Source of the DNA: Eudorina sp. 2006-703-Eu-15
Lineage: Eukaryota > Chlorophyta > Chlorophyceae > Chlamydomonadales > Volvocaceae
Length of the DNA: 64,000 bases
NCBI GenBank assembly: GCA_003117195.1
Contig: BDSI01000100.1
Coordinates: 124,001 to 188,000, forward strand
Direction: 5' to 3'
Shown here: positions 1-64,000 of the stretch, piece by piece
How the letters are laid out: each line of letters opens with the position of its first letter
How positions within the stretch are numbered: position 1 is the stretch's first letter
The notes under the pieces: model-generated
What the model was told of the DNA's origin: nothing
What the model saw: the letters and a program-made list of their open reading frames with translations, nothing else
Databases searched by the model: none
Made by a program: the position numbers and the translations under genes

Positions 1-210
1 GCGGCGGTAGGATCCGGCGGTGGGATGGGGCGCCGTGGCAGGAGGCGGGAGCCGTCAACACGTCGGTGCCGGTGCCGGGTCAATCGCACCAACATGTGCT
101 CATTGAGCGAGAAGGGGCGCGAGGGCCGTACTGCAGTACGGGTATCTGTCCGAACGGAAATCTCTCTCTCTCCCCCTCTCCCCCTCTCCGAGAGCCCCCC
201 CTGCCTGCCC

Positions 211-243
<33 letters not shown>

Positions 244-310
244 CCCCCTCCCTCCTCGCACCCTCAGCCCCGGGTGGGTGGGTGGGTGGGTGGGTGGGTG
301 TCCCCCTCGT

Positions 311-404
311 CACTTCGCTGGAGATCCTGGTACAGTCGATTCTCTATCGGATATTTGCTCTCTGGCAGCAGCGCAGTATAAATTTGCCTAAAAAATGTCC
401 TATA
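311..404 (+). repeat. Dispersed ~100-bp element (family A), copy 1
   Basis: Shares CGCTGGAGATCCTGGTACAG and the GCAGCAGCGCAGTATAAA core with the copies at 32.6, 41.2 and 54.6 kb. The 3' portion is altered by AT changes before CCTATACCCG. It lies upstream of the first recognised TRIP4 exon. Confidence 0.8.
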
Positions 405-505
405 CCCGCCCGTCATCTCCTCTCCAGAGCCCCGTTCCGTTCCCTTCCGTTCCCTTCCGTCCAACGGCGTGCGGGCGCTGTCAGCAACCTGGTCCCCCCG
501 GTCGA

Positions 506-558
506 ACCGTCGCTCTGGCAGCAGCGCAGTTTGAAAATGTCTACTAATTTCCTATACC
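506..558 (+). repeat. Family A element, copy 2 (3' half)
   Basis: Contains CTCTGGCAGCAGCGCAGTTT, then ATGTCTACTAATTTCC and TATACCCC, followed by a long C-rich run. CTACTAAT resembles a branch-point sequence. Confidence 0.85.
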
Positions 559-656
559 CCCCCCTCGCCCACCCCCGCCCTCGCCCTCTCCCCCCCCCCC
601 CTCAGCCCTCGCCCCCCCCCGCCCTCGCCCTCGCCCCCCCCCCGCCCTTTCCATCC

Positions 657-692
657 AACAGTATAAATATGTCTACCAATTTCCTCTACCCC
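657..692 (+). repeat. Family A element, copy 3 (3' end)
   Basis: Contains CAGTATAAATATGTCTACCA then ATTTCCTCTACCCC. A C-rich tract follows it up to the acceptor at 815. Confidence 0.85.
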
Positions 693-815
693 CCCCTCGC
701 CCTCCGCCCCCTTCCTCGCCCTCCGCCCCCCCCCCCTCGCCCTCCGCCCCCCCTCGCCCTCCGCCCCCCCCTCGCCCTCCGCCCCCCCCCTCGCCCTCCG
801 CCCCCCCCCTCGCAG

Positions 816-1921
816 CCAAGCCGGTGGGCATCCGGGGCCCGGAGGGCGGCGCGCTGGCGCTGGCGGCATCCCTGGAGCGGAAGGTGGGTCCGCCTGAAGC
901 GCAAACGTGCGCCGGCAGAGGAGAAGTCGGGGCGGGTAGCTTCTAAAAATACCGTGCTTGTTCTCTTCAGGGGATTCGGGAGGGCGGGTTATTTCGTTGA
1001 AGGCACGGCTGCTGGCTTGCGACACCGGTCAACCCTGTGGCGCCCCCTGCTGTCAATCCCGACGGTGAAATACACACCGACCTCCCCTGCCCTGCAGGTG
1101 ATCAACTGCCTGGGATGCGGCAAGATCTACGACTGCCGCAACGTCACCAACGACATTCTGCGCTTCCTGGGTGGGTTGGTGTGGGAGGGCGGGAGGGTGG
1201 GTGGAGGAGGGAGGGGAGGGTGTTGCTCTGGAAGTTTCGATTGCCAATTGGAGAGGGGGCTGATGCCTTGAAGCGCTTGTTGGACATAAGAGGCCCCGGG
1301 GTGGACATAGAGCCCGGGGGGGGGGTGTCACTCCGGAGTGCTGCGCAGCCGCTGCCAGTCGGGGACATGGGCGGGTACCGTTTGCGTGCCGTGTAAGGGC
1401 TCGCGGTGTGCCGGTACCGGCCGGCCCCTCCCCGGGGGCCCGGGGAGGCAAGGGAAGCAGGTCGCAGCGAGGGCAGGGGATGAGACGGAGGTGGGCAGGG
1501 TGGCGCTACATCGCCTGCCCTGCCCTGGCCTGGTCTGGTCGCGCTGGGTAAAGCCCCCGAGGACTGGCCGGAAAAGGAGGGGCCCCGGCGTAGCGTGTGC
1601 TGCCTTGCGCGGACTGGCATTGCGGTGCCCGCTCCAACGTGTCGTGAGGCTGTGTGGTGTGTAGAGGGTTCAATTTGTAAGTTTCAAAGATCAGGAAAAC
1701 GCCGTGCCCAAGCTGGGTCGGGTGGGGGACTGGGGGCTGCTTTTGTGGACGCCCAGGGCACGGATCCGAAACCGGCCCCGAGAGCCCGCGCGCCGGTCAT
1801 GGCCTCATCCGCCCCCGCAGATCGGGGCGGCGTCTGCACCTTCTGCGGCGATCCCGTACCGCTGTCGTACAAGGACCGGCAGAAGGCGGCCGCCGCGACG
1901 GCGGAGGCGGCCGAGGCCGCT

Positions 1922-1954
<33 letters not shown>

Positions 1955-2224
1955 TCCGGGTCCGGGGAGGGCGTCCCCGAGGACGAGGCGACCGCGGCAG
2001 CACGGGCGTTCAAGGTACGGCGGTGTAGATGAGCACGTACTACGGCATCGCATTGCCTGTGTATGTGTGTTCGTAGGCAGGCAGGACAGGTGTGCGTGAT
2101 ATGCAAAGGGCAAGGGTCGTATATGATATACCCATCGCCCGACCCATACAGTAAAGGAAAGGCTGCGGTGTTGGAAGAACGCTGCCGATTTGGCGCGCTG
2201 TTGATGTCGCGGCGTCGCGGAAGA

Positions 2225-2297
<73 letters not shown>

Positions 2298-5146
2298 CGT
2301 TACATATCTGCCGGGCCGACACTGGCCGGGGGCGCTAACCCGCCCCATACGGGAGACCGCCGAAGCACTTTCCCCCGGATACGGGGGAAAGGGGCGTAAG
2401 GGGCCTCTGTCCCCTCGCTCTCAACCAAGGGCGCGTGCCCGATCCCCGAGGATCGGTGACCGCTGTGCCCCCTCAAGGGAGTGGGCGAAGGCCCATCCCG
2501 GGCGGTCTGCGCCTGTGTGTGTGTGTGTTTGCGTGTCAGCAATCAGCCCGCCCGAACTGCCGAGGCCCATGAAGCCATGATACCTACCAATTAAGCTGAA
2601 ATTTACTGTGTTTGCGTGTAACTGCATGTGCCTCATGTCGGTGAGGAAGGCCTTTCCCGCACATACACATACACATACACATGGATATTGCACACCAAAG
2701 AATGCGCCAACCACCCAACGCATTACCACCCAACTACCAACGCGACCGCACACACACCACCACACACCCAACTGCCACTGCAGGACCGGCTGGTCGAGTA
2801 CGACAGGAATGCGGCCAAGCGTACGACGGTCATTGACGACCAGAGCGACTTTTTCGAAATCGACACCAACGCCTGGCTGACGGATCAGGTGGGCGCTCAG
2901 GGGCGAGGAGGGCGGGCGTCCTAAAGGGAGGGGTGGGTGGGATGGGACGGAGCTCTGAGGACGGATCCGGGGCTGGCCGATTGTGGATGCCAAGGGGGTT
3001 TCCCAAGGGCGAGGTGCTGGGGGAGAGGCGGAGGGGAGAGGGCGCGGGGCGGCACACTGTAACAGCGCGTCGGGCAACTTGCTTTCCATGTCCCTCCTCC
3101 CCGTCCTCCTCCTCAAGGCCTCTGCTCGAGGGCCTCATGTGAGAGGCCTCCGTGCGCCGGTGGCCACAGGCGATGATGTGTCTGCCATGGTGGCCATCGG
3201 TCCGTCTGTCCGTCTGACTGGGACGGCCCATCCCACGCGACCGCGCCCCGCCTCACCCCGCTCCACCCCGCCTCACCCCGCTCCGCCGCGCCTCACCCCG
3301 CTCCGGACCCCCAGGAGCGGGAGGAGCTCAGGCGGCGGAGGCAGCTGGAGGAGGAGGCGGAGAAGGCCCGCCGCAAGCGCCTCACCGTCACCATCGACCT
3401 CATCGGCAGGAAGGTGGGTGCGGCCGCCGCTGGGGTGGAAGGCACCCCATGACGCAAAGGAGAGCAAGTGCCCCTTTGCCCCCCGCTGGTGTCCCCAGCC
3501 GCAGGCGCCCCCTCATTCGCCCGCTCGGCGCACCCACGCGTTTCCGCACCCACTGGCACCCGGTCAGAGGGTTCCCACGTCTTGACAGCCGGGCAGCTGC
3601 ACCACGGGGGTTCGCAACAGGTCTAAAGGTCCACCACCCACCCATCCGGCTTCCCATAAAGGGGGGCCGCAAAGCCAGATCCCGAACAGGGCTGCCCTCA
3701 CCCCCTCTCGCCCCCTTTACAGAGGTTCCTCGCCCGTTCAGGGCTTGCCTTTTGATGTACCGTAATCCCCGGCCTGGCGGGGTTCTCCAATGTCCTAGGA
3801 AGTCGTGACGGCGGCGGCTATCCATCGAACAGCCCCACCGTCTGACGACTGGCAACTGCCCGTATCCCGTGGGTTGCAGGTGGTGCTGGATGAGGATGTA
3901 CGGAAGGCGGAGATGGCGGCCGCGGCGGCCGCAGCGGAGCGCGCCACCGCCGCCGCGAAGGCCGCCGCCGCGGCGGAGGCGCTGCGCAACACAGACGGCG
4001 ACGGCAGCGGCGCGTATGGCAACGGCGTCGCCTTCAGCGGCAACGCGATGGGCGGCGGGGTGGGTGGCCGGGCGTCCGTCCGTCCGTCCGTCCGGCGAGG
4101 AGCTCGACTGTCCTTCCGCCTGCCCGTCCGCCTGTCCGGCCGCCTGTCATGCCATGAGTCCAATATGCGTCGGAATGACCTGCCTGCCCACCTCATAGGC
4201 TGTTTGCCACCTCGTTAGCTTGGCTGAACCGTCGCCGCTATGCTGCTGCTGTGTCGGGTTTGTGTTCCGCAGCTGCCGGCGAACGGGCCCACTCAGGAGC
4301 AACTCGCCGCCGCCCTGGACGCGTTGAAGCGGATGAAGGCGGCCGTGAACCCGGCGGTGACAGCCACCGCGGCGCCGCTGTTCCTGCCCACCGCAGCCAC
4401 CGCCGGCGGCGGGGCCGCAGCGACTGCCGGCGGCGGCGCCCGAGGGGCCGCGTCAGCCGGGGCAACCTCCGCTGCGTCGGCGTCAGCGTCGGCGGCTGCA
4501 CCTGGGGCGGCTGCAGTGCGAGGTGCGGCCGATGTGTGTCCGGGTGGGTCATATGTACATTATATATGGTGGTGGTGCTGCCAGTGGTCTCCGTGCACCA
4601 ACTCGCAATTCCCACCCTCCCTCATCGTCCGTCCCTCGCCATCCCTCCCTCGCTCGTCATTCCTTGCCTGCCTGCCTGCCTTGTCTGCCTGCCTGACTTG
4701 TCTGCCTGCCTGACTTGCCTGCCTGCCTGACTTGTCTGCCTGCCTGACTTGTCTGCCTGCCTGCCAGACTTGTCTGCCTGCCTGACTTGTCTGCCTGCCT
4801 GACTTGTCTGCCTGCCTGACTTGTCTGCCTGCCTGACTTGTCTGCCTGCCTGACTTGGCTGCCTTGGCTGCCTTGGCTGCCTTGTCTGCCCCTATCAGGC
4901 GGGAGAGCCGGCCGTGCCGGGGCCGCACACCCGCCTCAGCGCGCCGGGAGGCCCGCCGGGTCGGCGGCGCCGCCTCGCCGCCACGAGCGGGTGCAGCACG
5001 ACCTGGGCGCTGAGTTTGGGTTTGACGCCTTCGGAGCCGAGGTGGCGCTGGACGAGCTGATGGGTGGGGCGCTGCTGGCGGGGGCTGAGCAGCAGGTGAG
5101 GGGGGGGGCCGGGGCGGGGGGCCGGCCGGTCGCGGTGCGGGGCTGA
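816..5146 (+). CDS. TRIP4: TRIP4/ASC-1 (activating signal cointegrator 1) homologue, 5' partial
   Basis: Homologue of TRIP4, the zinc-finger subunit of the ASC-1 complex, which acts in transcription coactivation, ribosome quality control and alkylation-damage signalling. Exons read: 816-883, 1098-1170, 1821-2014, 2784-2888, 3315-3413, 3880-4059, 4273-4543 (4522 also keeps frame) and 4899-5146; phase is kept at every junction. Exons 2-3 form the C2HC5-type finger: NCLGCGKIYDC, then VCTFCG across the splice. Exons 4-5 carry the family block: RLVEYDRN, VIDDQSDFF, NAWLTDQ, then a charged helix ending TVTIDLIGRKV. The last exon contains ERVQHDLGAEFG. About 410 residues are visible. No C-terminal ASCH domain is seen, unlike human TRIP4. 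Ala-rich insertions are typical of algal proteins. The end is uncertain: a GT donor at 5095 could splice onward, but reading through gives a stop at 5144-5146. Confidence 0.85.
2228..2294. repeat. (GT)n microsatellite
   Basis: About 33 GT units directly abutting the 3' terminus of a truncated LINE copy (minus orientation). Confidence 0.98.
2295..2513 (-). mobile_element. 5'-truncated LINE copy C (3' terminus only)
   Basis: About 219 bp nearly identical to the 3' end of the LINE at 15987-22184. Read on the minus strand it ends CAGATATGTAACGATT and runs into (AC)n. Its other side, at 2514, also enters GTGTGTGTGTGTGT, so AC/GT repeat lies on both sides. It sits in the TRIP4 intron between the exons at 1821-2014 and 2784-2888. 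Confidence 0.9.
4681..4860. repeat. 17-bp minisatellite in a TRIP4 intron
   Basis: About ten units of CTGACTTGTCTGCCTGC with small variants, degrading into TTGGCTGCC repeats. It lies in the last TRIP4 intron and ends about 40 bases before the acceptor at 4898, so it forms the pyrimidine-rich part of that intron end. Confidence 0.9.
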
Positions 5147-7802
5147 GAGAGGAGGCGGAGAAACGGAGGTTGGAGGCGCGGGGCGAGGTATCGCGTCGGG
5201 TTCCAATGTCGTGTTTCAGTTGTCGTGTTTATGTGTCGTGTTCCTGAACCCTGAAAGGAATACGAGCCTGTGAGTGTGATGAATACGCTGTCTCTAGGGG
5301 GCACCGTCTTTTCCCTGTGGGGTGTCAAAAGTGAATCCCGTCGAAGCGGTCGGGATGTGTGTGTGACTGGATCGGTGAAGTGTGAGATTGTGATTTGGCC
5401 CATCCCTGGAGAGCATAGGGTTGCCGAGTGGTGTGTGCCGGTGCCGCCGAGGAGGCGGCGAGCTGGGGGGGGCGCCCGGTGGAAGTGAGGCGGCGGGCGC
5501 ATGGAGCGAGGTGGCGGAAGCATGTGCCCTTTGCGCGCGACACACGCGGGCGCTGAACACGCACCGCAAGCAACAAGCAGAAGTCGCAGAGGCTGACGCT
5601 GAGAGGAACCGATTATTGTTAAGGATGTTACAGCGGACCCCGCGGGTCATCGGTGACAGCCACCGGCGACAGCCGAGGCTTCCTCACCATACACTGCCTA
5701 AAAGAACTGGCTCCACCATGGCGCTCCGGGCAGGCTCCACAAGTGCACCGAAACATTCCCAGGGCCCACACTACCAGGGAACCACCCCGTTCCTGAGAAC
5801 CAACCACGGTGAGGGATAAAGCCCGCTCAGGGGGAGTTAGCCACCAGGGCGCCCCTATTGGCGAAGCACCACCCCACCAAGGCGGGGTCAATTCTCCAGC
5901 GGTGGCCCGTAGTATGGGAGAGCCACGGGGGCTCGCGAGTCACCATCAGGGGCCTGCCCGTACGGTCCCACCGGGCCAAAAAATGCGCTCAAAAATAGCG
6001 ATAGCGCCACCGGGCGTCAGTGCCCCGTCCGCCCGCAGCCCACTACTACTGAACGCCCTACAGGGCTTCGGTTAACAAACCGGGCCTGACGGAACCGGGC
6101 CACGGCACACCAGACGACCGTCCTGCAATTCAAGACGGGGTTTGTAACCCCCACAGCTGACCACCCTTTCACTGGGACTCCCAGCTCCGCGAAGTCGTAA
6201 AGCCGGCTCCAATAGTCCGCCACTGCCCGCTAGCCCTTCAGAATCCTAGGCGTGGGCCGTACCGCCCCGGCGCCGGGGTATGTCCCGCATCCACATGGGG
6301 CCACCGCCGCCCCCCTCATGTGGGAGTTACCGAGCATCGGGATGCCATCAACCGCCAGTCGCCGATGTTATGCCCGATGTTGTGCCCCACCGATGCTGTG
6401 CCCCGCAGCAAAGGCAGGGCGAGGATGATGTATTGGCGAGGCAGGGTTGGTCTGAAGCTCAAAGGGGGGAAAAGATAGTCATAATCTGCGTGGCTCGCAA
6501 CCTCACAGCAACCTCGGCCAGCGGCTCACCACCTGTGCTGCGATCAACGGGGCCCGGGGGGGGGGGCCGGGTCAGACAGGCGGGATGTGCTCACGACAGC
6601 AGCCGACCGACCCACCGTTGTGGTGCACCCGCGGGGGAGTCGTCCCGCGACCCTCCCGAGCCTCTGAAAACGAAACTGTGCGTCGAGGGCATGAGGGACT
6701 GCGCGTTCACTAAGGGTTGGGGTGTTGGTCGTCGACCGCTGCTGTTCACAGCGCTTTGCAGCGCGGAGACGGCGGCTGCGAAGCATGAGGACATGAAGGT
6801 GACATGGTCATCGGCATGTTGTGAGCGCATGCGCGAGCGCGATGACCGCGTGCCCCCCGGAACCTCTTGGCCAGGGAGTTTGCTTAACACGGCGTGTGAC
6901 CTCGCAGCACGCACCGCACCTCTCCGCACGAGTGCGGCGCAACGATCTCTTGCTTCAGAATCGCGCGCTTCGCATAAATGCGATTTACATTGAGAACATG
7001 ACCGACGTTTCGGCAGTAACTACAACGGAATATGATCGGTTCAAAGCCAGCCTAAGCCAGCAACGTTGTGAACGGCGGGAGCCACGGTGGAGAGGGATCT
7101 ATCGCACTGACAGGAGCGATTGGATTTAAGAAGTGAATGAAAATAAGTAAATTGTTTCCTCGCTGCAGCCGTAGTGCACTCAGCCGCAGAACTGACGGCA
7201 CAACAACTCGTGACTCGCGCTCTTCGACGATTCTACATTAGGATTGACAGTCATCAGGCGGTGCATGAATGGTGTCCGTGAGTTGAGCAGAATATTTTGA
7301 GCACAACGGATGGACGCGCAAGGAGTCGTCCGGTCGCTGCGGCATGAGGATGGAGCCGCGAGTGATGTACACGACTCAGCAATTGGCGACGCCCGTCTTA
7401 TGACCACGAAAGAGCTCATGAATTATGCTCGAGGGCTGGCCCCATGGCTTCGCTTGGCAGCGGCAACGACACAGGCATTACCTGCCCAGGTCGCCACTCC
7501 TTGCCGAGACCTCAGTCCCGAAGGCCCCTACGCCCCAGAAAATGCGACCGAGCTACCAATCTGTCCTTTCCCCGACTTCTCGGCAAGGGGCCGACGCGTC
7601 GTAAGCATCCGGTGTTGCGCGGCGTGTTCACGGTTTCATCGGGCCTCATTACCAGGCTCCCCGCTTACAATGCTGGCTCATTTGATTATCGTCGGTGGTT
7701 TCGGATCCGCTGTTGCGTGTCGTGTTGGCAATGAGTCCTGTCCTCCGTACCATGTGCCTCGTACGGACGTAGGACGGCCCGTACGACATCTGTCCGCCGG
7801 AC
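5147..7802. other. Intergenic region, TRIP4 to AlkB
   Basis: Apart from the LINE remnant I see no supported gene. A 237-codon frame at 6280-6993 (+) and a 132-codon frame at 5421-5819 have no recognisable domain and lack the regional codon pattern. The stretch 6780-7400 is noticeably richer in A/T than its surroundings. Confidence 0.5.
5612..6230 (-). mobile_element. Remnant of a second LINE family (ORF2 C-terminus plus 3' UTR)
   Basis: The minus frame at about 6223-6100 reads YWSRLYDFAELGVPVKGW then VGVTNPVL. This aligns with the C-terminal tail of the larger LINE (FWQRVASFAELGRPRRGW, VGPDHPIL), so it appears to be the end of a reverse-transcriptase ORF. About 400 bases of non-coding sequence follow, ending in the ATGACCCGCGGGGTCCGCTG motif at 5612-5660. 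That motif recurs alone at three other places. The copy is 5'-truncated and diverged. Confidence 0.6.
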
Positions 7803-9975
7803 ATGGCCCCGAGCACATCTTACTCTGCCGCCGCCAAGGCGCCGTCGGTCCGGTCCGCGGGTACGGCATCAAAGGCCGTACCGGGCCTGCCACCGGGTGT
7901 CGTACTTCTCAAGGGGTACCTGCAGCTGGACGAGCAGATCAAGATTGTCCAACAGATCCGAGAGCTGGGCATCGGGCACGGCGGGTTTTATGTGCCGTCG
8001 TACAACACGGGGGGCCGTCTGGCGCTGCGGATGATGTGTCTGGGACTTCATTGGGAGCCCCGGACGAGCAAGTACGAGAAGACACGGTGAGGCTAGACCC
8101 CGTGAGAAGACAGACCGTCGGAAGTTGGCCGCCGTCACGCCCGTCTTGCAGACCGCCCCAAGCCCCAGAACGCGCCACTCCACACACCGTAATGTCGCAT
8201 ATCACATGTCTCGCTGGGGCAGGCGGAACAACCCGAGTGCTGACCCTTGCCGTACCGCGTTGGCAGGTCGTCGTACGACGGTGCCACGCCGCCCCCCATA
8301 CCACCTTGGCTGGTGGACGTCTGCGACCGTTGCCTGGGTGCCGCTTCCGCGGCCGCCGTCGCGGCGGGCGGGTCGCGCTTCCCCGCGCTGCGACCCGACA
8401 TCTGCCTGGCTAACTTTTACGAGCGGTCGGGTCGGCTGGGGATGCACCAGGTGCGTGGAGGGGTGGGTGGGGGAGGCCGCCGGGTTGGGTGGGTGGGGGA
8501 GGGCTCTGGCTGCAGCCGAGTATGTTGTGTTGTTCTCCATTATTGTGGGACGTAAGAGCGATTGGCGGAGGGCCCTGGCTGACCGGGCCGCAAGGCTCTT
8601 CGGACCCGGTGACGGTGACGGTGACGGTGACGGTGACCTGAAAAGGAGATCGCGCAGTCGCCAGCTCGCCATAAAAGTGCGCTACCGAGCCGGCGGGCTT
8701 GCAGGGCCATGTGAGGGGGACAACGGATGGCGTGGCGGCTCCCAGCGGATGCGACGCGGCCGGCGTTTTCGGTGGGACTCCGCTGCGGCCCAGGGTGCGG
8801 TTGCCACGAATTTGAGGCCAGCCAGCCAGCCAGCCGGCTGTTGCTGCTGCTGCTGCTGCTGCTGGTAGAGCCTCCGCCCTGCGCCACTCGAGTACTAGGA
8901 TAGTAACGCCCCGGGGTGGACCATCTAGGGTTACTCGGAATGCGGTGCTCGGAATATGAGCACCTCGGGGCGACCGATGGGGCGGTTCAACCCCCCGCTT
9001 CGCCACCTCGCCCTCCACCCCACCCCACCCCACCCCACCCCACCACCACCACCCAGGACAAGGATGAGATGCCCGGCTCTCTGCGCGCGGGGCTGCCCGT
9101 GGTGTCGCTCTCGGTGGGAGACTCGGCGGACTTCCTGTACGGCAAGTGAGTCACGGGCAGACGTCGGGGACGCGACCGGGACGACCCCGCTCGCCCGCGG
9201 CCCCGCCTGTGTGTGTTTGTGTTGACACACCTGCACGGTCCGCAAAGCTCTTCTGAAGCTCTCTTGACGTGTGTCCCGGCTGCGGCCGAGGCCCAGATGC
9301 AGCACTTCTTCAGGACAGGGGGGGGGCAAGGAATTCTGCCGATGGCGGGGAGGAGATACCGTAGCAGGTGCCGGGGGTTCTGCACCCATCCATCCATCCA
9401 TCCATCAGGGGCGCAGGAGGTACAATACCCGCCAACTCGCATAGGGGCGCAGGATGCGGCACTCGGGGCGGGGCGGATGGGTGCCGCAGCGGCTTATGAC
9501 TTGGATTGCGCTGCGCTCAGCGGGGCCCGAGGCCAAATCGCCGTCACGGGCTCGCCCTTCGGCTGACCGATGCCGTGCCTGGCCGAGCCCGCAACCCGGT
9601 TGCCGTGAAGCTTGCCGTACAGGTCCGCAACCCCCCTAAGGTATGTCTCGCTTCTCCCCCGTCCTCCTCCAGCAGCGCAGTTTGAGTATGTCTACCAATT
9701 TCCTGTACGCCCACCTTTTCATCCTCAACCTGTCTCCCCCGCTTGACCCCTGCCCACTTTCGGCACCCCCCAGGACACGCGAAGTGGAGGACGCCGGCAG
9801 CGTGCGGCTGGAGTCGGGCGACGTGCTTGTGTTCGGAGGCCCGGGGCGCATGATCTTCCACTCGGTGGCCAAGGTCTACCCCAACACGGCGCCTCCGGAG
9901 CTCATCCGAGCCACGGGGATCAGACCGGGGCGGCTGAACCTCACGTTCCGGCAGTACCAGGCGGCCGGGGAGTAG
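7803..9975 (+). CDS. AlkB-type 2-oxoglutarate/Fe(II)-dependent dioxygenase (ALKBH1/AlkB-like)
   Basis: Predicted oxidative demethylase of alkylated nucleic acid, using Fe(II) and 2-oxoglutarate. Four exons keep phase: 7803-8086, 8267-8450, 9057-9145 and 9774-9975, giving 252 residues, close to bacterial AlkB in size. The iron ligands are visible: H155 and D157 in LGMHQDKDE, split by an intron, and H215 in RMIFHSVAK. The 2-oxoglutarate-binding end is RLNLTFRQY, with R239 and R245 matching the R-x-N-x-T-x-R motif. Other family blocks are PVVSLSVGDSADFLYGK and VRLESGDVLVFGG. The HQDKDE and NLTFRQ wording is closer to bacterial AlkB than to animal ALKBH2/3. The ATG at 7803 is the first in frame. 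Residues 1-30 are Ala/Ser-rich and could be a targeting segment. The substrate (DNA, RNA or tRNA) cannot be told from sequence. Confidence 0.92.
9668..9709 (+). repeat. Family A element, copy 4
   Basis: Contains CAGCAGCGCAGTTTGAGTAT then GTCTACCAATTTCCTGTACG. It lies in the last AlkB intron, in gene sense, about 65 bases upstream of the acceptor at 9773. Confidence 0.85.
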
Positions 9976-12289
9976 CCGCCGGCGCGCCGTGGGGCGGGGG
10001 TGGAGGGGAGGGCCTGGGAGCGGGCGCGGCTGTGCGCTGGGGAAGGGCCACAGTGGGTAGGAAGCGGTGGTCATGCATGGCGGGGAGGGTGTGGAAAGGA
10101 AAGCAAACTACCCGACCCGGAAAGACACAGCCGCTTGAGGTTGATGGCGGGAGTTGATGGCGGTTTCTCAACGGTTAGGACGTTAGGTGACGGGAGGGCG
10201 GGGCGGATGCAGGTTACAGCGAAACACAAGCTCAAAACGAATCTGCAGGACGGAGAGGACTGCGGCTTGTGACTGCGCGGGGCGGATGTGTGTTTGTTTG
10301 TGTTGGGTTTGGCCGGGGTGTGAGCTGTTCCAGCCTCCCGGTGGATCTTCGGGTGGTGTACGGCACAAGCGGTTTCGAGATGGCAACGGGCAGAGGCGGT
10401 TGCGGGCGCGACAACCACAGGCGGCCGGGTAAGAAGGCGGGAACGGAACCGTGAATGGGATCCTCCGCACCGGAGGCGCATCCGGTTGCGGGCGTAAGGA
10501 CGACAGAGACGGATGAGTCCCAGGAACTGCCAACAACGCCAACAACACAAGCGCGGATGCCGCGGTGGTTTCGCGGCACCGGCCCAGGTGCATGTGGGCT
10601 CGGGCCTCGTGAGGACGTGGCCTCGCACGGAATCGCCAGCCGTGCTGTCCCACAGGACAACTGACAGGACAACCGCCCGCTCGCTTCGCATTGATTGCCT
10701 TGATCGCGGCGGTCCTGCAGAACGGTTCCCACGTGTGTGCACGTGTACCTGTCTGTATGTCCTCGGCGGATTTCGCTTCGAAGCGGACCTGGTCCGGTGC
10801 TGCAATCGGGGGGAAGGGGGCGAATCCTGGCGGATCCCCCTTCGCATTGTGTGGTGAGGAGGCTTCGGCGGTCACACTGATGACACGCTGGCGGGTCCAC
10901 TCCCACCCGTGTAACATGATTCTATCTGAAAATGCGGCGCACACGACGGGAGTTTTTGCAGCACTTGCAAGCACTGGTAGGCAGCGACGCAGGCGCCCTG
11001 CTTCGTCACAGAAGAGCTCCTCACGGCGGTGCAACGCACTGGAACGTTCTGGACTAAAGAGTGCTGTACGATAATCCAGCCAGCCAACTATGTACGGTGT
11101 GCCATGCCAACGAGACGCCTTGACAGGGTACTCGTGCGCTCCCCGTATGACCACCGTAAGCCTGGGCCTGTTGGACGGAGTATGTGTCCACAGTGTACAG
11201 GCTGAATAAAAATTGACAATGTACTCTATTATTGACAGTGAACTTCACCTTTACTACACATCGTTTCGACGTATTGCACGGGAACAACAGTACGGATGCT
11301 CATACGGGGGCTCGAACCCCGGACCTGCGGCTCGCATGCTTTGCATAAGACCACCGCTCTAACCGACTGAGCTATATGAGCATATGTCCAACTGTCGTTT
11401 TGCAAACATATTGTAGCTGAAGAGTTCACGTAAACTGTTGTCCAAGGTGGCCGACCGACCCAAGGTGACGCCCTCCGCTCGCTGGCCGACGACGCTGATA
11501 GGTTGAGCTGCGTCAAGACGCAGCAAACGCTCCTTGTGGCGAGCTTTGTTTGCCGTTTCTGGCAAGCTACGCAACGTGCCTTACGATCCCTGGACAGCTC
11601 CTGAGTTTCTGTCGAGACTACAGAGGAGTCTTGGTCGTGAACCACAGCACGTTGCATAAGTCGCGTTTACAATGCTACGAAAGTCCTATATTTCATGTCA
11701 CAGAGCTGTGACCCAGCTGTGACCCATAGATAGAAAGACAGAAATGCCTCGGGATTGCCGTCGTTTGGCAGCGCAAGTGCAACTCTTGGACCTGGGGAGT
11801 ACAATAAAAATAAAACAAAATATAATACAATAAATTTATCATCGGATGTGCATTTTCTTGAGACCCAGAAGTGATGTACCCTGTACGCCAGCGACAGGGA
11901 TCGACATGGAGGAGGCCGCATGCGAAGGTCCAGGTCTTCACTGCAAAATTGACGCGTAAGGATAGTATTTGTGACACCTGCGACATAAACGCCTCGTCAT
12001 TTACGCCGTGTCTGCTGACGCCGCGTATCGAACGGCGGAAGCCCGCGACATCCTACCTTGCGGAACAAATTGCAAACTCTGGTATCACGCCGCCATAACA
12101 GTATTGGCGGTCACATCAAAATTGCTGCCGGCTACCACCGATTTACAGAACTCACGCCGCTGTTGGGGTTTGCTGTTGGTCGCCGACATCCCGCGAAAAC
12201 TACGCGGACGATCCCAACGCCCCTGCGAGTCCTTCAAACGCATCCGCTGAGCTACCAAAACCACACACATCCAGATTGATCACGATCAA
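9976..12289. other. Intergenic region, AlkB to Gln/His-rich gene
   Basis: Contains the tRNA at 11297-11381. The long frames on the minus strand at 10071-11154 overlap each other in several phases and show no domain, so I treat them as chance frames in GC-rich DNA. From about 11050 to 12250 the sequence is AT-richer. A TGTAA polyadenylation-type signal is seen near 10909, but it is over 900 bases from the AlkB stop. Confidence 0.5.
11297..11381 (-). tRNA. tRNA-Ile (anticodon UAU), with a short intron
   Basis: On the minus strand the acceptor stem GCTCATA pairs with TATGAGC, followed by discriminator A at 11297. The D stem is GCTC/GAGC and the T arm is CGGGG-TTCGAGC-CCCCG. The anticodon stem GTGGT/GCCGC brackets loop CTTATG, with an extra stretch of about 11 bases (CAAAGCATGCG) before the 3' strand. 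This is the canonical intron position next to base 37. Removing it leaves about 74 bases, a normal tRNA length. Anticodon TAT with A73 suits isoleucine. Exact intron ends are uncertain by one or two bases. Confidence 0.85.
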
Positions 12290-14614
12290 ATGCTGGCGCA
12301 GCAATTCCACCAGCAGCAGCTGCATGTGCATCACCATCCTCAGCAGCACCAGCAGCACCAGCAGCACCAACAGCAGCACCAACAGCAGCACCAACAGCAG
12401 CATCAGCAGCATCAGCGGGATCAGCAGCCAGCACACCCAGGCCCACACCCGCCGACCCAGTTCGAATGCACCGTCACCCACATCGCCGGTGCGCGCTGCG
12501 TGGTCACCCGCGAGCCGTTCAGCTGCTTCGCACCCAACGGCGCACCGCTCCTGGTCTGCGCTCCCGTCCCCGATGAAGCTGACGCCGCCGACGAAGAAAC
12601 GCCAGCCGGCGCCGCCCAGGTCCCCGCGGGGCCTCCCGCAACCGCTGACAGGCGGTGCGGCAGCTCCGGAACCCGGCAGGTACAGCCCGCCGGCGATGAA
12701 GTGCGACCCGTCGCCGGCAGCAAGGAGGGCAACTCGGGCGCCAACGCACCCGCGCCCGCCACCGCCAGTGGCGGCCCCAGCGGGGCCGACCCAGATGGCG
12801 GTGGGCGGGGCAGTGTCAGGGGGGACGGCGCCGCGCGTGGCGCGCGGCGGTCCGCTCGGATCAGCGGCCTCCGCGGGGGGGCCTCGGCGGGGTTCGGCGG
12901 CGCTACAGGCGGCGGTGTCGCGGTGGAGGGCGCCGCCGCACGAGCGGGTCGCGGCACAGCAGCGACCGCGGCGGCCAAGGACAACGACAAAACCAGCAAT
13001 GACAGCGGCACTCATACCAACAGCAAAAGTGGCGGCAGGGGACCACGGGGTCGTGCCCCACGGGTCGGCCGGGGAGCCAACAGCGGCGCGGCGAGTGTGT
13101 CCGCCTCAGCCGTGGCCGCTGCGGCGGCTTCCGCGGCATCGGGCCGTCAGCAGGCGGCCGCGGACGCAGCGCCGGAATGTACGGCGGACGCTGCGCCCAG
13201 CGGAGGCGGCGGCAGATGGGGCGGGGACGCGGCAACCCGTACGGCACCGGCACTGGCGGGCGCTCCCGCGGAGGCCGCCGCGACGCCGACGGTGACGCCG
13301 ACGCTCCCAACCGCTCTCGCGCCGACCCAAGGGGGCAGTTTACCCCATCCGACTCCGCCCGTGCCCAAGCCCCCCGGACCGCCGTTGTTCTACGTCGCCT
13401 CCTTCCTGACGAACGATGCGGCCGTCTACGCGACGGCGGGGCGCGGCGGCGGCGGCGGCAGCCGCATCAGCGGGCATCCCCGGCTGCCTGCGAGCCACCC
13501 GGCGGTGCGGCGCGCGCTGTTGGCGGTGTGTGGGGTCCTGGCGGCGGAGGCGGGTACGTTCGGGGCGAACAGCCGGCGGCGGGCTGTGGATAGGTTGTGG
13601 ACCTCGATGGCGTCAGCGGCGGCGGTCCCCTCTGGACTGGTCTTGCCCACTGCGGCGGAGTGGATGGCGGCTGTGGGGCAGCCGCCGCTGCCGTCGCAGC
13701 CGCAGCCGCCGCCGCAGCCCCAGTCCTCTGAGCCGCCGCCGCCGATTGGGGCGCCGCATCAGCCGCCGCGGCAGCCGGCACCACCGCCGCAGCCGCGGGC
13801 TCTGCTGGCGCCACCACCGCAGCACCCGACGCAACCGCAACCGTTGGCACATGCTAGCTTCCAGCAACGTGAGGGACAGCCAGTGCCAGTGCCGGTGCCG
13901 GATGCTAGGATCCCTGTGACATGTGCTGCAGAGTGTGGCGGTGACGATGGCTGTGGCAGTAACAGTAACGGTGACGGTGCGGACGAGCCAACAGCGGCAG
14001 CCAGGGTCAAGCGCGCCCGCACAGACACCGCCAGCACCGACGCGAGCTGCGCCTCGGGCGCCGTCGCCACCCAGAGAGCGGCCGCTCTGGCCCCAAACCC
14101 GCTCGGTCTTGTCGGCCCCATCGGTCCTGGCAGCCTCGCCGCCGGTGCGGTGGCGACGGCCAGTTGCCACGCAGGCGGTGGCAGCCGCGGCGGCGGCGAC
14201 GGCAACGGTGACGGCAGCGGCGGCGGAGGCGGCAGTACCTTGTCCAGGCCGGCAGAGGACATGTCTGCGGACCGGATGTCTGGCAGGGGACACTCCAAAC
14301 GGCAGCCCCCCCGGGCGGGCTCTGGAGGGTGCGAGAGCCAGCCGCCGCAGCTGCCGCCGCCGCCGCCGCCGCCGCAGCAGTATGACATGAGGGATGGCGC
14401 GGCGGCGGTTGCGGCGACGGCGCCGCAGGCCTCGGAGGCTGCGGTGGTGGACCCGGTGACCGAAGCGGCGGTCATGGACGGGGCGGCCGACGGCGGCGGC
14501 GATGGCGGCGAAGGCGACCGCGGCGGAGGCGGAGACATGTGGTACGACAGCGAAGACGAGATGTACATCCCATCGGCGTCTCAGATCGATGCTTTGGTCG
14601 CCAAGTACAGCTGA
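12290..14614 (+). CDS. Gln/His-rich, intronless hypothetical protein (774 aa)
   Basis: A single open frame from ATG at 12290 to TGA at 14614, not assignable to a known family. Residues 5-45 are a CAG/CAC-coded Gln/His tract. Residues about 58-92 form a Cys-containing ordered segment (FECTVTHIAGARC, SCFAPNGAPLLVCAPVP). Residues about 367-460 are the most domain-like part (FYVASFLTNDAAVY, LLAVCGVLAAEAG, VDRLWTSMASAA, EWMAAVG). About 573-578 reads KRARTD, a possible nuclear signal, and the C-terminus is acidic (MWYDSEDEMYIP). The rest is Ala/Gly/Pro-rich. Polyglutamine, a basic cluster and an acidic tail suggest a nuclear regulatory protein, but this is inference. Upstream exons cannot be excluded. 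Confidence 0.55.
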   Translation: MLAQQFHQQQLHVHHHPQQHQQHQQHQQQHQQQHQQQHQQHQRDQQPAHPGPHPPTQFECTVTHIAGARCVVTREPFSCFAPNGAPLLVCAPVPDEADAADEETPAGAAQVPAGPPATADRRCGSSGTRQVQPAGDEVRPVAGSKEGNSGANAPAPATASGGPSGADPDGGGRGSVRGDGAARGARRSARISGLRGGASAGFGGATGGGVAVEGAAARAGRGTAATAAAKDNDKTSNDSGTHTNSKSGGRGPRGRAPRVGRGANSGAASVSASAVAAAAASAASGRQQAAADAAPECTADAAPSGGGGRWGGDAATRTAPALAGAPAEAAATPTVTPTLPTALAPTQGGSLPHPTPPVPKPPGPPLFYVASFLTNDAAVYATAGRGGGGGSRISGHPRLPASHPAVRRALLAVCGVLAAEAGTFGANSRRRAVDRLWTSMASAAAVPSGLVLPTAAEWMAAVGQPPLPSQPQPPPQPQSSEPPPPIGAPHQPPRQPAPPPQPRALLAPPPQHPTQPQPLAHASFQQREGQPVPVPVPDARIPVTCAAECGGDDGCGSNSNGDGADEPTAAARVKRARTDTASTDASCASGAVATQRAAALAPNPLGLVGPIGPGSLAAGAVATASCHAGGGSRGGGDGNGDGSGGGGGSTLSRPAEDMSADRMSGRGHSKRQPPRAGSGGCESQPPQLPPPPPPPQQYDMRDGAAAVAATAPQASEAAVVDPVTEAAVMDGAADGGGDGGEGDRGGGGDMWYDSEDEMYIPSASQIDALVAKYS

Positions 14615-15289
14615 CTGTTCGCGCTCCGCTGCAAACACGGGCGAGGCTGTGGTGAAGGCGAGCTCGCAGAAGCTGTGTACGGAAAGGTGTACGGAAGGAA
14701 GTTGCGGCGGGCGCGTGCGGGCCGCCAAGAATGGTGCAGTATATATGTTAGTCCGTCCGAATCGAGTGCTAGCCAGGGGAGAGGACAGGTGAAAGCGCAG
14801 GTCGCAGCGCTTGAGGCGCAGGCTCCGCGGCATGACTCATCGTACGACATACGAAAAACCGGTATGTGATGCCCCTGTTGTGGTGATGGCAGTCTCGCAC
14901 AGCGGCCAGCAGGCAGGTGTGTCGCATTAGTGGTCACGGCTGTGCTGACCGCCGCCCCATTCGCTCGCCCAATCTCTCGCACTGCTTCGGCGGACCCACG
15001 GGTCAGTGGCGGCGATGTCAGTGGCCGCGGCACCCCGACCCGCGTCGCGGCCACCGCCAGGTGCCCCCGGCGGCGAGGTACAGAGAAATGAACATGAACT
15101 CGCGCGCGCGGGGGGCAGACAAAACGAAACGGAAGGGCCGTCGGTCCCTCAAGAGCGCGAGCCGGTGATGCGGTGGTCCCGTCCCCCTCTGCCTCGCCTC
15201 GCCTCGTAGCAGGTATGACACCGATGTGGGTGTGTGACCCGCTCCAACTGAGTCAGCTGTGACGGTAGCACTGTTAAGGTGGGGAGGTG

Positions 15290-15388
<99 letters not shown>

Positions 15389-15898
15389 TAGAATTGCAAC
15401 CCGCCCGCCCGCCCGATCCCAGGTGGTAATATACTTACCATAGAACCTGCGAGGAAAAACTTACCAAATGCAGGCGCGCGGACAAGGCAGCCGCGCCACC
15501 ACCGCAAGGCAAATCATACCGCAAATACTAAATACGGAGACGCACGACGCACGCAAACGGATTGGCTACCGACCTGTAAAATGTACGACGAATATATGGT
15601 GACGGTCCCCACGGAAGCAGCGTCGGTCGTCCATCATGCGGGAACGCGGAAGGAAGCAAGTTGTGAGGCAAAGCGGAAGGGAGCAAGACAAAATACAGTA
15701 ACTAGACAAGGTGAAAGCAAACAGGATGAAAGCAAACAGGTTACTATGGTGGTGGCGCGGCTACGGGTGAGAATCGCGGAAGGAGGGATTTGTAGGCAGG
15801 GACGCGTACGAACGCGGCATGGGTGCAGTACGGCAGTGTACGGAAGGGACGCCAGCGTGCCAGCGGCCGGTGGGGTAATGACACATGTGCGAATAATG
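14615..15898. other. Non-coding stretch between the Gln/His-rich gene and the LINE
   Basis: Probable 3' flank. A TGTAAAA motif lies near 15576. The (GT)n array at 15292-15384 is followed by TTTTAGAATTGCAACCCGC, a motif that recurs next to other AC/GT runs. No supported gene. Confidence 0.5.
15292..15384. repeat. (GT)n microsatellite
   Basis: About 46 GT units, followed by the TTTTAGAATTGCAACCCGC motif. Confidence 0.98.
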
Positions 15899-15899
15899 C

Positions 15900-15901
<2 letters not shown>

Positions 15902-15986
<85 letters not shown>
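15902..15986. repeat. (GT)n microsatellite at the 3' end of the LINE
   Basis: About 42 GT units. On the LINE's strand this is the (AC)n tail directly after its 3' terminus at 15987. Confidence 0.98.
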
Positions 15987-15989
<3 letters not shown>

Positions 15990-16653
15990 CGTTACATATC
16001 TGCCGGGCCGACACTGGCCGGGGGCGCTAACCCGCCCCATACGGGAGACCGCCGAAGCACTTTCCCCGGATACGGGGGAAAGGGGCGTAAGGGGCCTCTG
16101 TCCCCTCGCTCTCAACCTAGGGCGCGTGCCAGATCCCCGAGGATCGGTGACCGCTGTGCCCCCTCAAGGGAGTGGGCGAAGGCCCATCCCGGGCGGTCTG
16201 CGCCTCGCAGTCCGCTGTTCAACCTCCTCAAGTCCTTGCAGCACCCAGGGCGCGTTTCGGAGGCGCGCCCCTGCTTGGTGCGGTAAAACTAGCCTGGTCC
16301 CGCGTCCTAACCTAATCGTAATAGCTAGGGTTGCACCCTTCGGCAGGCCTGCCTGCCCAGCTGAGCCAGAGCGAGGCGGCTCGCACGCGTCAGGCCTTGC
16401 TGGGTCCGGGTATGCAGTCGGGTGCTCCATGATGGGGCTATGGTTTGCACAAGGCAGCACATCACCACGCAAGCTTCCCTGTCGTACACCCCTTCCCGTC
16501 GCAAGCGGCCCTCGCCTACACGTCCCGCTCGCTGCCAACTCCCACTGGTCGGGCCCGACCCTCCTCGGGCACCCTCGGATCCCCATCGTGCCCGGAAGTG
16601 GGCTTCCCTAGTCCCAATCCCTACCCCTAGCGTCTCGCGCTGCTATCTATCCA

Positions 16654-19600
16654 TCACGAGTCTACGTCTACTGGCTGCACGCAGCGGATCCGGCCGTCCA
16701 CCACCGATAGGATTGGGTGGTCCGGTCCCACCCCCTCCCATCCCCGTCGCGGTCGGCCCAGTTCTGCGAAACTGGCCACCCGCTGCCAGAACTCCATGAC
16801 TGCGCGCGCCTTAGCTACATCAACCGGCGACGGGGCAGCCGGCGCCCCCGGCACGGGCTGTGCGCCGCCGTGGAGGGTCGCTGCACGTAACCCCACCCTC
16901 GCCCGCTCCATGGCCGTCAGCGCCGCTAGGGCAACGATGTCCCAAACCCCTTGCTGTACCCCCTGTGGCGGCTCAGCCAGCCACACGTTGGCTCGGGTGA
17001 TGGGGCCCGGAACGTGTACCCCGATCTGCTGTATCACTGCCTGAGCGACCGGGCATGCCCAGAAATGGTGTGCCCGTGGTGAACACGGGTGGGGCCCCGC
17101 ACCGCCGTACTCGCCACACCCGCACGCCTCGGGTGGGCGTTGTGGAGGTGGCTGTTGCCAGGCAGCGGGACCCCGTCAACCGCCAGGCGCCACAGTGTTT
17201 CTTTGTGCTCTCGTTCCCACTTGATGGCCCAAAGCCGCTGTAGAGTGGCAGGCATGCTGAATGCCGGGGGCCCAGCCACTCCGTCTGTCTCAAGCTGTCC
17301 CCTGGCCTCCTGCTCGTATTCCGCATGCTGTCGTGCCCGTGCGGCCGCCACCTCCTGCATCTGCAGCTGTGTCGCCAGCCGGACCGTCAGGCCACTAAGC
17401 TTGACCGTCAGCGAGTTGGCTAGCCTCCACCCCATCCGGTCCACAAGCCGCCGACGGGTCTCTTCCTCAGACTCCAGGTCCCCCGCCCGCTCGGGATGGT
17501 CCAGCACCGCTGCTGCAGCTCCCCGCCACTCGTCGCTGATGTCGGCGAGTAGACAGTGGATGGCCGTCAGGGTCGGCCTCCGCCTTAAGGTCATGGACCC
17601 CTGTGGACCCAGGTGGTCGCGGACCCACGCGTCCCATCCAGCACCGGCTGCGGGTGCCTCGCCGGCTGCACGCGCGACCCGCACTGCGTCCCCAACTGTG
17701 CGAAGCTTCCCGCATGCTGCCAGGCGTGTGTGCCGCCTCTCCAGGCCGGGCCACGCTGGCGGGTCCGCGGTGTCCCGCGTCTCCACCGGCGTGAAGTCCG
17801 GGTCCGTGTCGCCTGTGCGGTCCTCCATGCCATCGTCCGCTGCCCCCGGAGTGGTGTTAGGTAGGAGTGGGTTCCCCCACAAGGGGATGTTGAAGCACCA
17901 GTCGCCGGCCGCCGGGAGTGGGGATGAGTCCACATCTTGCACCGGCGGGAGGCGGCTGAGGGCCCCCATGATTCTGCGGATGTCCTGCGGCAGCGATGCC
18001 AATCCAGGCAGCGTGTCCGCGCTGTCTGGTGGGCCTGCCGTCAGTACTGAGCTGGGGCTAAGATTCGGGTGGTGGTGCCGAAGGTAGGTGGCCGTCACCT
18101 GCGCCCACGGGTGGCCGCGCACCCCTGGCGGTTGGCCCACCGACCGGGCCAGGCGTGTCGCCCACACAGCCTCCCGCGCGTAGCAGTGGGCTTTGAGTGG
18201 CAAGAGTCCGAAACCGCCCGTGGCCGGGTGGCCATAGAGCAGCTGTCGGGGGACGCCCGTTAGGCGTTGGCAAGGCGTCACCGGGCTGACCCGCCGGTCC
18301 CCGACGGCCGCGGCCCAGCTCTCCAGTTGTTCCTCCTCGCCTTGTGTGGGGAGGCCGCCATGTTCCCAGTGGTACGTATCCAGTTGGAGTGCGTAGGCAG
18401 AAGCCCCCGCACAGCGACCGAATACAGTCAGCGGCGGTCTGGTGAGGCGGTCCATGCGTTGTCGGGCTGTCAAGAGGGACTGCTGCCGGGTGGGGGCAAG
18501 GAGGGCTGGAGAGTTCGAGAATCGGATACCGAGAGCGGTGGCTGCCGAGACCTGTCGGAGCCCTGCAATCGTGGCGGCGTTCGGTCCCGGTGCCGGTGGT
18601 TGCGGCTGCTCGGATCCAATCTTCAGGAGTTCCACCTTGTCTCGGTTCAACCGTTGCCCAGCTGCTTGCGCGAAGGTTTGCATGGCCTCAAGAAACGCCG
18701 GGACAGTCGCCTCCCCTTCCAGAAGGACCTGGCCGTCGTCTGCGAACTGAACCGCTGTCATGCGGTCCTCGTCTGCGGGACTCATTCGGATCCCGATGTT
18801 GTTCCGCTGCAGCCATGACAGAAGGGCTTGCGCTACAAAGAGATACAGCAGGGGGGCCAAGGGGCATCCCTGCCGTACGCCCGCCGCCATGTGGACCGGG
18901 TGGGAGAGCCGGCCTCCCACCAGTGTCTGCGCCCGTGTGTCCGACAGGAGAGTCGAGACCCACTTGCGCAGGTTTTCAGATGCGCCCAGTTCCCGCATCG
19001 CAGCCTCCAAAAAGTCGCGGTGGACGGTGTCGTACGCTTTGGCGAAGTCCAGGAAGGCGACGATGGCTGCGCGCCCTTGCCGGCGGAGGAGATGGGGGAG
19101 GTGGCGGAGGGTGAAGATATTGTAGCCAATCAGGCGGCCCGGCAGGAAGGCCGTCTGCTCGGCGGAGATGGCGGTGTTGAGGGCGGGCCCCAGGCGCGCT
19201 GCCAGTATTTTGGCGAGGGTGCGGTAGTCGGTGTTGAGAAGGGTGATAGGGCGGTAGTTTCCCGGCTGCGTGGGGTCGCCTTTTTTGAACAGTACCTTGA
19301 TAATGCCGTCTGTGAACCTTGCCGGCATGCAGCCAGTCCTACCGATGGCTGTGTATACAGCGGCCATCAGGGGAGCGCACTGCCTGCTGAAGGCCTTGTA
19401 TAGCTCAACGGGCAGTCCATCCCATCCTGGTGCCTTGCCCCGTGGCGTGGCCTTGAGGGCCGCCAGTACCTCCTCGGTGGCGACCTCAGGATGGCCGACG
19501 GTGTCCCCCGGGTCCTCCGGTAGGCGTAGGGGGTGGGCCTGTAGGGCCTCCAGGACCTGCGCCTGTGCTTGCTGCTTCACTGCCGTCGGCAGCTCGGCCT

Positions 19601-21058
19601 CTGATGGCAGGGCGCTGACGTCCCGCCAATAGTCTGCAATGATTTGGGCCACTCGTGCGGGGTCGCTGGCGAGTTGGCCCGTGTTGGGGTCTCGCAGAAC
19701 GGAGGGACCTGGGCCACCTGCATCTCCTCCGCTGCCGGTGTCATGGACAAGCTTAGTGAGCGCCGGGGAGGGCCGCTCGCCGTCGCTGATCCATTTCCGC
19801 CTGGCTGCGAGCACCTCGGCCCCCCCTGCGGCGTGCATGCCTTTCTGTACGGCTACCTGGGCTTCCACGGCCGCCGCCAGGCGGGCTGCATCTGCAGGGT
19901 GTTCATCCAGAGCTTTGGTGGCCTCCTTTGCCGCCTCCGTCAGCTGTTGCACGCTGGCTGTGGGTCGGCTGCGCCGGGTCTGAGCCTCACGATTCAGCTG
20001 CGCCACCTGGGCTGTGAGTCGCCGCTTGAACCCGGGCCACCAATCCAGGATTTCTTGGTCTTGTTGTTGTTCCCCGATAGGTGCAGCGTCCACCTGCTCG
20101 TCCAGCCAGTCTCCCAGGGACCGTTTAAGGTCTGGGTGCGAGAGGAAGTGGAGGCGAAGGCGGCGGGGCACCTTCTGGATTGGGGGCTGCGGTCGCGCCG
20201 ATAGGTGTAAGAGGGCAAGGCGGTGGTCTGACGGGGACGCGGTGGGGATGGTGGCTCGGTGAATGAAGGGGCTTGCGACCTCCGGGATGTAGATGCGGTC
20301 CAGTCGGGAGCCGCCAGGGTGAGGTGCGCGGTACAGGTGTGTGTACTCGCGTCGTTGCGGATGCGTCACGCGGAAGCTGTCGACCATCGCCGCACCGGTT
20401 CCAGCTGCCTGGAGATACTGGGACGGGGTCGCGTCACCAGCGCGGCCCCCCGGTCCGGCGGAGCAGTCCAGGGCTGGGTTTTCCACAAAGTTGAAGTCGC
20501 CCCCCCACAGCACAACCGTGCCATCGCCAGCCGCAGCTGTTGCTGTGGGGGCGAGGCAGGCCTGGCATAGTTGCTGGCGCAGGGAGGCGGCTCCTTCTCT
20601 GCTGGCCTGGGGGAAGTACATACAGCATATCTGCAGACGGTGACCGCCCCACTGAAAGCTGCACGCTGTGAACCACCCGGATGGAACACCCGGCGGTGGA
20701 GGGCTAGCTGCGAGGGTGGCTCGGGGAGCAGGTTCGCCCGGACGAGGATGGCTACTCCTGCCGTACGTGGCCCCGCACTTGACCACGAGGAGGCAGCGAT
20801 GAGCCAGCCCGGTAGGTGTCGACGCTCTGCAGCGCAGCTGAGCGCGTGCTGCAGGAGGGCCTGATCTTCCTCTGAGACGTGATGTGTTTCTTGCAGACAG
20901 ACCACGTCGAGTTGTAATTCAGCCCATAGTTGGACCGCTGCTTCGAGGCGTGCTGCTGCACGTCCCTCGGCAACTCGGAGGCCTCCCACATTGTGGGACG
21001 CCACCCGCAATGGTCGGGCATGGGGGGCCCGGCCTCCCCTGGCAGTTGCGCTCCTCAT
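16654..21058 (-). pseudogene. LINE ORF2: AP-endonuclease plus reverse transcriptase, with two frame breaks
   Basis: Starts at the ATG overlapping the ORF1 stop. The endonuclease motifs are SHNVGGL, CLQETH, GGDFNFVEN, SRLDRIYI and SDHRLALLHL. The RT has GYNIF, motif A AFLDFAKAYDTVHRDFL, motif B VRQGCPLAPLLYLF and motif C VQFADDGQVLL. The frame used at the start (21058) and the frame carrying the rest of the endonuclease and the RT (an uninterrupted 1250 codons ending at 17034) differ, so an indel lies near 20690-20735. A second shift near 17110-17140 moves the C-terminus to a third frame. That frame reads CGCGEYGG, then HPCSPRAHHFWACP, a Cys/His finger usual at LINE ORF2 ends, and finishes at 16654. 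I describe the breaks only. Confidence 0.88.
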
Positions 21059-22182
21059 GGTCCGGGGGTTCGCGGCGTGGTCGCCGCTCTCGCCTGGGAG
21101 GGTACTGTGTCAGGGGCGTCCTCGCGGGTTGCCTGGGACAGCCGTAGCTGCATGCTGGGGACGGTCTGCTGGCTGGGTCCCGGGGCGTCTGCGTGCTGGC
21201 TGGCGTCGGCAGCTGCTCTCTTGTCAGCCTTGGCGAGCACGGACTTCCTCTGGGCGCGCCGCGCGCCCTCCTGAAGGGATATGAGCCGTTCACGGTACAC
21301 GCCCATAGGTTCGTCTGTGCCGTCGGCGACCACCTTGCGCATCCACTGCTTTCTCCCGGGGGTGTTGTACGTGGCCAGGAGCTCCGCATCCGAGAGGTCC
21401 GTGATCGGGACCGATTTGCCACGTTTGCGGTTGGCCTTGGGGCTGGTCAGGGTGGGGGACCTGCCCCTTTTGGGTGTTGCGGCGCCGGGGCCGGGCCCAA
21501 CCGGGGTATTATCGGGCTGTGTGGCTGGGCCGTCTGCCGATTGCGCCCTGTTAGGCTCACAAGGCGTTGCAGCGGCAGGGGTAGCCGCCTGTTGGCCGCG
21601 TCGCTGGCGGGCCCGCGTGGTGCGGGGCGTCGTAGCGGCTGTTTGCCCGCTCCCCGTGGCACCTTCGGCCGTCTCAGTTGTCGTTGCGGGCTTGCTGGGG
21701 GCGGCGGTGGCCCGATTCGCAGCCCTGGTCGGGGTGGCGCATTCGGCAGCCCTGGTCTCCGTGGCGCGCTGTGCCTCGGCATGCTGCGCCTCGGCGGCGG
21801 CGGGCGCAGCGGTGCGTTGTGTCTCGGCGGCGGCGGCGGCGGCTGCAGCCTCACGCTGTGCCTCGGCACGCTGTGCCTCGGCGGCGGCGGCTGCGGCGGC
21901 GGCGATTCGTGCGGCCTTGGCCTCCGCGTCTTGCTGGGCTAAGTGCGCCGCTGTCCGAGCTCTGACCTCAGCGTTGTGCGCTTTGGTCTCTTGATCCGCC
22001 TGCTGCCGGAGTGTTTCCGCGAGCTGCTGCGCGGCCGCGCGGTTACCGGAGGATGCGGGAGTCCGTGTCTGACCGTCCGTTGCTGCTCTGGCTGTAGGCG
22101 CCGGGGTCCCCCTTGCGCTTCGGCTCGCCCTGTCCGCCGTCGCCGTGGTTGCGGCTGCCGCCGCTGCCTGGCCTGGGGCGTG

Positions 22183-22184
<2 letters not shown>
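21055..22184 (-). CDS. LINE ORF1 protein (5' truncated)
   Basis: An open frame of about 375 residues inside the element. The first third to half is an Ala/Gln/Glu/Arg-rich region likely to form a coiled coil (repeated AEAQRA-type wording). A basic Ser/Pro segment follows (PKRGRSPTLTSPKANRKRGK), and then a short ordered block (ITDLSDAELLATYNTPGRKQ). No zinc knuckle is seen. By position it should be the RNA-binding, particle-forming ORF1 product. Its stop overlaps the ORF2 start as ATGA at 21058-21055. The frame continues upstream through the AC repeat into the neighbouring copy, so the native start is lost. Confidence 0.7.

Positions 22185-22229
<45 letters not shown>
22185..22229. repeat. (GT)n microsatellite between two LINE copies
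   Basis: About 22 GT units between the 5' end of LINE copy A and the 3' end of copy B. The short insertion AAACGAGAGCT and a few more GT units follow. Confidence 0.97.
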
Positions 22230-22232
<3 letters not shown>

Positions 22233-22247
22233 CGAGAGCTGTGTGTG

Positions 22248-22664
22248 AATCGTTACATATCTGCCGGGCCGACACTGGCCGGGGGCGCTAACCCGCCCCA
22301 TACGGGAGACCGCCGAAGCACTTTCCCCCGGATACGGGGGAAAGGGGCGTAAGGGGCCTCTGTCCCCTCGCTCTCAACCTAGGGCGCGTGCCCGATCCCC
22401 GAGGATCGGTGACCGCTGTGCCCCCTCAAGGGAGTGGGCGAAGGCCCATCCCGGGCGGTCTGCGCCTCGCAGTCCGCTGTTCAACCTCCTCAAGTCCTCG
22501 CAGCACCCAGGGCGCGTTTCGGAGGCGCGCCCCTGCTTGGTGCGGTAAAACTAGCCTGGTCCCGCGTCCCAACCTAATCGTAATAGCTAGGGTTGCACCC
22601 TCCGGCAGGCCTGCCTGCCCAGCTGAGCCAGAGCGAGGCGGCTCGCACGCGTCAGGCCTTGCTG
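22248..22664 (-). mobile_element. 5'-truncated LINE copy B
   Basis: About 417 bp matching 15987-16406 of copy A with only a handful of differences. Its 3' end enters the GT/AC repeat at 22185-22247. Its truncated 5' side at 22664 also enters TGTGTGTGTGG and then a further GTGTGTGTGTGTGT block. Copy A lies immediately downstream on the same strand, apparently inserted in the AC tail of this copy. Confidence 0.92.
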
Positions 22665-23224
22665 TGTGTGTGGGGCATGTGTGTGTGTGTGGGACTTGGC
22701 ACGTTGGCAGTGGCGCGATTGGGCCATGCACAGATGGAATGGGGAGCTGCGGCGGGATGCGGTCGCATGTGAGATGAAGGTTTCGAATGGTGGGTGGAGG
22801 GCGGTGTCGCGGGCGCTGAGTCGAGTGCTTTTTTAGCATGGCATGGTGCCGCAGCAGGTGGAGGGGACGGACACGCCGTGGCACCGTACTGCCAGGTTTG
22901 AGTGGATGCACTGACGGTGCGAATGCGCCGGCGGCTTGCGAACAGTCGCTGCCTGGGAGATGCATTGCGCATTTTCGCTGTTTGTTGGCCCGTCGTTAGG
23001 CAGGTAGTCGAAAGACGGTCAGGACTGGAACATGAACACCGTGCGTTCGTGGGTTGCGTACGAAGGGGCCGCGGCAGCGGCCGTACGTATATTCGCGGAG
23101 GAGCACTGGCGCTCTGGCGGTCAACGTCGACCAAGTGTGTCACTGAACCCGGTCGTGGTGCAGTACTCCCGGGTACCGTGCCGTACCGTACCATACCGTA
23201 AATTACTTTGAGAAACATGAATCA

Positions 23225-23262
23225 CGTTCCAGAGGACCCCGCGGGTCATCGATGAAAGTCGC
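23225..23262 (-). repeat. Family B motif (orphan LINE 3' end)
   Basis: On the minus strand ATCGATGACCCGCGGGGTCC, matching the 3' end of the LINE remnant at 5612-5660. Confidence 0.6.
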
Positions 23263-23878
23263 CGCCTGTCCTGTCCTGTACTGCCGCGGGCAACGAACGG
23301 GGGACGCGATACCACATGACTCGGCTGCTGCTCGTGCCTGGAGTCCGCCCCTCTCCCTCTTCCGCCCGCCCCTTCCCTCTCCCTCTCAGTCTCACTCTCT
23401 CTCTCTCACTCTCTCGCTGTGTCCGGCATCCTCGTGCTATGAGGCGGTACACGTCACCTCTGCGCCTCTCAAGGCCCACCGCACGACACATGTGACCCAC
23501 GGGACGTGAGGACCGCGCCTCTCACCGCCGGCCACAGCAACTCCTTTCCCCAACGAACAGACAGACAGATAAAACAGACACGGCCGAGCGTGCGTGTGCG
23601 CGCGTGCCAAGTGCATGCGTCCTGCGTGCTTTCCTGAACAGCCCACCCCCATTTCAACAACCTCGACAGCCTCATCGCCCGTGGGCCTCACCGCTTCCAC
23701 CTCGCTCCGCAGCAACCAGCCACTCCGCAATCATGAAAGAATAACTTCCCTTACCCCCCCTGGAGTTTCGGTTCGTGCACTGGGAGCCGACCACCCCCGC
23801 CTGCACACCAACACCCTCCTCCGCCCCCGCATTTACAATGATGAGCAGAATCCTCGGGAACTCACCGGAACTGGCATC

Positions 23879-24123
23879 ACCGGCAGTCACCGGCCATCAC
23901 CGGCAGTCACCGGCCATCACCGGCAGTCACCGGCCATCACCGGCAGTCACCGGCCATCACCGGCAGTCACCGGCCATCACCGGCAGTCACCGGCCATCAC
24001 CGGCAGTCACCGGCCATCACCGGCAGTCACCGGCCATCACCGGCAGTCACCGGCCATCACCGGCAGTCACCGGCCATCACCGGCAGTCACCGGCCATCAC
24101 CGGCAGTCACCGGCCATCACCGG
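23879..24123. repeat. 20-bp minisatellite
   Basis: About twelve near-perfect units of ACCGGCAGTCACCGGCCATC, each made of two related 10-mers (ACCGGCAGTC and ACCGGCCATC). The high unit identity suggests recent expansion. Confidence 0.97.
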
Positions 24124-24429
24124 CGATCACCAACAACCAACCCCGGACAACCGCGGCATCCACCCGGCCCAACACCCTAGCCCTCACCCGCACAACTCCT
24201 CTCTGCACCGCTCCAAAACACGCCAAGTGCAATCTGCCCCAGCTGCCCCTCCTCCCCCACCTGAACAGCCACGGGACTCCTGCTGACAGCCAAGGTCTCG
24301 ATGACGTAGCCAAGCCAGGCGGGGCATCCTCCTGGTGGGGCCGTCCTCCGGGCCACACCCCCTCCCCTGCACTCTTCCGGGCGCGTCCCTCCGGGTTCGC
24401 CGGTCTCGCCACCCCTCCCCCTCAGTTCC

Positions 24430-24466
24430 CCGCAGTTTGAAAATGTCTACAAATTTTCTGCACCCC
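24430..24466 (+). repeat. Family A element, copy 5
   Basis: Contains CGCAGTTTGAAAATGTCTAC then AAATTTTCTGCACCCC, followed by a C-rich run. It lies about 150 bases beyond the stop of the minus-strand PPR-like gene and is antisense to it. Confidence 0.8.
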
Positions 24467-24611
24467 TCCCCCTCCCCTGCGCCCTCCGCTCCACCCCCTC
24501 GCCTACGTTCCACACCGCCGCGTGACGCAGCGCCGTGCTGTGCTGTGCTGCTGCCGCCGCTGCCGCCGGAGCCCCCCACACCCCACCTCCCCCTACTGTT
24601 GCTGGTGCTCT

Positions 24612-25015
24612 TTACTGCTGCTGTGCGGCCGGCGGCCGCAGCTGCAGCTGGAGCGCGCCCCGCCGCATCATGGCCGCCTCCACGCTGCGGCGGTTGCGAG
24701 CTGCCGCCCGCTCCGCCGCCACCCCGGCTCGCTCCCGCGCCCCCGCCCGCAGCTCCTCACTGCGCAGCCGGAGCAGCTTGATGGAGGAGGCCACGCGGCC
24801 GTCCGCGCGGGCCTCAGCCAGCGCCGCAGCGTCCGCCAGCACCTGTTGCAGGGGTGTAGGGGTGTAAGAGTGCGGCGGGTGAAGGCGATTGTGAGGAACG
24901 GAGCGTGACAGCGAATTTGGGGGTTTCGCTGGTGCGGTGAGCTGAGGTGCGGTGAGATGTTATTGCTCACCATTCACGACACACGAACGCAAGAAGTCAT
25001 GCTATCCTCACACAC

Positions 25016-25046
<31 letters not shown>

Positions 25047-28000
25047 GGGACACGAAAGAGAAAAGGACGAAGAAGTCGTCACAACGTCGAATCCATTCCC
25101 AACCCCCCAAGTCGTCACTGATGCTGCCAATCTCTACCGGGGAACAGCGCTGGGCCCGGACGGGACGGGCCTGGGTCCCAGCAGGTCAGAGGTCAGATCA
25201 GGTGGGGTCAGGTCGGTTCAGGTGGGGTCAGGTCGGGTGGTGCGGCGCACCTGCTCGCTGATGTGCGCCACGCCGGGTCGGCAGCGGCCGTTCTCCTCCG
25301 CCAGGTTCAGGGCCCTCTCCGCCACCGACTGCAGCGCACCCAGGTCACCCGACTGAGTGGCCTGTGCGTGGGTGCAGGAAGAGGGGGGGGAGAGAGGCGC
25401 GAGGGGGGGGGGCCGGCGGGGCAGGGCGGAGCGGGTGGGAGAGGGCGCGGCGGGCTGAGGGATCGGACTTCGGACGGGCTCATTCGGTGGGGTGTGTAGT
25501 ACGGCCAGTGCCGGATCGGGCCGTACTGGGCTGTGCTGGGGGTCGCGGGGCCGAGGCAGGTAAGGTGCGGGTGGGGCGCCACAGAGGGCCCCGTGGGTCG
25601 CCTAGGAACGGTCTGCGCCCTTCGGAGACAGGGGCCGGGCCTGGGGCCGGGCCTGGGCGCCTTCCTCACGGACGGGAGGGGACAAGGAAGTCCCCTCCAC
25701 AAGGAGGGCGCCGCTCCCGCTTGAGTCGGCGTCCAGACCGCCAAGGCGAGGCCGGGTGTGTGGCGCCGTAACACCCTCACTCCTCCTCCCACTCGCTACA
25801 GCACGACACGACGACATGCAACCGCCGGGTGCCGACCGCAGTAAACGCAGATAACCGCCCCTGCCGCCGGTGTGCGTCACGCAGCAGGCGGCCCCAGACC
25901 GAGGCGGGCCCGCCCCCGCCTCCCCTTAATTCCCCCTCGACCCCCACCCCACCCCACCCCACCCCGACCGCCACCGCCGTCCCTGCCCTGCCCTGCCCTG
26001 CCCTGCCCTGCCCTGCCCTCACTCACCGCCCGCAGCTGCACCTCCCACACCGCCCCCGAGGGCGCCAGTCCGCCCTCCAGCATCATCTCAATCAGTCCGG
26101 GCACCCGCTCCGGCTGCGACCAACAAAGCAACCACCCGGGCGGAGCGGGGGAGGACAACCGAACGGAAACGACGTCGGGGGGGCTACGGGCGCGGGCACA
26201 CAAGAATCCTAGATGACCACCTCGAGGAGCGGCACTCCTGAGGGTGGTAGTGGGTAGTGGGCAGTGTCATGGCGGGAAGCACGCCTGCCTCGCGGAGCTG
26301 AGCCCAGGGGGGAGGGGCATCGCGAGAGGGGCGGGGGTTTAGACCCTCCGGACCCCCTCCTGGCGCTGGCCTCCACCAGGGAGGGGCACCTGGCTGCATG
26401 CACACAGGCGGATGATACACCCGCATTGCAGTGCAACCTGAACGGCCGCAGAGAGCAAACACGCCGGGGACCTGTGGCCGCCGCGTTGTCAGCCAGGTAG
26501 GCAGTCAGTCAGTCAGTCAGTCAGTCAGTCAGTCAGTCAAATCGGTCAGTCAGTCGGTCCCATTCCGCGCTGCTGCCCCCACCTTGCCCCCGCGCAGGCT
26601 GGCCTCCACCACCGCGGCATACGAGTCCGCCCCGGGGTCGCACCGCAGCGCCCTCATCTGCCTCACGATGCCCGACACAGACGCCGCATCCGCGCGCGCG
26701 GCGGCGGCCCGCAGCGGCGGACCGAACGGCACGTAGGAGCCGGCGAAGGGCGCCGCGGCGCCGGCCGCGGCGGCGGCACCGACCCGCCGGAGCAGCTGCG
26801 CGGAGGATGCGGGGCGCGGGCGGGGAAGAGGCGCAGTGGACCGCACATCTGTAGTGGACCGCACTGCGATGGGGAGAGCACCTGATGCTCTGCTCGCTTG
26901 TGTGGCGGCAGCCGAGGTGGCGCTACGGTCTCTACCAAGACACGTCGCGAGGGGGTTATAGGAAATTGTTATGGACGTATTAATACTGCGCGAGGGGGGG
27001 TCATTATGAAGGGGTCATGTTCGCGCCGCGCGGTCTTTCAACGATCAGCCCACAATTTAAAAAGCTGCGCGGCGGCGGCGGCGGGGGTACCGAGAACGGA
27101 AGGTGGTGGGGCAGCAGACGGGTGCAGTCGCTCTCCGTCCGCGGCGCTGCGGCGCACCCGGGCTCATAACCGCGCTCCTGTCCGTGACAGGACCCCTGAG
27201 TGGCTGCCGTACCTCGGTGTAGTACGCCACCGTGTCGTCCTCATTGGCGATGAGCGCCTCAGAGACCGCCCTAAGACGACCAACGCATGAAGGGCAAAGC
27301 AGAAAGAGGGGGACCCAAAGGGAGGGCAGGGGCGCAGCCAGTCAGTGCCCAGGTTGTGTAAGGTGGGGACTTGGACGTCCAGGGAGGGCGGGTAGGCAAC
27401 GGAAGGTGAGGGTAGGTAACCCTACGGTATGTGGGCGGGGGCTGGCCCGCAAGGCTGGGAGCGGGATCGACGACAGCAGCCATCACAGCACACTCCTCCC
27501 CATCATCCGCCGCACCCCGAAGCTTCCCCCTGCCCCTCTCCATTTCTGCACTCAACTCACAAGAGGCTGGCCCCGGCAATGACCCTTCCCGCCACCCTGG
27601 CCCCCACAGCCATTATCCCCTAACCCCCCCCCGTCTTCCCCCGGCCAACCAGCCGCCCGCGGGTATGTGCCTGGGCTGCCCTGGAAGCCCCGACACCCCT
27701 GGTACCGGCAACTCCTAAACCCTGCCCACACGGCCTCAGCCCCCGCCCCGCGCTCCCCCGCATCCGTACGGCACCTCACCCCAGACCGCCGTACGCCGAC
27801 GTCAGCCCATCCAGCTGCCCGGGCTCCTCCATCAGCAGTCGGCCCACCCGGCCGCGACTGCGCCGCACCAGCGACTGGGGGTCGTGCCGGGTCGTGTAGG
27901 GTCCGGGTCGGGACGACGAGGAGGGGGCGGATGGGCAGCGAGCGACGTCAGGCGGGGCTGGGTGCGACATGAGGGGTCCGGGCGCGCCCGCCCGGGCACA

Positions 28001-31000
28001 TGCGGCGATGGCGGGTCGCGTGTCTCTCAAAGGGGGGGGCGGGGCACCCTGGGGTGATCTGGTAGACCTCGGGGCACCCTGGGGGCCTCGTGGGGCCGCG
28101 CTGGGTTGGAGAGGGAGGTGCGGGAGAGAGGGAGGCCTCTGCCCCCGCCTGACCCAGCCGCACACCCCCAAGTCGAAGCCGACGACCGACCTGAACACAC
28201 CCGTCTTCTCACCCCGAACTTGCGGCCGGGGCCAACCAAACACAGATGCCGTACACGGGCGGGTCTGTCATTAAACACACACCCACACACGGACACGTGC
28301 TGGACGAACCGGACCCAGAAGCTCTCGCCCCGCCGTCCACTGCCGTACCCGTACCCGTACCTGCAGTTCCGCCAGGGCCGCCACGCCCTCCAGCACCCCC
28401 GGCCAGTCGCGGCGGGACAACGACAGCGACATCAGCTCCAGGGTGGCATCCGGGGGAGCTGCCGTACGGAGACACAGCGCGTCCAGCGGGCCACAAGGGG
28501 CGATGCGCGAGAGGGCAAGGGGGGAAGGCCCCAGGAAGGCAGGAAGGCAGGAAGGCAGGAAGAGTTGGTAATTGGTGCATGACGTGGATGACGGTGGATC
28601 CATTGACAACGCGAATACCAACGTGCGGGCATCGCCCAGGATGCTGTGTGGACACATCCGTAGGCGGGTCCCGGGTACCGAGGCCAGACCCACGTCGGCG
28701 CCGGCTGCTGTGTGTGTTTAGAAAAGAAACCCGCTGCAGTATGTGTGTATGTGTGGGCAGCTCAGGCGTTCCGATCAACCCCTCCGCTTCCGCAGACGGA
28801 TGGGGGGGGCAGGGGAACGCATCTTGAGGGCACAGCACGGTAATGCATTGGGTTTGTCATTACCACCCGCCCACGCGTCCACCCACCCGCCCACAAATAC
28901 GGTAAATCCACCCCTTCCTTCTCCGCCCCCGTGTCCAGCAGACCCACCTGGACACACCGCCGCCGCCTCCAGGACGGCATCCAGGCCGGCAGCAGCGATC
29001 GGGTCCGGCGCCGGTGCAGTCGCCGTCACCTCGTCGTCCTCCTCACCCACGTCGCCCTCGTCCTCCGCCGCCGCCTCACCACTGGCAGCTGCGGCCGCTG
29101 CGGCGGCGGCCGCGGCCTGCTTCTCCTTCTCCGCGGCGGCGTGCGCCCGCGCCCTGGCGGCCGCGGCGGCGGCCACCGCCGGGTGATCCCGCCAGAACAG
29201 ACGCCGGAGCCTGTCGTACGACTGGGTGTTGCGAGGGGGCGCATGCCGTACAAGAGGGCAGCAGATGAGTGAGACCGCAAATGGCATCCCCGAACAGGCC
29301 ACCACCATCACCACCACCACCACCACCATCGCAACCGCCAGCCACACGCCCGCCCACACGAATACGGCATACCGTACTATCGGATCCGGGATATAATGAC
29401 GTCATGCTGGTGATGACGCGGCAGCGCCTGCCTGGTACCTCCCCTACCCTGTTACGACCGCTCAGGTCGGTTCCCGTTCCCATGGCACTGCGGCCTAGAC
29501 CCCCCAGCAGCTCCCTCCACCGGCGCGCGCGCGCCGCGATCACCCTCGGCCCCGCCCCCCTCACCTTCCTGGCCAGCTGCTCGTCACCGTCCTGCGCCCC
29601 CAGGTGCACCAACTGGCGCAGGGACCGCAGCTCGGCGTCCAGTCGCCGCTCCGCCTGCAGCTGCTGCTGCCGCTGGGCCGCCTGCTGCTGGGCCGCCTGC
29701 TGCTGCTCATCACCACCCTGCTGCTGCTGCTGCTTGCCCCTGGCTCGCCGCTGCTGCTGCTGTTGCTGCGCCCCGGGCTGATGCCCCTTGGCTTCCAGTT
29801 GCTGCAAGAAATCATTGGCAGGCGTTAAAAGGGCAAGGTGTGTTTAGCGAGAAACCCGCCCAGACCCAGATGAGGAAGATGTGTATTTATTGTTGGGGGA
29901 GCATAAAAGGTTCAAATTTACAAAAGGACTCGTCTATGATAGTCGGGCAGATTCAGGTCACGGTGGCCGTACCTCGATCTGCGCCAGGAAGCCCAGCGCC
30001 AACCGCGACCTCCCGCCGGCGGCGCTCGCGGAGGACAGCGCGTCAAGCAGGACCTCGTACGGCGGCGGCGAGCGTGTACGGGAGACCAGCACCGCCTCCA
30101 GCTTGCCGTACGTTGCCCAATCGGCCTGTGCACACGTGACACGCCCCGGGACACCACCATCAGCCGGACGCATCCTGGGGCGTACCGGTACGACTACCGT
30201 ACTAGGAGACAATCGCAACCACACGCACCAACACCTCCTCCTCCACTTGCCGTCCCGTGTCGCAACGAGCAGCTCTGCCGCACCAACACGATTCCCCTTC
30301 CCGCGAACTGCCTCGTCCGGGGACAGTTGGCACAAGCCCATTTGCAATTGAATATGGTAAGTATCTTGGTACTTGGTTTGGGTCGGGCGGGTCTCTTATC
30401 TGAACACCAGCCCGACACAGCCATGGAATCTACACACGGCTCTCGCAACACCAGCCAGTCCCGGTCCAACTCCGCTCGGGCGCCCGTCCCCCGCCTCCCG
30501 AAACGCACGTCCCCGCCTCCATCCCCGCCCCCGCGCACCTCCCTCGCCGCCATCCGCATGAAGAAGCCCAGGGTCCCCTGCAGCGGCGCAGATATTCCTC
30601 CCGGGGTGGGGTCCTGCCGCGTCGGGGCCGCGCGGGCGCCGGCTGCGGCTCCGGCCGCGGCAGATGCGGATGCGCCGGCGATCGGCAGGTCCCGCTCCAG
30701 CAGCCTGCGGGACGTTGAATATAGACATGTGGAGGATGTTGGAATCACCGCCCCCCCCGGGGCTTCAAGCAGGGGGGCCGGCGATAGGGGCTGGGTTGCC
30801 GCAACTGGACAGTGCGGGGCGCAGCGGTCGCGCAGACTATCTCGTGCTCGGAACACCCGGGGTCACCAAGGGGCCCACTTGGCGCCTCGGCCCGGCCCCA
30901 ATCCCAGCTTCATCGGCCGGGCCGTCGCATCCGGGGCTGCAATCAACCGCAACCCACATGCTCACTTCCCCCCGTCCACATGTAAAGGTGCGCTGTGCTT

Positions 31001-34000
31001 CTTCCCTCCGGCCCCATGCAATGCCCCAACCCCCGGCTTCCCTGACCCAAATCACGATCTCCACCCGGCTTCCCTGACCCAAATCACGATCTCCACCCGG
31101 CTTCCCTGACCCAAATCACGACCTCCACCCGGCTTCCCTGACCCAAATCACGACCTCCACCCGGCTTCCCTGACCCAAATCACGATCTCCACCCGGCTTC
31201 CCTGACCCAAATCACGACCTCCACCCGGCTTCCCTGACCCAAATCACGACCTCCACCCGGCTTCCCTGACCCAAATCACGACCTCCACCCGGCTTCCCTG
31301 ACCCAAATCACGACCTCCACCCGGCTTCCCTGACCCAAATCACGACCTCCACCCGGCTTCCCTGACCTACCTCACTGCCCAGGACAGCTTGGTGGGCACA
31401 TTGAGCAGCGGGTCCGTCCGCACTCCCTGGAGCAGCGTGTTGAGGCAGCCCTGGTTCAGGGGGAGCAGCTGAGGGGGAGCGAGGGCGGGCGAAGGACAAG
31501 GGCGGCGCGGGGAACGGGGGGCCACGCGTGGGCTTGTCAGCACGTCTGCGCGTAGGTTTGCTCCCCCCTTTAAGTCGTGTTGGGGCCCGATATTGGTGTT
31601 GCGCGCGGGGGCGGAACGCAGCGGCGAGGGACGCGGCCATGCGCCCCTGCGACTGACGCGGGCGGGGGGCGACACGGCTTTGGCACTGACTTAGGTGGGT
31701 TTCTATTTGCCCAGCAACCCAGCACCCGCACGGGCTCCTACTTGCCCAGCAACCCAGCAACCGCACGCAGATTTCACAGGTGGCACCGCTGTCGCCATAT
31801 TCGGTTGCTCTGAGTGGTCAGTCATCGTGTTACGATCTGTCCTGTGTGGCGGATCGACCCGACGGTGGTCCCAGGTAGGGGCCGCATGGCGCCGACACCC
31901 AACAGCACCCCAGCCCGACCTAGACCCAAAGCGCACACACACACACAAGGGACACATCGTGATTGCCCTTCTCCCCCCCTTTCACCTGCTGCACCATCTG
32001 CTGCCGCACCGCCAGCAGCCGCTGCGCCAGGCCACGGCGAGTGGAAGGATCCTGCAGCGCCCGCTTGCCATACAGCTGTGGGAGCGACAACAAGAGCCGG
32101 TGGGGAGGGGAGGGGAGGTCTCGCTGTCATACTGCTTGACCATGAAAGGAGGTCGGGCGCCCAGTTGGGGCGCGAGAAGAGAGAACCCCCACTGCCACCT
32201 GTTAGCATCATCATAACGGCAAGCCGGCACTCGACACCAGCCTCACAAGCCCATCCCGATCCCGGCCGCGGGTCCCCCTCACCTCCACAAGCAGCTCGTA
32301 GTGCGGCCGCTTGAAGGCCAGCCCCATCGCCGGGGCCGCTGCCGCCAGCACCTCCGCCGCGTTGAGCAGCTCAGACAGGCCCATGGGGTTCCCGGTCATG
32401 GTGGTGGTGCTGCTGCTCGCCCCCTGGGCCGGCTCTCCCTGCCGGTTGCTGTTCCTGGGTACAACACCCTCGCGGTGGTACAACCTGGGGATTAGGATGG
32501 GGGATGTGGGCGTGTATGGGACTGGCAGGGAAGGGAAGGCGGAGCAGTGTAATCAATCCCTCAGGCCCCTCCCTTACCCACGCCGTCGCATCGCTGGAGA
32601 TCCTGGTACAGCCGATTCTTCACCGGACCTTGGCTCTGGCCGCAGCGCAGTATGAACATGTCTACCAATCTCCGATACCCTCCCTTACCGACCTACACGC
32701 CCGCGAGACGGTGACGCCTGCCTGCCTGCCCGCCCACCCACCTCCACAGCACCTCCATGGCCCGGTCGATGATCTGCTGGTCCAGCCGGTAGGGTGCCGC
32801 CACTGTCCCGGGAGGGGGCGCTGGCGGCGAGGGGCCGCCAGTCGCCGCCGCCGCCTCCCGCTCCTGCTGGTACTCGACGTTTGCGGTGACGCGGCCCTCC
32901 TCCAGCCAGGCCAACAGCATGCGGATGGCCTGGGCCAGTTTGGGATTTGGGTTTGGCGGCGTTGGGGCTTGCCAGGCTCAATACGGCGAACAAGGCATAA
33001 TATGGTGAGGGCGCGAGGCGCTCTGGCACTCCTGGGTTGATCCTCGTCTGAGACCCAGCAGGGATTCGTCCCACAGGGCCCCTCCAGCCTTGCAAGCTCG
33101 CGCAGGTCTCGGTCCTGCAGCAGCCCCGCCCCGCTCCGCCCCGCCCGACCCAGGCAGCCTCCTCCCCCAGCCCCCGAGGGTCGGCGCTACCTGGGAATTG
33201 GTGCTGTGTGCCGCCGCCTCCGCCGCCGGGTCCTCGGCGCCATCCGAGGCCGCCATGGCGGCCGCAGCGCCGCTGTTCACCTGATGGGAGGAGGAGGGCG
33301 CGGCACGCCATGGCAGCAGGGGGGCGGGGGGGGGGGGCGTTCGGACGGGACCTCCCCGTGTCAAGAACTCAAAAAGCCAAAACCCTAGGACCCCGGCCCA
33401 GTCGGTTCGGGTCCGTTTAAGCGGGGTGGCTGTTTCCCGGGTCCCGTTCGTTGCAGGTGGTTCGTTGCAGGTGCTTGGATGGAAGTTTCCCAAAGCGTGT
33501 GAGATCGGCACACTCAAAATGCCAGGCGCGCGCGAGCATGGGGTGCACGGACCCCACCCACGAGGCCGTAGGACTGGGGAAGGCAGACGTAGGCCGACAC
33601 TCCGACAGCCTGGAGGCGGGGGCAGCAGAGCGTCCCAGGTGCGGGAGCGGATTTTGGAGACAGCCAGCCAACAGCTGCAGCAGCAGCCTCCAGGCGGGGG
33701 GCCCCCGGGGGCCCATCGCGGCGCGAGTCCCTACCAGCTGGAAGAAGCGCCGCTGGAACTCGTACGCGTGGGGCGACAGGGGCTTCGGACGCCGGCCGCC
33801 CGGGAGACGCCCTGTCAGTGCTGCGCCCACGCCCGCGGCCTGCTGGTTCGCTTTCGCCTCCGCCGCTGCGGCCGCCGCAGCTGCCACAGCCGAGACCGCT
33901 GCCGCCCCGGGGGTCGCGGGAGACGTGTGGAGACAGCGGCTGAGGCCGCCGCAAGGTGCAAACGTCGCTGCCGAACGTTTTGTGGACAGCGTCGAGGTGG

Positions 34001-34103
34001 CAGCAAGCCGCCAGCACAGCCCTGGAGTAGCGCAACGGTGCAAGACAGAGGGGTTCGGTGTGTCGTTTGCCTGGGTGACCAAGCTGGGTGGAACGATGGG
34101 CAA
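24612..34103 (-). CDS. PPR-like helical-repeat protein with mitochondrial-type presequence (17 exons, 909 aa)
   Basis: Exons, 5' to 3': 34103-33735, 33280-33191, 32929-32742, 32454-32283, 32075-31986, 31468-31371, 30704-30539, 30125-29973, 29801-29565, 29221-28948, 28458-28361, 27874-27780, 27270-27213, 26795-26583, 26113-26027, 25361-25251 and 24842-24612. Phase holds at all 16 junctions, which strongly supports the model. The N-terminus is basic with RCLHTSPATPG near residue 57, like a mitochondrial presequence. Scattered 30-35-residue helical pairs resemble pentatricopeptide repeats, e.g. SVSGIVRQMRALRCDPGADS, RVPGLIEMMLEGGLAPS and TLELMSLSLSRRDWPGV. Exon 9 is Gln-rich and exon 10 Ala-rich, both spacers. 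PPR proteins bind organelle RNA, so a role in organelle RNA processing, stability or mitoribosomes is inferred. Repeats are degenerate, so OPR or another alpha-solenoid class is possible. The start codon is the least certain part. Confidence 0.72.
31035..31370. repeat. 32-bp minisatellite starting at a splice donor
   Basis: About ten units of CTTCCCTGACCCAAATCACG followed by AYCTCCACCCGG fill the start of intron 6 of the PPR-like gene. The last partial unit, GGCTTCCCTGACCTAC, overlaps the donor (GTAGGTCAGG on the minus strand) at 31370, so the array begins at the exon edge. Confidence 0.95.
32583..32690 (+). repeat. Family A element, copy 6 (full length)
   Basis: Begins CGTCGCATCGCTGGAGATCC, continues through CACCGGACCTTGGCTCTGGC and CAGCGCAGTATGAACATGTC, and ends CCGATACCC. 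It is in a PPR-like gene intron, antisense to the gene. Confidence 0.88.
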
Positions 34104-36849
34104 CGATGCGGAAGAGAACGTTCAGGGCTCTCTGCAACCTCCTCTCCCCGGGCGTGCCAAAGGTGCGCGCAACGAACTCTACGCACAGACCTGTCGATCT
34201 GGAGTTGACCGCACGAGCGCTCAGGCACCGCACGAGCGCTCAGGCACCGCACAAGCAGTCTCAGCGACGACAAAGCAGGGAGCTTAATTCAAACATCACC
34301 ACACCGGCGCCAAACACTGCAGTCAAACGCTGTAACTTTAAAGCCTCGCACTGCACATACCCGTCCAAGTCCCCGAAATCGAAGGTCCCTGAGCCTGCTC
34401 CTGCAAAGGAGTTCCAACTGCGACGCCAACTTCCGATGTGTAGGATGCCGTGCTGCAGTCTGCGACGATTTCCTCGCGCGCGGCATCGCGCGTGTTGGTT
34501 GTCGCCTCAACGGTGTCTGTTTCGACTTCCGAACGGTGCCCTGGCTCCACAAGACAGGAAGGTAACGCGAGTGACTGCGTGAGCTCCCTTCGAGCGTTGA
34601 TGAACGTGTCCGCACTGACGCCGGGCACTCCGCTCTTCCTCGTTGCGGCCGACAGAAGTTGACATATTCCTCCAAGCGCCGACTGGCGCGCAGCCAGTAA
34701 AGGCGATATCATGGATCTGTGTCCACTAGAGATGAGTTTGTTTCGTCTTGGTTACTTGTTATTAGATTTCAACATCAAATTAGTCGCGCATTCCTTTTGG
34801 GCGTAAAGCGCGTTGAAACCACGCTCAATGCTATGCTCGCGCGTTTACTATACCTGTAAAGTCATTGTGGGACTCGGTCGCTTACAGGACCGCCGTGGAA
34901 ATCACCGCTCCGGAACCTACCGGGACCACTGCTGTGTACTGATAATGTGATGAGCAGATGGCATACGGAATGGAATGGTAAAAGTTGCTGGCAAGTATGC
35001 TTCCGCCCATCATGTATGATCTGCTCATGGTTTTCAGCCCTCCGAGCTCCGACGCCGTGTACGGATGCTACGTAGCTAACTGACACCTTCAGCATCTCGT
35101 TGACTACCCGACACGACTGGAGCGCCATCATCTGCCGACACGCTTCGATATTCAACATTAATGTTGATTGTATTCCGCAAGCACGTGTCCTTTCGTATAC
35201 TTCGTGCGCGTCCAGCGGATACTGAGTAACTGACGCGGCAAAGGACAGAGCTGCATGCACGCGGCCAAAGGACACTTTGGCGCCGCGTGCGCGCAGGCCC
35301 CGATGAGGCGAGGTCTGAGGGTTCATGCCAGGTGAACCTGAAAGGCTTTCAGGGCCTTTCCGAAGGTTTCCATCCGTAGAAGCGACATGGGGGGTCACCA
35401 CCAAGCGCCCTGCGTTACTTTGGCTACGAGACAAGTCCGCCACTAATCGCTGCTGATGAATAAGCGAATTCTTGTTCCAGCGGGCCCCGCTGCTGATAGC
35501 GTTTCCCGCCCAGAACACCGCTGCCACGGGCCACAGCCGTCGTCGACCGCAGACGTGTGAAGCGACCCTCAGGTCAAACGCAGGTCCGCGGCACATGTCC
35601 CACAGGGGCTCCCGGTAGCGCCGATGATTTCTGTTATTCACATTATTCTCTCGCATGTTCATGCATTCGTTCATTCCATTGCCGCATGAGCTCGAGCGCC
35701 CTGCGGAACTTAAATTCACGATAATCTAGGGTGATGTCGATATCGCTGAATCTGCTTAATCCGCGGACTGCGGCGGGCGCCAGCCGCGTATCAGCACGAT
35801 CAGCACGATCAGCAAGTCTCATGGGCCCTGGCCCCCTAACACCACGAGAGGGTTTGCCCAGCGCAACCTAAATTTATGCGATGTCGCATGATTGTCCGAT
35901 GGCCAACGAAGGCGGGCAGATCACCGATGAAGCAAATAAGGATCAGGTAGGGCCTGGTAGGGTAACCCTGATCCTTGACGCAGGGAGGCTGGTGATTTCC
36001 GGGGTCCCCCAAGCAAGATTAACATCAACGTTCGATAGGCTAAACAGGGAGGACTTGTTCGAGGTCCTTTGCCGATCCATGCCGAGCGCGCGCGGCCCTA
36101 TCGGGTCGGGTTGGTCGACCGAAGGACACCTTCTGAGCCGTACCCAGATACGTGCACAGCCGAGAGCGGAGAGCAGCGATGCAGAACGCCTGGCAACCGG
36201 ACTCCAAGGAATCTCCAAACGGGGGACCTCCTGGGTAATGTACGGCGGGCATTACAACCTTGTAATAACAACCGTTGGAAGGACCTAGGACGCGAGGAAG
36301 GGCTTTGATCTCGCCAGATGGGTTCGATTTCCACCAGTGGAAACTGAGCAGGCGAATTCACCGAAATACGAAGTGAACCAACTTCCACAATTGCCGCATT
36401 TAAAGAAAGATCCCGCCGGCCGCGTTGTGAGAACGATCGCGTCTTGTGTCCGGGCAGGTCTGGTGTCCAAGGCGGTTCACACAGCCTCGTACAAGAGCAG
36501 ATCGACGAGGCCTTGATCTGACTCGCGACATAGAAAGACAGAGGTCGATCGCAGAGCGGCCTCCGAAGAATTGACTCTCCTGGACAGCCGCCCCGGCCAC
36601 CCTGTGCGGCCTGCCTGCCTGCCTGCTTCCCTGCTGCTGGGGCCTGTGGGGCCTGGGCAACGAACAGCAACGTCCTTCCAGAAGACGTTGAGGACGTTCC
36701 GCACAGCAGCCCGCTGCCCGCTGGGGGGCTGACTGAAGCTTGGATTCAGCTCCCGCGCAACGAGAGCTGCTTGAGGCGGAGGCGGAGACTGCGTGAGGCC
36801 AGCGCGTCGCGGCTGCCGCCTCTCTCTCCCCAAGCCCGGCGAACCCGAG

Positions 36850-36902
<53 letters not shown>

Positions 36903-37093
36903 GGACGGCTCGGTAACGCAGGCCCCAGTCCAGACCTTGGGTTTGCTACTGCAATCTTCAGAGCTGCTGGACTTCGAAGCGTTTTTATTTGGATTGGTTA
37001 CCGAGCAACAGAGCAGTGCGGACGGGGACACGGCGCCGTCTCGCGCGACACACCGCCACGCGCCGACCCTAGAGCGGCTTCGCCCGAACCCCA
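34104..37093. other. Divergent intergenic region between the PPR-like and hydrolase genes
   Basis: About 3 kb that must hold both promoters. Part of it (about 34300-36500) is AT-richer than the flanks. A (CA)n run lies at 36852-36901, within 250 bases of the hydrolase ATG. A 19-bp duplication, CGCACGAGCGCTCAGGCAC, lies near 34215-34250. A 135-codon frame at 35881-36288 (+) has no recognisable domain and I do not call it. Confidence 0.45.
36852..36901. repeat. (CA)n microsatellite
   Basis: About 25 CA units upstream of the hydrolase start, possibly in its 5' UTR. Unlike other AC/GT arrays here it contains no LINE copy. Confidence 0.97.
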
Positions 37094-40000
37094 ATGGCGG
37101 CACCATCGCCGCCGCCGGCGGTTACAGCTGGACAGCCGCCTGCGTTAGACCAGACGTGCACCGGCGCGGGCCGCGACGCGGCAAAATGTACGAGTGCGAA
37201 GAAGGGGAACTTGGATGGCGGCGGATCGGTGACCCACGGGTCGGTCCCCTCTTTGCCGCCGCCGGAAGGTCCCTGCCGGACGGTGGTGCAGCTGCCGCCC
37301 GCCGACCCACGGGTCAGTCGAGCGATGCTGCCGCCCGACTACGACCGCCGCGCCTGGGGTTTGCTGGCGCGCATGGCAGGTGCTGTCGTACTGTTCACGG
37401 CGGGCGTGACGCTGGCGGCGGCGGCGGCGGTGTGGTTGTTTGGGTTCCGCATGCTGCTGCTGGCGGCGCTGGCGGCTGAGGCGGCCTTCGCTGTGTTTTA
37501 CCGAGAGAGGTACGGTAATACACATCGTCCTTACAGCACATTCAAGAATGTAGATTAAAATAAATGCTTGGATATCCGCCGGAAAACAGGGACTGACGTT
37601 CGCGATTATGCATATGCCACAAAACAAGTGACGGACCCTTCCAAAGTAGAACGAGAGATGCCGTGCTCTGCTGACGCGTTTAGACGGATGGGCAAGACCG
37701 GGCACCGGGGGTGCTCTGGTGGTTCCGGAGCGCGCCCATCGCTTCGCGCAAGACACTTTGTCTCCTGGCATGCCCACGTGTGGGGCCTGAAACAAGGGGC
37801 ATAGCGCCGCACTTCCCGGGGCGCACTTCCCGGGGCGCACTTCCCGGGGCGCACTTCCCGGGGCGCACTTCCCGGGGCGCGGCGGCTACGTGCCGCCACA
37901 CGTGAGTCCCCCCCTGGAGTCCGCTTCAAGCACTCACCGGCAGGGGGGTCGGCAGCGCCCGGGTGTGCCGGGACCAGTAGTACGGTACAAGTTACCTTTC
38001 ACCCGTCCCACGGTAATTCCCCCCCCACCCCCCCTCCATCTATCGCTGCCCCGTGTCCCCATCCGGCCCCAGGTACTCGGCCCTCAACGCACAGCCGATG
38101 CGCCACGCGCCGGAGGCCCATGACCCGCTGCGCCTCTTCAACCGACTGCTGGAGGTGGGGCCCGGGGGAGGGAGGGGTGTCCTCACGGCGCAGGGGAGGT
38201 CAGCCACCGTGCCGGCGCTGCCGGCTCGCCATCGTCGCGCCACCGCACATGCCGTACATGCCGGTCGTCTGCCCTCACGGCTGCTTCCGGCATCCGGGGC
38301 TGAGGGCGGCGTGAATCCCCACACCACCACCGGGGGCTGTTTTCCTCATTAACCGCCACACCACCGGCTGGCGCCATCCAGCTTGCGCAAGCAACACCCC
38401 ACCCCCTTGAGGATGTCACCGATGAGCGATGACCCGCGGGGTCTACTGTACCATGTAATGAGTCGACCACGAAGCACCACTTCCTTGATGACGGTTACCA
38501 TGGTGGAGCCTCAATCAGTCAGGACCGCGTGTCAGGACCCCCCTCCCCACCCGTCCGTGAACTTTCCCCCCGTGCTCGTGTCCACGCTCGCAGGTCTGCT
38601 CAAGCTCGTCGTACACCATTGACGTACACGAGTACCTGTCGTGCTGGTTCTGCGGGGCCGACCCCGCCGTCATCCGACAGGACAACCTGGCCGACCTCAT
38701 CGCGTACGGCTTTTGGTACAAGAGCAGGTACGACATATTTTCTCTGTTGAGGATCGTACAACGGGGGCGCGGTACGGTACTTGACTTCCTCGCCTCCTTG
38801 CCTGGCCGGCCTGCCTGCCTGGGACCTGGTGTACATACCTGGCCTGAGATGCGGACCGGACGGGACCCCAACCTACCCGACAGAACCCCACCTACCCGAC
38901 CGACCCCCAACCGACATGACCGAACTGCGACCCATTGCTAGCCAAGAGCTTTGAACTTTTGCGGACCCCCTGCGACAATGAGATGTTTAAAGTCAGCACT
39001 GCAGCAGCAGCAGGCTGGGTCCGCACACGGCACCCCCCCGCGGCCAACCTCCGCACGACACCCCACCCCACCCCACCCCACCCGGCCCTCTGCCGGCAGG
39101 CACGAGATGGAGGCTGCCGGGCAGGGCCCGCTGCTGCGGCAGTGTGTGGCCCGCATGCAGACCGCCCTGGGCTTCGCGCTGCCGCCGGGGTACACCCCGG
39201 GGCTGCAAATGATGACCCACCTGTGGGAGCCGCTCAGGGCCGGGTACAGGTGCGCAAGCGGGGGCGCGAGGGGGATGGAGCGGAAGGGGGGGCAAGTGCG
39301 TGGGGGCTACAGGGAGGCAGGGTGGGCGCTGTAAGGGAGACAGGCCGGGGGATGGGCTGCACGGCTGCAGTCCTTGGGCGGCAGGTTGTCTGTTCAGGGC
39401 GGAAGCGGGGAGCAGGAAATTGGCTGCTTGGCTGGCGAAGGTGGGAAGGGCGGCAAGGGTGCCAAGGGCGGCAAGGCTGGAAGGGGTGGGCGCGCGCGAC
39501 CCGTGGGGTGGGGCGCCGACAGCCGCCTGGGTTCCAGTCGCGACGCGACGCGGCGCCAGCAGCTGTTGCTCCGCACGGCCCCCTCCGATCGACTGCTCAG
39601 GCCGTTGATGCTGTACGGCGCGACCGAGGTGCTGGCGTTGCTGTGCCGTGCGCTGCTGCTCGGCATGGGCTGCCGCCTCAGCACGCTCAGCACGGAGCGG
39701 GCGGGCAGCATGATGGTGGCTGTAGCAGGGATGGACACGTCGCAGCAGCAGCAGCGGCAGCAGCAACAGCAACAGGCATACCAGCCAGGCGGCAACAAGG
39801 CACAGCAACAGGAGGAGAAGGGCTTCCGAGGCGGGGCCGAGTGCCCGATGGGCGTCGGCGTCGGTGCCGCCAGTAGTGGCGGTGGCGATGGCGGCGGTGG
39901 CGGCCCCGGCGGCGGCCCGGTGCCGGTGATGCTGCTGCACGGCGTGGGCCTGGGGCTGCTGCCGTACACCAATCTGCTCAGGTGGGCCTCCCACTGGAGG

Positions 40001-43000
40001 GTGCACCCCCGGATACCCTTCCCTCCCTGTTGGCGCCCCCGCGTCCCCCTGGCGATTAAGCTGTCGTATCCCGGCGGTCGCCCAACGACCTGCCAACTGT
40101 CATGTACGGCCCGGCTCTTGAAAAGCTGGGCGAATGAACAGAGCCCGTACTCACCCGGTATTTCCGTGTGCGCTCCATATTTCCCGCGAATTGGATCCCC
40201 GAAAATCGCAAAAAACATTTCGGAGGCCGGGCAGCTGGGAGCCCAGTTTCCTTGAATCCGCGGCACAGGTGGTCACTCGGATTTGTCACGATGACGACAC
40301 CGTCGTACCAACCCGTCCTGTGCAAGGCACGATGACGACACCGTCGTACCGACCCGCCCTGCCAGTTGTGCAGCAGCCCGGCGCCGAGGTCGCTCTTGCG
40401 TCGTGCAATTGCCGTGCTCGGTACTTTAGAATTGTTGTTGCTGCTGCCCTCCTGGAGTACGACAATCACATTATGGCATCATCGTCCGTACGTCCGTACG
40501 TACGGTCATATGCACCCACCCCCAGGTGTCTGTTGGCGGCGGGGCTGCCGGTGGTGGCGGTGGAGTATAAGCACGTGTCGCTGCGGCTGTGCTCCATCAT
40601 ACCCTCCGCCGATGACATCGCGGCCGCGGCGGTGGGCCTTATGGACCAACTGGGCATCGAGCAGGTACGGCGTGAGGTACGGCACGGGCGCACACCGTGC
40701 GGCGCACACTCGTGGTTGCCTCTCCCCCGGCGCGGTGCGGTGCGGTGCGGTGCGTTGCGTTGCGTTGCGGGGGGGAGGGGCGCGGACGGCCCGGCCGTGT
40801 GTAACGGGAAGGGAATGGTTTTCGGTCTTCACACCGCACCCAGCACCGACCACATCTCGCAAGTCGCACTCGCCACCGCCCTCTCCTCCATTTTGTCCAA
40901 ACCGCCGCAACGTCCGGCCCCTTCCGCACCCTCGTCCGTGTCAGCGGAGAGCAGAGGGGCCACGGTCACGCCTCCTTCACGCCTCCCCAGGGCTCCCTCC
41001 TCTGCAATATAAGTTTTTAACAACCGCCAGCAGCGTCCGGTCCGACACCTTAACGGCTACGTGGCCGAACTGGCGTCAGGCAGATTTGTTCGTTTCGGTG
41101 GTTACCAGTTCAGTCAGAATTTGTCAAGGCCTACAAGATGGACGTCGTCGCATCGCTGGAGATCCTGGTACAGTCGAGAGTCTTCATCGGATATTCGCTC
41201 CGTCAGCGGCGCAGTGTAGATATGTCTACCAATTTCCCATACCCCCCGGGACCCTCGGTGAAACCCTAGCTCGTCCGTCGACCGGCCCCTCTGCCCGCCC
41301 GCCCGCCGGTTGCCCTCCCCCCCTCCCCTCCCCCTCCTCCCCCCGGTTATCCCCCCCCAGGCCTGCGTGGTGGCCCACTCGTACGGCACCTTCGTTGCGT
41401 CGCGCATGGCCCAGCTGTACGGCTCGCGGCTCCAGAGTCTCGCCCTGCTGGACCCGGTCTGCTTTGGGTGCGTCGGGAGTCCCCCCCTTCCCCCCTGGGG
41501 GTTCGTTCTACGGGTTTATTTATTTATTTATTTTTCTCAATTTAACCCCCCTTTGGGGCCGGGGACACGGAGGGCACACGGGGAGATCAGCTGGTGCACT
41601 GCCATTGGGTACGTGTCCACACAAGCGTCTGGAGCCGTGTCTGGACCTCGGTACAGTACGACTGGTACAGTACGACTTGTACGGCGCACACCGTATGAAA
41701 AGGGGGTCTAGCTTTGGGCTCCCGAGCGACGCCATTCAAGAAGCCAGAAAGGCCAAGGAGGATGGCATCGGAGGGCTGCACGGGGCCCCTTGCAGGGATG
41801 AAGATGATGAGGACGAGACCACCACCACCACCACCACCGGGCACTGCTGTGGTCGGGTCGGTCGGCCGCCCCGTGTATCCAACTGCCCACCCGCACCCAC
41901 CGCTGCAACACATGATGGTCCCCCCGCGCTCGGGCTCCTCTTGTCGGTCTCCAGGGCGTCCCTGAACCCGCCTCGCAATGTCCCTCCCCTTCCCCCCCCC
42001 ACACACACATACACACACGCACCGTACACGGACCGGCGACAGCATGTTCCTGCCGTCTCTGCTCCGGAACTTCATCTACCGCCCGCCGCGCACAGACAAC
42101 TTCCGTAACTGGATCCAGGTACGACGTATGGTACGACGACAACAGACATGGGAATGCGGGTCTGCACGCGGGTCTGCGAGATGGCGGATCACCGGGGTAT
42201 CGTTAACCGTGCCGCGATTGTTAACCGTATTACAGGTCAGCCGCCACACATCTCCCCCTATCTTGCCCAACAGCATCTCTCACCGATGCCTCCTTTCCTG
42301 TAAATAAAAGTAGTCATCCAGCATCTTAACCGTATACGTGTGCTGTAATGAATAATCGTAATGCCTCCGTCTGATCCGGTCACTGTCCTCCAAGTCACCG
42401 GCGTGCCAAGTGGCACGCGTGCCGTGCATTCCTGCACTGCCGTATAGTGTCGTACATTACCGTACACTTATGCCCCATGACGCAGCTGTTTTTAGGTCGT
42501 CCAAACCATTTCGAACAACTCCTCGGTTAACCATTTGACCCACTCTGTCGACATCTGCTCTCTCTCTCTCTCTGCACCCAACCAGGACTACGTGCGCTTC
42601 TTCGTGTCGCGCGAGCTGCACTGCGCCGCCGCCATGTGCCGCCGCTTCTACTGGTCGGACCTCAACCTCTGGCCGCACGTGAGTACGGATGAGCTTGGTT
42701 GGTGGGCGGCAACACCGTTACGTTCTAAGCGTCCCCTGGATCCACTATCCAGTTAGCGCGGCAAGGACCGCACACAGCGTGCATCACGATGTGCGCCCTG
42801 CGCCGGGTCGGTTTTATATTTAAGGATGTTGCAGCGGACCCCGCGGGTCATCGGTGAGGTCGGTTGCGTTGTCCCCCGTCCCCCGTATACTCGCTCGCAC
42901 CTATGCTGGTGAGGAGGGGCGAGGAGCGCCGAGGGGAGGAAAACAACGGGTGAATGAAGAGTCCGTGTTTGTGAACATCCTCCTTTGGAAATCAGCGGTC

Positions 43001-46000
43001 GCCCGTGGTGGGAGACGCTAAGAAATGCTCTGCACCTGCTACCTGGAAGCATGGTTGCTTGGCTGAATCCCCCCCAAACCCCCAAACCCCTAAAACCCCT
43101 AAAACCCCAAAACGAGCTACGGGCGGCTCGAGGCAGCCCTCGTAAGGCCCCGCGGTCCCTCGGAGGCCGCCGAAACACAAACGTCACCCCTCCGCCCGCC
43201 GTCCACCCCACCTAACCGCCCACTGCAGGACGTACCTTGCCGTACACTCATCAGCATGGCGGGCGGGGACGAGCTGATTCACGTGGATGCGGTACGTCTC
43301 TCCCCCCGGGAGCCCGGGAGAGGGAGGGAGGGAGGGTTCCGGCGCCAGGAGAGGGAGGGAGGGAGGGAGCGAGGGGACATGGAGTGCTGGGGGCCGAGAG
43401 GTATCCTCGGCGGGCGTTCCGGTGGCGTCTTCGGGTTCGGTATGAAGGCCATAATACGGTCATTGTTCTTTTGTAGCGGGATCCGTCCAACCGGCTTGTT
43501 CACCATGGCGCGAATCAACCCCCGGGTCGCTGAAGCCGATGAGATACGGTAATGCGGATCAGATTTCGTGCAGATTGCCATTATGCCATGCTTGGGTGTT
43601 TGCCCAAATCCACCATATTCCCGGACTGGCCCCCCCGGGTTGAGTAGACCCCCCGGGCACGCACGGGTCGCGTGCACAGCACGGAGAGCAGCATGCCGTT
43701 GGGGGAAGGTTCGTTGCCGTACCAACCAACCCAATAACCGCCATCCCTCCCGTTCACGCTGTGCAGGTGATGGAGTTTGTACGGCACTACGCCGCAAAGG
43801 TCCTGTTCCATCCGGGCCACACACACGCCCAGATCATAATAGACCGGGACTGGCACCAGCAGGTACGGCAAGGCGCGTCTTGTGCGATGCATGTCGTACA
43901 GTGTACGGCGTACCTCTTTAGAAGGGCGTCAGAGGGGGGGACAACGGTCGGGCCCCGTACATGATGAGGGGCAACCGACACGGGGTTCAGGGGGGAATGG
44001 GTGGGTCTCTCCCCGCGACCTGGGAAGTTTGGGGGCCTTGGGACGTAGCGTACGACACATTTAGTACGGACATTGGTCTCGCGTTGCGTGCGACTTCTCA
44101 GAGGCCGCCTCGAATCATCGATAAGGCCCTGCGGTCAAGCCCTGTGAGGTAGCAGCAGTGACATGCTGCGAGCTGAATCCACAAGCTCCAAAAGAACGCG
44201 GTCGTACATAGGGTCGTACATGCGGTCGTACGTTCGACGCGGATGCGGATGAGGGGGTCCGCGTAACAGCCGAGTCCCAACACCGGAGCCCTCCCCCTGT
44301 CCTTTCCTGTATCCTCCTGTCCCGGGGTACGACAATCGCCGTCGCATCGCTGGGGGTCCTTCCGGACACAGTCCCATTGGGGTCCGCTGTAACGTTCATC
44401 CGTTGCTTCATAGTCCATTCTCCACCGGACCTCAGCTCCGGCAGTCACCCCGCTGTATACCAATTCCTATACCCCGCTTTAGTGACCCACACCCCGGGCT
44501 TTCGGCCTGCTATCCTCTTTCAGCTAACCGCTCCCCGCCGCACGGGTTCGTTTTTCTAGGGTTTTAATTCTCAATTTACGGTAACCCCGCCGCCCTCCGC
44601 CGCTACACCCAACCCCCCACCCCATCCCGCCCCACCCCGCCACGCAGCTGGTGGCTGACGTGGCGGCCATGGCCAGCTCCGGAACCGGGGTCGCCGGGGC
44701 CATGGAGGTGCAGCGCCGCCTCACCGCGCCGGCCGCGCCCACGCCGCGCCGGCGTCCCGGCCTGCCGCCGCCGCCGCCGCTGCCGCTGGGGCCGCCGCCG
44801 CAGCTCCGCGGCGGGCGGCAGCAGCCGCAGGCTCAGCCGCTGCCGCAGCGCCGCATCACGGTTTCGGAGCTCCACGAGCTGCTGAAGACGCAGCAGCAGC
44901 GGCAGCAGCAGCAGCCGCGCCAGGGGCGGCACCAGCACCCGCAGCAGCAGCCGCAGCAGCAGCAGCCGTATGACGGCTGGCACCCGCTCACCCGCCTGCA
45001 TGCACCCAACGGACACGGTCTCGTCGGCGGCGCTGGGCGTGCCGTGCGGCGCCGCTGGACGGCCAGCGATACCAGTACGACAGCCAGCGCCGCCGGGGGT
45101 GCGCAGTTCGGCGGCTTCGGGACGGGTTTGGGTTTGGGTTTGGGCGGCGGGGGTATTGCGGAGGAGCGGTCCGCGTCGCCCGCCACGACGGAGAGGTCCA
45201 CGACCTCGGGTCACCCGCTGTCGGTGGCGGACTTGCATGGCGGCGGCGGCGGCGGGGCAGTCGTAGGCTTGACGGCGGCCGGTGATCACGACGGCGACGG
45301 CGGTGGCGGCGGCGACGGCGGCGACGGCGGCGGCGGCGGCGGTGGTGGCGGCGGTGGCGGCGGCCTTGAGGGTGCGGCGGCATTCGCAGCGGACCTCCGC
45401 CGCCACATCCAAATGTCCCGCGGCGGCGGCGGCGGCGGCGGCGCTGACGCCACGGCTGCTGGTGCCCATACCGATATGGTTGCGTCGGAGGGTGATGTCG
45501 GTGTCGTACAGCCGGCAGCGACACTGCGCGGATCGGTGGAGGCGCCGCTGCCGGCGGACGTCGATGCGGCCTCGCGGGAGCCACCCGGGCCCCAGTCGCA
45601 CCCGCTGCCGCGGACGCCGCCGACGTCCAGGGTCAACACCATTGTGGGCGACGACGGCAGCGGCAAGGATGGCCTAGCCGCCGGCGGCGGCGGCGGCGCT
45701 GCGGGGCCAGCGCAGCCGCCACCGCCACCGCAGGAGCCGTCGCCGCCGCAGCCGCAGCACCCCGCGTCGACGTCTTCAGTGGCAACTGCGACGGGGCCCG
45801 ACGGGGCTGTGGGGTGGGGGGAGCTCCTCTCCCTGGAGTCATCACCCCCGGACCCATCCGGGGCGGTTCACGAGGCTGCACGGTGGGTTATTACGGGCTG
45901 GATCCCGGATGGCCGCAGCAGCGGCCCGTGGGACATATACCTAGATATGTTGATGGCATGGACGATGGGCATAATATGCATGGGGCGAAAATGTTTCGTC

Positions 46001-46030
46001 GTTCAGGCAAATCAAAGATGTACCGCATGA
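37094..46030 (+). CDS. Membrane-anchored alpha/beta hydrolase with long low-complexity tail (12 exons, ~1039 aa)
   Basis: Exons: 37094-37509, 38073-38154, 38594-38727, 39100-39249, 39601-39981, 40526-40664, 41361-41467, 42043-42118, 42586-42678, 43229-43291, 43767-43862 and 44648-46030; phase is kept throughout. Residues about 90-135 form one or two membrane helices (LARMAGAVVLFTAGVTLAAA, MLLLAALAAEAAFAVF). The hydrolase fold starts with VPVMLLHGVGLGLLPY (oxyanion HGVG, 373-376). The nucleophile elbow is AHSYGT (S441), the acid is probably D540 in MAGGDELIHVD, and the base is H565 or H567 in FHPGHTHAQI. The wording resembles membrane-anchored serine hydrolases of fungi and algae, probably acting on lipids or esters, but the substrate is unknown. 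Exon 12 adds a Gln/Pro/Gly-rich tail of about 450 residues. The last ~30 residues are unlike the rest, so the true end may be spliced (see the exon at 46374). Confidence 0.85.
37810..37878. repeat. 14-bp tandem repeat in hydrolase intron 1
   Basis: Five exact units of CACTTCCCGGGGCG in tandem, rich in the palindrome CCCGGG. Confidence 0.95.
38405..38455 (+). repeat. Family B motif in hydrolase intron 2
   Basis: Reads GCGATGACCCGCGGGGTCTA followed by CTGTACCATG, on the opposite strand from the other copies. Confidence 0.6.
41146..41245 (+). repeat. Family A element, copy 7 (full length)
   Basis: Runs from CGTCGCATCGCTGGAGATCC through GTCAGCGGCGCAGTGTAGAT to ATGTCTACCAATTTCCCATA and CCCC. It lies in gene sense in hydrolase intron 6, about 115 bases upstream of the acceptor at 41360. 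Confidence 0.88.
42820..42860 (-). repeat. Family B motif in hydrolase intron 9
   Basis: On the minus strand CCGATGACCCGCGGGGTCCG then CTGCAACATCCTTAA, almost identical to 5612-5660. Confidence 0.7.
44338..44480 (+). repeat. Family A element, copy 8 (diverged)
   Basis: Shares GTCGCATCGCTGG, CTCCACCGGACC and CCAATTCCTATACCCC with the family, with an internal stretch of extra sequence. It lies in gene sense in the last hydrolase intron, about 170 bases before the acceptor at 44647. Confidence 0.6.
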
Positions 46031-46373
46031 ACCGAGTGTATCGCAACTTCCACTCAACACGCCTCACCACCTTCGACTCCTAGATGCCCAAGGGTACGCG
46101 GATGGCAAACGATGGGCGCTCGTCCCATCGTACGGCAACCCCCTCACCACTTACACCGCCCCAACCTGCGGCCGTGCCAACGCGACCAAGGAACCGCCCG
46201 AAGGCGTTTCTTCTGGGTTTCTTTCCGCGTTTCATTTTAACCCCCAGCCACCGCCCGAAGCCCTTACGGCCTCTAGGGGCGCTCCGCAATCCCGTGACGT
46301 GTTCCGCAGCCTACCGTGCATCCACCACGGTATGTACCCCAGAGCAAGGCACCCGAATCGAAACCCGCCGCAG

Positions 46374-46590
46374 ACGGCCCTGGCCCGAGCTGTGGGACAA
46401 GCGGCTGCTGCTGGAGCTGGAGCTTGCGGAGGTGGGCCTCAACCACGCGGTGCTCATTTCGGGGACGGGGCGGGGCGCGGCGGCGGGAGGAGCGGGAGGA
46501 GCGGGGGCGGGGGGCGCGGCCTCCTGGGCGGGGGGCGCAACGGACTGGGCGGCGGGGGGCGGGGGAGCCGCCGACGCGGGCGGGATGTGA
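46374..46590 (+). CDS. Possible alternative terminal exon of the hydrolase gene, or an isolated exon
   Basis: After the acceptor CGCCGCAG at 46373 the frame reads RPWPELWDKRLLLELELAEV then GLNHAVLIS, an amphipathic and gene-like segment, before a Gly/Ala tail and a stop at 46590. It could be the end of the hydrolase transcript if exon 12 is spliced before 46030. I cannot prove the junction. Confidence 0.3.
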
Positions 46591-49500
46591 GGGTGCCGGG
46601 CGAGGCGGAGGGAGACAAGGGGTACGGCAGCGGTTGTTGGGGGGGCCGGCAGAGGGGAGCCAGGCGGTGGCGGCGCGGAAGGGTGTCGGAGGCAGGCGAG
46701 GGGCCCCGGTGTTGCAAAGATGCAAACCCCTGGGGGCCTTCCTCCGAGGTGTCTGAAGGGCATCGAAGAGCAAAGAGGGCTGGGAGGCCAAGGAGGGGAG
46801 GGACAGGGGGGTGGTGGGTGATTGGGGGGCAAAGGGATGGGTCACTGAATGTACGGCGGCAGTTGCAAACACGGCGCGCCTGCGGAGTACCCAAATGGCG
46901 ACGTCAACCGCCACCCCCTGCGCGGGTTGGTTGTTTGGTTGATTAACACCCGTTGCAGCGTGTGAGGCGACCCTTAAGTTTGCAAGTACGACGACGCGTG
47001 GGCGCTAGCTAGCAACGGAAGGGCGGTGCCGCAACGGCACTGTTGCATTGTTATGAAGAGTTGGATGGTTGACACAGCACCGAATGTGCGCCGAGGAGCG
47101 GGACGAAGACGTCGACACCCGGGCTGTGGCAGCAGCTGCTGCTGCTGCTGCTGCTGGCGGCATCCGGTCGCACCCGCAGCCAGCCCGTCGGACCCGTCCG
47201 ACCGCGTTGTGGTGGGTAGCGTTACTAGGGCGAGGGGATCAGGCTCCTCAGGCGTCATCGGTGACCGCCTTGCGGTGCGTACAGCGTTTCGCAGCGCCTT
47301 CGCTGTTGCCGGTCTCGTCACCGGCGTCATTGGATTGGCGCGATTACTGCTGCTGATGCTGCTGGTGCTGCTGTCGAATGCCGTACGACCCACATCGATA
47401 CGACAGCCGGTCGGCCGCCCGAGCACGTGTGTACGGACGAGGGAGGGCAGCACCACCCACGTGCGCGGTTGCAATGTGTCATGGGGCCCCGGACCCCCGG
47501 TGCCTCATCGCGGAGTACGGCGGAGGAGCTGGGGGAAGGGGCAAGGTACACGGGCGGGCGACAGACAGCTGGACAGCTGGACATCCCTCCCTCACCGTCC
47601 GTCTCCGAATCTCGCCGCGAATCGCGAATGTGCTTGGTCGAACTGGTTGGTCTCCGGGGTTCAGACGGCGATGGCGAAAGCGTCAGGGAGCCTCCAGCCG
47701 CCGCGGATGCCGCGGCGCAGGGTGGGTTGGGAGCTGTGGGAGGCGGTGGAGGACCCGGCACGCGACCCCGGCTGCGAGCTTCCGATGCGTGCTCCTAAGA
47801 GGAGGGCAGGGCCGCGTGCACTGATTGGTGGGTGTTTGATTGAGGCACCCGGCGGCCGCTGCACTGTGGGGCCCACCGGTCAGAGGTCAGGCTGGGGCGC
47901 CCTGGGGTCAGTCAGGCTGGGGCCGTCCTCCCTTAGGGGGGTGGGGGGAGGTGGGTGGCCAAAAGGTGTGCCGAAAAGTAGTGTCTGTCAAGTCGGTCCA
48001 TGCCGGCGGACTTGCATGCGACATATTTGTGCAGGTAGCTGCGTAGAGCTAATGGACGATCGGGGCGTGTGCATGTGGTGGTGGGGGTGGGGGTGGGCGG
48101 GACCCCCCACCACACACACACACACACACACGCACACGCGGGTTGCAATTCTAAACACACGCACACACTGTGTGGGTGTGTTGTCGGTCCTATCGGTGCG
48201 GGAAACGGCTCGGGGGCGCCGCACCGAGTCTGCAGGCCTCCAATTCCCGCTGTTGCCGTAATCGAGAAAGTCCGCGGTCCGTACCAAGGTGACTGGAGCT
48301 GTGCAGCGGGTGCCAACACACACCGTACCGAGCACCTTCCTTCCGAGTACGGACCTGGTGCCTCTTGAGGGCGGCATGCTCCCGGCGGCGCTGCGGGTGA
48401 CCCGACCCATGGGTCCATTACAATCATTGATGTCTGTTGATGGTTGATGTTTGATCCACAAGTGTCGAGCAGACGCAAGGCAAAGTCCAGTCCAGTCCAG
48501 TCCAGTTGTGACCCACCCACCCACCCACCCTCCCGGGGGTTCAGCGCTGCGCCACCGACGACCGCGCACGTCCCTACATGCACCCATACACTGCCTGGAC
48601 CTGGGCAGTTATGGGTGGGCTTCTTGTTAAATACATACACTGCATACTCCCGCACACACACCCGCGACCACGCTCGCACATACACGCCGCTCCATCCTTT
48701 TGCCCAACTGTTGCGAGGCGGCAGCCAGGCAGAGCACGCCAAGCCTCGGCCCCAGCACCAACCCAGAAAGGAAGGTGCGCCCCCGCCGCAGGGATCCGCG
48801 TCCCCCGCCCCGCCCCGCCCCGACCCGACCCGACCTGACCTGAGCTGAGCTTATAGCTGCGCCCAAGTCCCCAGGGGGCCGTCGCGGGGCAGGGCAGACA
48901 CCCCCACTGACCCGGGCCCTCGCTGAGCCCTTCGAGCTCTCCGGTCTCCGCTCTCCGGTCGCCCAAGGTGGATCAGATCCTCAAATCCGACGGCGCACAT
49001 CGCTCGCCTACCCGCGCCACCCGCCAGCCGCTACCTGCAGCCGCTCCTCCGCCCAGCGCCCAACCGGCGGTGCAAACCGGCACGCAAAGAATCGAGCCCG
49101 CCTGCTGCCACAAAACCCAGCAACGCGCTCCCCCTCTGACGTAAGCGCGGACGCCGCCCGCCCAACCTGCCAGCATCACCCCCCCTTCCGGTCAGCTGAT
49201 CTGCACCTCCAGCGCCTCTGCTGCACAGCTGCTTCGCAATGCCCGCGCACTGACTTGGCCCGCCGCACACACTCCGCTGCGAGCACACATGCACCACCAA
49301 CCCGCGGACACAGGATGGGTGGGCGGACGGGTGGACGGACGGGTGGACGGGTGGATGGGTGGGTGGGGGGATGGGTGGGTGGGGGGATGCGGCATCCTCC
49401 CCCCGGGCGGACCCCCGGACGGTACCTGCTGATGATCACCACCTGGAGACCTCACCTCAGAAGCAAAGTCGCACCCAAGAGAGAAATGAAGTCACCGAAG

Positions 49501-49699
49501 CAATAAATACTTGTTGCGACAGCCGGTGACGGCGACGGCGATGCGGCGCGGCATCCCCCCTCGACGGATCCAACGCGGCAGCCCGTACATACCGTACGCG
49601 CCCCCGGGGCCTTCCCCGCAACGGCTCGCGGCCCATAACGGCCGACGTGTGAGACAGAATGACTGACTGATGAATCGACAGACCGACTGACAGGCGGGC
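46591..49699. other. Convergent intergenic region, hydrolase to WH2 gene
   Basis: A 411-codon frame at 47026-48261 (+) shows no domain and varied composition, so I do not call it. A (CA)n run at 48111-48132 is followed by GCGGGTTGCAATTCTAAA and more CA-rich sequence. A minus-strand TGTAA lies at 48417-48421. GGGTGGAC-type repeats occupy about 49318-49390. Confidence 0.45.
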
Positions 49700-52600
49700 T
49701 CAGGGATCATCCCGCGTCCAGCCTCCCGCCCCGGGCCCCCCGCCGCCGGGGTGGTCGTCGTCGTCGTCGCTGCCGCTGCCGCTGCTGCAGGCGTCCAGCG
49801 CCATGACGCTCCGCAGCTGCTGCGCCCTCGCCACCAGTCGGGCCTGTCGGGGGGTAGGTAGGGCGGTGGGTGGGTGGGTGGGCCCGTGGGTGAGTGGGTG
49901 AGAGAAGGCAGAGAGGCAAGGTGGGGAGATAGGGACGCACACGCCTGGGATGCGAGGGAGCAAGTGGGCGGGCGGGCGGGTGCATGTGCTCCAGGGGCAC
50001 CTGGTGGTGGTGGTGGTGGTGGCGGAAGGAGGAGGGGGTGGAAGGGCACAGCTGTTCGGGCAAGGGCAAGGGCAGGGCAAGGGCAGGGCAGCGCTGCACC
50101 CCGCTACAAGCACCACAGAAAACAACGCCCCGTGCTGCAGGGACCTTAGGGTTTGAACCCTCTAAGCTCCGAGGGCGGCTCAACCCTAGTACTACGTCCA
50201 GGACTACAGGGGCCACGGCGGGGGCCGGGGGGCCACGGCGCCGCTCCGCTCCGCTCACCTGCGGCGTGGTGTGGGCGGCCTGCGCGTCCTTGGCGGCGTC
50301 CGCGGCCAGCTGCCGGCCCTTGCGGCCCGGACCCGCGGCCGACTTGGAGCTGCGGCGGCAGGTCGGTAGGTGGGTGGGTGGGCAGGTGGGAGTAGGGGTA
50401 GGTAGGTAGGTGGGGGTAGGTGGGGTAGGTGGGAGTAGGTGGGGTAGGTAGGTAGGTGGGCAGGTAGGTAGGTGGGAAGACAGGAGTGCAGGGTGCGGAG
50501 GGTGCGGAGGGAACCTCGGCGGCGGCGGAGGGCGTGTGTCGCCCAACGGAGGGCCGCGGGACCGTGGAGGGGCGAGGGTGTCGGGGGAGAAGAAAGCGGC
50601 AGCACCACCTCCGGGCTCCCCGCCCCACCCAGCTTGGCTTAACAGGGCCACCAGGTGTTTACGACACGACACCGTGACCCGCCCACACACTCTGCCGCCC
50701 GGAGGCCCCCAACACCGGCATGCAGCAGACGCGTCTTCCGCGAACGAAGGGGAAACGGTGAAGGCCCTTTAGAGCCAGGCCTGCGACCTCCCGCGTCCCT
50801 CCCCGGGATGTAAACCGTTGATCCCAACAGACACCCGACCACATCGAGTCTGGTCATGGCCGATGGGCCACCCCCAGGGACCACCAGTGAGCCACTGGCT
50901 AGGTGCTCGCAGCAACACCCCACCACCCGTTTCTGGTTTCTTTCTTTTTCCAATTTTACCTCACCCACCCACCGACCCACCCACCGGGAGCGCAGGTGGA
51001 AGGCCCCGGACTTAATGGCGCCCAACACAGCATCCATGCCGCCGCCGCCGCCACCGCCCTCGCCGCCGACAGCTCCCCGGCTTGAAGAACCCCCAGCGCC
51101 CCCACCAGCAGCAGCAGCAGCAGCGGCGGCGGCGGCGGCACCGGGGCCCGACCTGACGCCTGCCCCGGCGTCCTGTTGCTGCCCGGCGGGCCGCAACTTG
51201 ATACCGCCCGAGCGGATCGCTGCAAACACCGCATCCATGCCGCCGCCGCCGCCGCCGCCGCCAGCAGCAGCAGCACCTGCGGGCGCTGGCGCGCGCTTTG
51301 CGGCGGCGGCCGCGGCGGGGCCTGCCGTCCCCGCCGATCGTGTTAGTGGCGGCGGCAGCGGCGGGGGTGGTGGTGGCGGCGGGACTCGACCGCCGCCGCT
51401 GCCACCCGCGGCGGCGGCACCACCGGCACAGGCAGCGAAGGGCGGCGGCGGCGGCGGACCTGGCGGCGGCGGCGGTGGTGCTCCACCACGCGCAATCGCC
51501 CGTCCGGGCGGCGGCGGCGGCGGACCCGGCGGTGGCGGCGGCGGCGCTGCCTTCGTCCCGTTCATCTTCGCCACAGCAGCCATCGGCGGCGGCGGCGGCG
51601 GCGGGGCGGTCGATCGCTGCACTGCGGCGGCGGCGGCGGGAGGAGCCGTCACATCGCCTTCGCTGCTGCCCTCCTCTGCGGACTGAAACTCGTCACTCCC
51701 GCCGCCGCCGCCGTCGCCGGCGCTCCCCGCCCACGGTGCTGCCCTCAGCCGCTGCTGCTGCGCTGCCGACAACACCCCCAGCGGTGTGATGCTTGGCTGA
51801 GGCTCCCGGACATCGTCGTCCAAGTCTTCGTCCTCGACGGCGGCGCCCGCGGCCCTCGCGGCGGCGGCGGCGGCGGCGCCGCTAGCCCCTAGCGCCGCCG
51901 TGCTCTGCGCGGGCGCCGGCAAGTCGCGCTTCGACGGCGACGGCGAGGCCGACGGCCACAGCCCCGCGAGCCAACCGGTGCTGGCGCCGCCGGTACGGGT
52001 TGCGCCGTCATCGCCGTCGTCGAGCGGGTCCCGGGAGGCGAAGCGCGCCGTCAGCTGGTCGAGTGCCGCCCGGGCGGCGGCGGATCGGACGCCGCCGCTG
52101 CTGCCGGCGACGCCACTGGGCGTGGCTGTCGAGGACCCAGTCGCGGCCGCCGCCGCCGTCGGTGTCGAGGCACCCGCCGTCGCCGTCGTCGTTGCCGCCG
52201 CGGCGGCTGCGACTCCAGGGATTGACCTTGGCGTCGCGTCATTGGAAGACGGAATCAGAGCGCCGCGCGGCGCATGCCGCGGCTGACCGTCGTCGTCGAA
52301 ACTATCGGCGGCGGCGGCGGCGGCGCTGCCCTCGCGCTCCGCTCCCCCGTCCTGCGGCGGTGGTGGCGGCGGCCACTGGGCGACGGATCGACGACCCCCC
52401 GTCTGTGACGGTGCCGCCGCCGCCACCGCCACCGTCGCGGCATGCTTCCAACGCGCTGCCGTACCCGGAGGTGATCCCTCCGCCGCCGCCGCGGAGGCCG
52501 TCAGGGCTGCCGCCGCCGCCGCGACCGCGCCCCGCGCAACGCCGGGCTCCTCGGCCGCGCGGGTGCTCCCCGCCGGGCCGCCGCCGCTGCCGTTGTCGCG

Positions 52601-55600
52601 CAGGAACTTCAGCGCCGCCGCGACCGCCCCCGGAGGGACGTGAGCTCCCGGCGGCGGCGGCGGCGACTCCCCCTCCGTGGCGGCGGCGGCGGCGGCGCCG
52701 GACCGCGGCCAGACCTCCTCTGCCCGAGGCGTCACCTCGTCATCCGACCATGACCCATCACCACTGCTAGCGCCGCCGCCGCCGCCTCTGCGCATCTGAT
52801 GCGGTGCTTGCGCCGCCTGCCACCACGCCGGCACCGCCGCACCTGCGGGGGGTGGCGGCTCTGCTTCTTCTCGCACGGCCTCGAGATGAGAGCCGGCGGC
52901 GGCAGCCCGCCGCGGCTGCGGCTGCGGCGGCGGTCGCCGCTCCTCGCCCGCGTCACCGTCGTCCGCCTCCGTCGCCTCCGCCGCCAACCGCGGCTGCACC
53001 TCCCTTCGCATCCAGGAGGGCATCTTGTATGCCGCCAGCTGCTTGCGCTGCCCGGACTGGGACTGTAGCTGCGGCTGCGGCTGTGGAAGCGGCGGCGGCG
53101 GCGGTACGTTCTGTGGCGGCGGCGGCGGCGGCGGCAGGAAGCTGCGCGGCGGCGGCGGCTGGGACGGCGCGTCCGGCGGCGGCAGGTGCTGCCGTACTGA
53201 CACAGCAGCATCGTCAGCAGTTGGCGGTGGCGGACGTGACGCGGCTGCGACCGACGCCGCCCCGAACCCGAACCCGACGGCCTCGCCGCCACCGCCGCCG
53301 CCGCCGCTGCTTGCATACGCGGGCGCGGCTGTGTGGGACCGTTGCAACGTCCGCGGAGTTGCTGACGCCGTCGCGCCACCAGCAGCCGACCTGAACCCAG
53401 GTCCCCCCATACCTGTAGCAGCAGTAGCAGCAGCACCTGCGCCGCCGCCAGCGGCCAACCCGGCCTGGAGGGGCGCTGCGGGCGCCGCCGTCACCAGCGG
53501 CTCCGCCGTACTCCTCCGCAACGTCATTCCGGCGCTGAGGGGCGCCGCCGCCGCAAACGTCGCCGCCCTTGTCAACGCTGGCGGCGGCGGCGGCGGCGGC
53601 GGCGGAGGCGGCGCAGCGGGTGCGGCGTGGCCACCCGACGTGGCCACCGCTAGCGGCTCCGCCGTGCTCCGCCGCGCCGCCATGGCCGCGCTGAGCGGCG
53701 CCACCGCCGCCGCCAGTCCGCCGCCGCCGCCGCCGCTGACCTTGGACGGCCCCAGCGGTCCGTACCGTGCGCTGGCGAGGGGGCGGTTGCCGTTGTCCGC
53801 CCCTGCGGGGGCCGCCAGAACCTGCTGCTGCTGCTGCTGCTGATGATGAAGTTGCGGGGGCTGCTGCTGGGGTTGAGGCTGCCGGGTGTGGGTAGGCACC
53901 CCTGGTGTGTGTGGCGTGTGGTGGTGGTGGTGGTGGTACTGCTGCTGCTGCTGCTGCAGTGCCGCGCTCTCCACTGCGGGCCTGGATGTCGTTCGGCGGT
54001 CAGCAAGGGCCCCACCGCAAGACCGGGACGGGGAGGGGGATATAGGAAATAGGTAGACATGGGACGTTGGGGCAGGGGGAGGGGAAGCGCGTGGGCTCAG
54101 GTGCTGGGGTTAGGGATATCTGAGACCCAAATGGTAGTCTGTGCGGGTGGTGGCGCCACCCTTGCCTCCTTCCCCAGGCAGGGCATATAGCGAGCCTCTT
54201 CTCCCCTGCCCCCAGCGCCCGCTGCACCCCCGCCCCCTGCGCCCCCGCCCTCTGCGCCCCCTGCCCCGCCTCACCGAACTCGGGGATTAGCCATCAAGCT
54301 AGCCTGCGGGGCCAAAGCACAGTCGCCGGCAGGCGGCAGGCCAGCGGCCGTGCAGGCGGCAAACCGTCCAGGGAGGGTGGAGGGGGCAGGGGGAGGGCAG
54401 GCAGGGGCTGAGCGAACGAGAGGCAGGGGACGCCACCCACACCCCACGACGCGCAGGTGGATGGATGCGCGGCCGGACAGCTTGTGGCCACCTGCCTCTC
54501 CCCCACCGGAATGGAACGGACTGACAGCACCGCCGGGCCTGGGCTCCGCACGGCAGCAGCACTGCTCCGACCCACCCCTACCCACCCCACGTCGTCGCAT
54601 CGCTGGAGAACCTGGTACATTTGATTCTTCACCGGACTTCTGCTCTGGCAGCAGCGCAGTGTAAATATGTCTACCAATTTCCAATACCCCATCCCACCCT
54701 GCCCCATCCCACGCGAGGGCGGGCCCAAGCCACGTCAGCGATCAGCGCCCTCGGCGCCACACGGAAGGGTTGGCCGCTCAGTACGGCGCCCCGCCGCCCT
54801 CCGCCTGCCGGGTCCCTCCCTGGCATGTACTTCGCCTTGTAAGCTCAGACGAGTACCGCGGTTTGGCACCCAGGTTTGGCCTTTGGGTTGGGTTCTTCAG
54901 CACCACCTCCTCGATCCTCTCACTTTGGAGGCTCCAGGGGCTCCATGTGGGCCTTGCGGTGGAAACACATCCCCCCCTGACTGACTTACGGACTGTCAGC
55001 CCCCACACCTGGCCTCCCCTGGGCGGCGCCGCAGCCATCCGGCCCCCCAACCCCAGCCTGGCAGCAGCGCAGTTTGACAATGTCTGCCAATTTCCTGTAC
55101 CCAGCCCCAGCCCCCCTTGCCTGCAGCGGCGAGTAACCCACTGCCGGCGTGGCGTCCAGGGTGGGCGCCGGCGGGGGCCCGGCTGCGCGCTTCGAAGACA
55201 GGGGCGCGAAGGAGCTCAGCGGAGCACCAGCTGCGGACAGGGGCGGGGCGGGGGGGAGGGCGGGGCGGGGGGGGGCGCCCCAGGGCAGCAACCGGGTGGG
55301 CACCAGGCAGCAGGATCAGGGGCATCAGCGGGGAAAGCGAGGGGTTTCGAAGATCAGCAGGCAGGCGAAAATGGGTCGAATCAGGTGAATCCAGTCCAAC
55401 ACACACACAGAGTTTTCTTCAACATACTCTCTCCAACCATTCTGAGCTGCTCTCTCCGGTTTCCTTGAACAGCTCTGTGTACACACTGCCGGAACAACCG
55501 ACGAAAACACGCACTTCCCCTCACGCCGGGCTGCACCTCCGCAGACAACAACGACCACAAACACCTGCAGGGGGCGGCGGCAACCGACTCACCCGCCACG

Positions 55601-56103
55601 GCCGTCGACTGCGAGACTTGAGTGTGGCCGCGGCTCCGCGTCAGCCCGGCTGCGAGGGGGCCCTGGCTGAGTGCTGCCGCGAGGGGGCCCTGTGCCACAG
55701 GTGCGGCCGCCGGCGCGGGTGGTGGCGCCATAGGTGATGGCGCCGGTCGGTGCTGCGGCTGAGACAGGGGCTGCTGCCCCTGCAGGGGCTGGCTCTGCAG
55801 CTGCGGATGCGCTGAGGGCTGCTGCATGTGCGCGCTGACTGGGTGTCCACCGGGGACGCTTGGATACGGCTGATGTGGTTGATGCTGTGGTTGATGATGC
55901 GAGTGTGGATGGTGGTGATGGTGCTGTTGGTGGGGTTGCGGATGGGGCTGGGCGGATGGGGGGAGGTGCGTGGGCGCAGGTGGGGGTGTGATGGCCCCGG
56001 GACCGTCGGCCTCAGTGCCGAACAGGTTACGCGCAGTTCCATGGTGTCCTGAAGACGCGCTGCTGGGCCCAGATGCCGCTGAATTTCTAGGCGGGGGAGG
56101 CAT
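49700..56103 (-). CDS. Proline-rich protein with two C-terminal WH2-like actin-binding motifs (6 exons, ~1286 aa)
   Basis: Exons: 56103-55593, 55230-55142, a 29-base microexon 54303-54275, 53981-50985, 50349-50259 and 49843-49700; phases agree at all junctions. Exon 1 is His/Gln/Pro-rich. The 3-kb exon 4 carries poly-Gln, poly-His, many poly-Pro runs of profilin/SH3-binding type, and acidic stretches. Near its end are two matching motifs separated by Gly/Ala: GGGMDAVFAAIRSGGIKLRP and GGGMDAVLGAIKSGAFHLRS. These fit the WH2 pattern (amphipathic helix, then I-x-x-G, then a basic Leu-Arg/Lys patch), which binds G-actin. Poly-Pro followed by tandem WH2 is the layout of WASP/WAVE/verprolin-type actin regulators. 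No Arp2/3-binding acidic-Trp end is seen, but the tail has a DDDDDHPGGGG run and ends GWTRDDP. The function is inferred from motifs. The start ATG at 56103 and exons 1-3 are less certain than exons 4-6. Confidence 0.65.
54030..54060 (-). repeat. Family A element, copy 11 (3' end)
   Basis: On the minus strand: ATGTCTACCTATTTCCTATA then TCCCCCTCCCC. It is in sense with the WH2 gene, about 50 bases before the acceptor used at 53982. Confidence 0.75.
54592..54690 (+). repeat. Family A element, copy 9 (full length)
   Basis: Runs from GTCGCATCGCTGGAGAACCT through CAGCAGCGCAGTGTAAATAT and GTCTACCAATTTCC to AATACCCC. It lies in a WH2-gene intron, antisense to the gene. Confidence 0.9.
55061..55102 (+). 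repeat. Family A element, copy 10 (3' half)
   Basis: Contains GGCAGCAGCGCAGTTTGACA then ATGTCTGCCAATTTCCTGTA and CCC. Antisense to the WH2 gene. Confidence 0.85.
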
Positions 56104-59100
56104 CTGTTGACTGCCCCGCAATTGCAGCGGGCGGACTCACAGCGTGGTTGAACCTAGGATCGAACGTTTATATAAAGATTTTGGAAGTGGCTTCTCCAAT
56201 TGTGGAGACGATGCAGGCCCGAGGAAACTGTCATTCGTCACAGACCGAACGTTGAACCAGCATCATAGGTTCCGTTTCCAAATGATTCCTAGGAAATGTC
56301 TTTTGAATGCCTTATATCTGATAACGAACGGCGTTAGCACCGCCCTACTTTTGTTCCAGACTAAATTGCCTCTCGCGCGACGCGTTGGAGCGTGGTACGA
56401 AATGAATGTTGAAAAGGAAGTATAACGACAAAGGAGTAATACATGCACAGAATGGCGCCGGAAGGCCTGCTTGCAGCCAACAAGATTCCGGTACTGTGTC
56501 CCGCGCATGCTCCTGTCCAAGCTAATTGGATCGGTCTGCTCATCTAGAGTTCTTAGGCATCCACTTATACGATTCTTGATATCTTAAATACTTGAATGGT
56601 TCACGGGGTGCCCCAGGGCCCAGGCGCGTTTTTGGACACGTGCAGCTGTTCCTTCTGGATTCACCCGAGCGCCATCATGTGTTTGCAAACAGTGCCTAAG
56701 GCAAATGAGAAGGAGATGGGCAGGAATCAAGGATCGCAGGCCTTCGATTAGGTCATCTGCTGCCATCTGCTGTCGTGCGGTGTCGAAGCGACGAGCCAAC
56801 TGCGTAGCCTTATAAGCGATGATGCAAGGCACAAGCAAAATTGTGTGACCACAAACTTGCACATAATTGAATGAAGAAGCGCGCGATGACAAGCCTTTAA
56901 AAGCTACCGTACAGACGGACAGAAATGTTTGCTCGACCCCTTCGATAGGGCTCAGCCGCGTCAATGTCCGCTGCCGATCATGCAGAAGCAACCATGGTAC
57001 CCGTTACAAGGTGGACCCTTCGTCCCGCTTGCGTCTATCATGGCTAGAACGCCCGCAGCCCGCCGCGATGCGCCTGCGGCCTACGACGCCCCGCGATTAA
57101 GCGCGTTTACATACAAAGACCGGGTTGCTACGTACGCCTGCAAGCGGATGTTCGGATGCCAACCCAATATCATTCAAGTCTTTCTCAGAATGTACAGTAC
57201 TATCGACCGTACCAACACAGACAGACGCCGCTGGATTTCGATCCGTGCTCACCTTTCAGCGACCCTCCCTGATCACGAACCGTGGTTCTTGCACGGAGCC
57301 TGTATTGCCCTGCGCCAAGCCATACACCACGGAAGAAAGCCGCCGAACAACTCTCGCCGACGGGACACACGGGGAAAGGCGGGGCCTCGAAACTGTCCCC
57401 TTTATCAATCCTCCAGCTACGCAACTCGCAACACTTGTACTACTCGCGCGTGCACGCCCCGGACGGGCCAGTGCCTGTCCGTGCGGAATTTGTAATGTAA
57501 GCGCATCGCGTCCCGCCAAGTATGCGGCCCAACTCTCCGGCCTCGCCCAATAAATCAGCGCTCGGTCACTTTATCAAGGCGCATCTTTCCATTCTCCTCT
57601 CGCATGGCAGCGTGCTAATGATAGGCCAGGGGTGTTCCCCGACTCGGCGGCAGTTTGCTCAAGCTTAGGCCACCCCAAGCTGTCACACTGCCCTCGGACC
57701 ACCCACAGTCGCTTCATCGCGCCCGCCCAGTCTCCCAACCTCACAGGCGTTGTGTGTTGTTGTATGACTCTGCGCCAACGTTTGATACCGCTGCTAGCAT
57801 TACTGCAAGCTCCTAGGCGGCCCCAGTTGGCACCTCTAGCCGCACCTGCTGCAACAATCTGCTCCAGCCATCGACCCATCGTTGACAGACTGCCCCAGAG
57901 CAGCCCCATGCCAAAGGCCCCGCTCCACCCAGCAATGACGAAGGACCCGTCAACATCTGGAATAACCGTCAGAAAGGGCTACCAGGTTCAACCGTAAGAG
58001 CTTGCCGGCCGTAGCCCCTCGTAGCGATCTGGGCTCGCCTGGCGCCAAACAGCAGTGCGCGGCTCCCTCCCCCAGGGGCCCCGGGGCGCAGCGGCGCCCG
58101 CCCCATGGGGCGGATACCCGCAGCCGAAGCTCCGCTGCAGGTCCAACCCAGGGGCTCCATCAACGCCCCTCCACCTGTCCTGGTCGGCGACAACAGTCAA
58201 TGGGCACGCGGGGGCGCTTCGGGCGACACCCCGAATGAGGCCCATGGGTCCGCCGGCAGCGCCGCTCTCACCGTCCCCCACCGGATGCTCCCCCGAGGGG
58301 CCCTGAACCCCGTAGACACCACCCCGTGTGCGAAGGAAGGAAACACGGGAATGAGTGAATGAATGGCGCCCTAGGCACTGCCTGCCTGCAAACCCCCCCA
58401 AGCGATTGCATCGAAACAAGCAGCAGCCTGCTGAATGAAGACCCGCGCCAGCAGCAAGCGAGCCCGCAGATCATGAATGGCCTGCGATGTCGTCTTCGAG
58501 GCAGCGCCGCGCGCAACGAGCGGAGCCCTGACAGCCTTGCCCTGGTCACTAAACCCTACTAGCGACTTTTAAACCCTGGCCACGGACGCCCTGCGACTCT
58601 ACTGCCCCCGGGTGGCCCCGACCTGACCTGGTGAGCCCCCTATGCGCGCCAGGATCTATCTACCCGCCTGCCGTCCGCATCGAGCCGACTTGAACCCAGG
58701 GTTCTCGGCCGTTGCGATTGCCAGGCCGCACCTAACGGTATCCCCAGCCATGCGCTTGCACCTCAAGACCATCCTGCTGCCCCCAAGCCCATATGCTGCC
58801 TAGCCTCTCATGGAGGTTAGGTGCAGGCTCCAACCGAGCAAACACCCCCAGACCTTCTTCTGTTCTTCCTTCACCCCAGTTCATAGTTGTGACGAACGGC
58901 TGGGGCTCCGTCTACTGATCGCCGGGGGAACCGACATCTGACAACCGACAACTGATAACCGACAATTGACAACCGACACACAACGCTCGCGCGCCTAGCC
59001 CATCTCTGCACCCATCGCCCCACCCATAAATCCCAGAGCCCCTGCGCGTTGAGCCATACGTCCATACGTCCATGTAGATACACATACGGTCCTGTGTCAT

Positions 59101-59478
59101 CAGCTGGACGTTCGCCGTGCACCCTGAATCCCACAGCTACCCAGATCGCTGACCTCCGCACTGACACCCCACTTGGCCGTCGGCTTGGTGGCAGTAGCCT
59201 CCGCCCGTTTGCCGTCGCAGCAGCCAGCGGTGAGGGGATGCGGCTACCGGCTGCCATTGCTCTGGCGTCTGGAAGCACGGGTTAGCGCTTCTCCATCGGC
59301 GGGTAAGCATGGCCCGCAATCGAATCCGCTACGGGGCCTGCTGCAGCCATAGGCTGCTTAGCGACCGAAGGCGCCTCCGCCGGCGACGGCGGCGCAGCAT
59401 CGGCAGCTGCCTGCTCTGCCGGTGACTCTGTGTCGGCAGCTGGTTTCTTCGTGGCTGGTTCGGTTCCAGTTCACTGGT
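56104..59478. other. Intergenic region upstream of the WH2 gene
   Basis: No supported gene. 56150-57600 is AT-richer and holds two frames of unknown character: 56584-56991 (-, 135 codons) and 56929-57495 (+, 188 codons). Neither has a domain I recognise and they overlap on opposite strands. The remainder is unstructured GC-rich sequence with CGACAACTGA-type short repeats near 58940-58975. Confidence 0.45.
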
Positions 59479-62400
59479 TCAGTCCGCGTCCGCCGCCGAC
59501 TCAGACACAGCCTCAACTGCTGGCTCAGCGACAGCAGGCGCTGTCTCCAGAGGCGGCTCCGCTGGCGCCTCCGCGACGGCCTCCGCCTCCGCTGGCGCCT
59601 CCGTCACGGCCTCCGCCTCCACTGGCACCTCCGTCAAGGCATCCGCCTCCGCGACGGCATCCACCTCCACTGGCGCCTCCGCGACGGCCTCCGGCTCAGC
59701 CGGGGCCTCCACGACAGCCCCCGCCTCCGCTGGCGCCTCCGCGACGGCCTCCGCCTCCGCTGGCGCCTCTGACACGGCATCTGCCTCCGCTGGCACCTCC
59801 GCGGCGGCATCCACCTCCGCCGGCGCCTCCGCGGCGGCCGCCGCCTCCGCTGGCGCCTCCGCGACGGCGTCCGCCTCCGCCGGCGCCTCCGCGGCGGCCT
59901 CCGCCTCCGCTGGCGCCTCCGCGACGGCCTCCGCCTCCGCCGGGGTCTCCGCGGCGGCCTCCGCCTCCGCTAGCGGCTCCGCGACGGCGTCCGCCTCCGC
60001 TGGCGCCTCAACGACGGCCTCCGCCTCCGCTGGCGCCTCCGTCACGGCCTCCGCCTCCGCCGGGGCCTCCACGACAGCCCCCGCCTCCGCTGGCGCCTCC
60101 GCGACGGCCTCCGCCTCCGCTGGACCCTCCACGACGGCCTCCGCCTCCGCTGGCGCCTCCGCGACGGCCTCCGCCTCCGCTGGCGCCTCTGACACGGCAT
60201 CTGCCTCCGCTGGCGCCTCAACGACGGCCTCCGCCTCCGCTGGCGCCTCCGCCACGGCCGCCGCCTCCGCCGGGGCCTCCACGACAGCCCCCGCCTCCGC
60301 TGGCGCCTCCGCGACGGCCTCCGCCTCCGCTTGACCCTCCGCGACGGCCTCCGCCTCCGCTGGCGCCTCTGACACGGCATCTGCCTCCGCTGGCACCTCC
60401 GCGGCGGCATCCACCTCCGCCGGCGCCTCCGCGGCGGCCGCCGCCTCCGCTGGCGCCTCCGCGACGGCGTCCGCCTCCGCCGGCGCCTCCGCGGCGGCCT
60501 CCGCCTCCGCTTGCACCTCCGCGGCGGCCTCCGCCTCGTCCGGGGTCTCCGCGGCGGCCTCCGCCTCCGCTAGCGGCTCCGCGACGGCGTCCGCCTCGGC
60601 TGGCGCCTCAACGACGGCCTCCGCCTCCGCTGGCGCCGCCGTCACGGCCTCCGCCTCCGCTGGCAACTCCGCGGCGGCATGCACCTCCGCTGGCGCCTCC
60701 GCGGCGGCCTCCGCCTCCGCTGGCGCCTCCGCGACGGCCTCCGCCTCCGCCTCCGCGGCGGCCTCCGCCTCCGTTTGCACCTCCGCGACGGCCTCCGCCT
60801 CCGCCGGGTTCTCCGCGACGGCCTCCGCCTCCGCTAGCGGCTCCGCGACGGCGTCCGCCTCCGCTGGCGCCTCAACGACGGCCTCCGCCTCCGCTGGCGC
60901 CTCCATGACGGCCTCCGCCTCCGCTGGCACCTCCGTCACGGCCTCCGCCTCCGCCGGGGCATCTGTCACGGCCTCCGTCTCCGCTTGCGCCTCCGCGGCG
61001 GCCTCCGCCTCCGCTTGCGCCTCCGCGGCGGCCTCCGCCTCCGCTGGCAACTCCGCGGCGTCCTCCGCCTCCGCTAGCGGCTCCGCGACGGCGTCCGCCT
61101 CCGCTGGCGCCTCAACGACGGCCTCCGCCTCCGCTGGCGCCTCCATGACGGCCTCCGCCTCCGCTGGCGCCTCCGTCACGGCCTCCGCCTCCGCCGGGGC
61201 ATCTGTCACGGCCTCCGCCTCCGCTTGCGCCTCCGCGGCGTCCTCCGCCTCCGCTGGCTCCTCCGCGGCGTCCTCCGCCTCCGCTTGCGCCTCCGCGGCG
61301 TCCTCCGCCTCCGCTGGCGCCTCCGCGGCGTCCTCCGCCTCCGCTGGCGCCTCCGCGGCGTCCTCCGCCTCCGCTGGCGCCTCCGCGGCGGCCTCCGCCT
61401 CCGCTGGCGCCTTCACGACGACCTCCGCCTCCACTGGCGCCTCCGTCACGGCCTCCGCCTCCGCCGGGGCATCTGTCACGGCCTCCGCCTCCGCCGGGGC
61501 CTCCGCGACAGCATCCGCCTCCGCTTGTCTCTCCGCGACGGCCTCCGCCTCCGCTTGCGCCTCCGCGACGGCCTCCGCCTCCGCTGGCGCCTCCGCGACG
61601 GCGTCCACCTCCGCTGGCGCCTCAATGACGGCCTCCGCCGCCGCTGGCGCCTCCACGACGGCGTCCGCCTCCGCTGGCGCCTTCGTCACGGCATCCGCCT
61701 CCGCTGGCGCCTTCGTCACGGCATCCGCCTCCGCTGGCGCCTCCGCGACGGCGTCCGCCTCCGCTGGCGCCTCCGCGGCGGCCTCCACCTCCGCTGGCGC
61801 CTCCAACACGGCATCTGCCTCTGCGACGGCCGCCGCCACCGCTGGCGCCTCCGTCACGGCCTCCGCCTCCGCTGGTGGCTCCAACACGGCCTCCGCCTCC
61901 GCTGACGACTCCGCGACGGCCTCCGCCTCTGCCGGGGCCTCCGCGACGCCCTCCTTCTCCGCTGGCGCCTCCACGGCGGACTCCGCCTCCGCTGGCGACT
62001 CCGCGACGGCCTCCGCCTCCGCTGGCGCCTCCGTCACGGCATTCGCCTCTGCTGGCGCCTCTGCGACGGCATCCGCCTCTGATGGCGCCTCTGCGACGGC
62101 ATCTCGTTTCCCTGGGTCGTCCGCGACGGTATCCACTTCGGCTTGCACCTCGACGACGGACTCCCCCTCCGTCGCGACGGTTTTCGCCTCCGCTGGCGCT
62201 TCCCCGACTGGATCTGCCTCCGGTGGCGCGGTCTTTGCTGGCAGTTCAGAAACCTCCGCGAGCTCCGCCTGCGGCTCAGCAGCGACAGCTTTCGCGGGCG
62301 GCTCAGCAGCGGCATCCTCTGTTGCCGTCTCAGCATTGGCAAGCGCCGCCTCTTCCACGGCCTCCTCCTCCTCCTGCTCCACCTTCTCCGTCGACTGGGC

Positions 62401-64000
62401 ACCGGTGGCGTCCTGCTCGGCTTGTTGCTGCTCCTTTTCTGCATCCAGGGCTTCAGACGCCTCCAGGTCGCATCCGGTCTCTGCGCTCTCAGCCTCATCG
62501 AAGTGCGCCACGTCACGGCAGTCTCCGTCTCCGTGGGAGCACTCCTCCAGGCCAGAGGACTCCCAGTCCGCGGAAGGGCTGTTGGGATCCTCACACCGCC
62601 GCAGACCCGCCGGACTCTCTGGGCCCGACGCCTGCTCCACCCCGTCGTCAGCTCCCCCAGCTGCGGTCCCTTCAGCCATGCTGACGTCCAGATCCGCAGC
62701 TGGACCACCAAGCCCCGCAGCAGCCCAGACCTGCCCAGCTGACGAGGCGCCGTCACCTGCTACCGTACTGGCGCGGGCGTTAGGGTGCGGCGGCGGGGTC
62801 CCAGTAGGATCACTGTCACCGGCCGCCACGTCATCACCGGCCGTCACGCGGCCGTGCACTGCGCCGCCATCATCATCGCCGTCAGCTGCCGACTCGACCT
62901 CCAAACGGGGTGTCCCCAGCACGAACCATTGCGTCTCGCTGCCTCCTTGGCTCTGCCCGGCTGCTCCCCCGCCGCCGCCCGCGCTGTCAGAACCCTCCTG
63001 CTCCCCTGTTGCTCCGGCCGCCTCGGCCCTTGCGCCGTTGCTCTGCGCCTGTGCTGCCGCTGGCGCATCCGGCGCCGGGGCGCGCTGCGCCTCCCGCTCT
63101 GCGAACATGAGGTCCGTTGCCGTGGAGTCGTTTGACGCACAGGACTCCGTCGACGCCAGCTCGGCAGCGGCGGCGTCTTCACCCTTCGCCGCCGCTGGCC
63201 GCTCGCGCCCGATGTCCAGCACCAGGCCCGGCGCCGCCGCCGCGGCCGCTGCGGCCTCCATTGCCGTTGCAGTTGCCACCTCATCCGAAGCAGCCATTTT
63301 TAGCACTGTGTGCGACTCTGCAAGCTGTCTCACAACGCAGGCTGCCTCCGGCGCCGTCGCTTCCTCCACCGGCTGAATCTCCGAGGGCTGTGGCAGGTCC
63401 CTGCCTGCCTTCGCCGCCCCCTCCGTCGGCGCAGCAACCTCGGCCCCGCAGCCCTCCAGGGCCGTCAACGCCAGCGGTGCCGAGCGCGTGCCGAGTGCAT
63501 CGCCAGCTTCGCCTGTGGTTGTGCCCGGCTGACTGATATTGCTCGCACGACTGCGTGGTTTGCCCGACTGCCGGGCCAGGGCGTGCCACCAGGGCGCAGC
63601 ACCGGATGCGGCGGCCGGGCCGCACGTCTTCGCGCCCGCCTCCACGCCGCCGTCGGCACCGCCGGTGGCCCGCGCGTCACTGCCGCTGTGCCCAGCCACG
63701 CCGATGCCGCGTCCACGGGTGACGCCGTCGCAGCTGGCGCTGCCGTCGCGGTGGGACTCTCGCGTGTGCGGCTGAGCGCGGCGGACACCGGTGCCGTCAG
63801 CGGGCGTGACGTTGCACGAGCCGCTGCCGGTACCAGCACCCGACACGACCGCCCCATCATCGCTGAGTGGGTGGGGCACCGGCACCTCAGCGACCTCTGC
63901 CGAAGCCGATGGCAGTCCAGGGAGCGGCTTGCCTGCCAGTGGCTCAGCGCCGTCTTGGCGCTGACCGGTGATGCGCGTCTCAGAGCCGGCAGCGCCGGCC
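59479..64000 (-). CDS. Ala/Glu decapeptide-repeat protein, 5' partial
   Basis: The minus frame is open from the window edge to the TGA at 59479, about 1505 codons, so the start lies outside. About 590 residues of varied acidic, Ala-rich sequence come first, including EQEEEEAVEEAAL and several Gly/Asp-rich stretches. About 870 residues of imperfect ten-residue repeats follow, consensus EAPAEAEAVA, with D/A/V variants and occasional T or S. At DNA level this is a 30-bp array of roughly 85-90 units. It has no signal peptide or membrane segment in view. Such an acidic Ala/Glu array should be helical or extended and highly charged; a structural, spacer or scaffold role is plausible but not shown. 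I recognise no family. Codons are mostly GAG, GCG and GCC, which favours this strand over the long antisense frames. Confidence 0.72.
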   Translation of the reverse strand, partial: AGAAGSETRITGQRQDGAEPLAGKPLPGLPSASAEVAEVPVPHPLSDDGAVVSGAGTGSGSCNVTPADGTGVRRAQPHTRESHRDGSASCDGVTRGRGIGVAGHSGSDARATGGADGGVEAGAKTCGPAAASGAAPWWHALARQSGKPRSRASNISQPGTTTGEAGDALGTRSAPLALTALEGCGAEVAAPTEGAAKAGRDLPQPSEIQPVEEATAPEAACVVRQLAESHTVLKMAASDEVATATAMEAAAAAAAAPGLVLDIGRERPAAAKGEDAAAAELASTESCASNDSTATDLMFAEREAQRAPAPDAPAAAQAQSNGARAEAAGATGEQEGSDSAGGGGGAAGQSQGGSETQWFVLGTPRLEVESAADGDDDGGAVHGRVTAGDDVAAGDSDPTGTPPPHPNARASTVAGDGASSAGQVWAAAGLGGPAADLDVSMAEGTAAGGADDGVEQASGPESPAGLRRCEDPNSPSADWESSGLEECSHGDGDCRDVAHFDEAESAETGCDLEASEALDAEKEQQQAEQDATGAQSTEKVEQEEEEAVEEAALANAETATEDAAAEPPAKAVAAEPQAELAEVSELPAKTAPPEADPVGEAPAEAKTVATEGESVVEVQAEVDTVADDPGKRDAVAEAPSEADAVAEAPAEANAVTEAPAEAEAVAESPAEAESAVEAPAEKEGVAEAPAEAEAVAESSAEAEAVLEPPAEAEAVTEAPAVAAAVAEADAVLEAPAEVEAAAEAPAEADAVAEAPAEADAVTKAPAEADAVTKAPAEADAVVEAPAAAEAVIEAPAEVDAVAEAPAEAEAVAEAQAEAEAVAERQAEADAVAEAPAEAEAVTDAPAEAEAVTEAPVEAEVVVKAPAEAEAAAEAPAEAEDAAEAPAEAEDAAEAPAEAEDAAEAQAEAEDAAEEPAEAEDAAEAQAEAEAVTDAPAEAEAVTEAPAEAEAVMEAPAEAEAVVEAPAEADAVAEPLAEAEDAAELPAEAEAAAEAQAEAEAAAEAQAETEAVTDAPAEAEAVTEVPAEAEAVMEAPAEAEAVVEAPAEADAVAEPLAEAEAVAENPAEAEAVAEVQTEAEAAAEAEAEAVAEAPAEAEAAAEAPAEVHAAAELPAEAEAVTAAPAEAEAVVEAPAEADAVAEPLAEAEAAAETPDEAEAAAEVQAEAEAAAEAPAEADAVAEAPAEAAAAAEAPAEVDAAAEVPAEADAVSEAPAEAEAVAEGQAEAEAVAEAPAEAGAVVEAPAEAAAVAEAPAEAEAVVEAPAEADAVSEAPAEAEAVAEAPAEAEAVVEGPAEAEAVAEAPAEAGAVVEAPAEAEAVTEAPAEAEAVVEAPAEADAVAEPLAEAEAAAETPAEAEAVAEAPAEAEAAAEAPAEADAVAEAPAEAAAAAEAPAEVDAAAEVPAEADAVSEAPAEAEAVAEAPAEAGAVVEAPAEPEAVAEAPVEVDAVAEADALTEVPVEAEAVTEAPAEAEAVAEAPAEPPLETAPAVAEPAVEAVSESAADAD
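59505..62110. repeat. 30-bp coding minisatellite
   Basis: Tandem 30-bp units, plus-strand form GGCCTCCGCCTCCGCTGGCG then CCTCCGCGAC, with higher-order blocks of several units repeated (for example 59941-60030 against 60541-60630). The unit length is a multiple of three, so expansion never breaks the frame. Confidence 0.95.

Follow-up and report, generated by a model that had tools for sequence, protein, structure and literature searches.

An L1-like LINE family of the green alga Eudorina that probably integrates into pre-existing (AC)n/(GT)n microsatellites

A LINE family of L1-like character in the volvocine alga Eudorina appears to use (AC)n/(GT)n microsatellites that already exist as specific integration targets, with reverse transcription primed from the GT strand, a reading to which a probability of roughly 0.88 is assigned. 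The evidence consists of a repeat on both sides of most copies, a single orientation of that repeat, variable 5' ends, an excess of microhomology at the 5' junction, and close neighbours that point in the same direction. Most copies lie within AC/GT microsatellites and share one direction, so the repeats are most likely the landing sites, extended by the element's own tail, and would have been present before insertion.

The family was recognised from three copies in the 64-kb window, the whole stretch of DNA that was analysed (Table 1). The coordinates given for these copies in the initial annotation are correct to within a few bases, and its two observations on them, that GT/AC repeat flanks both sides of every copy and that the 5' breakpoints are unequal, are borne out by the sequence, in which the breakpoints fall at 2513, 22183 and 22664. 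The match of copy 2 to most other copies ends at 22183. Copy 3 is adjoined at its 3' terminus by TGTGTGTG alone, and AAACGAGAGC stands between TGTGTGTG and the next GT tract. An Rfam scan of the window at gathering scores returned one tRNA and nothing within the LINE element.

Table 1. Features of the LINE family and its flanking repeats in the 64-kb window
Feature	Position	Strand	Basis or remark
(GT)33.5 tract, 3' side of LINE copy 1	2228..2294	.	sequence
LINE copy 1, 219 bp of 3' UTR, 5'-truncated	2295..2513	-	98.6% identity to copy 2
TG repeat (15 bp), 5' junction of LINE copy 1	2514..2528	.	sequence
H2 repeat-family copy, next to LINE copy 2	15386..15901	-	between GT tracts 15292-15385 and 15902-15986
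(GT)42.5 tract, 3' side of LINE copy 2	15902..15986	.	sequence
LINE copy 2, 6.2 kb, 5'-truncated within ORF1	15987..22183	-
3'-terminal module, ~75 nt	15987..16061	-	alignments; shared across several element groups with unlike upstream sequence
ORF2, endonuclease (PF03372) and reverse transcriptase (PF00078)	16660..21058	-	three pieces, frame changes near 20724 and 17110
ORF1, 5'-truncated	21055..22183	-	open frame upstream of ORF2
(TG)22.5 tract, 5' junction of LINE copy 2	22184..22229	.	one extra base at 22184
TGTGTGTG (8 bp), 3' end of LINE copy 3	22240..22247	.
LINE copy 3, 5'-truncated	22248..22664	-	98.6% identity to copy 2
TGTGTGTGTG, 10-bp TG run, 5' junction of LINE copy 3	22663..22672	.	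microhomology overlap with the element

Full-length copies elsewhere in the genome extend about 1.2 kb beyond copy 2, to a length of about 7.4 kb. In copy 2, ORF2 is broken unless its frame changes are assembly errors; two of its pieces resemble the APE-type endonuclease PF03372, one scoring above the curated cut-off and one just below, and the same domain is found in the relatives P0002, P0003, P0010 and P0011. The Pfam scan gave no match for ORF1 and no restriction-like endonuclease in the family. Compared with solved structures, the reverse transcriptase (RT) of ORF2 is closest to human L1 ORF2p (E 4e-41), R2 reaching E 4.5e-18 at best, while an RT tree places it with Tetrabaena proteins named LINE-1 reverse transcriptase; the reference sets of both comparisons contained no R1 RT. 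A comparison of the endonuclease piece with solved structures gave no match up to E 1. By sequence, the family is L1-like with relatives in Tetrabaena; P0007, P0009, P0011 and P0020 are relatives from Tetrabaena socialis and Volvox africanus. The roughly 75-nt module conserved at the 3' terminus is probably a recognition signal for the RT; its predicted RNA fold is suggestive only, because an excess of stability over shuffled sequences is clear in group D alone (z -2.35, against -0.5 to -1.2 for the other folds). At least 17 matches at 100% over a 414-bp query, the window's own among them, were present within the best 40 of 1,365 candidates, which suggests recent activity of the family. A search of viral_contigs for relatives with their flanks examined 79 pattern stretches and yielded none.

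Across the genome, the exact 3'-terminal 23-mer occurs 792 times. Copies were read at 91 of the first 100 listed sites, together with other copies. From a list of 109 matches, 80 distinct copies with a usable 5' junction remained after removal of those with a cut-off flank (13), another family upstream (8), no start at the terminus (6), or a duplicate (2). A GT run, counted at the 5' junction from a length of at least 6 bp, was found there in 68 of the 80 copies, and the repeat in opposite orientation in none, so that most copies do not show the non-AC 5' junctions that would speak against the proposal of the initial annotation. At random positions of the window, the corresponding background is 1.9% for GT and 1.8% for AC (56,468 positions). 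A position-ordered sample from contigs C1-C7 gave GT at 58 of 70 5' junctions. On the 3' side, a GT run is present in 78 of the 80 copies; TGTG adjoins the terminus on the complementary strand in 71, the 3' ends running into (CA)n, and genome-wide an exact TGTGTGTG precedes 624 of the 792 termini. Full-length copies show the same arrangement: (GT)5 lies within 8-38 bp of the exact 5' end in 12 of 14 (two of these having one flank in common), the flank was read for 13, and in the thirteenth, L106, the GT is broken up by a run of G.

The 12 copies without a GT run at the 5' junction are of several kinds. In L014, L067 and L080, GT occurs 20-22 bp further out, beyond a scrap of mostly element-like sequence, and in L017, L061, L072 and L081 the junction carries degenerate GT. 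L045 meets TTTAGGG repeats, the 5' flanks of L024 and L063 are plainly non-GT, and L070 and L078 have no GT on either side.

The details of the junctions bear on whether the repeat preceded the element or was made by it. Target-site duplications outside the repeat were seen in 5 of 95 cases, compared with 107 of 1,880 mismatched control pairs (5.7%), which is no excess over chance and is expected if the duplication falls within the repeat. Together with the census of 5' junctions, this result supports the proposal of insertion into pre-existing AC microsatellites. Microhomology between the element and the repeat at the 5' junction has a mean of 1.54 nt, compared with 0.90 in simulations, and 0 of 2,000 simulations reached the observed mean. 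Two further comparisons of the flanking repeats add little: interruptions common to both sides numbered 0 against a shuffle mean of 0.96, a test of little power and hence uninformative, and the difference between GT runs on the 3' and 5' sides (39 versus 29, flanks cut at 120 bp) is not significant (p = 0.087).

Copies are dispersed at about 6 per Mb on C1-C7, the first 100 of the 792 exact termini being spread over C1-C8, and close neighbours share a direction. Neighbours less than 5 kb apart lie on the same strand in 16 cases and on opposite strands in 1; the figures are 4 and 3 at 5-12 kb, and 28 and 40 at 12 kb or more. Pairs less than 2.5 kb apart number 13, with about 1.5 expected. Some clusters are duplicated segments, such as L011/L013, whose copies differ at one base, and two C3 copies (1936926 and 1940563) have the same 5' end and flank. 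Tandem or segmental duplication, rather than repeated targeting, is nevertheless a most unlikely source of the clusters and repeated flanks as a whole, since just 2 copies were removed as duplicates in 5' end and flank, the 80 that were counted are distinct in one or the other, and dispersed copies would be left unexplained.

A search for empty sites used nine joined flank pairs, obtained from the 68 GT-flanked copies after discarding repeated, gapped or GT-rich flanks. An unoccupied paralogue was found for 0 of the 9 among the best 40 of 633 candidates scored, and the sole junction-spanning match is one of the nine sites itself, with an insert of just 41 bp. L011/L013 was considered as an empty/filled pair and set aside; it fits deletion as well as insertion, because a deletion between both copies yields the same result. 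A sibling strain of the species has been sequenced (PMC6123790); this is the male strain NIES-4100, with assembly EudorinaMale_1.0 (BDSJ01).

If the repeat is the target, integration may proceed as follows. The APE-type endonuclease would nick the repeat, probably on its GT strand, and the freed 3' end (...GTGTG) would prime reverse transcription of the element RNA by pairing with its (CA)n tail, the RT presumably recognising the conserved 3'-terminal module together with the tail. Synthesis of cDNA would mostly stop early, leaving 5' truncation, and short GT microhomologies would then serve to join the cDNA to the far side of that repeat. By adding fresh repeat, the tail would renew the target, so that the tail of an earlier copy can become the insertion site of a later one with the same orientation. 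Specificity could be set by the endonuclease or by the pairing of tail and primer.

A variant compatible with this main explanation places the choice in annealing: nicking would be loose, and only nicks in GT repeats would prime on the (CA)n tail. It is a plausible but minority prospect. At least one further family with a different 3' end, H1, shows GTGTGT ahead of 317 of its 342 exact matches, counted on the 3' side only, and the truncated 5' end of one H2 copy abuts GT; against the variant, the conserved 3' module suggests that RT recognition extends beyond the tail. If it held, target choice would be a property of the tail, open to any RNA ending in (CA)n. H2 was also considered as a 7.8-kb LINE array and dropped, 4 kb of C6 having given no match to five LINE proteins.

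Alternatively, insertion might be random and the repeat made by the element, in which case slippage would produce the (CA)n tail on the 3' side, and end repair or template jumping would supply the AC on the 5' side. In favour of this, (CA)n tails are listed for some green-algal L1s (PMC3747384, Table 3) and RTE elements are described as making 3' microsatellites in Lepidoptera (PMC2887409). Within the family itself, the only target duplication that looks real, GTGTGTGTGTGTGGTCCTGT at L038, is separated from the element by a long GT tail, which was therefore probably made by the element. Random insertion is very unlikely all the same: it predicts non-AC target duplications by the tail and non-AC 5' flanks, neither of which exceeds chance or background, and does not predict close same-direction neighbours or GT microhomology at the 5' junction. 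The initial annotation had set a slippage-made tail, which would explain only the 3' side, against insertion into a target. The repeat as target is supported, but it does not displace the tail; both are probably real, given the published algal tails.

Waldo and Mino, of the arthropod R1 clade, are APE-type LINEs with microsatellite targets. The likeness to R1-clade elements raised in the initial annotation amounts at most to an analogy of target choice, for the Eudorina family is L1-like by sequence, with human L1 ORF2p as its nearest solved RT in a comparison that held no R1 RT. According to PMC4640811, most reports of target specificity among APE-type LINEs concern the Tx1 and R1 clades. The Togen families of fish are likewise described there as (TG)n microsatellite-specific, but they are NeSL-related and belong to the clade with a restriction-like endonuclease, whereas the Eudorina family combines an APE-type endonuclease with an L1-like RT.

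Among algal elements, one close parallel is provided by the green-algal L1s of Ohshima (2013), some families of which have (CA)n 3' repeats; the same source records 3' ends common to some algal LINEs and SINEs, and the portion of it available reports the tail without stating insertion into a pre-existing AC repeat (PMC3747384). Zepp/ZeppL of Coccomyxa, Chlorella and Chlamydomonas share with the Eudorina family the L1 type, frequent 5' truncation and nested clusters; as described in PMC8226300 and PMC3747384, however, Zepp and L1-1_CR end in poly(A) rather than (CA)n, and ZeppL forms tight clusters at putative centromeres rather than being dispersed. The RTE elements of Lepidoptera also carry a simple repeat at the 3' end, which PMC2887409 explains by 3' slippage, in contrast to the two-sided repeat found here. 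More generally, the transposable elements of plants and humans are often microsatellite-flanked and interpreted as targeted, with the microsatellites serving as "landing pads" (Kejnovsky 2013, as cited in PMC12477314); as summarised there, this is a general tendency, whereas the Eudorina case concerns one family, one dinucleotide and one orientation.

The (CA)n tails of algal L1s and the existence of (TG)n-specific animal LINEs are thus already known. In searches of the open-access literature, none of the papers listed reports an AC-specific LINE, L1-like or otherwise, in green algae. If the main reading is true, target specificity would have a further origin, in a green-algal L1-like LINE, and this element would lend itself to comparison in asking how specificity is set by the endonuclease or by tail pairing. 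AC microsatellites would also gain a concrete source in the family, as it adjoins 432 of the 2,199 long TG-tract ends of one searched form. A broader picture, tentative and with somewhat less than even odds, is that of a green-algal L1 lineage whose dinucleotide targeting evolved independently of that in animal lineages and whose AC niche is self-renewing, each insertion into an AC repeat leaving a new AC tail as the next target. Several families with different 3' ends would share this niche as a guild, and the amount of AC repeat in the genome may partly be their doing.

The three copies of the LINE family proposed in the initial annotation were recovered at their positions in the window; all are minus-strand, their 3' terminus leftmost, and GT repeat (AC on the sense strand of the element) borders both ends of all three, as had been claimed. 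Their 5' ends fall at three different breakpoints, and copy 3 has merely 8 bp of repeat immediately at its 3' end. Among the five pure GT/AC tracts of at least 20 repeats in the window, three adjoin LINE copies. ORF2 carries an APE-type endonuclease domain (PF03372) and a reverse transcriptase domain (PF00078), and among solved structures human L1 ORF2p is nearest (E 4e-41), followed by R2. In a reverse transcriptase tree of 40 sequences, with no R1 reference among them, the LINE clusters with two proteins of Tetrabaena socialis that bear the name LINE-1 reverse transcriptase and with environmental sequences; the adjacent group consists of Volvox africanus and environmental sequences.

Features of the window, in window coordinates
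Feature	Position	Strand	Remark
LINE copy 1	2295-2513	minus	
LINE copy 2	15987-22183	minus	
LINE copy 3	22248-22664	minus	
ORF2 in copy 2, first piece	21058-20723	minus	
ORF2 in copy 2, second piece	20726-17124	minus	
ORF2 in copy 2, third piece	17091-16660	minus	
H2 repeat copy (GT, then TTTAGAATTGCAACCCGCC)	15386-15901		between GT tracts, adjoining copy 2
Decayed fragment	6086-6415	minus	resembles LINE ORF2 in its C-terminal part; identity to relatives about 41-67%
tRNA gene	11297-11381	minus	Rfam RF00005, 57.9 bits

The genome searched, in which the window is C100:124001-188000, comprised 181.2 Mb in 3,033 contigs, compared with a published 184.03 Mb in 3,180 contigs, so some contigs may be missing. 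The 3'-terminal 23-mer of the LINE has 792 exact matches, while its reversed control has none. Loci fetched from 91 of the first 100 listed 23-mer sites (L010-L099), together with nine others (L001-L009, the window's own copy among them) and the window, yielded 109 matches. Removed from the 5'-junction count were 13 with the flank cut off, 2 duplicates, 6 whose start did not lie at the terminus, and 8 in which another family takes over after the first 75-101 bp, leaving 80. At 68/80 of these junctions GT runs for 6 bp or more inside the 31 bp around the breakpoint, and the AC orientation occurs at 0/80, against a background rate of 1.9% over 56,468 window positions away from copies; most copies thus do not show the non-AC 5' sequence that would have spoken against the initial annotation. 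GT is present on the 3' side of 78 of the 80, and at the 5' junction of 58/70 copies when contigs C1-C7 are taken separately. The 12 remaining junctions comprise three with GT located 20-22 bp further out (L014, L067, L080), four with degenerate GT (L017, L061, L072, L081), two with plain 5' flanks (L024, L063), two without GT on either side (L070, L078), and one with TTTAGGG repeats in place of GT (L045, C3:459728). The last directly meets TAGGGTTTAGGGTTTAGG, a telomere-like repeat.

The 6.2-kb copy 2 is itself truncated, and other copies extend about 1.2 kb more to a fixed 5' terminus, beyond which lie AAGT units in variable number, one to about nine (complementary strand), and then directly GT. 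This arrangement occurs at 8/8 readable loci of the twelve fetched, including one whose GT contains a stretch of G (L106) and two with one common flank (L103, L107). Genome-wide, 14 exact 5' ends were located, 13 of which were read; (GT)5 lies within 8-38 bp in 12/14, and the thirteenth is L106. In the full-length copies L102-L111 and at these genome-wide ends, GT is in some cases interspersed among the AAGT units (L109).

Slippage would account for a repeat on the 3' side alone, as the initial annotation had argued. Four results point to a repeat present before insertion. The 5' repeat is usually present whatever the truncation point. LINE 5' joints usually show microhomology; here, microhomology of the 5' joints with the repeat averages 1.54 against 0.90 in simulations that took alignment overrun into account, a value reached in 0/2,000. 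Neighbouring copies less than 5 kb apart share a strand in 16 cases and oppose in 1, as expected if new copies insert into the directional tails of older ones, compared with 4 same and 3 opposite at 5-12 kb and 28 same and 40 opposite at 12 kb or more, counts in which part of the clusters are duplicated segments. Target duplications outside the repeat stand at chance level (5/95, versus 5.7% in mismatched pairs), as would be the case for a duplication buried within the repeat. At L038, a convincing duplication at the tract edge is separated from the element by a long tail; LINE-made tails are therefore probably real as well as target choice. No unoccupied paralogue appeared for nine joined flank pairs among the candidates scored (40 of 633), no repeat interruptions are common to both sides of an insertion, and GT run lengths on the 3' and 5' sides do not differ significantly. 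In the duplicated pair L011/L013, L013 holds an additional copy within another copy's tail, readable as insertion or deletion.

About 75 nt at the LINE 3' end are common to element groups A-D, with a diverged form in H5. Groups C and D (L014, L026, L030, L050 and L028, L034, L057, L059, L089) match the LINE over their last 75-101 bp and have no detectable similarity to it upstream of this module; they are possibly its non-autonomous partners, for which the common end could serve as a recognition signal, algal SINE and LINE pairs offering a comparison (PMC3747384). The predicted fold is clearly better than that of shuffles in group D only, so an RNA structure of the module is a suggestion.

TG tracts of 24 bp or longer have 2,199 ends of the form TG before a non-T base, the only ending counted, and 432 of these ends are directly followed by the LINE 3' end. 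Family H1 (GT, then TTATCAAGGAGAAAAGCTGAGCC) has 342 exact 3' ends, 317 of them preceded by GTGTGT, a count of the 3' side only. It occurs genome-wide and in LINE 5' flanks (for example L008, L044, L094), and some of its fragments between GT tracts seem just about 17 bp long. For H2, 681 candidates were found, and 40/40 scored cover nearly all of the 505-bp query; on C83, the truncated 5' end of one copy runs directly into GT. The H1 3' ends and the placement of H2 between GT tracts point to several families that carry or exploit AC repeats; a common cause would most simply be a (CA)n tail pairing with a GT primer.

PMC3747384 already describes (CA)n tails on green-algal L1 LINEs, and PMC4640811 describes Togen, a group of fish elements specific for (TG)n. 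Zepp inserts into other copies of itself, but its 3' end is poly(A) (PMC8226300, PMC3747384). Searches of an open-access library turned up no report of a green-algal LINE targeting AC repeats in this way, which agrees with the initial annotation. According to PMC8226300, simple and low-complexity repeats of Eudorina amount to 15.15 Mb, the most in Mb of eight species tabulated, though not the highest percentage; that LINE activity caused this abundance is speculation.
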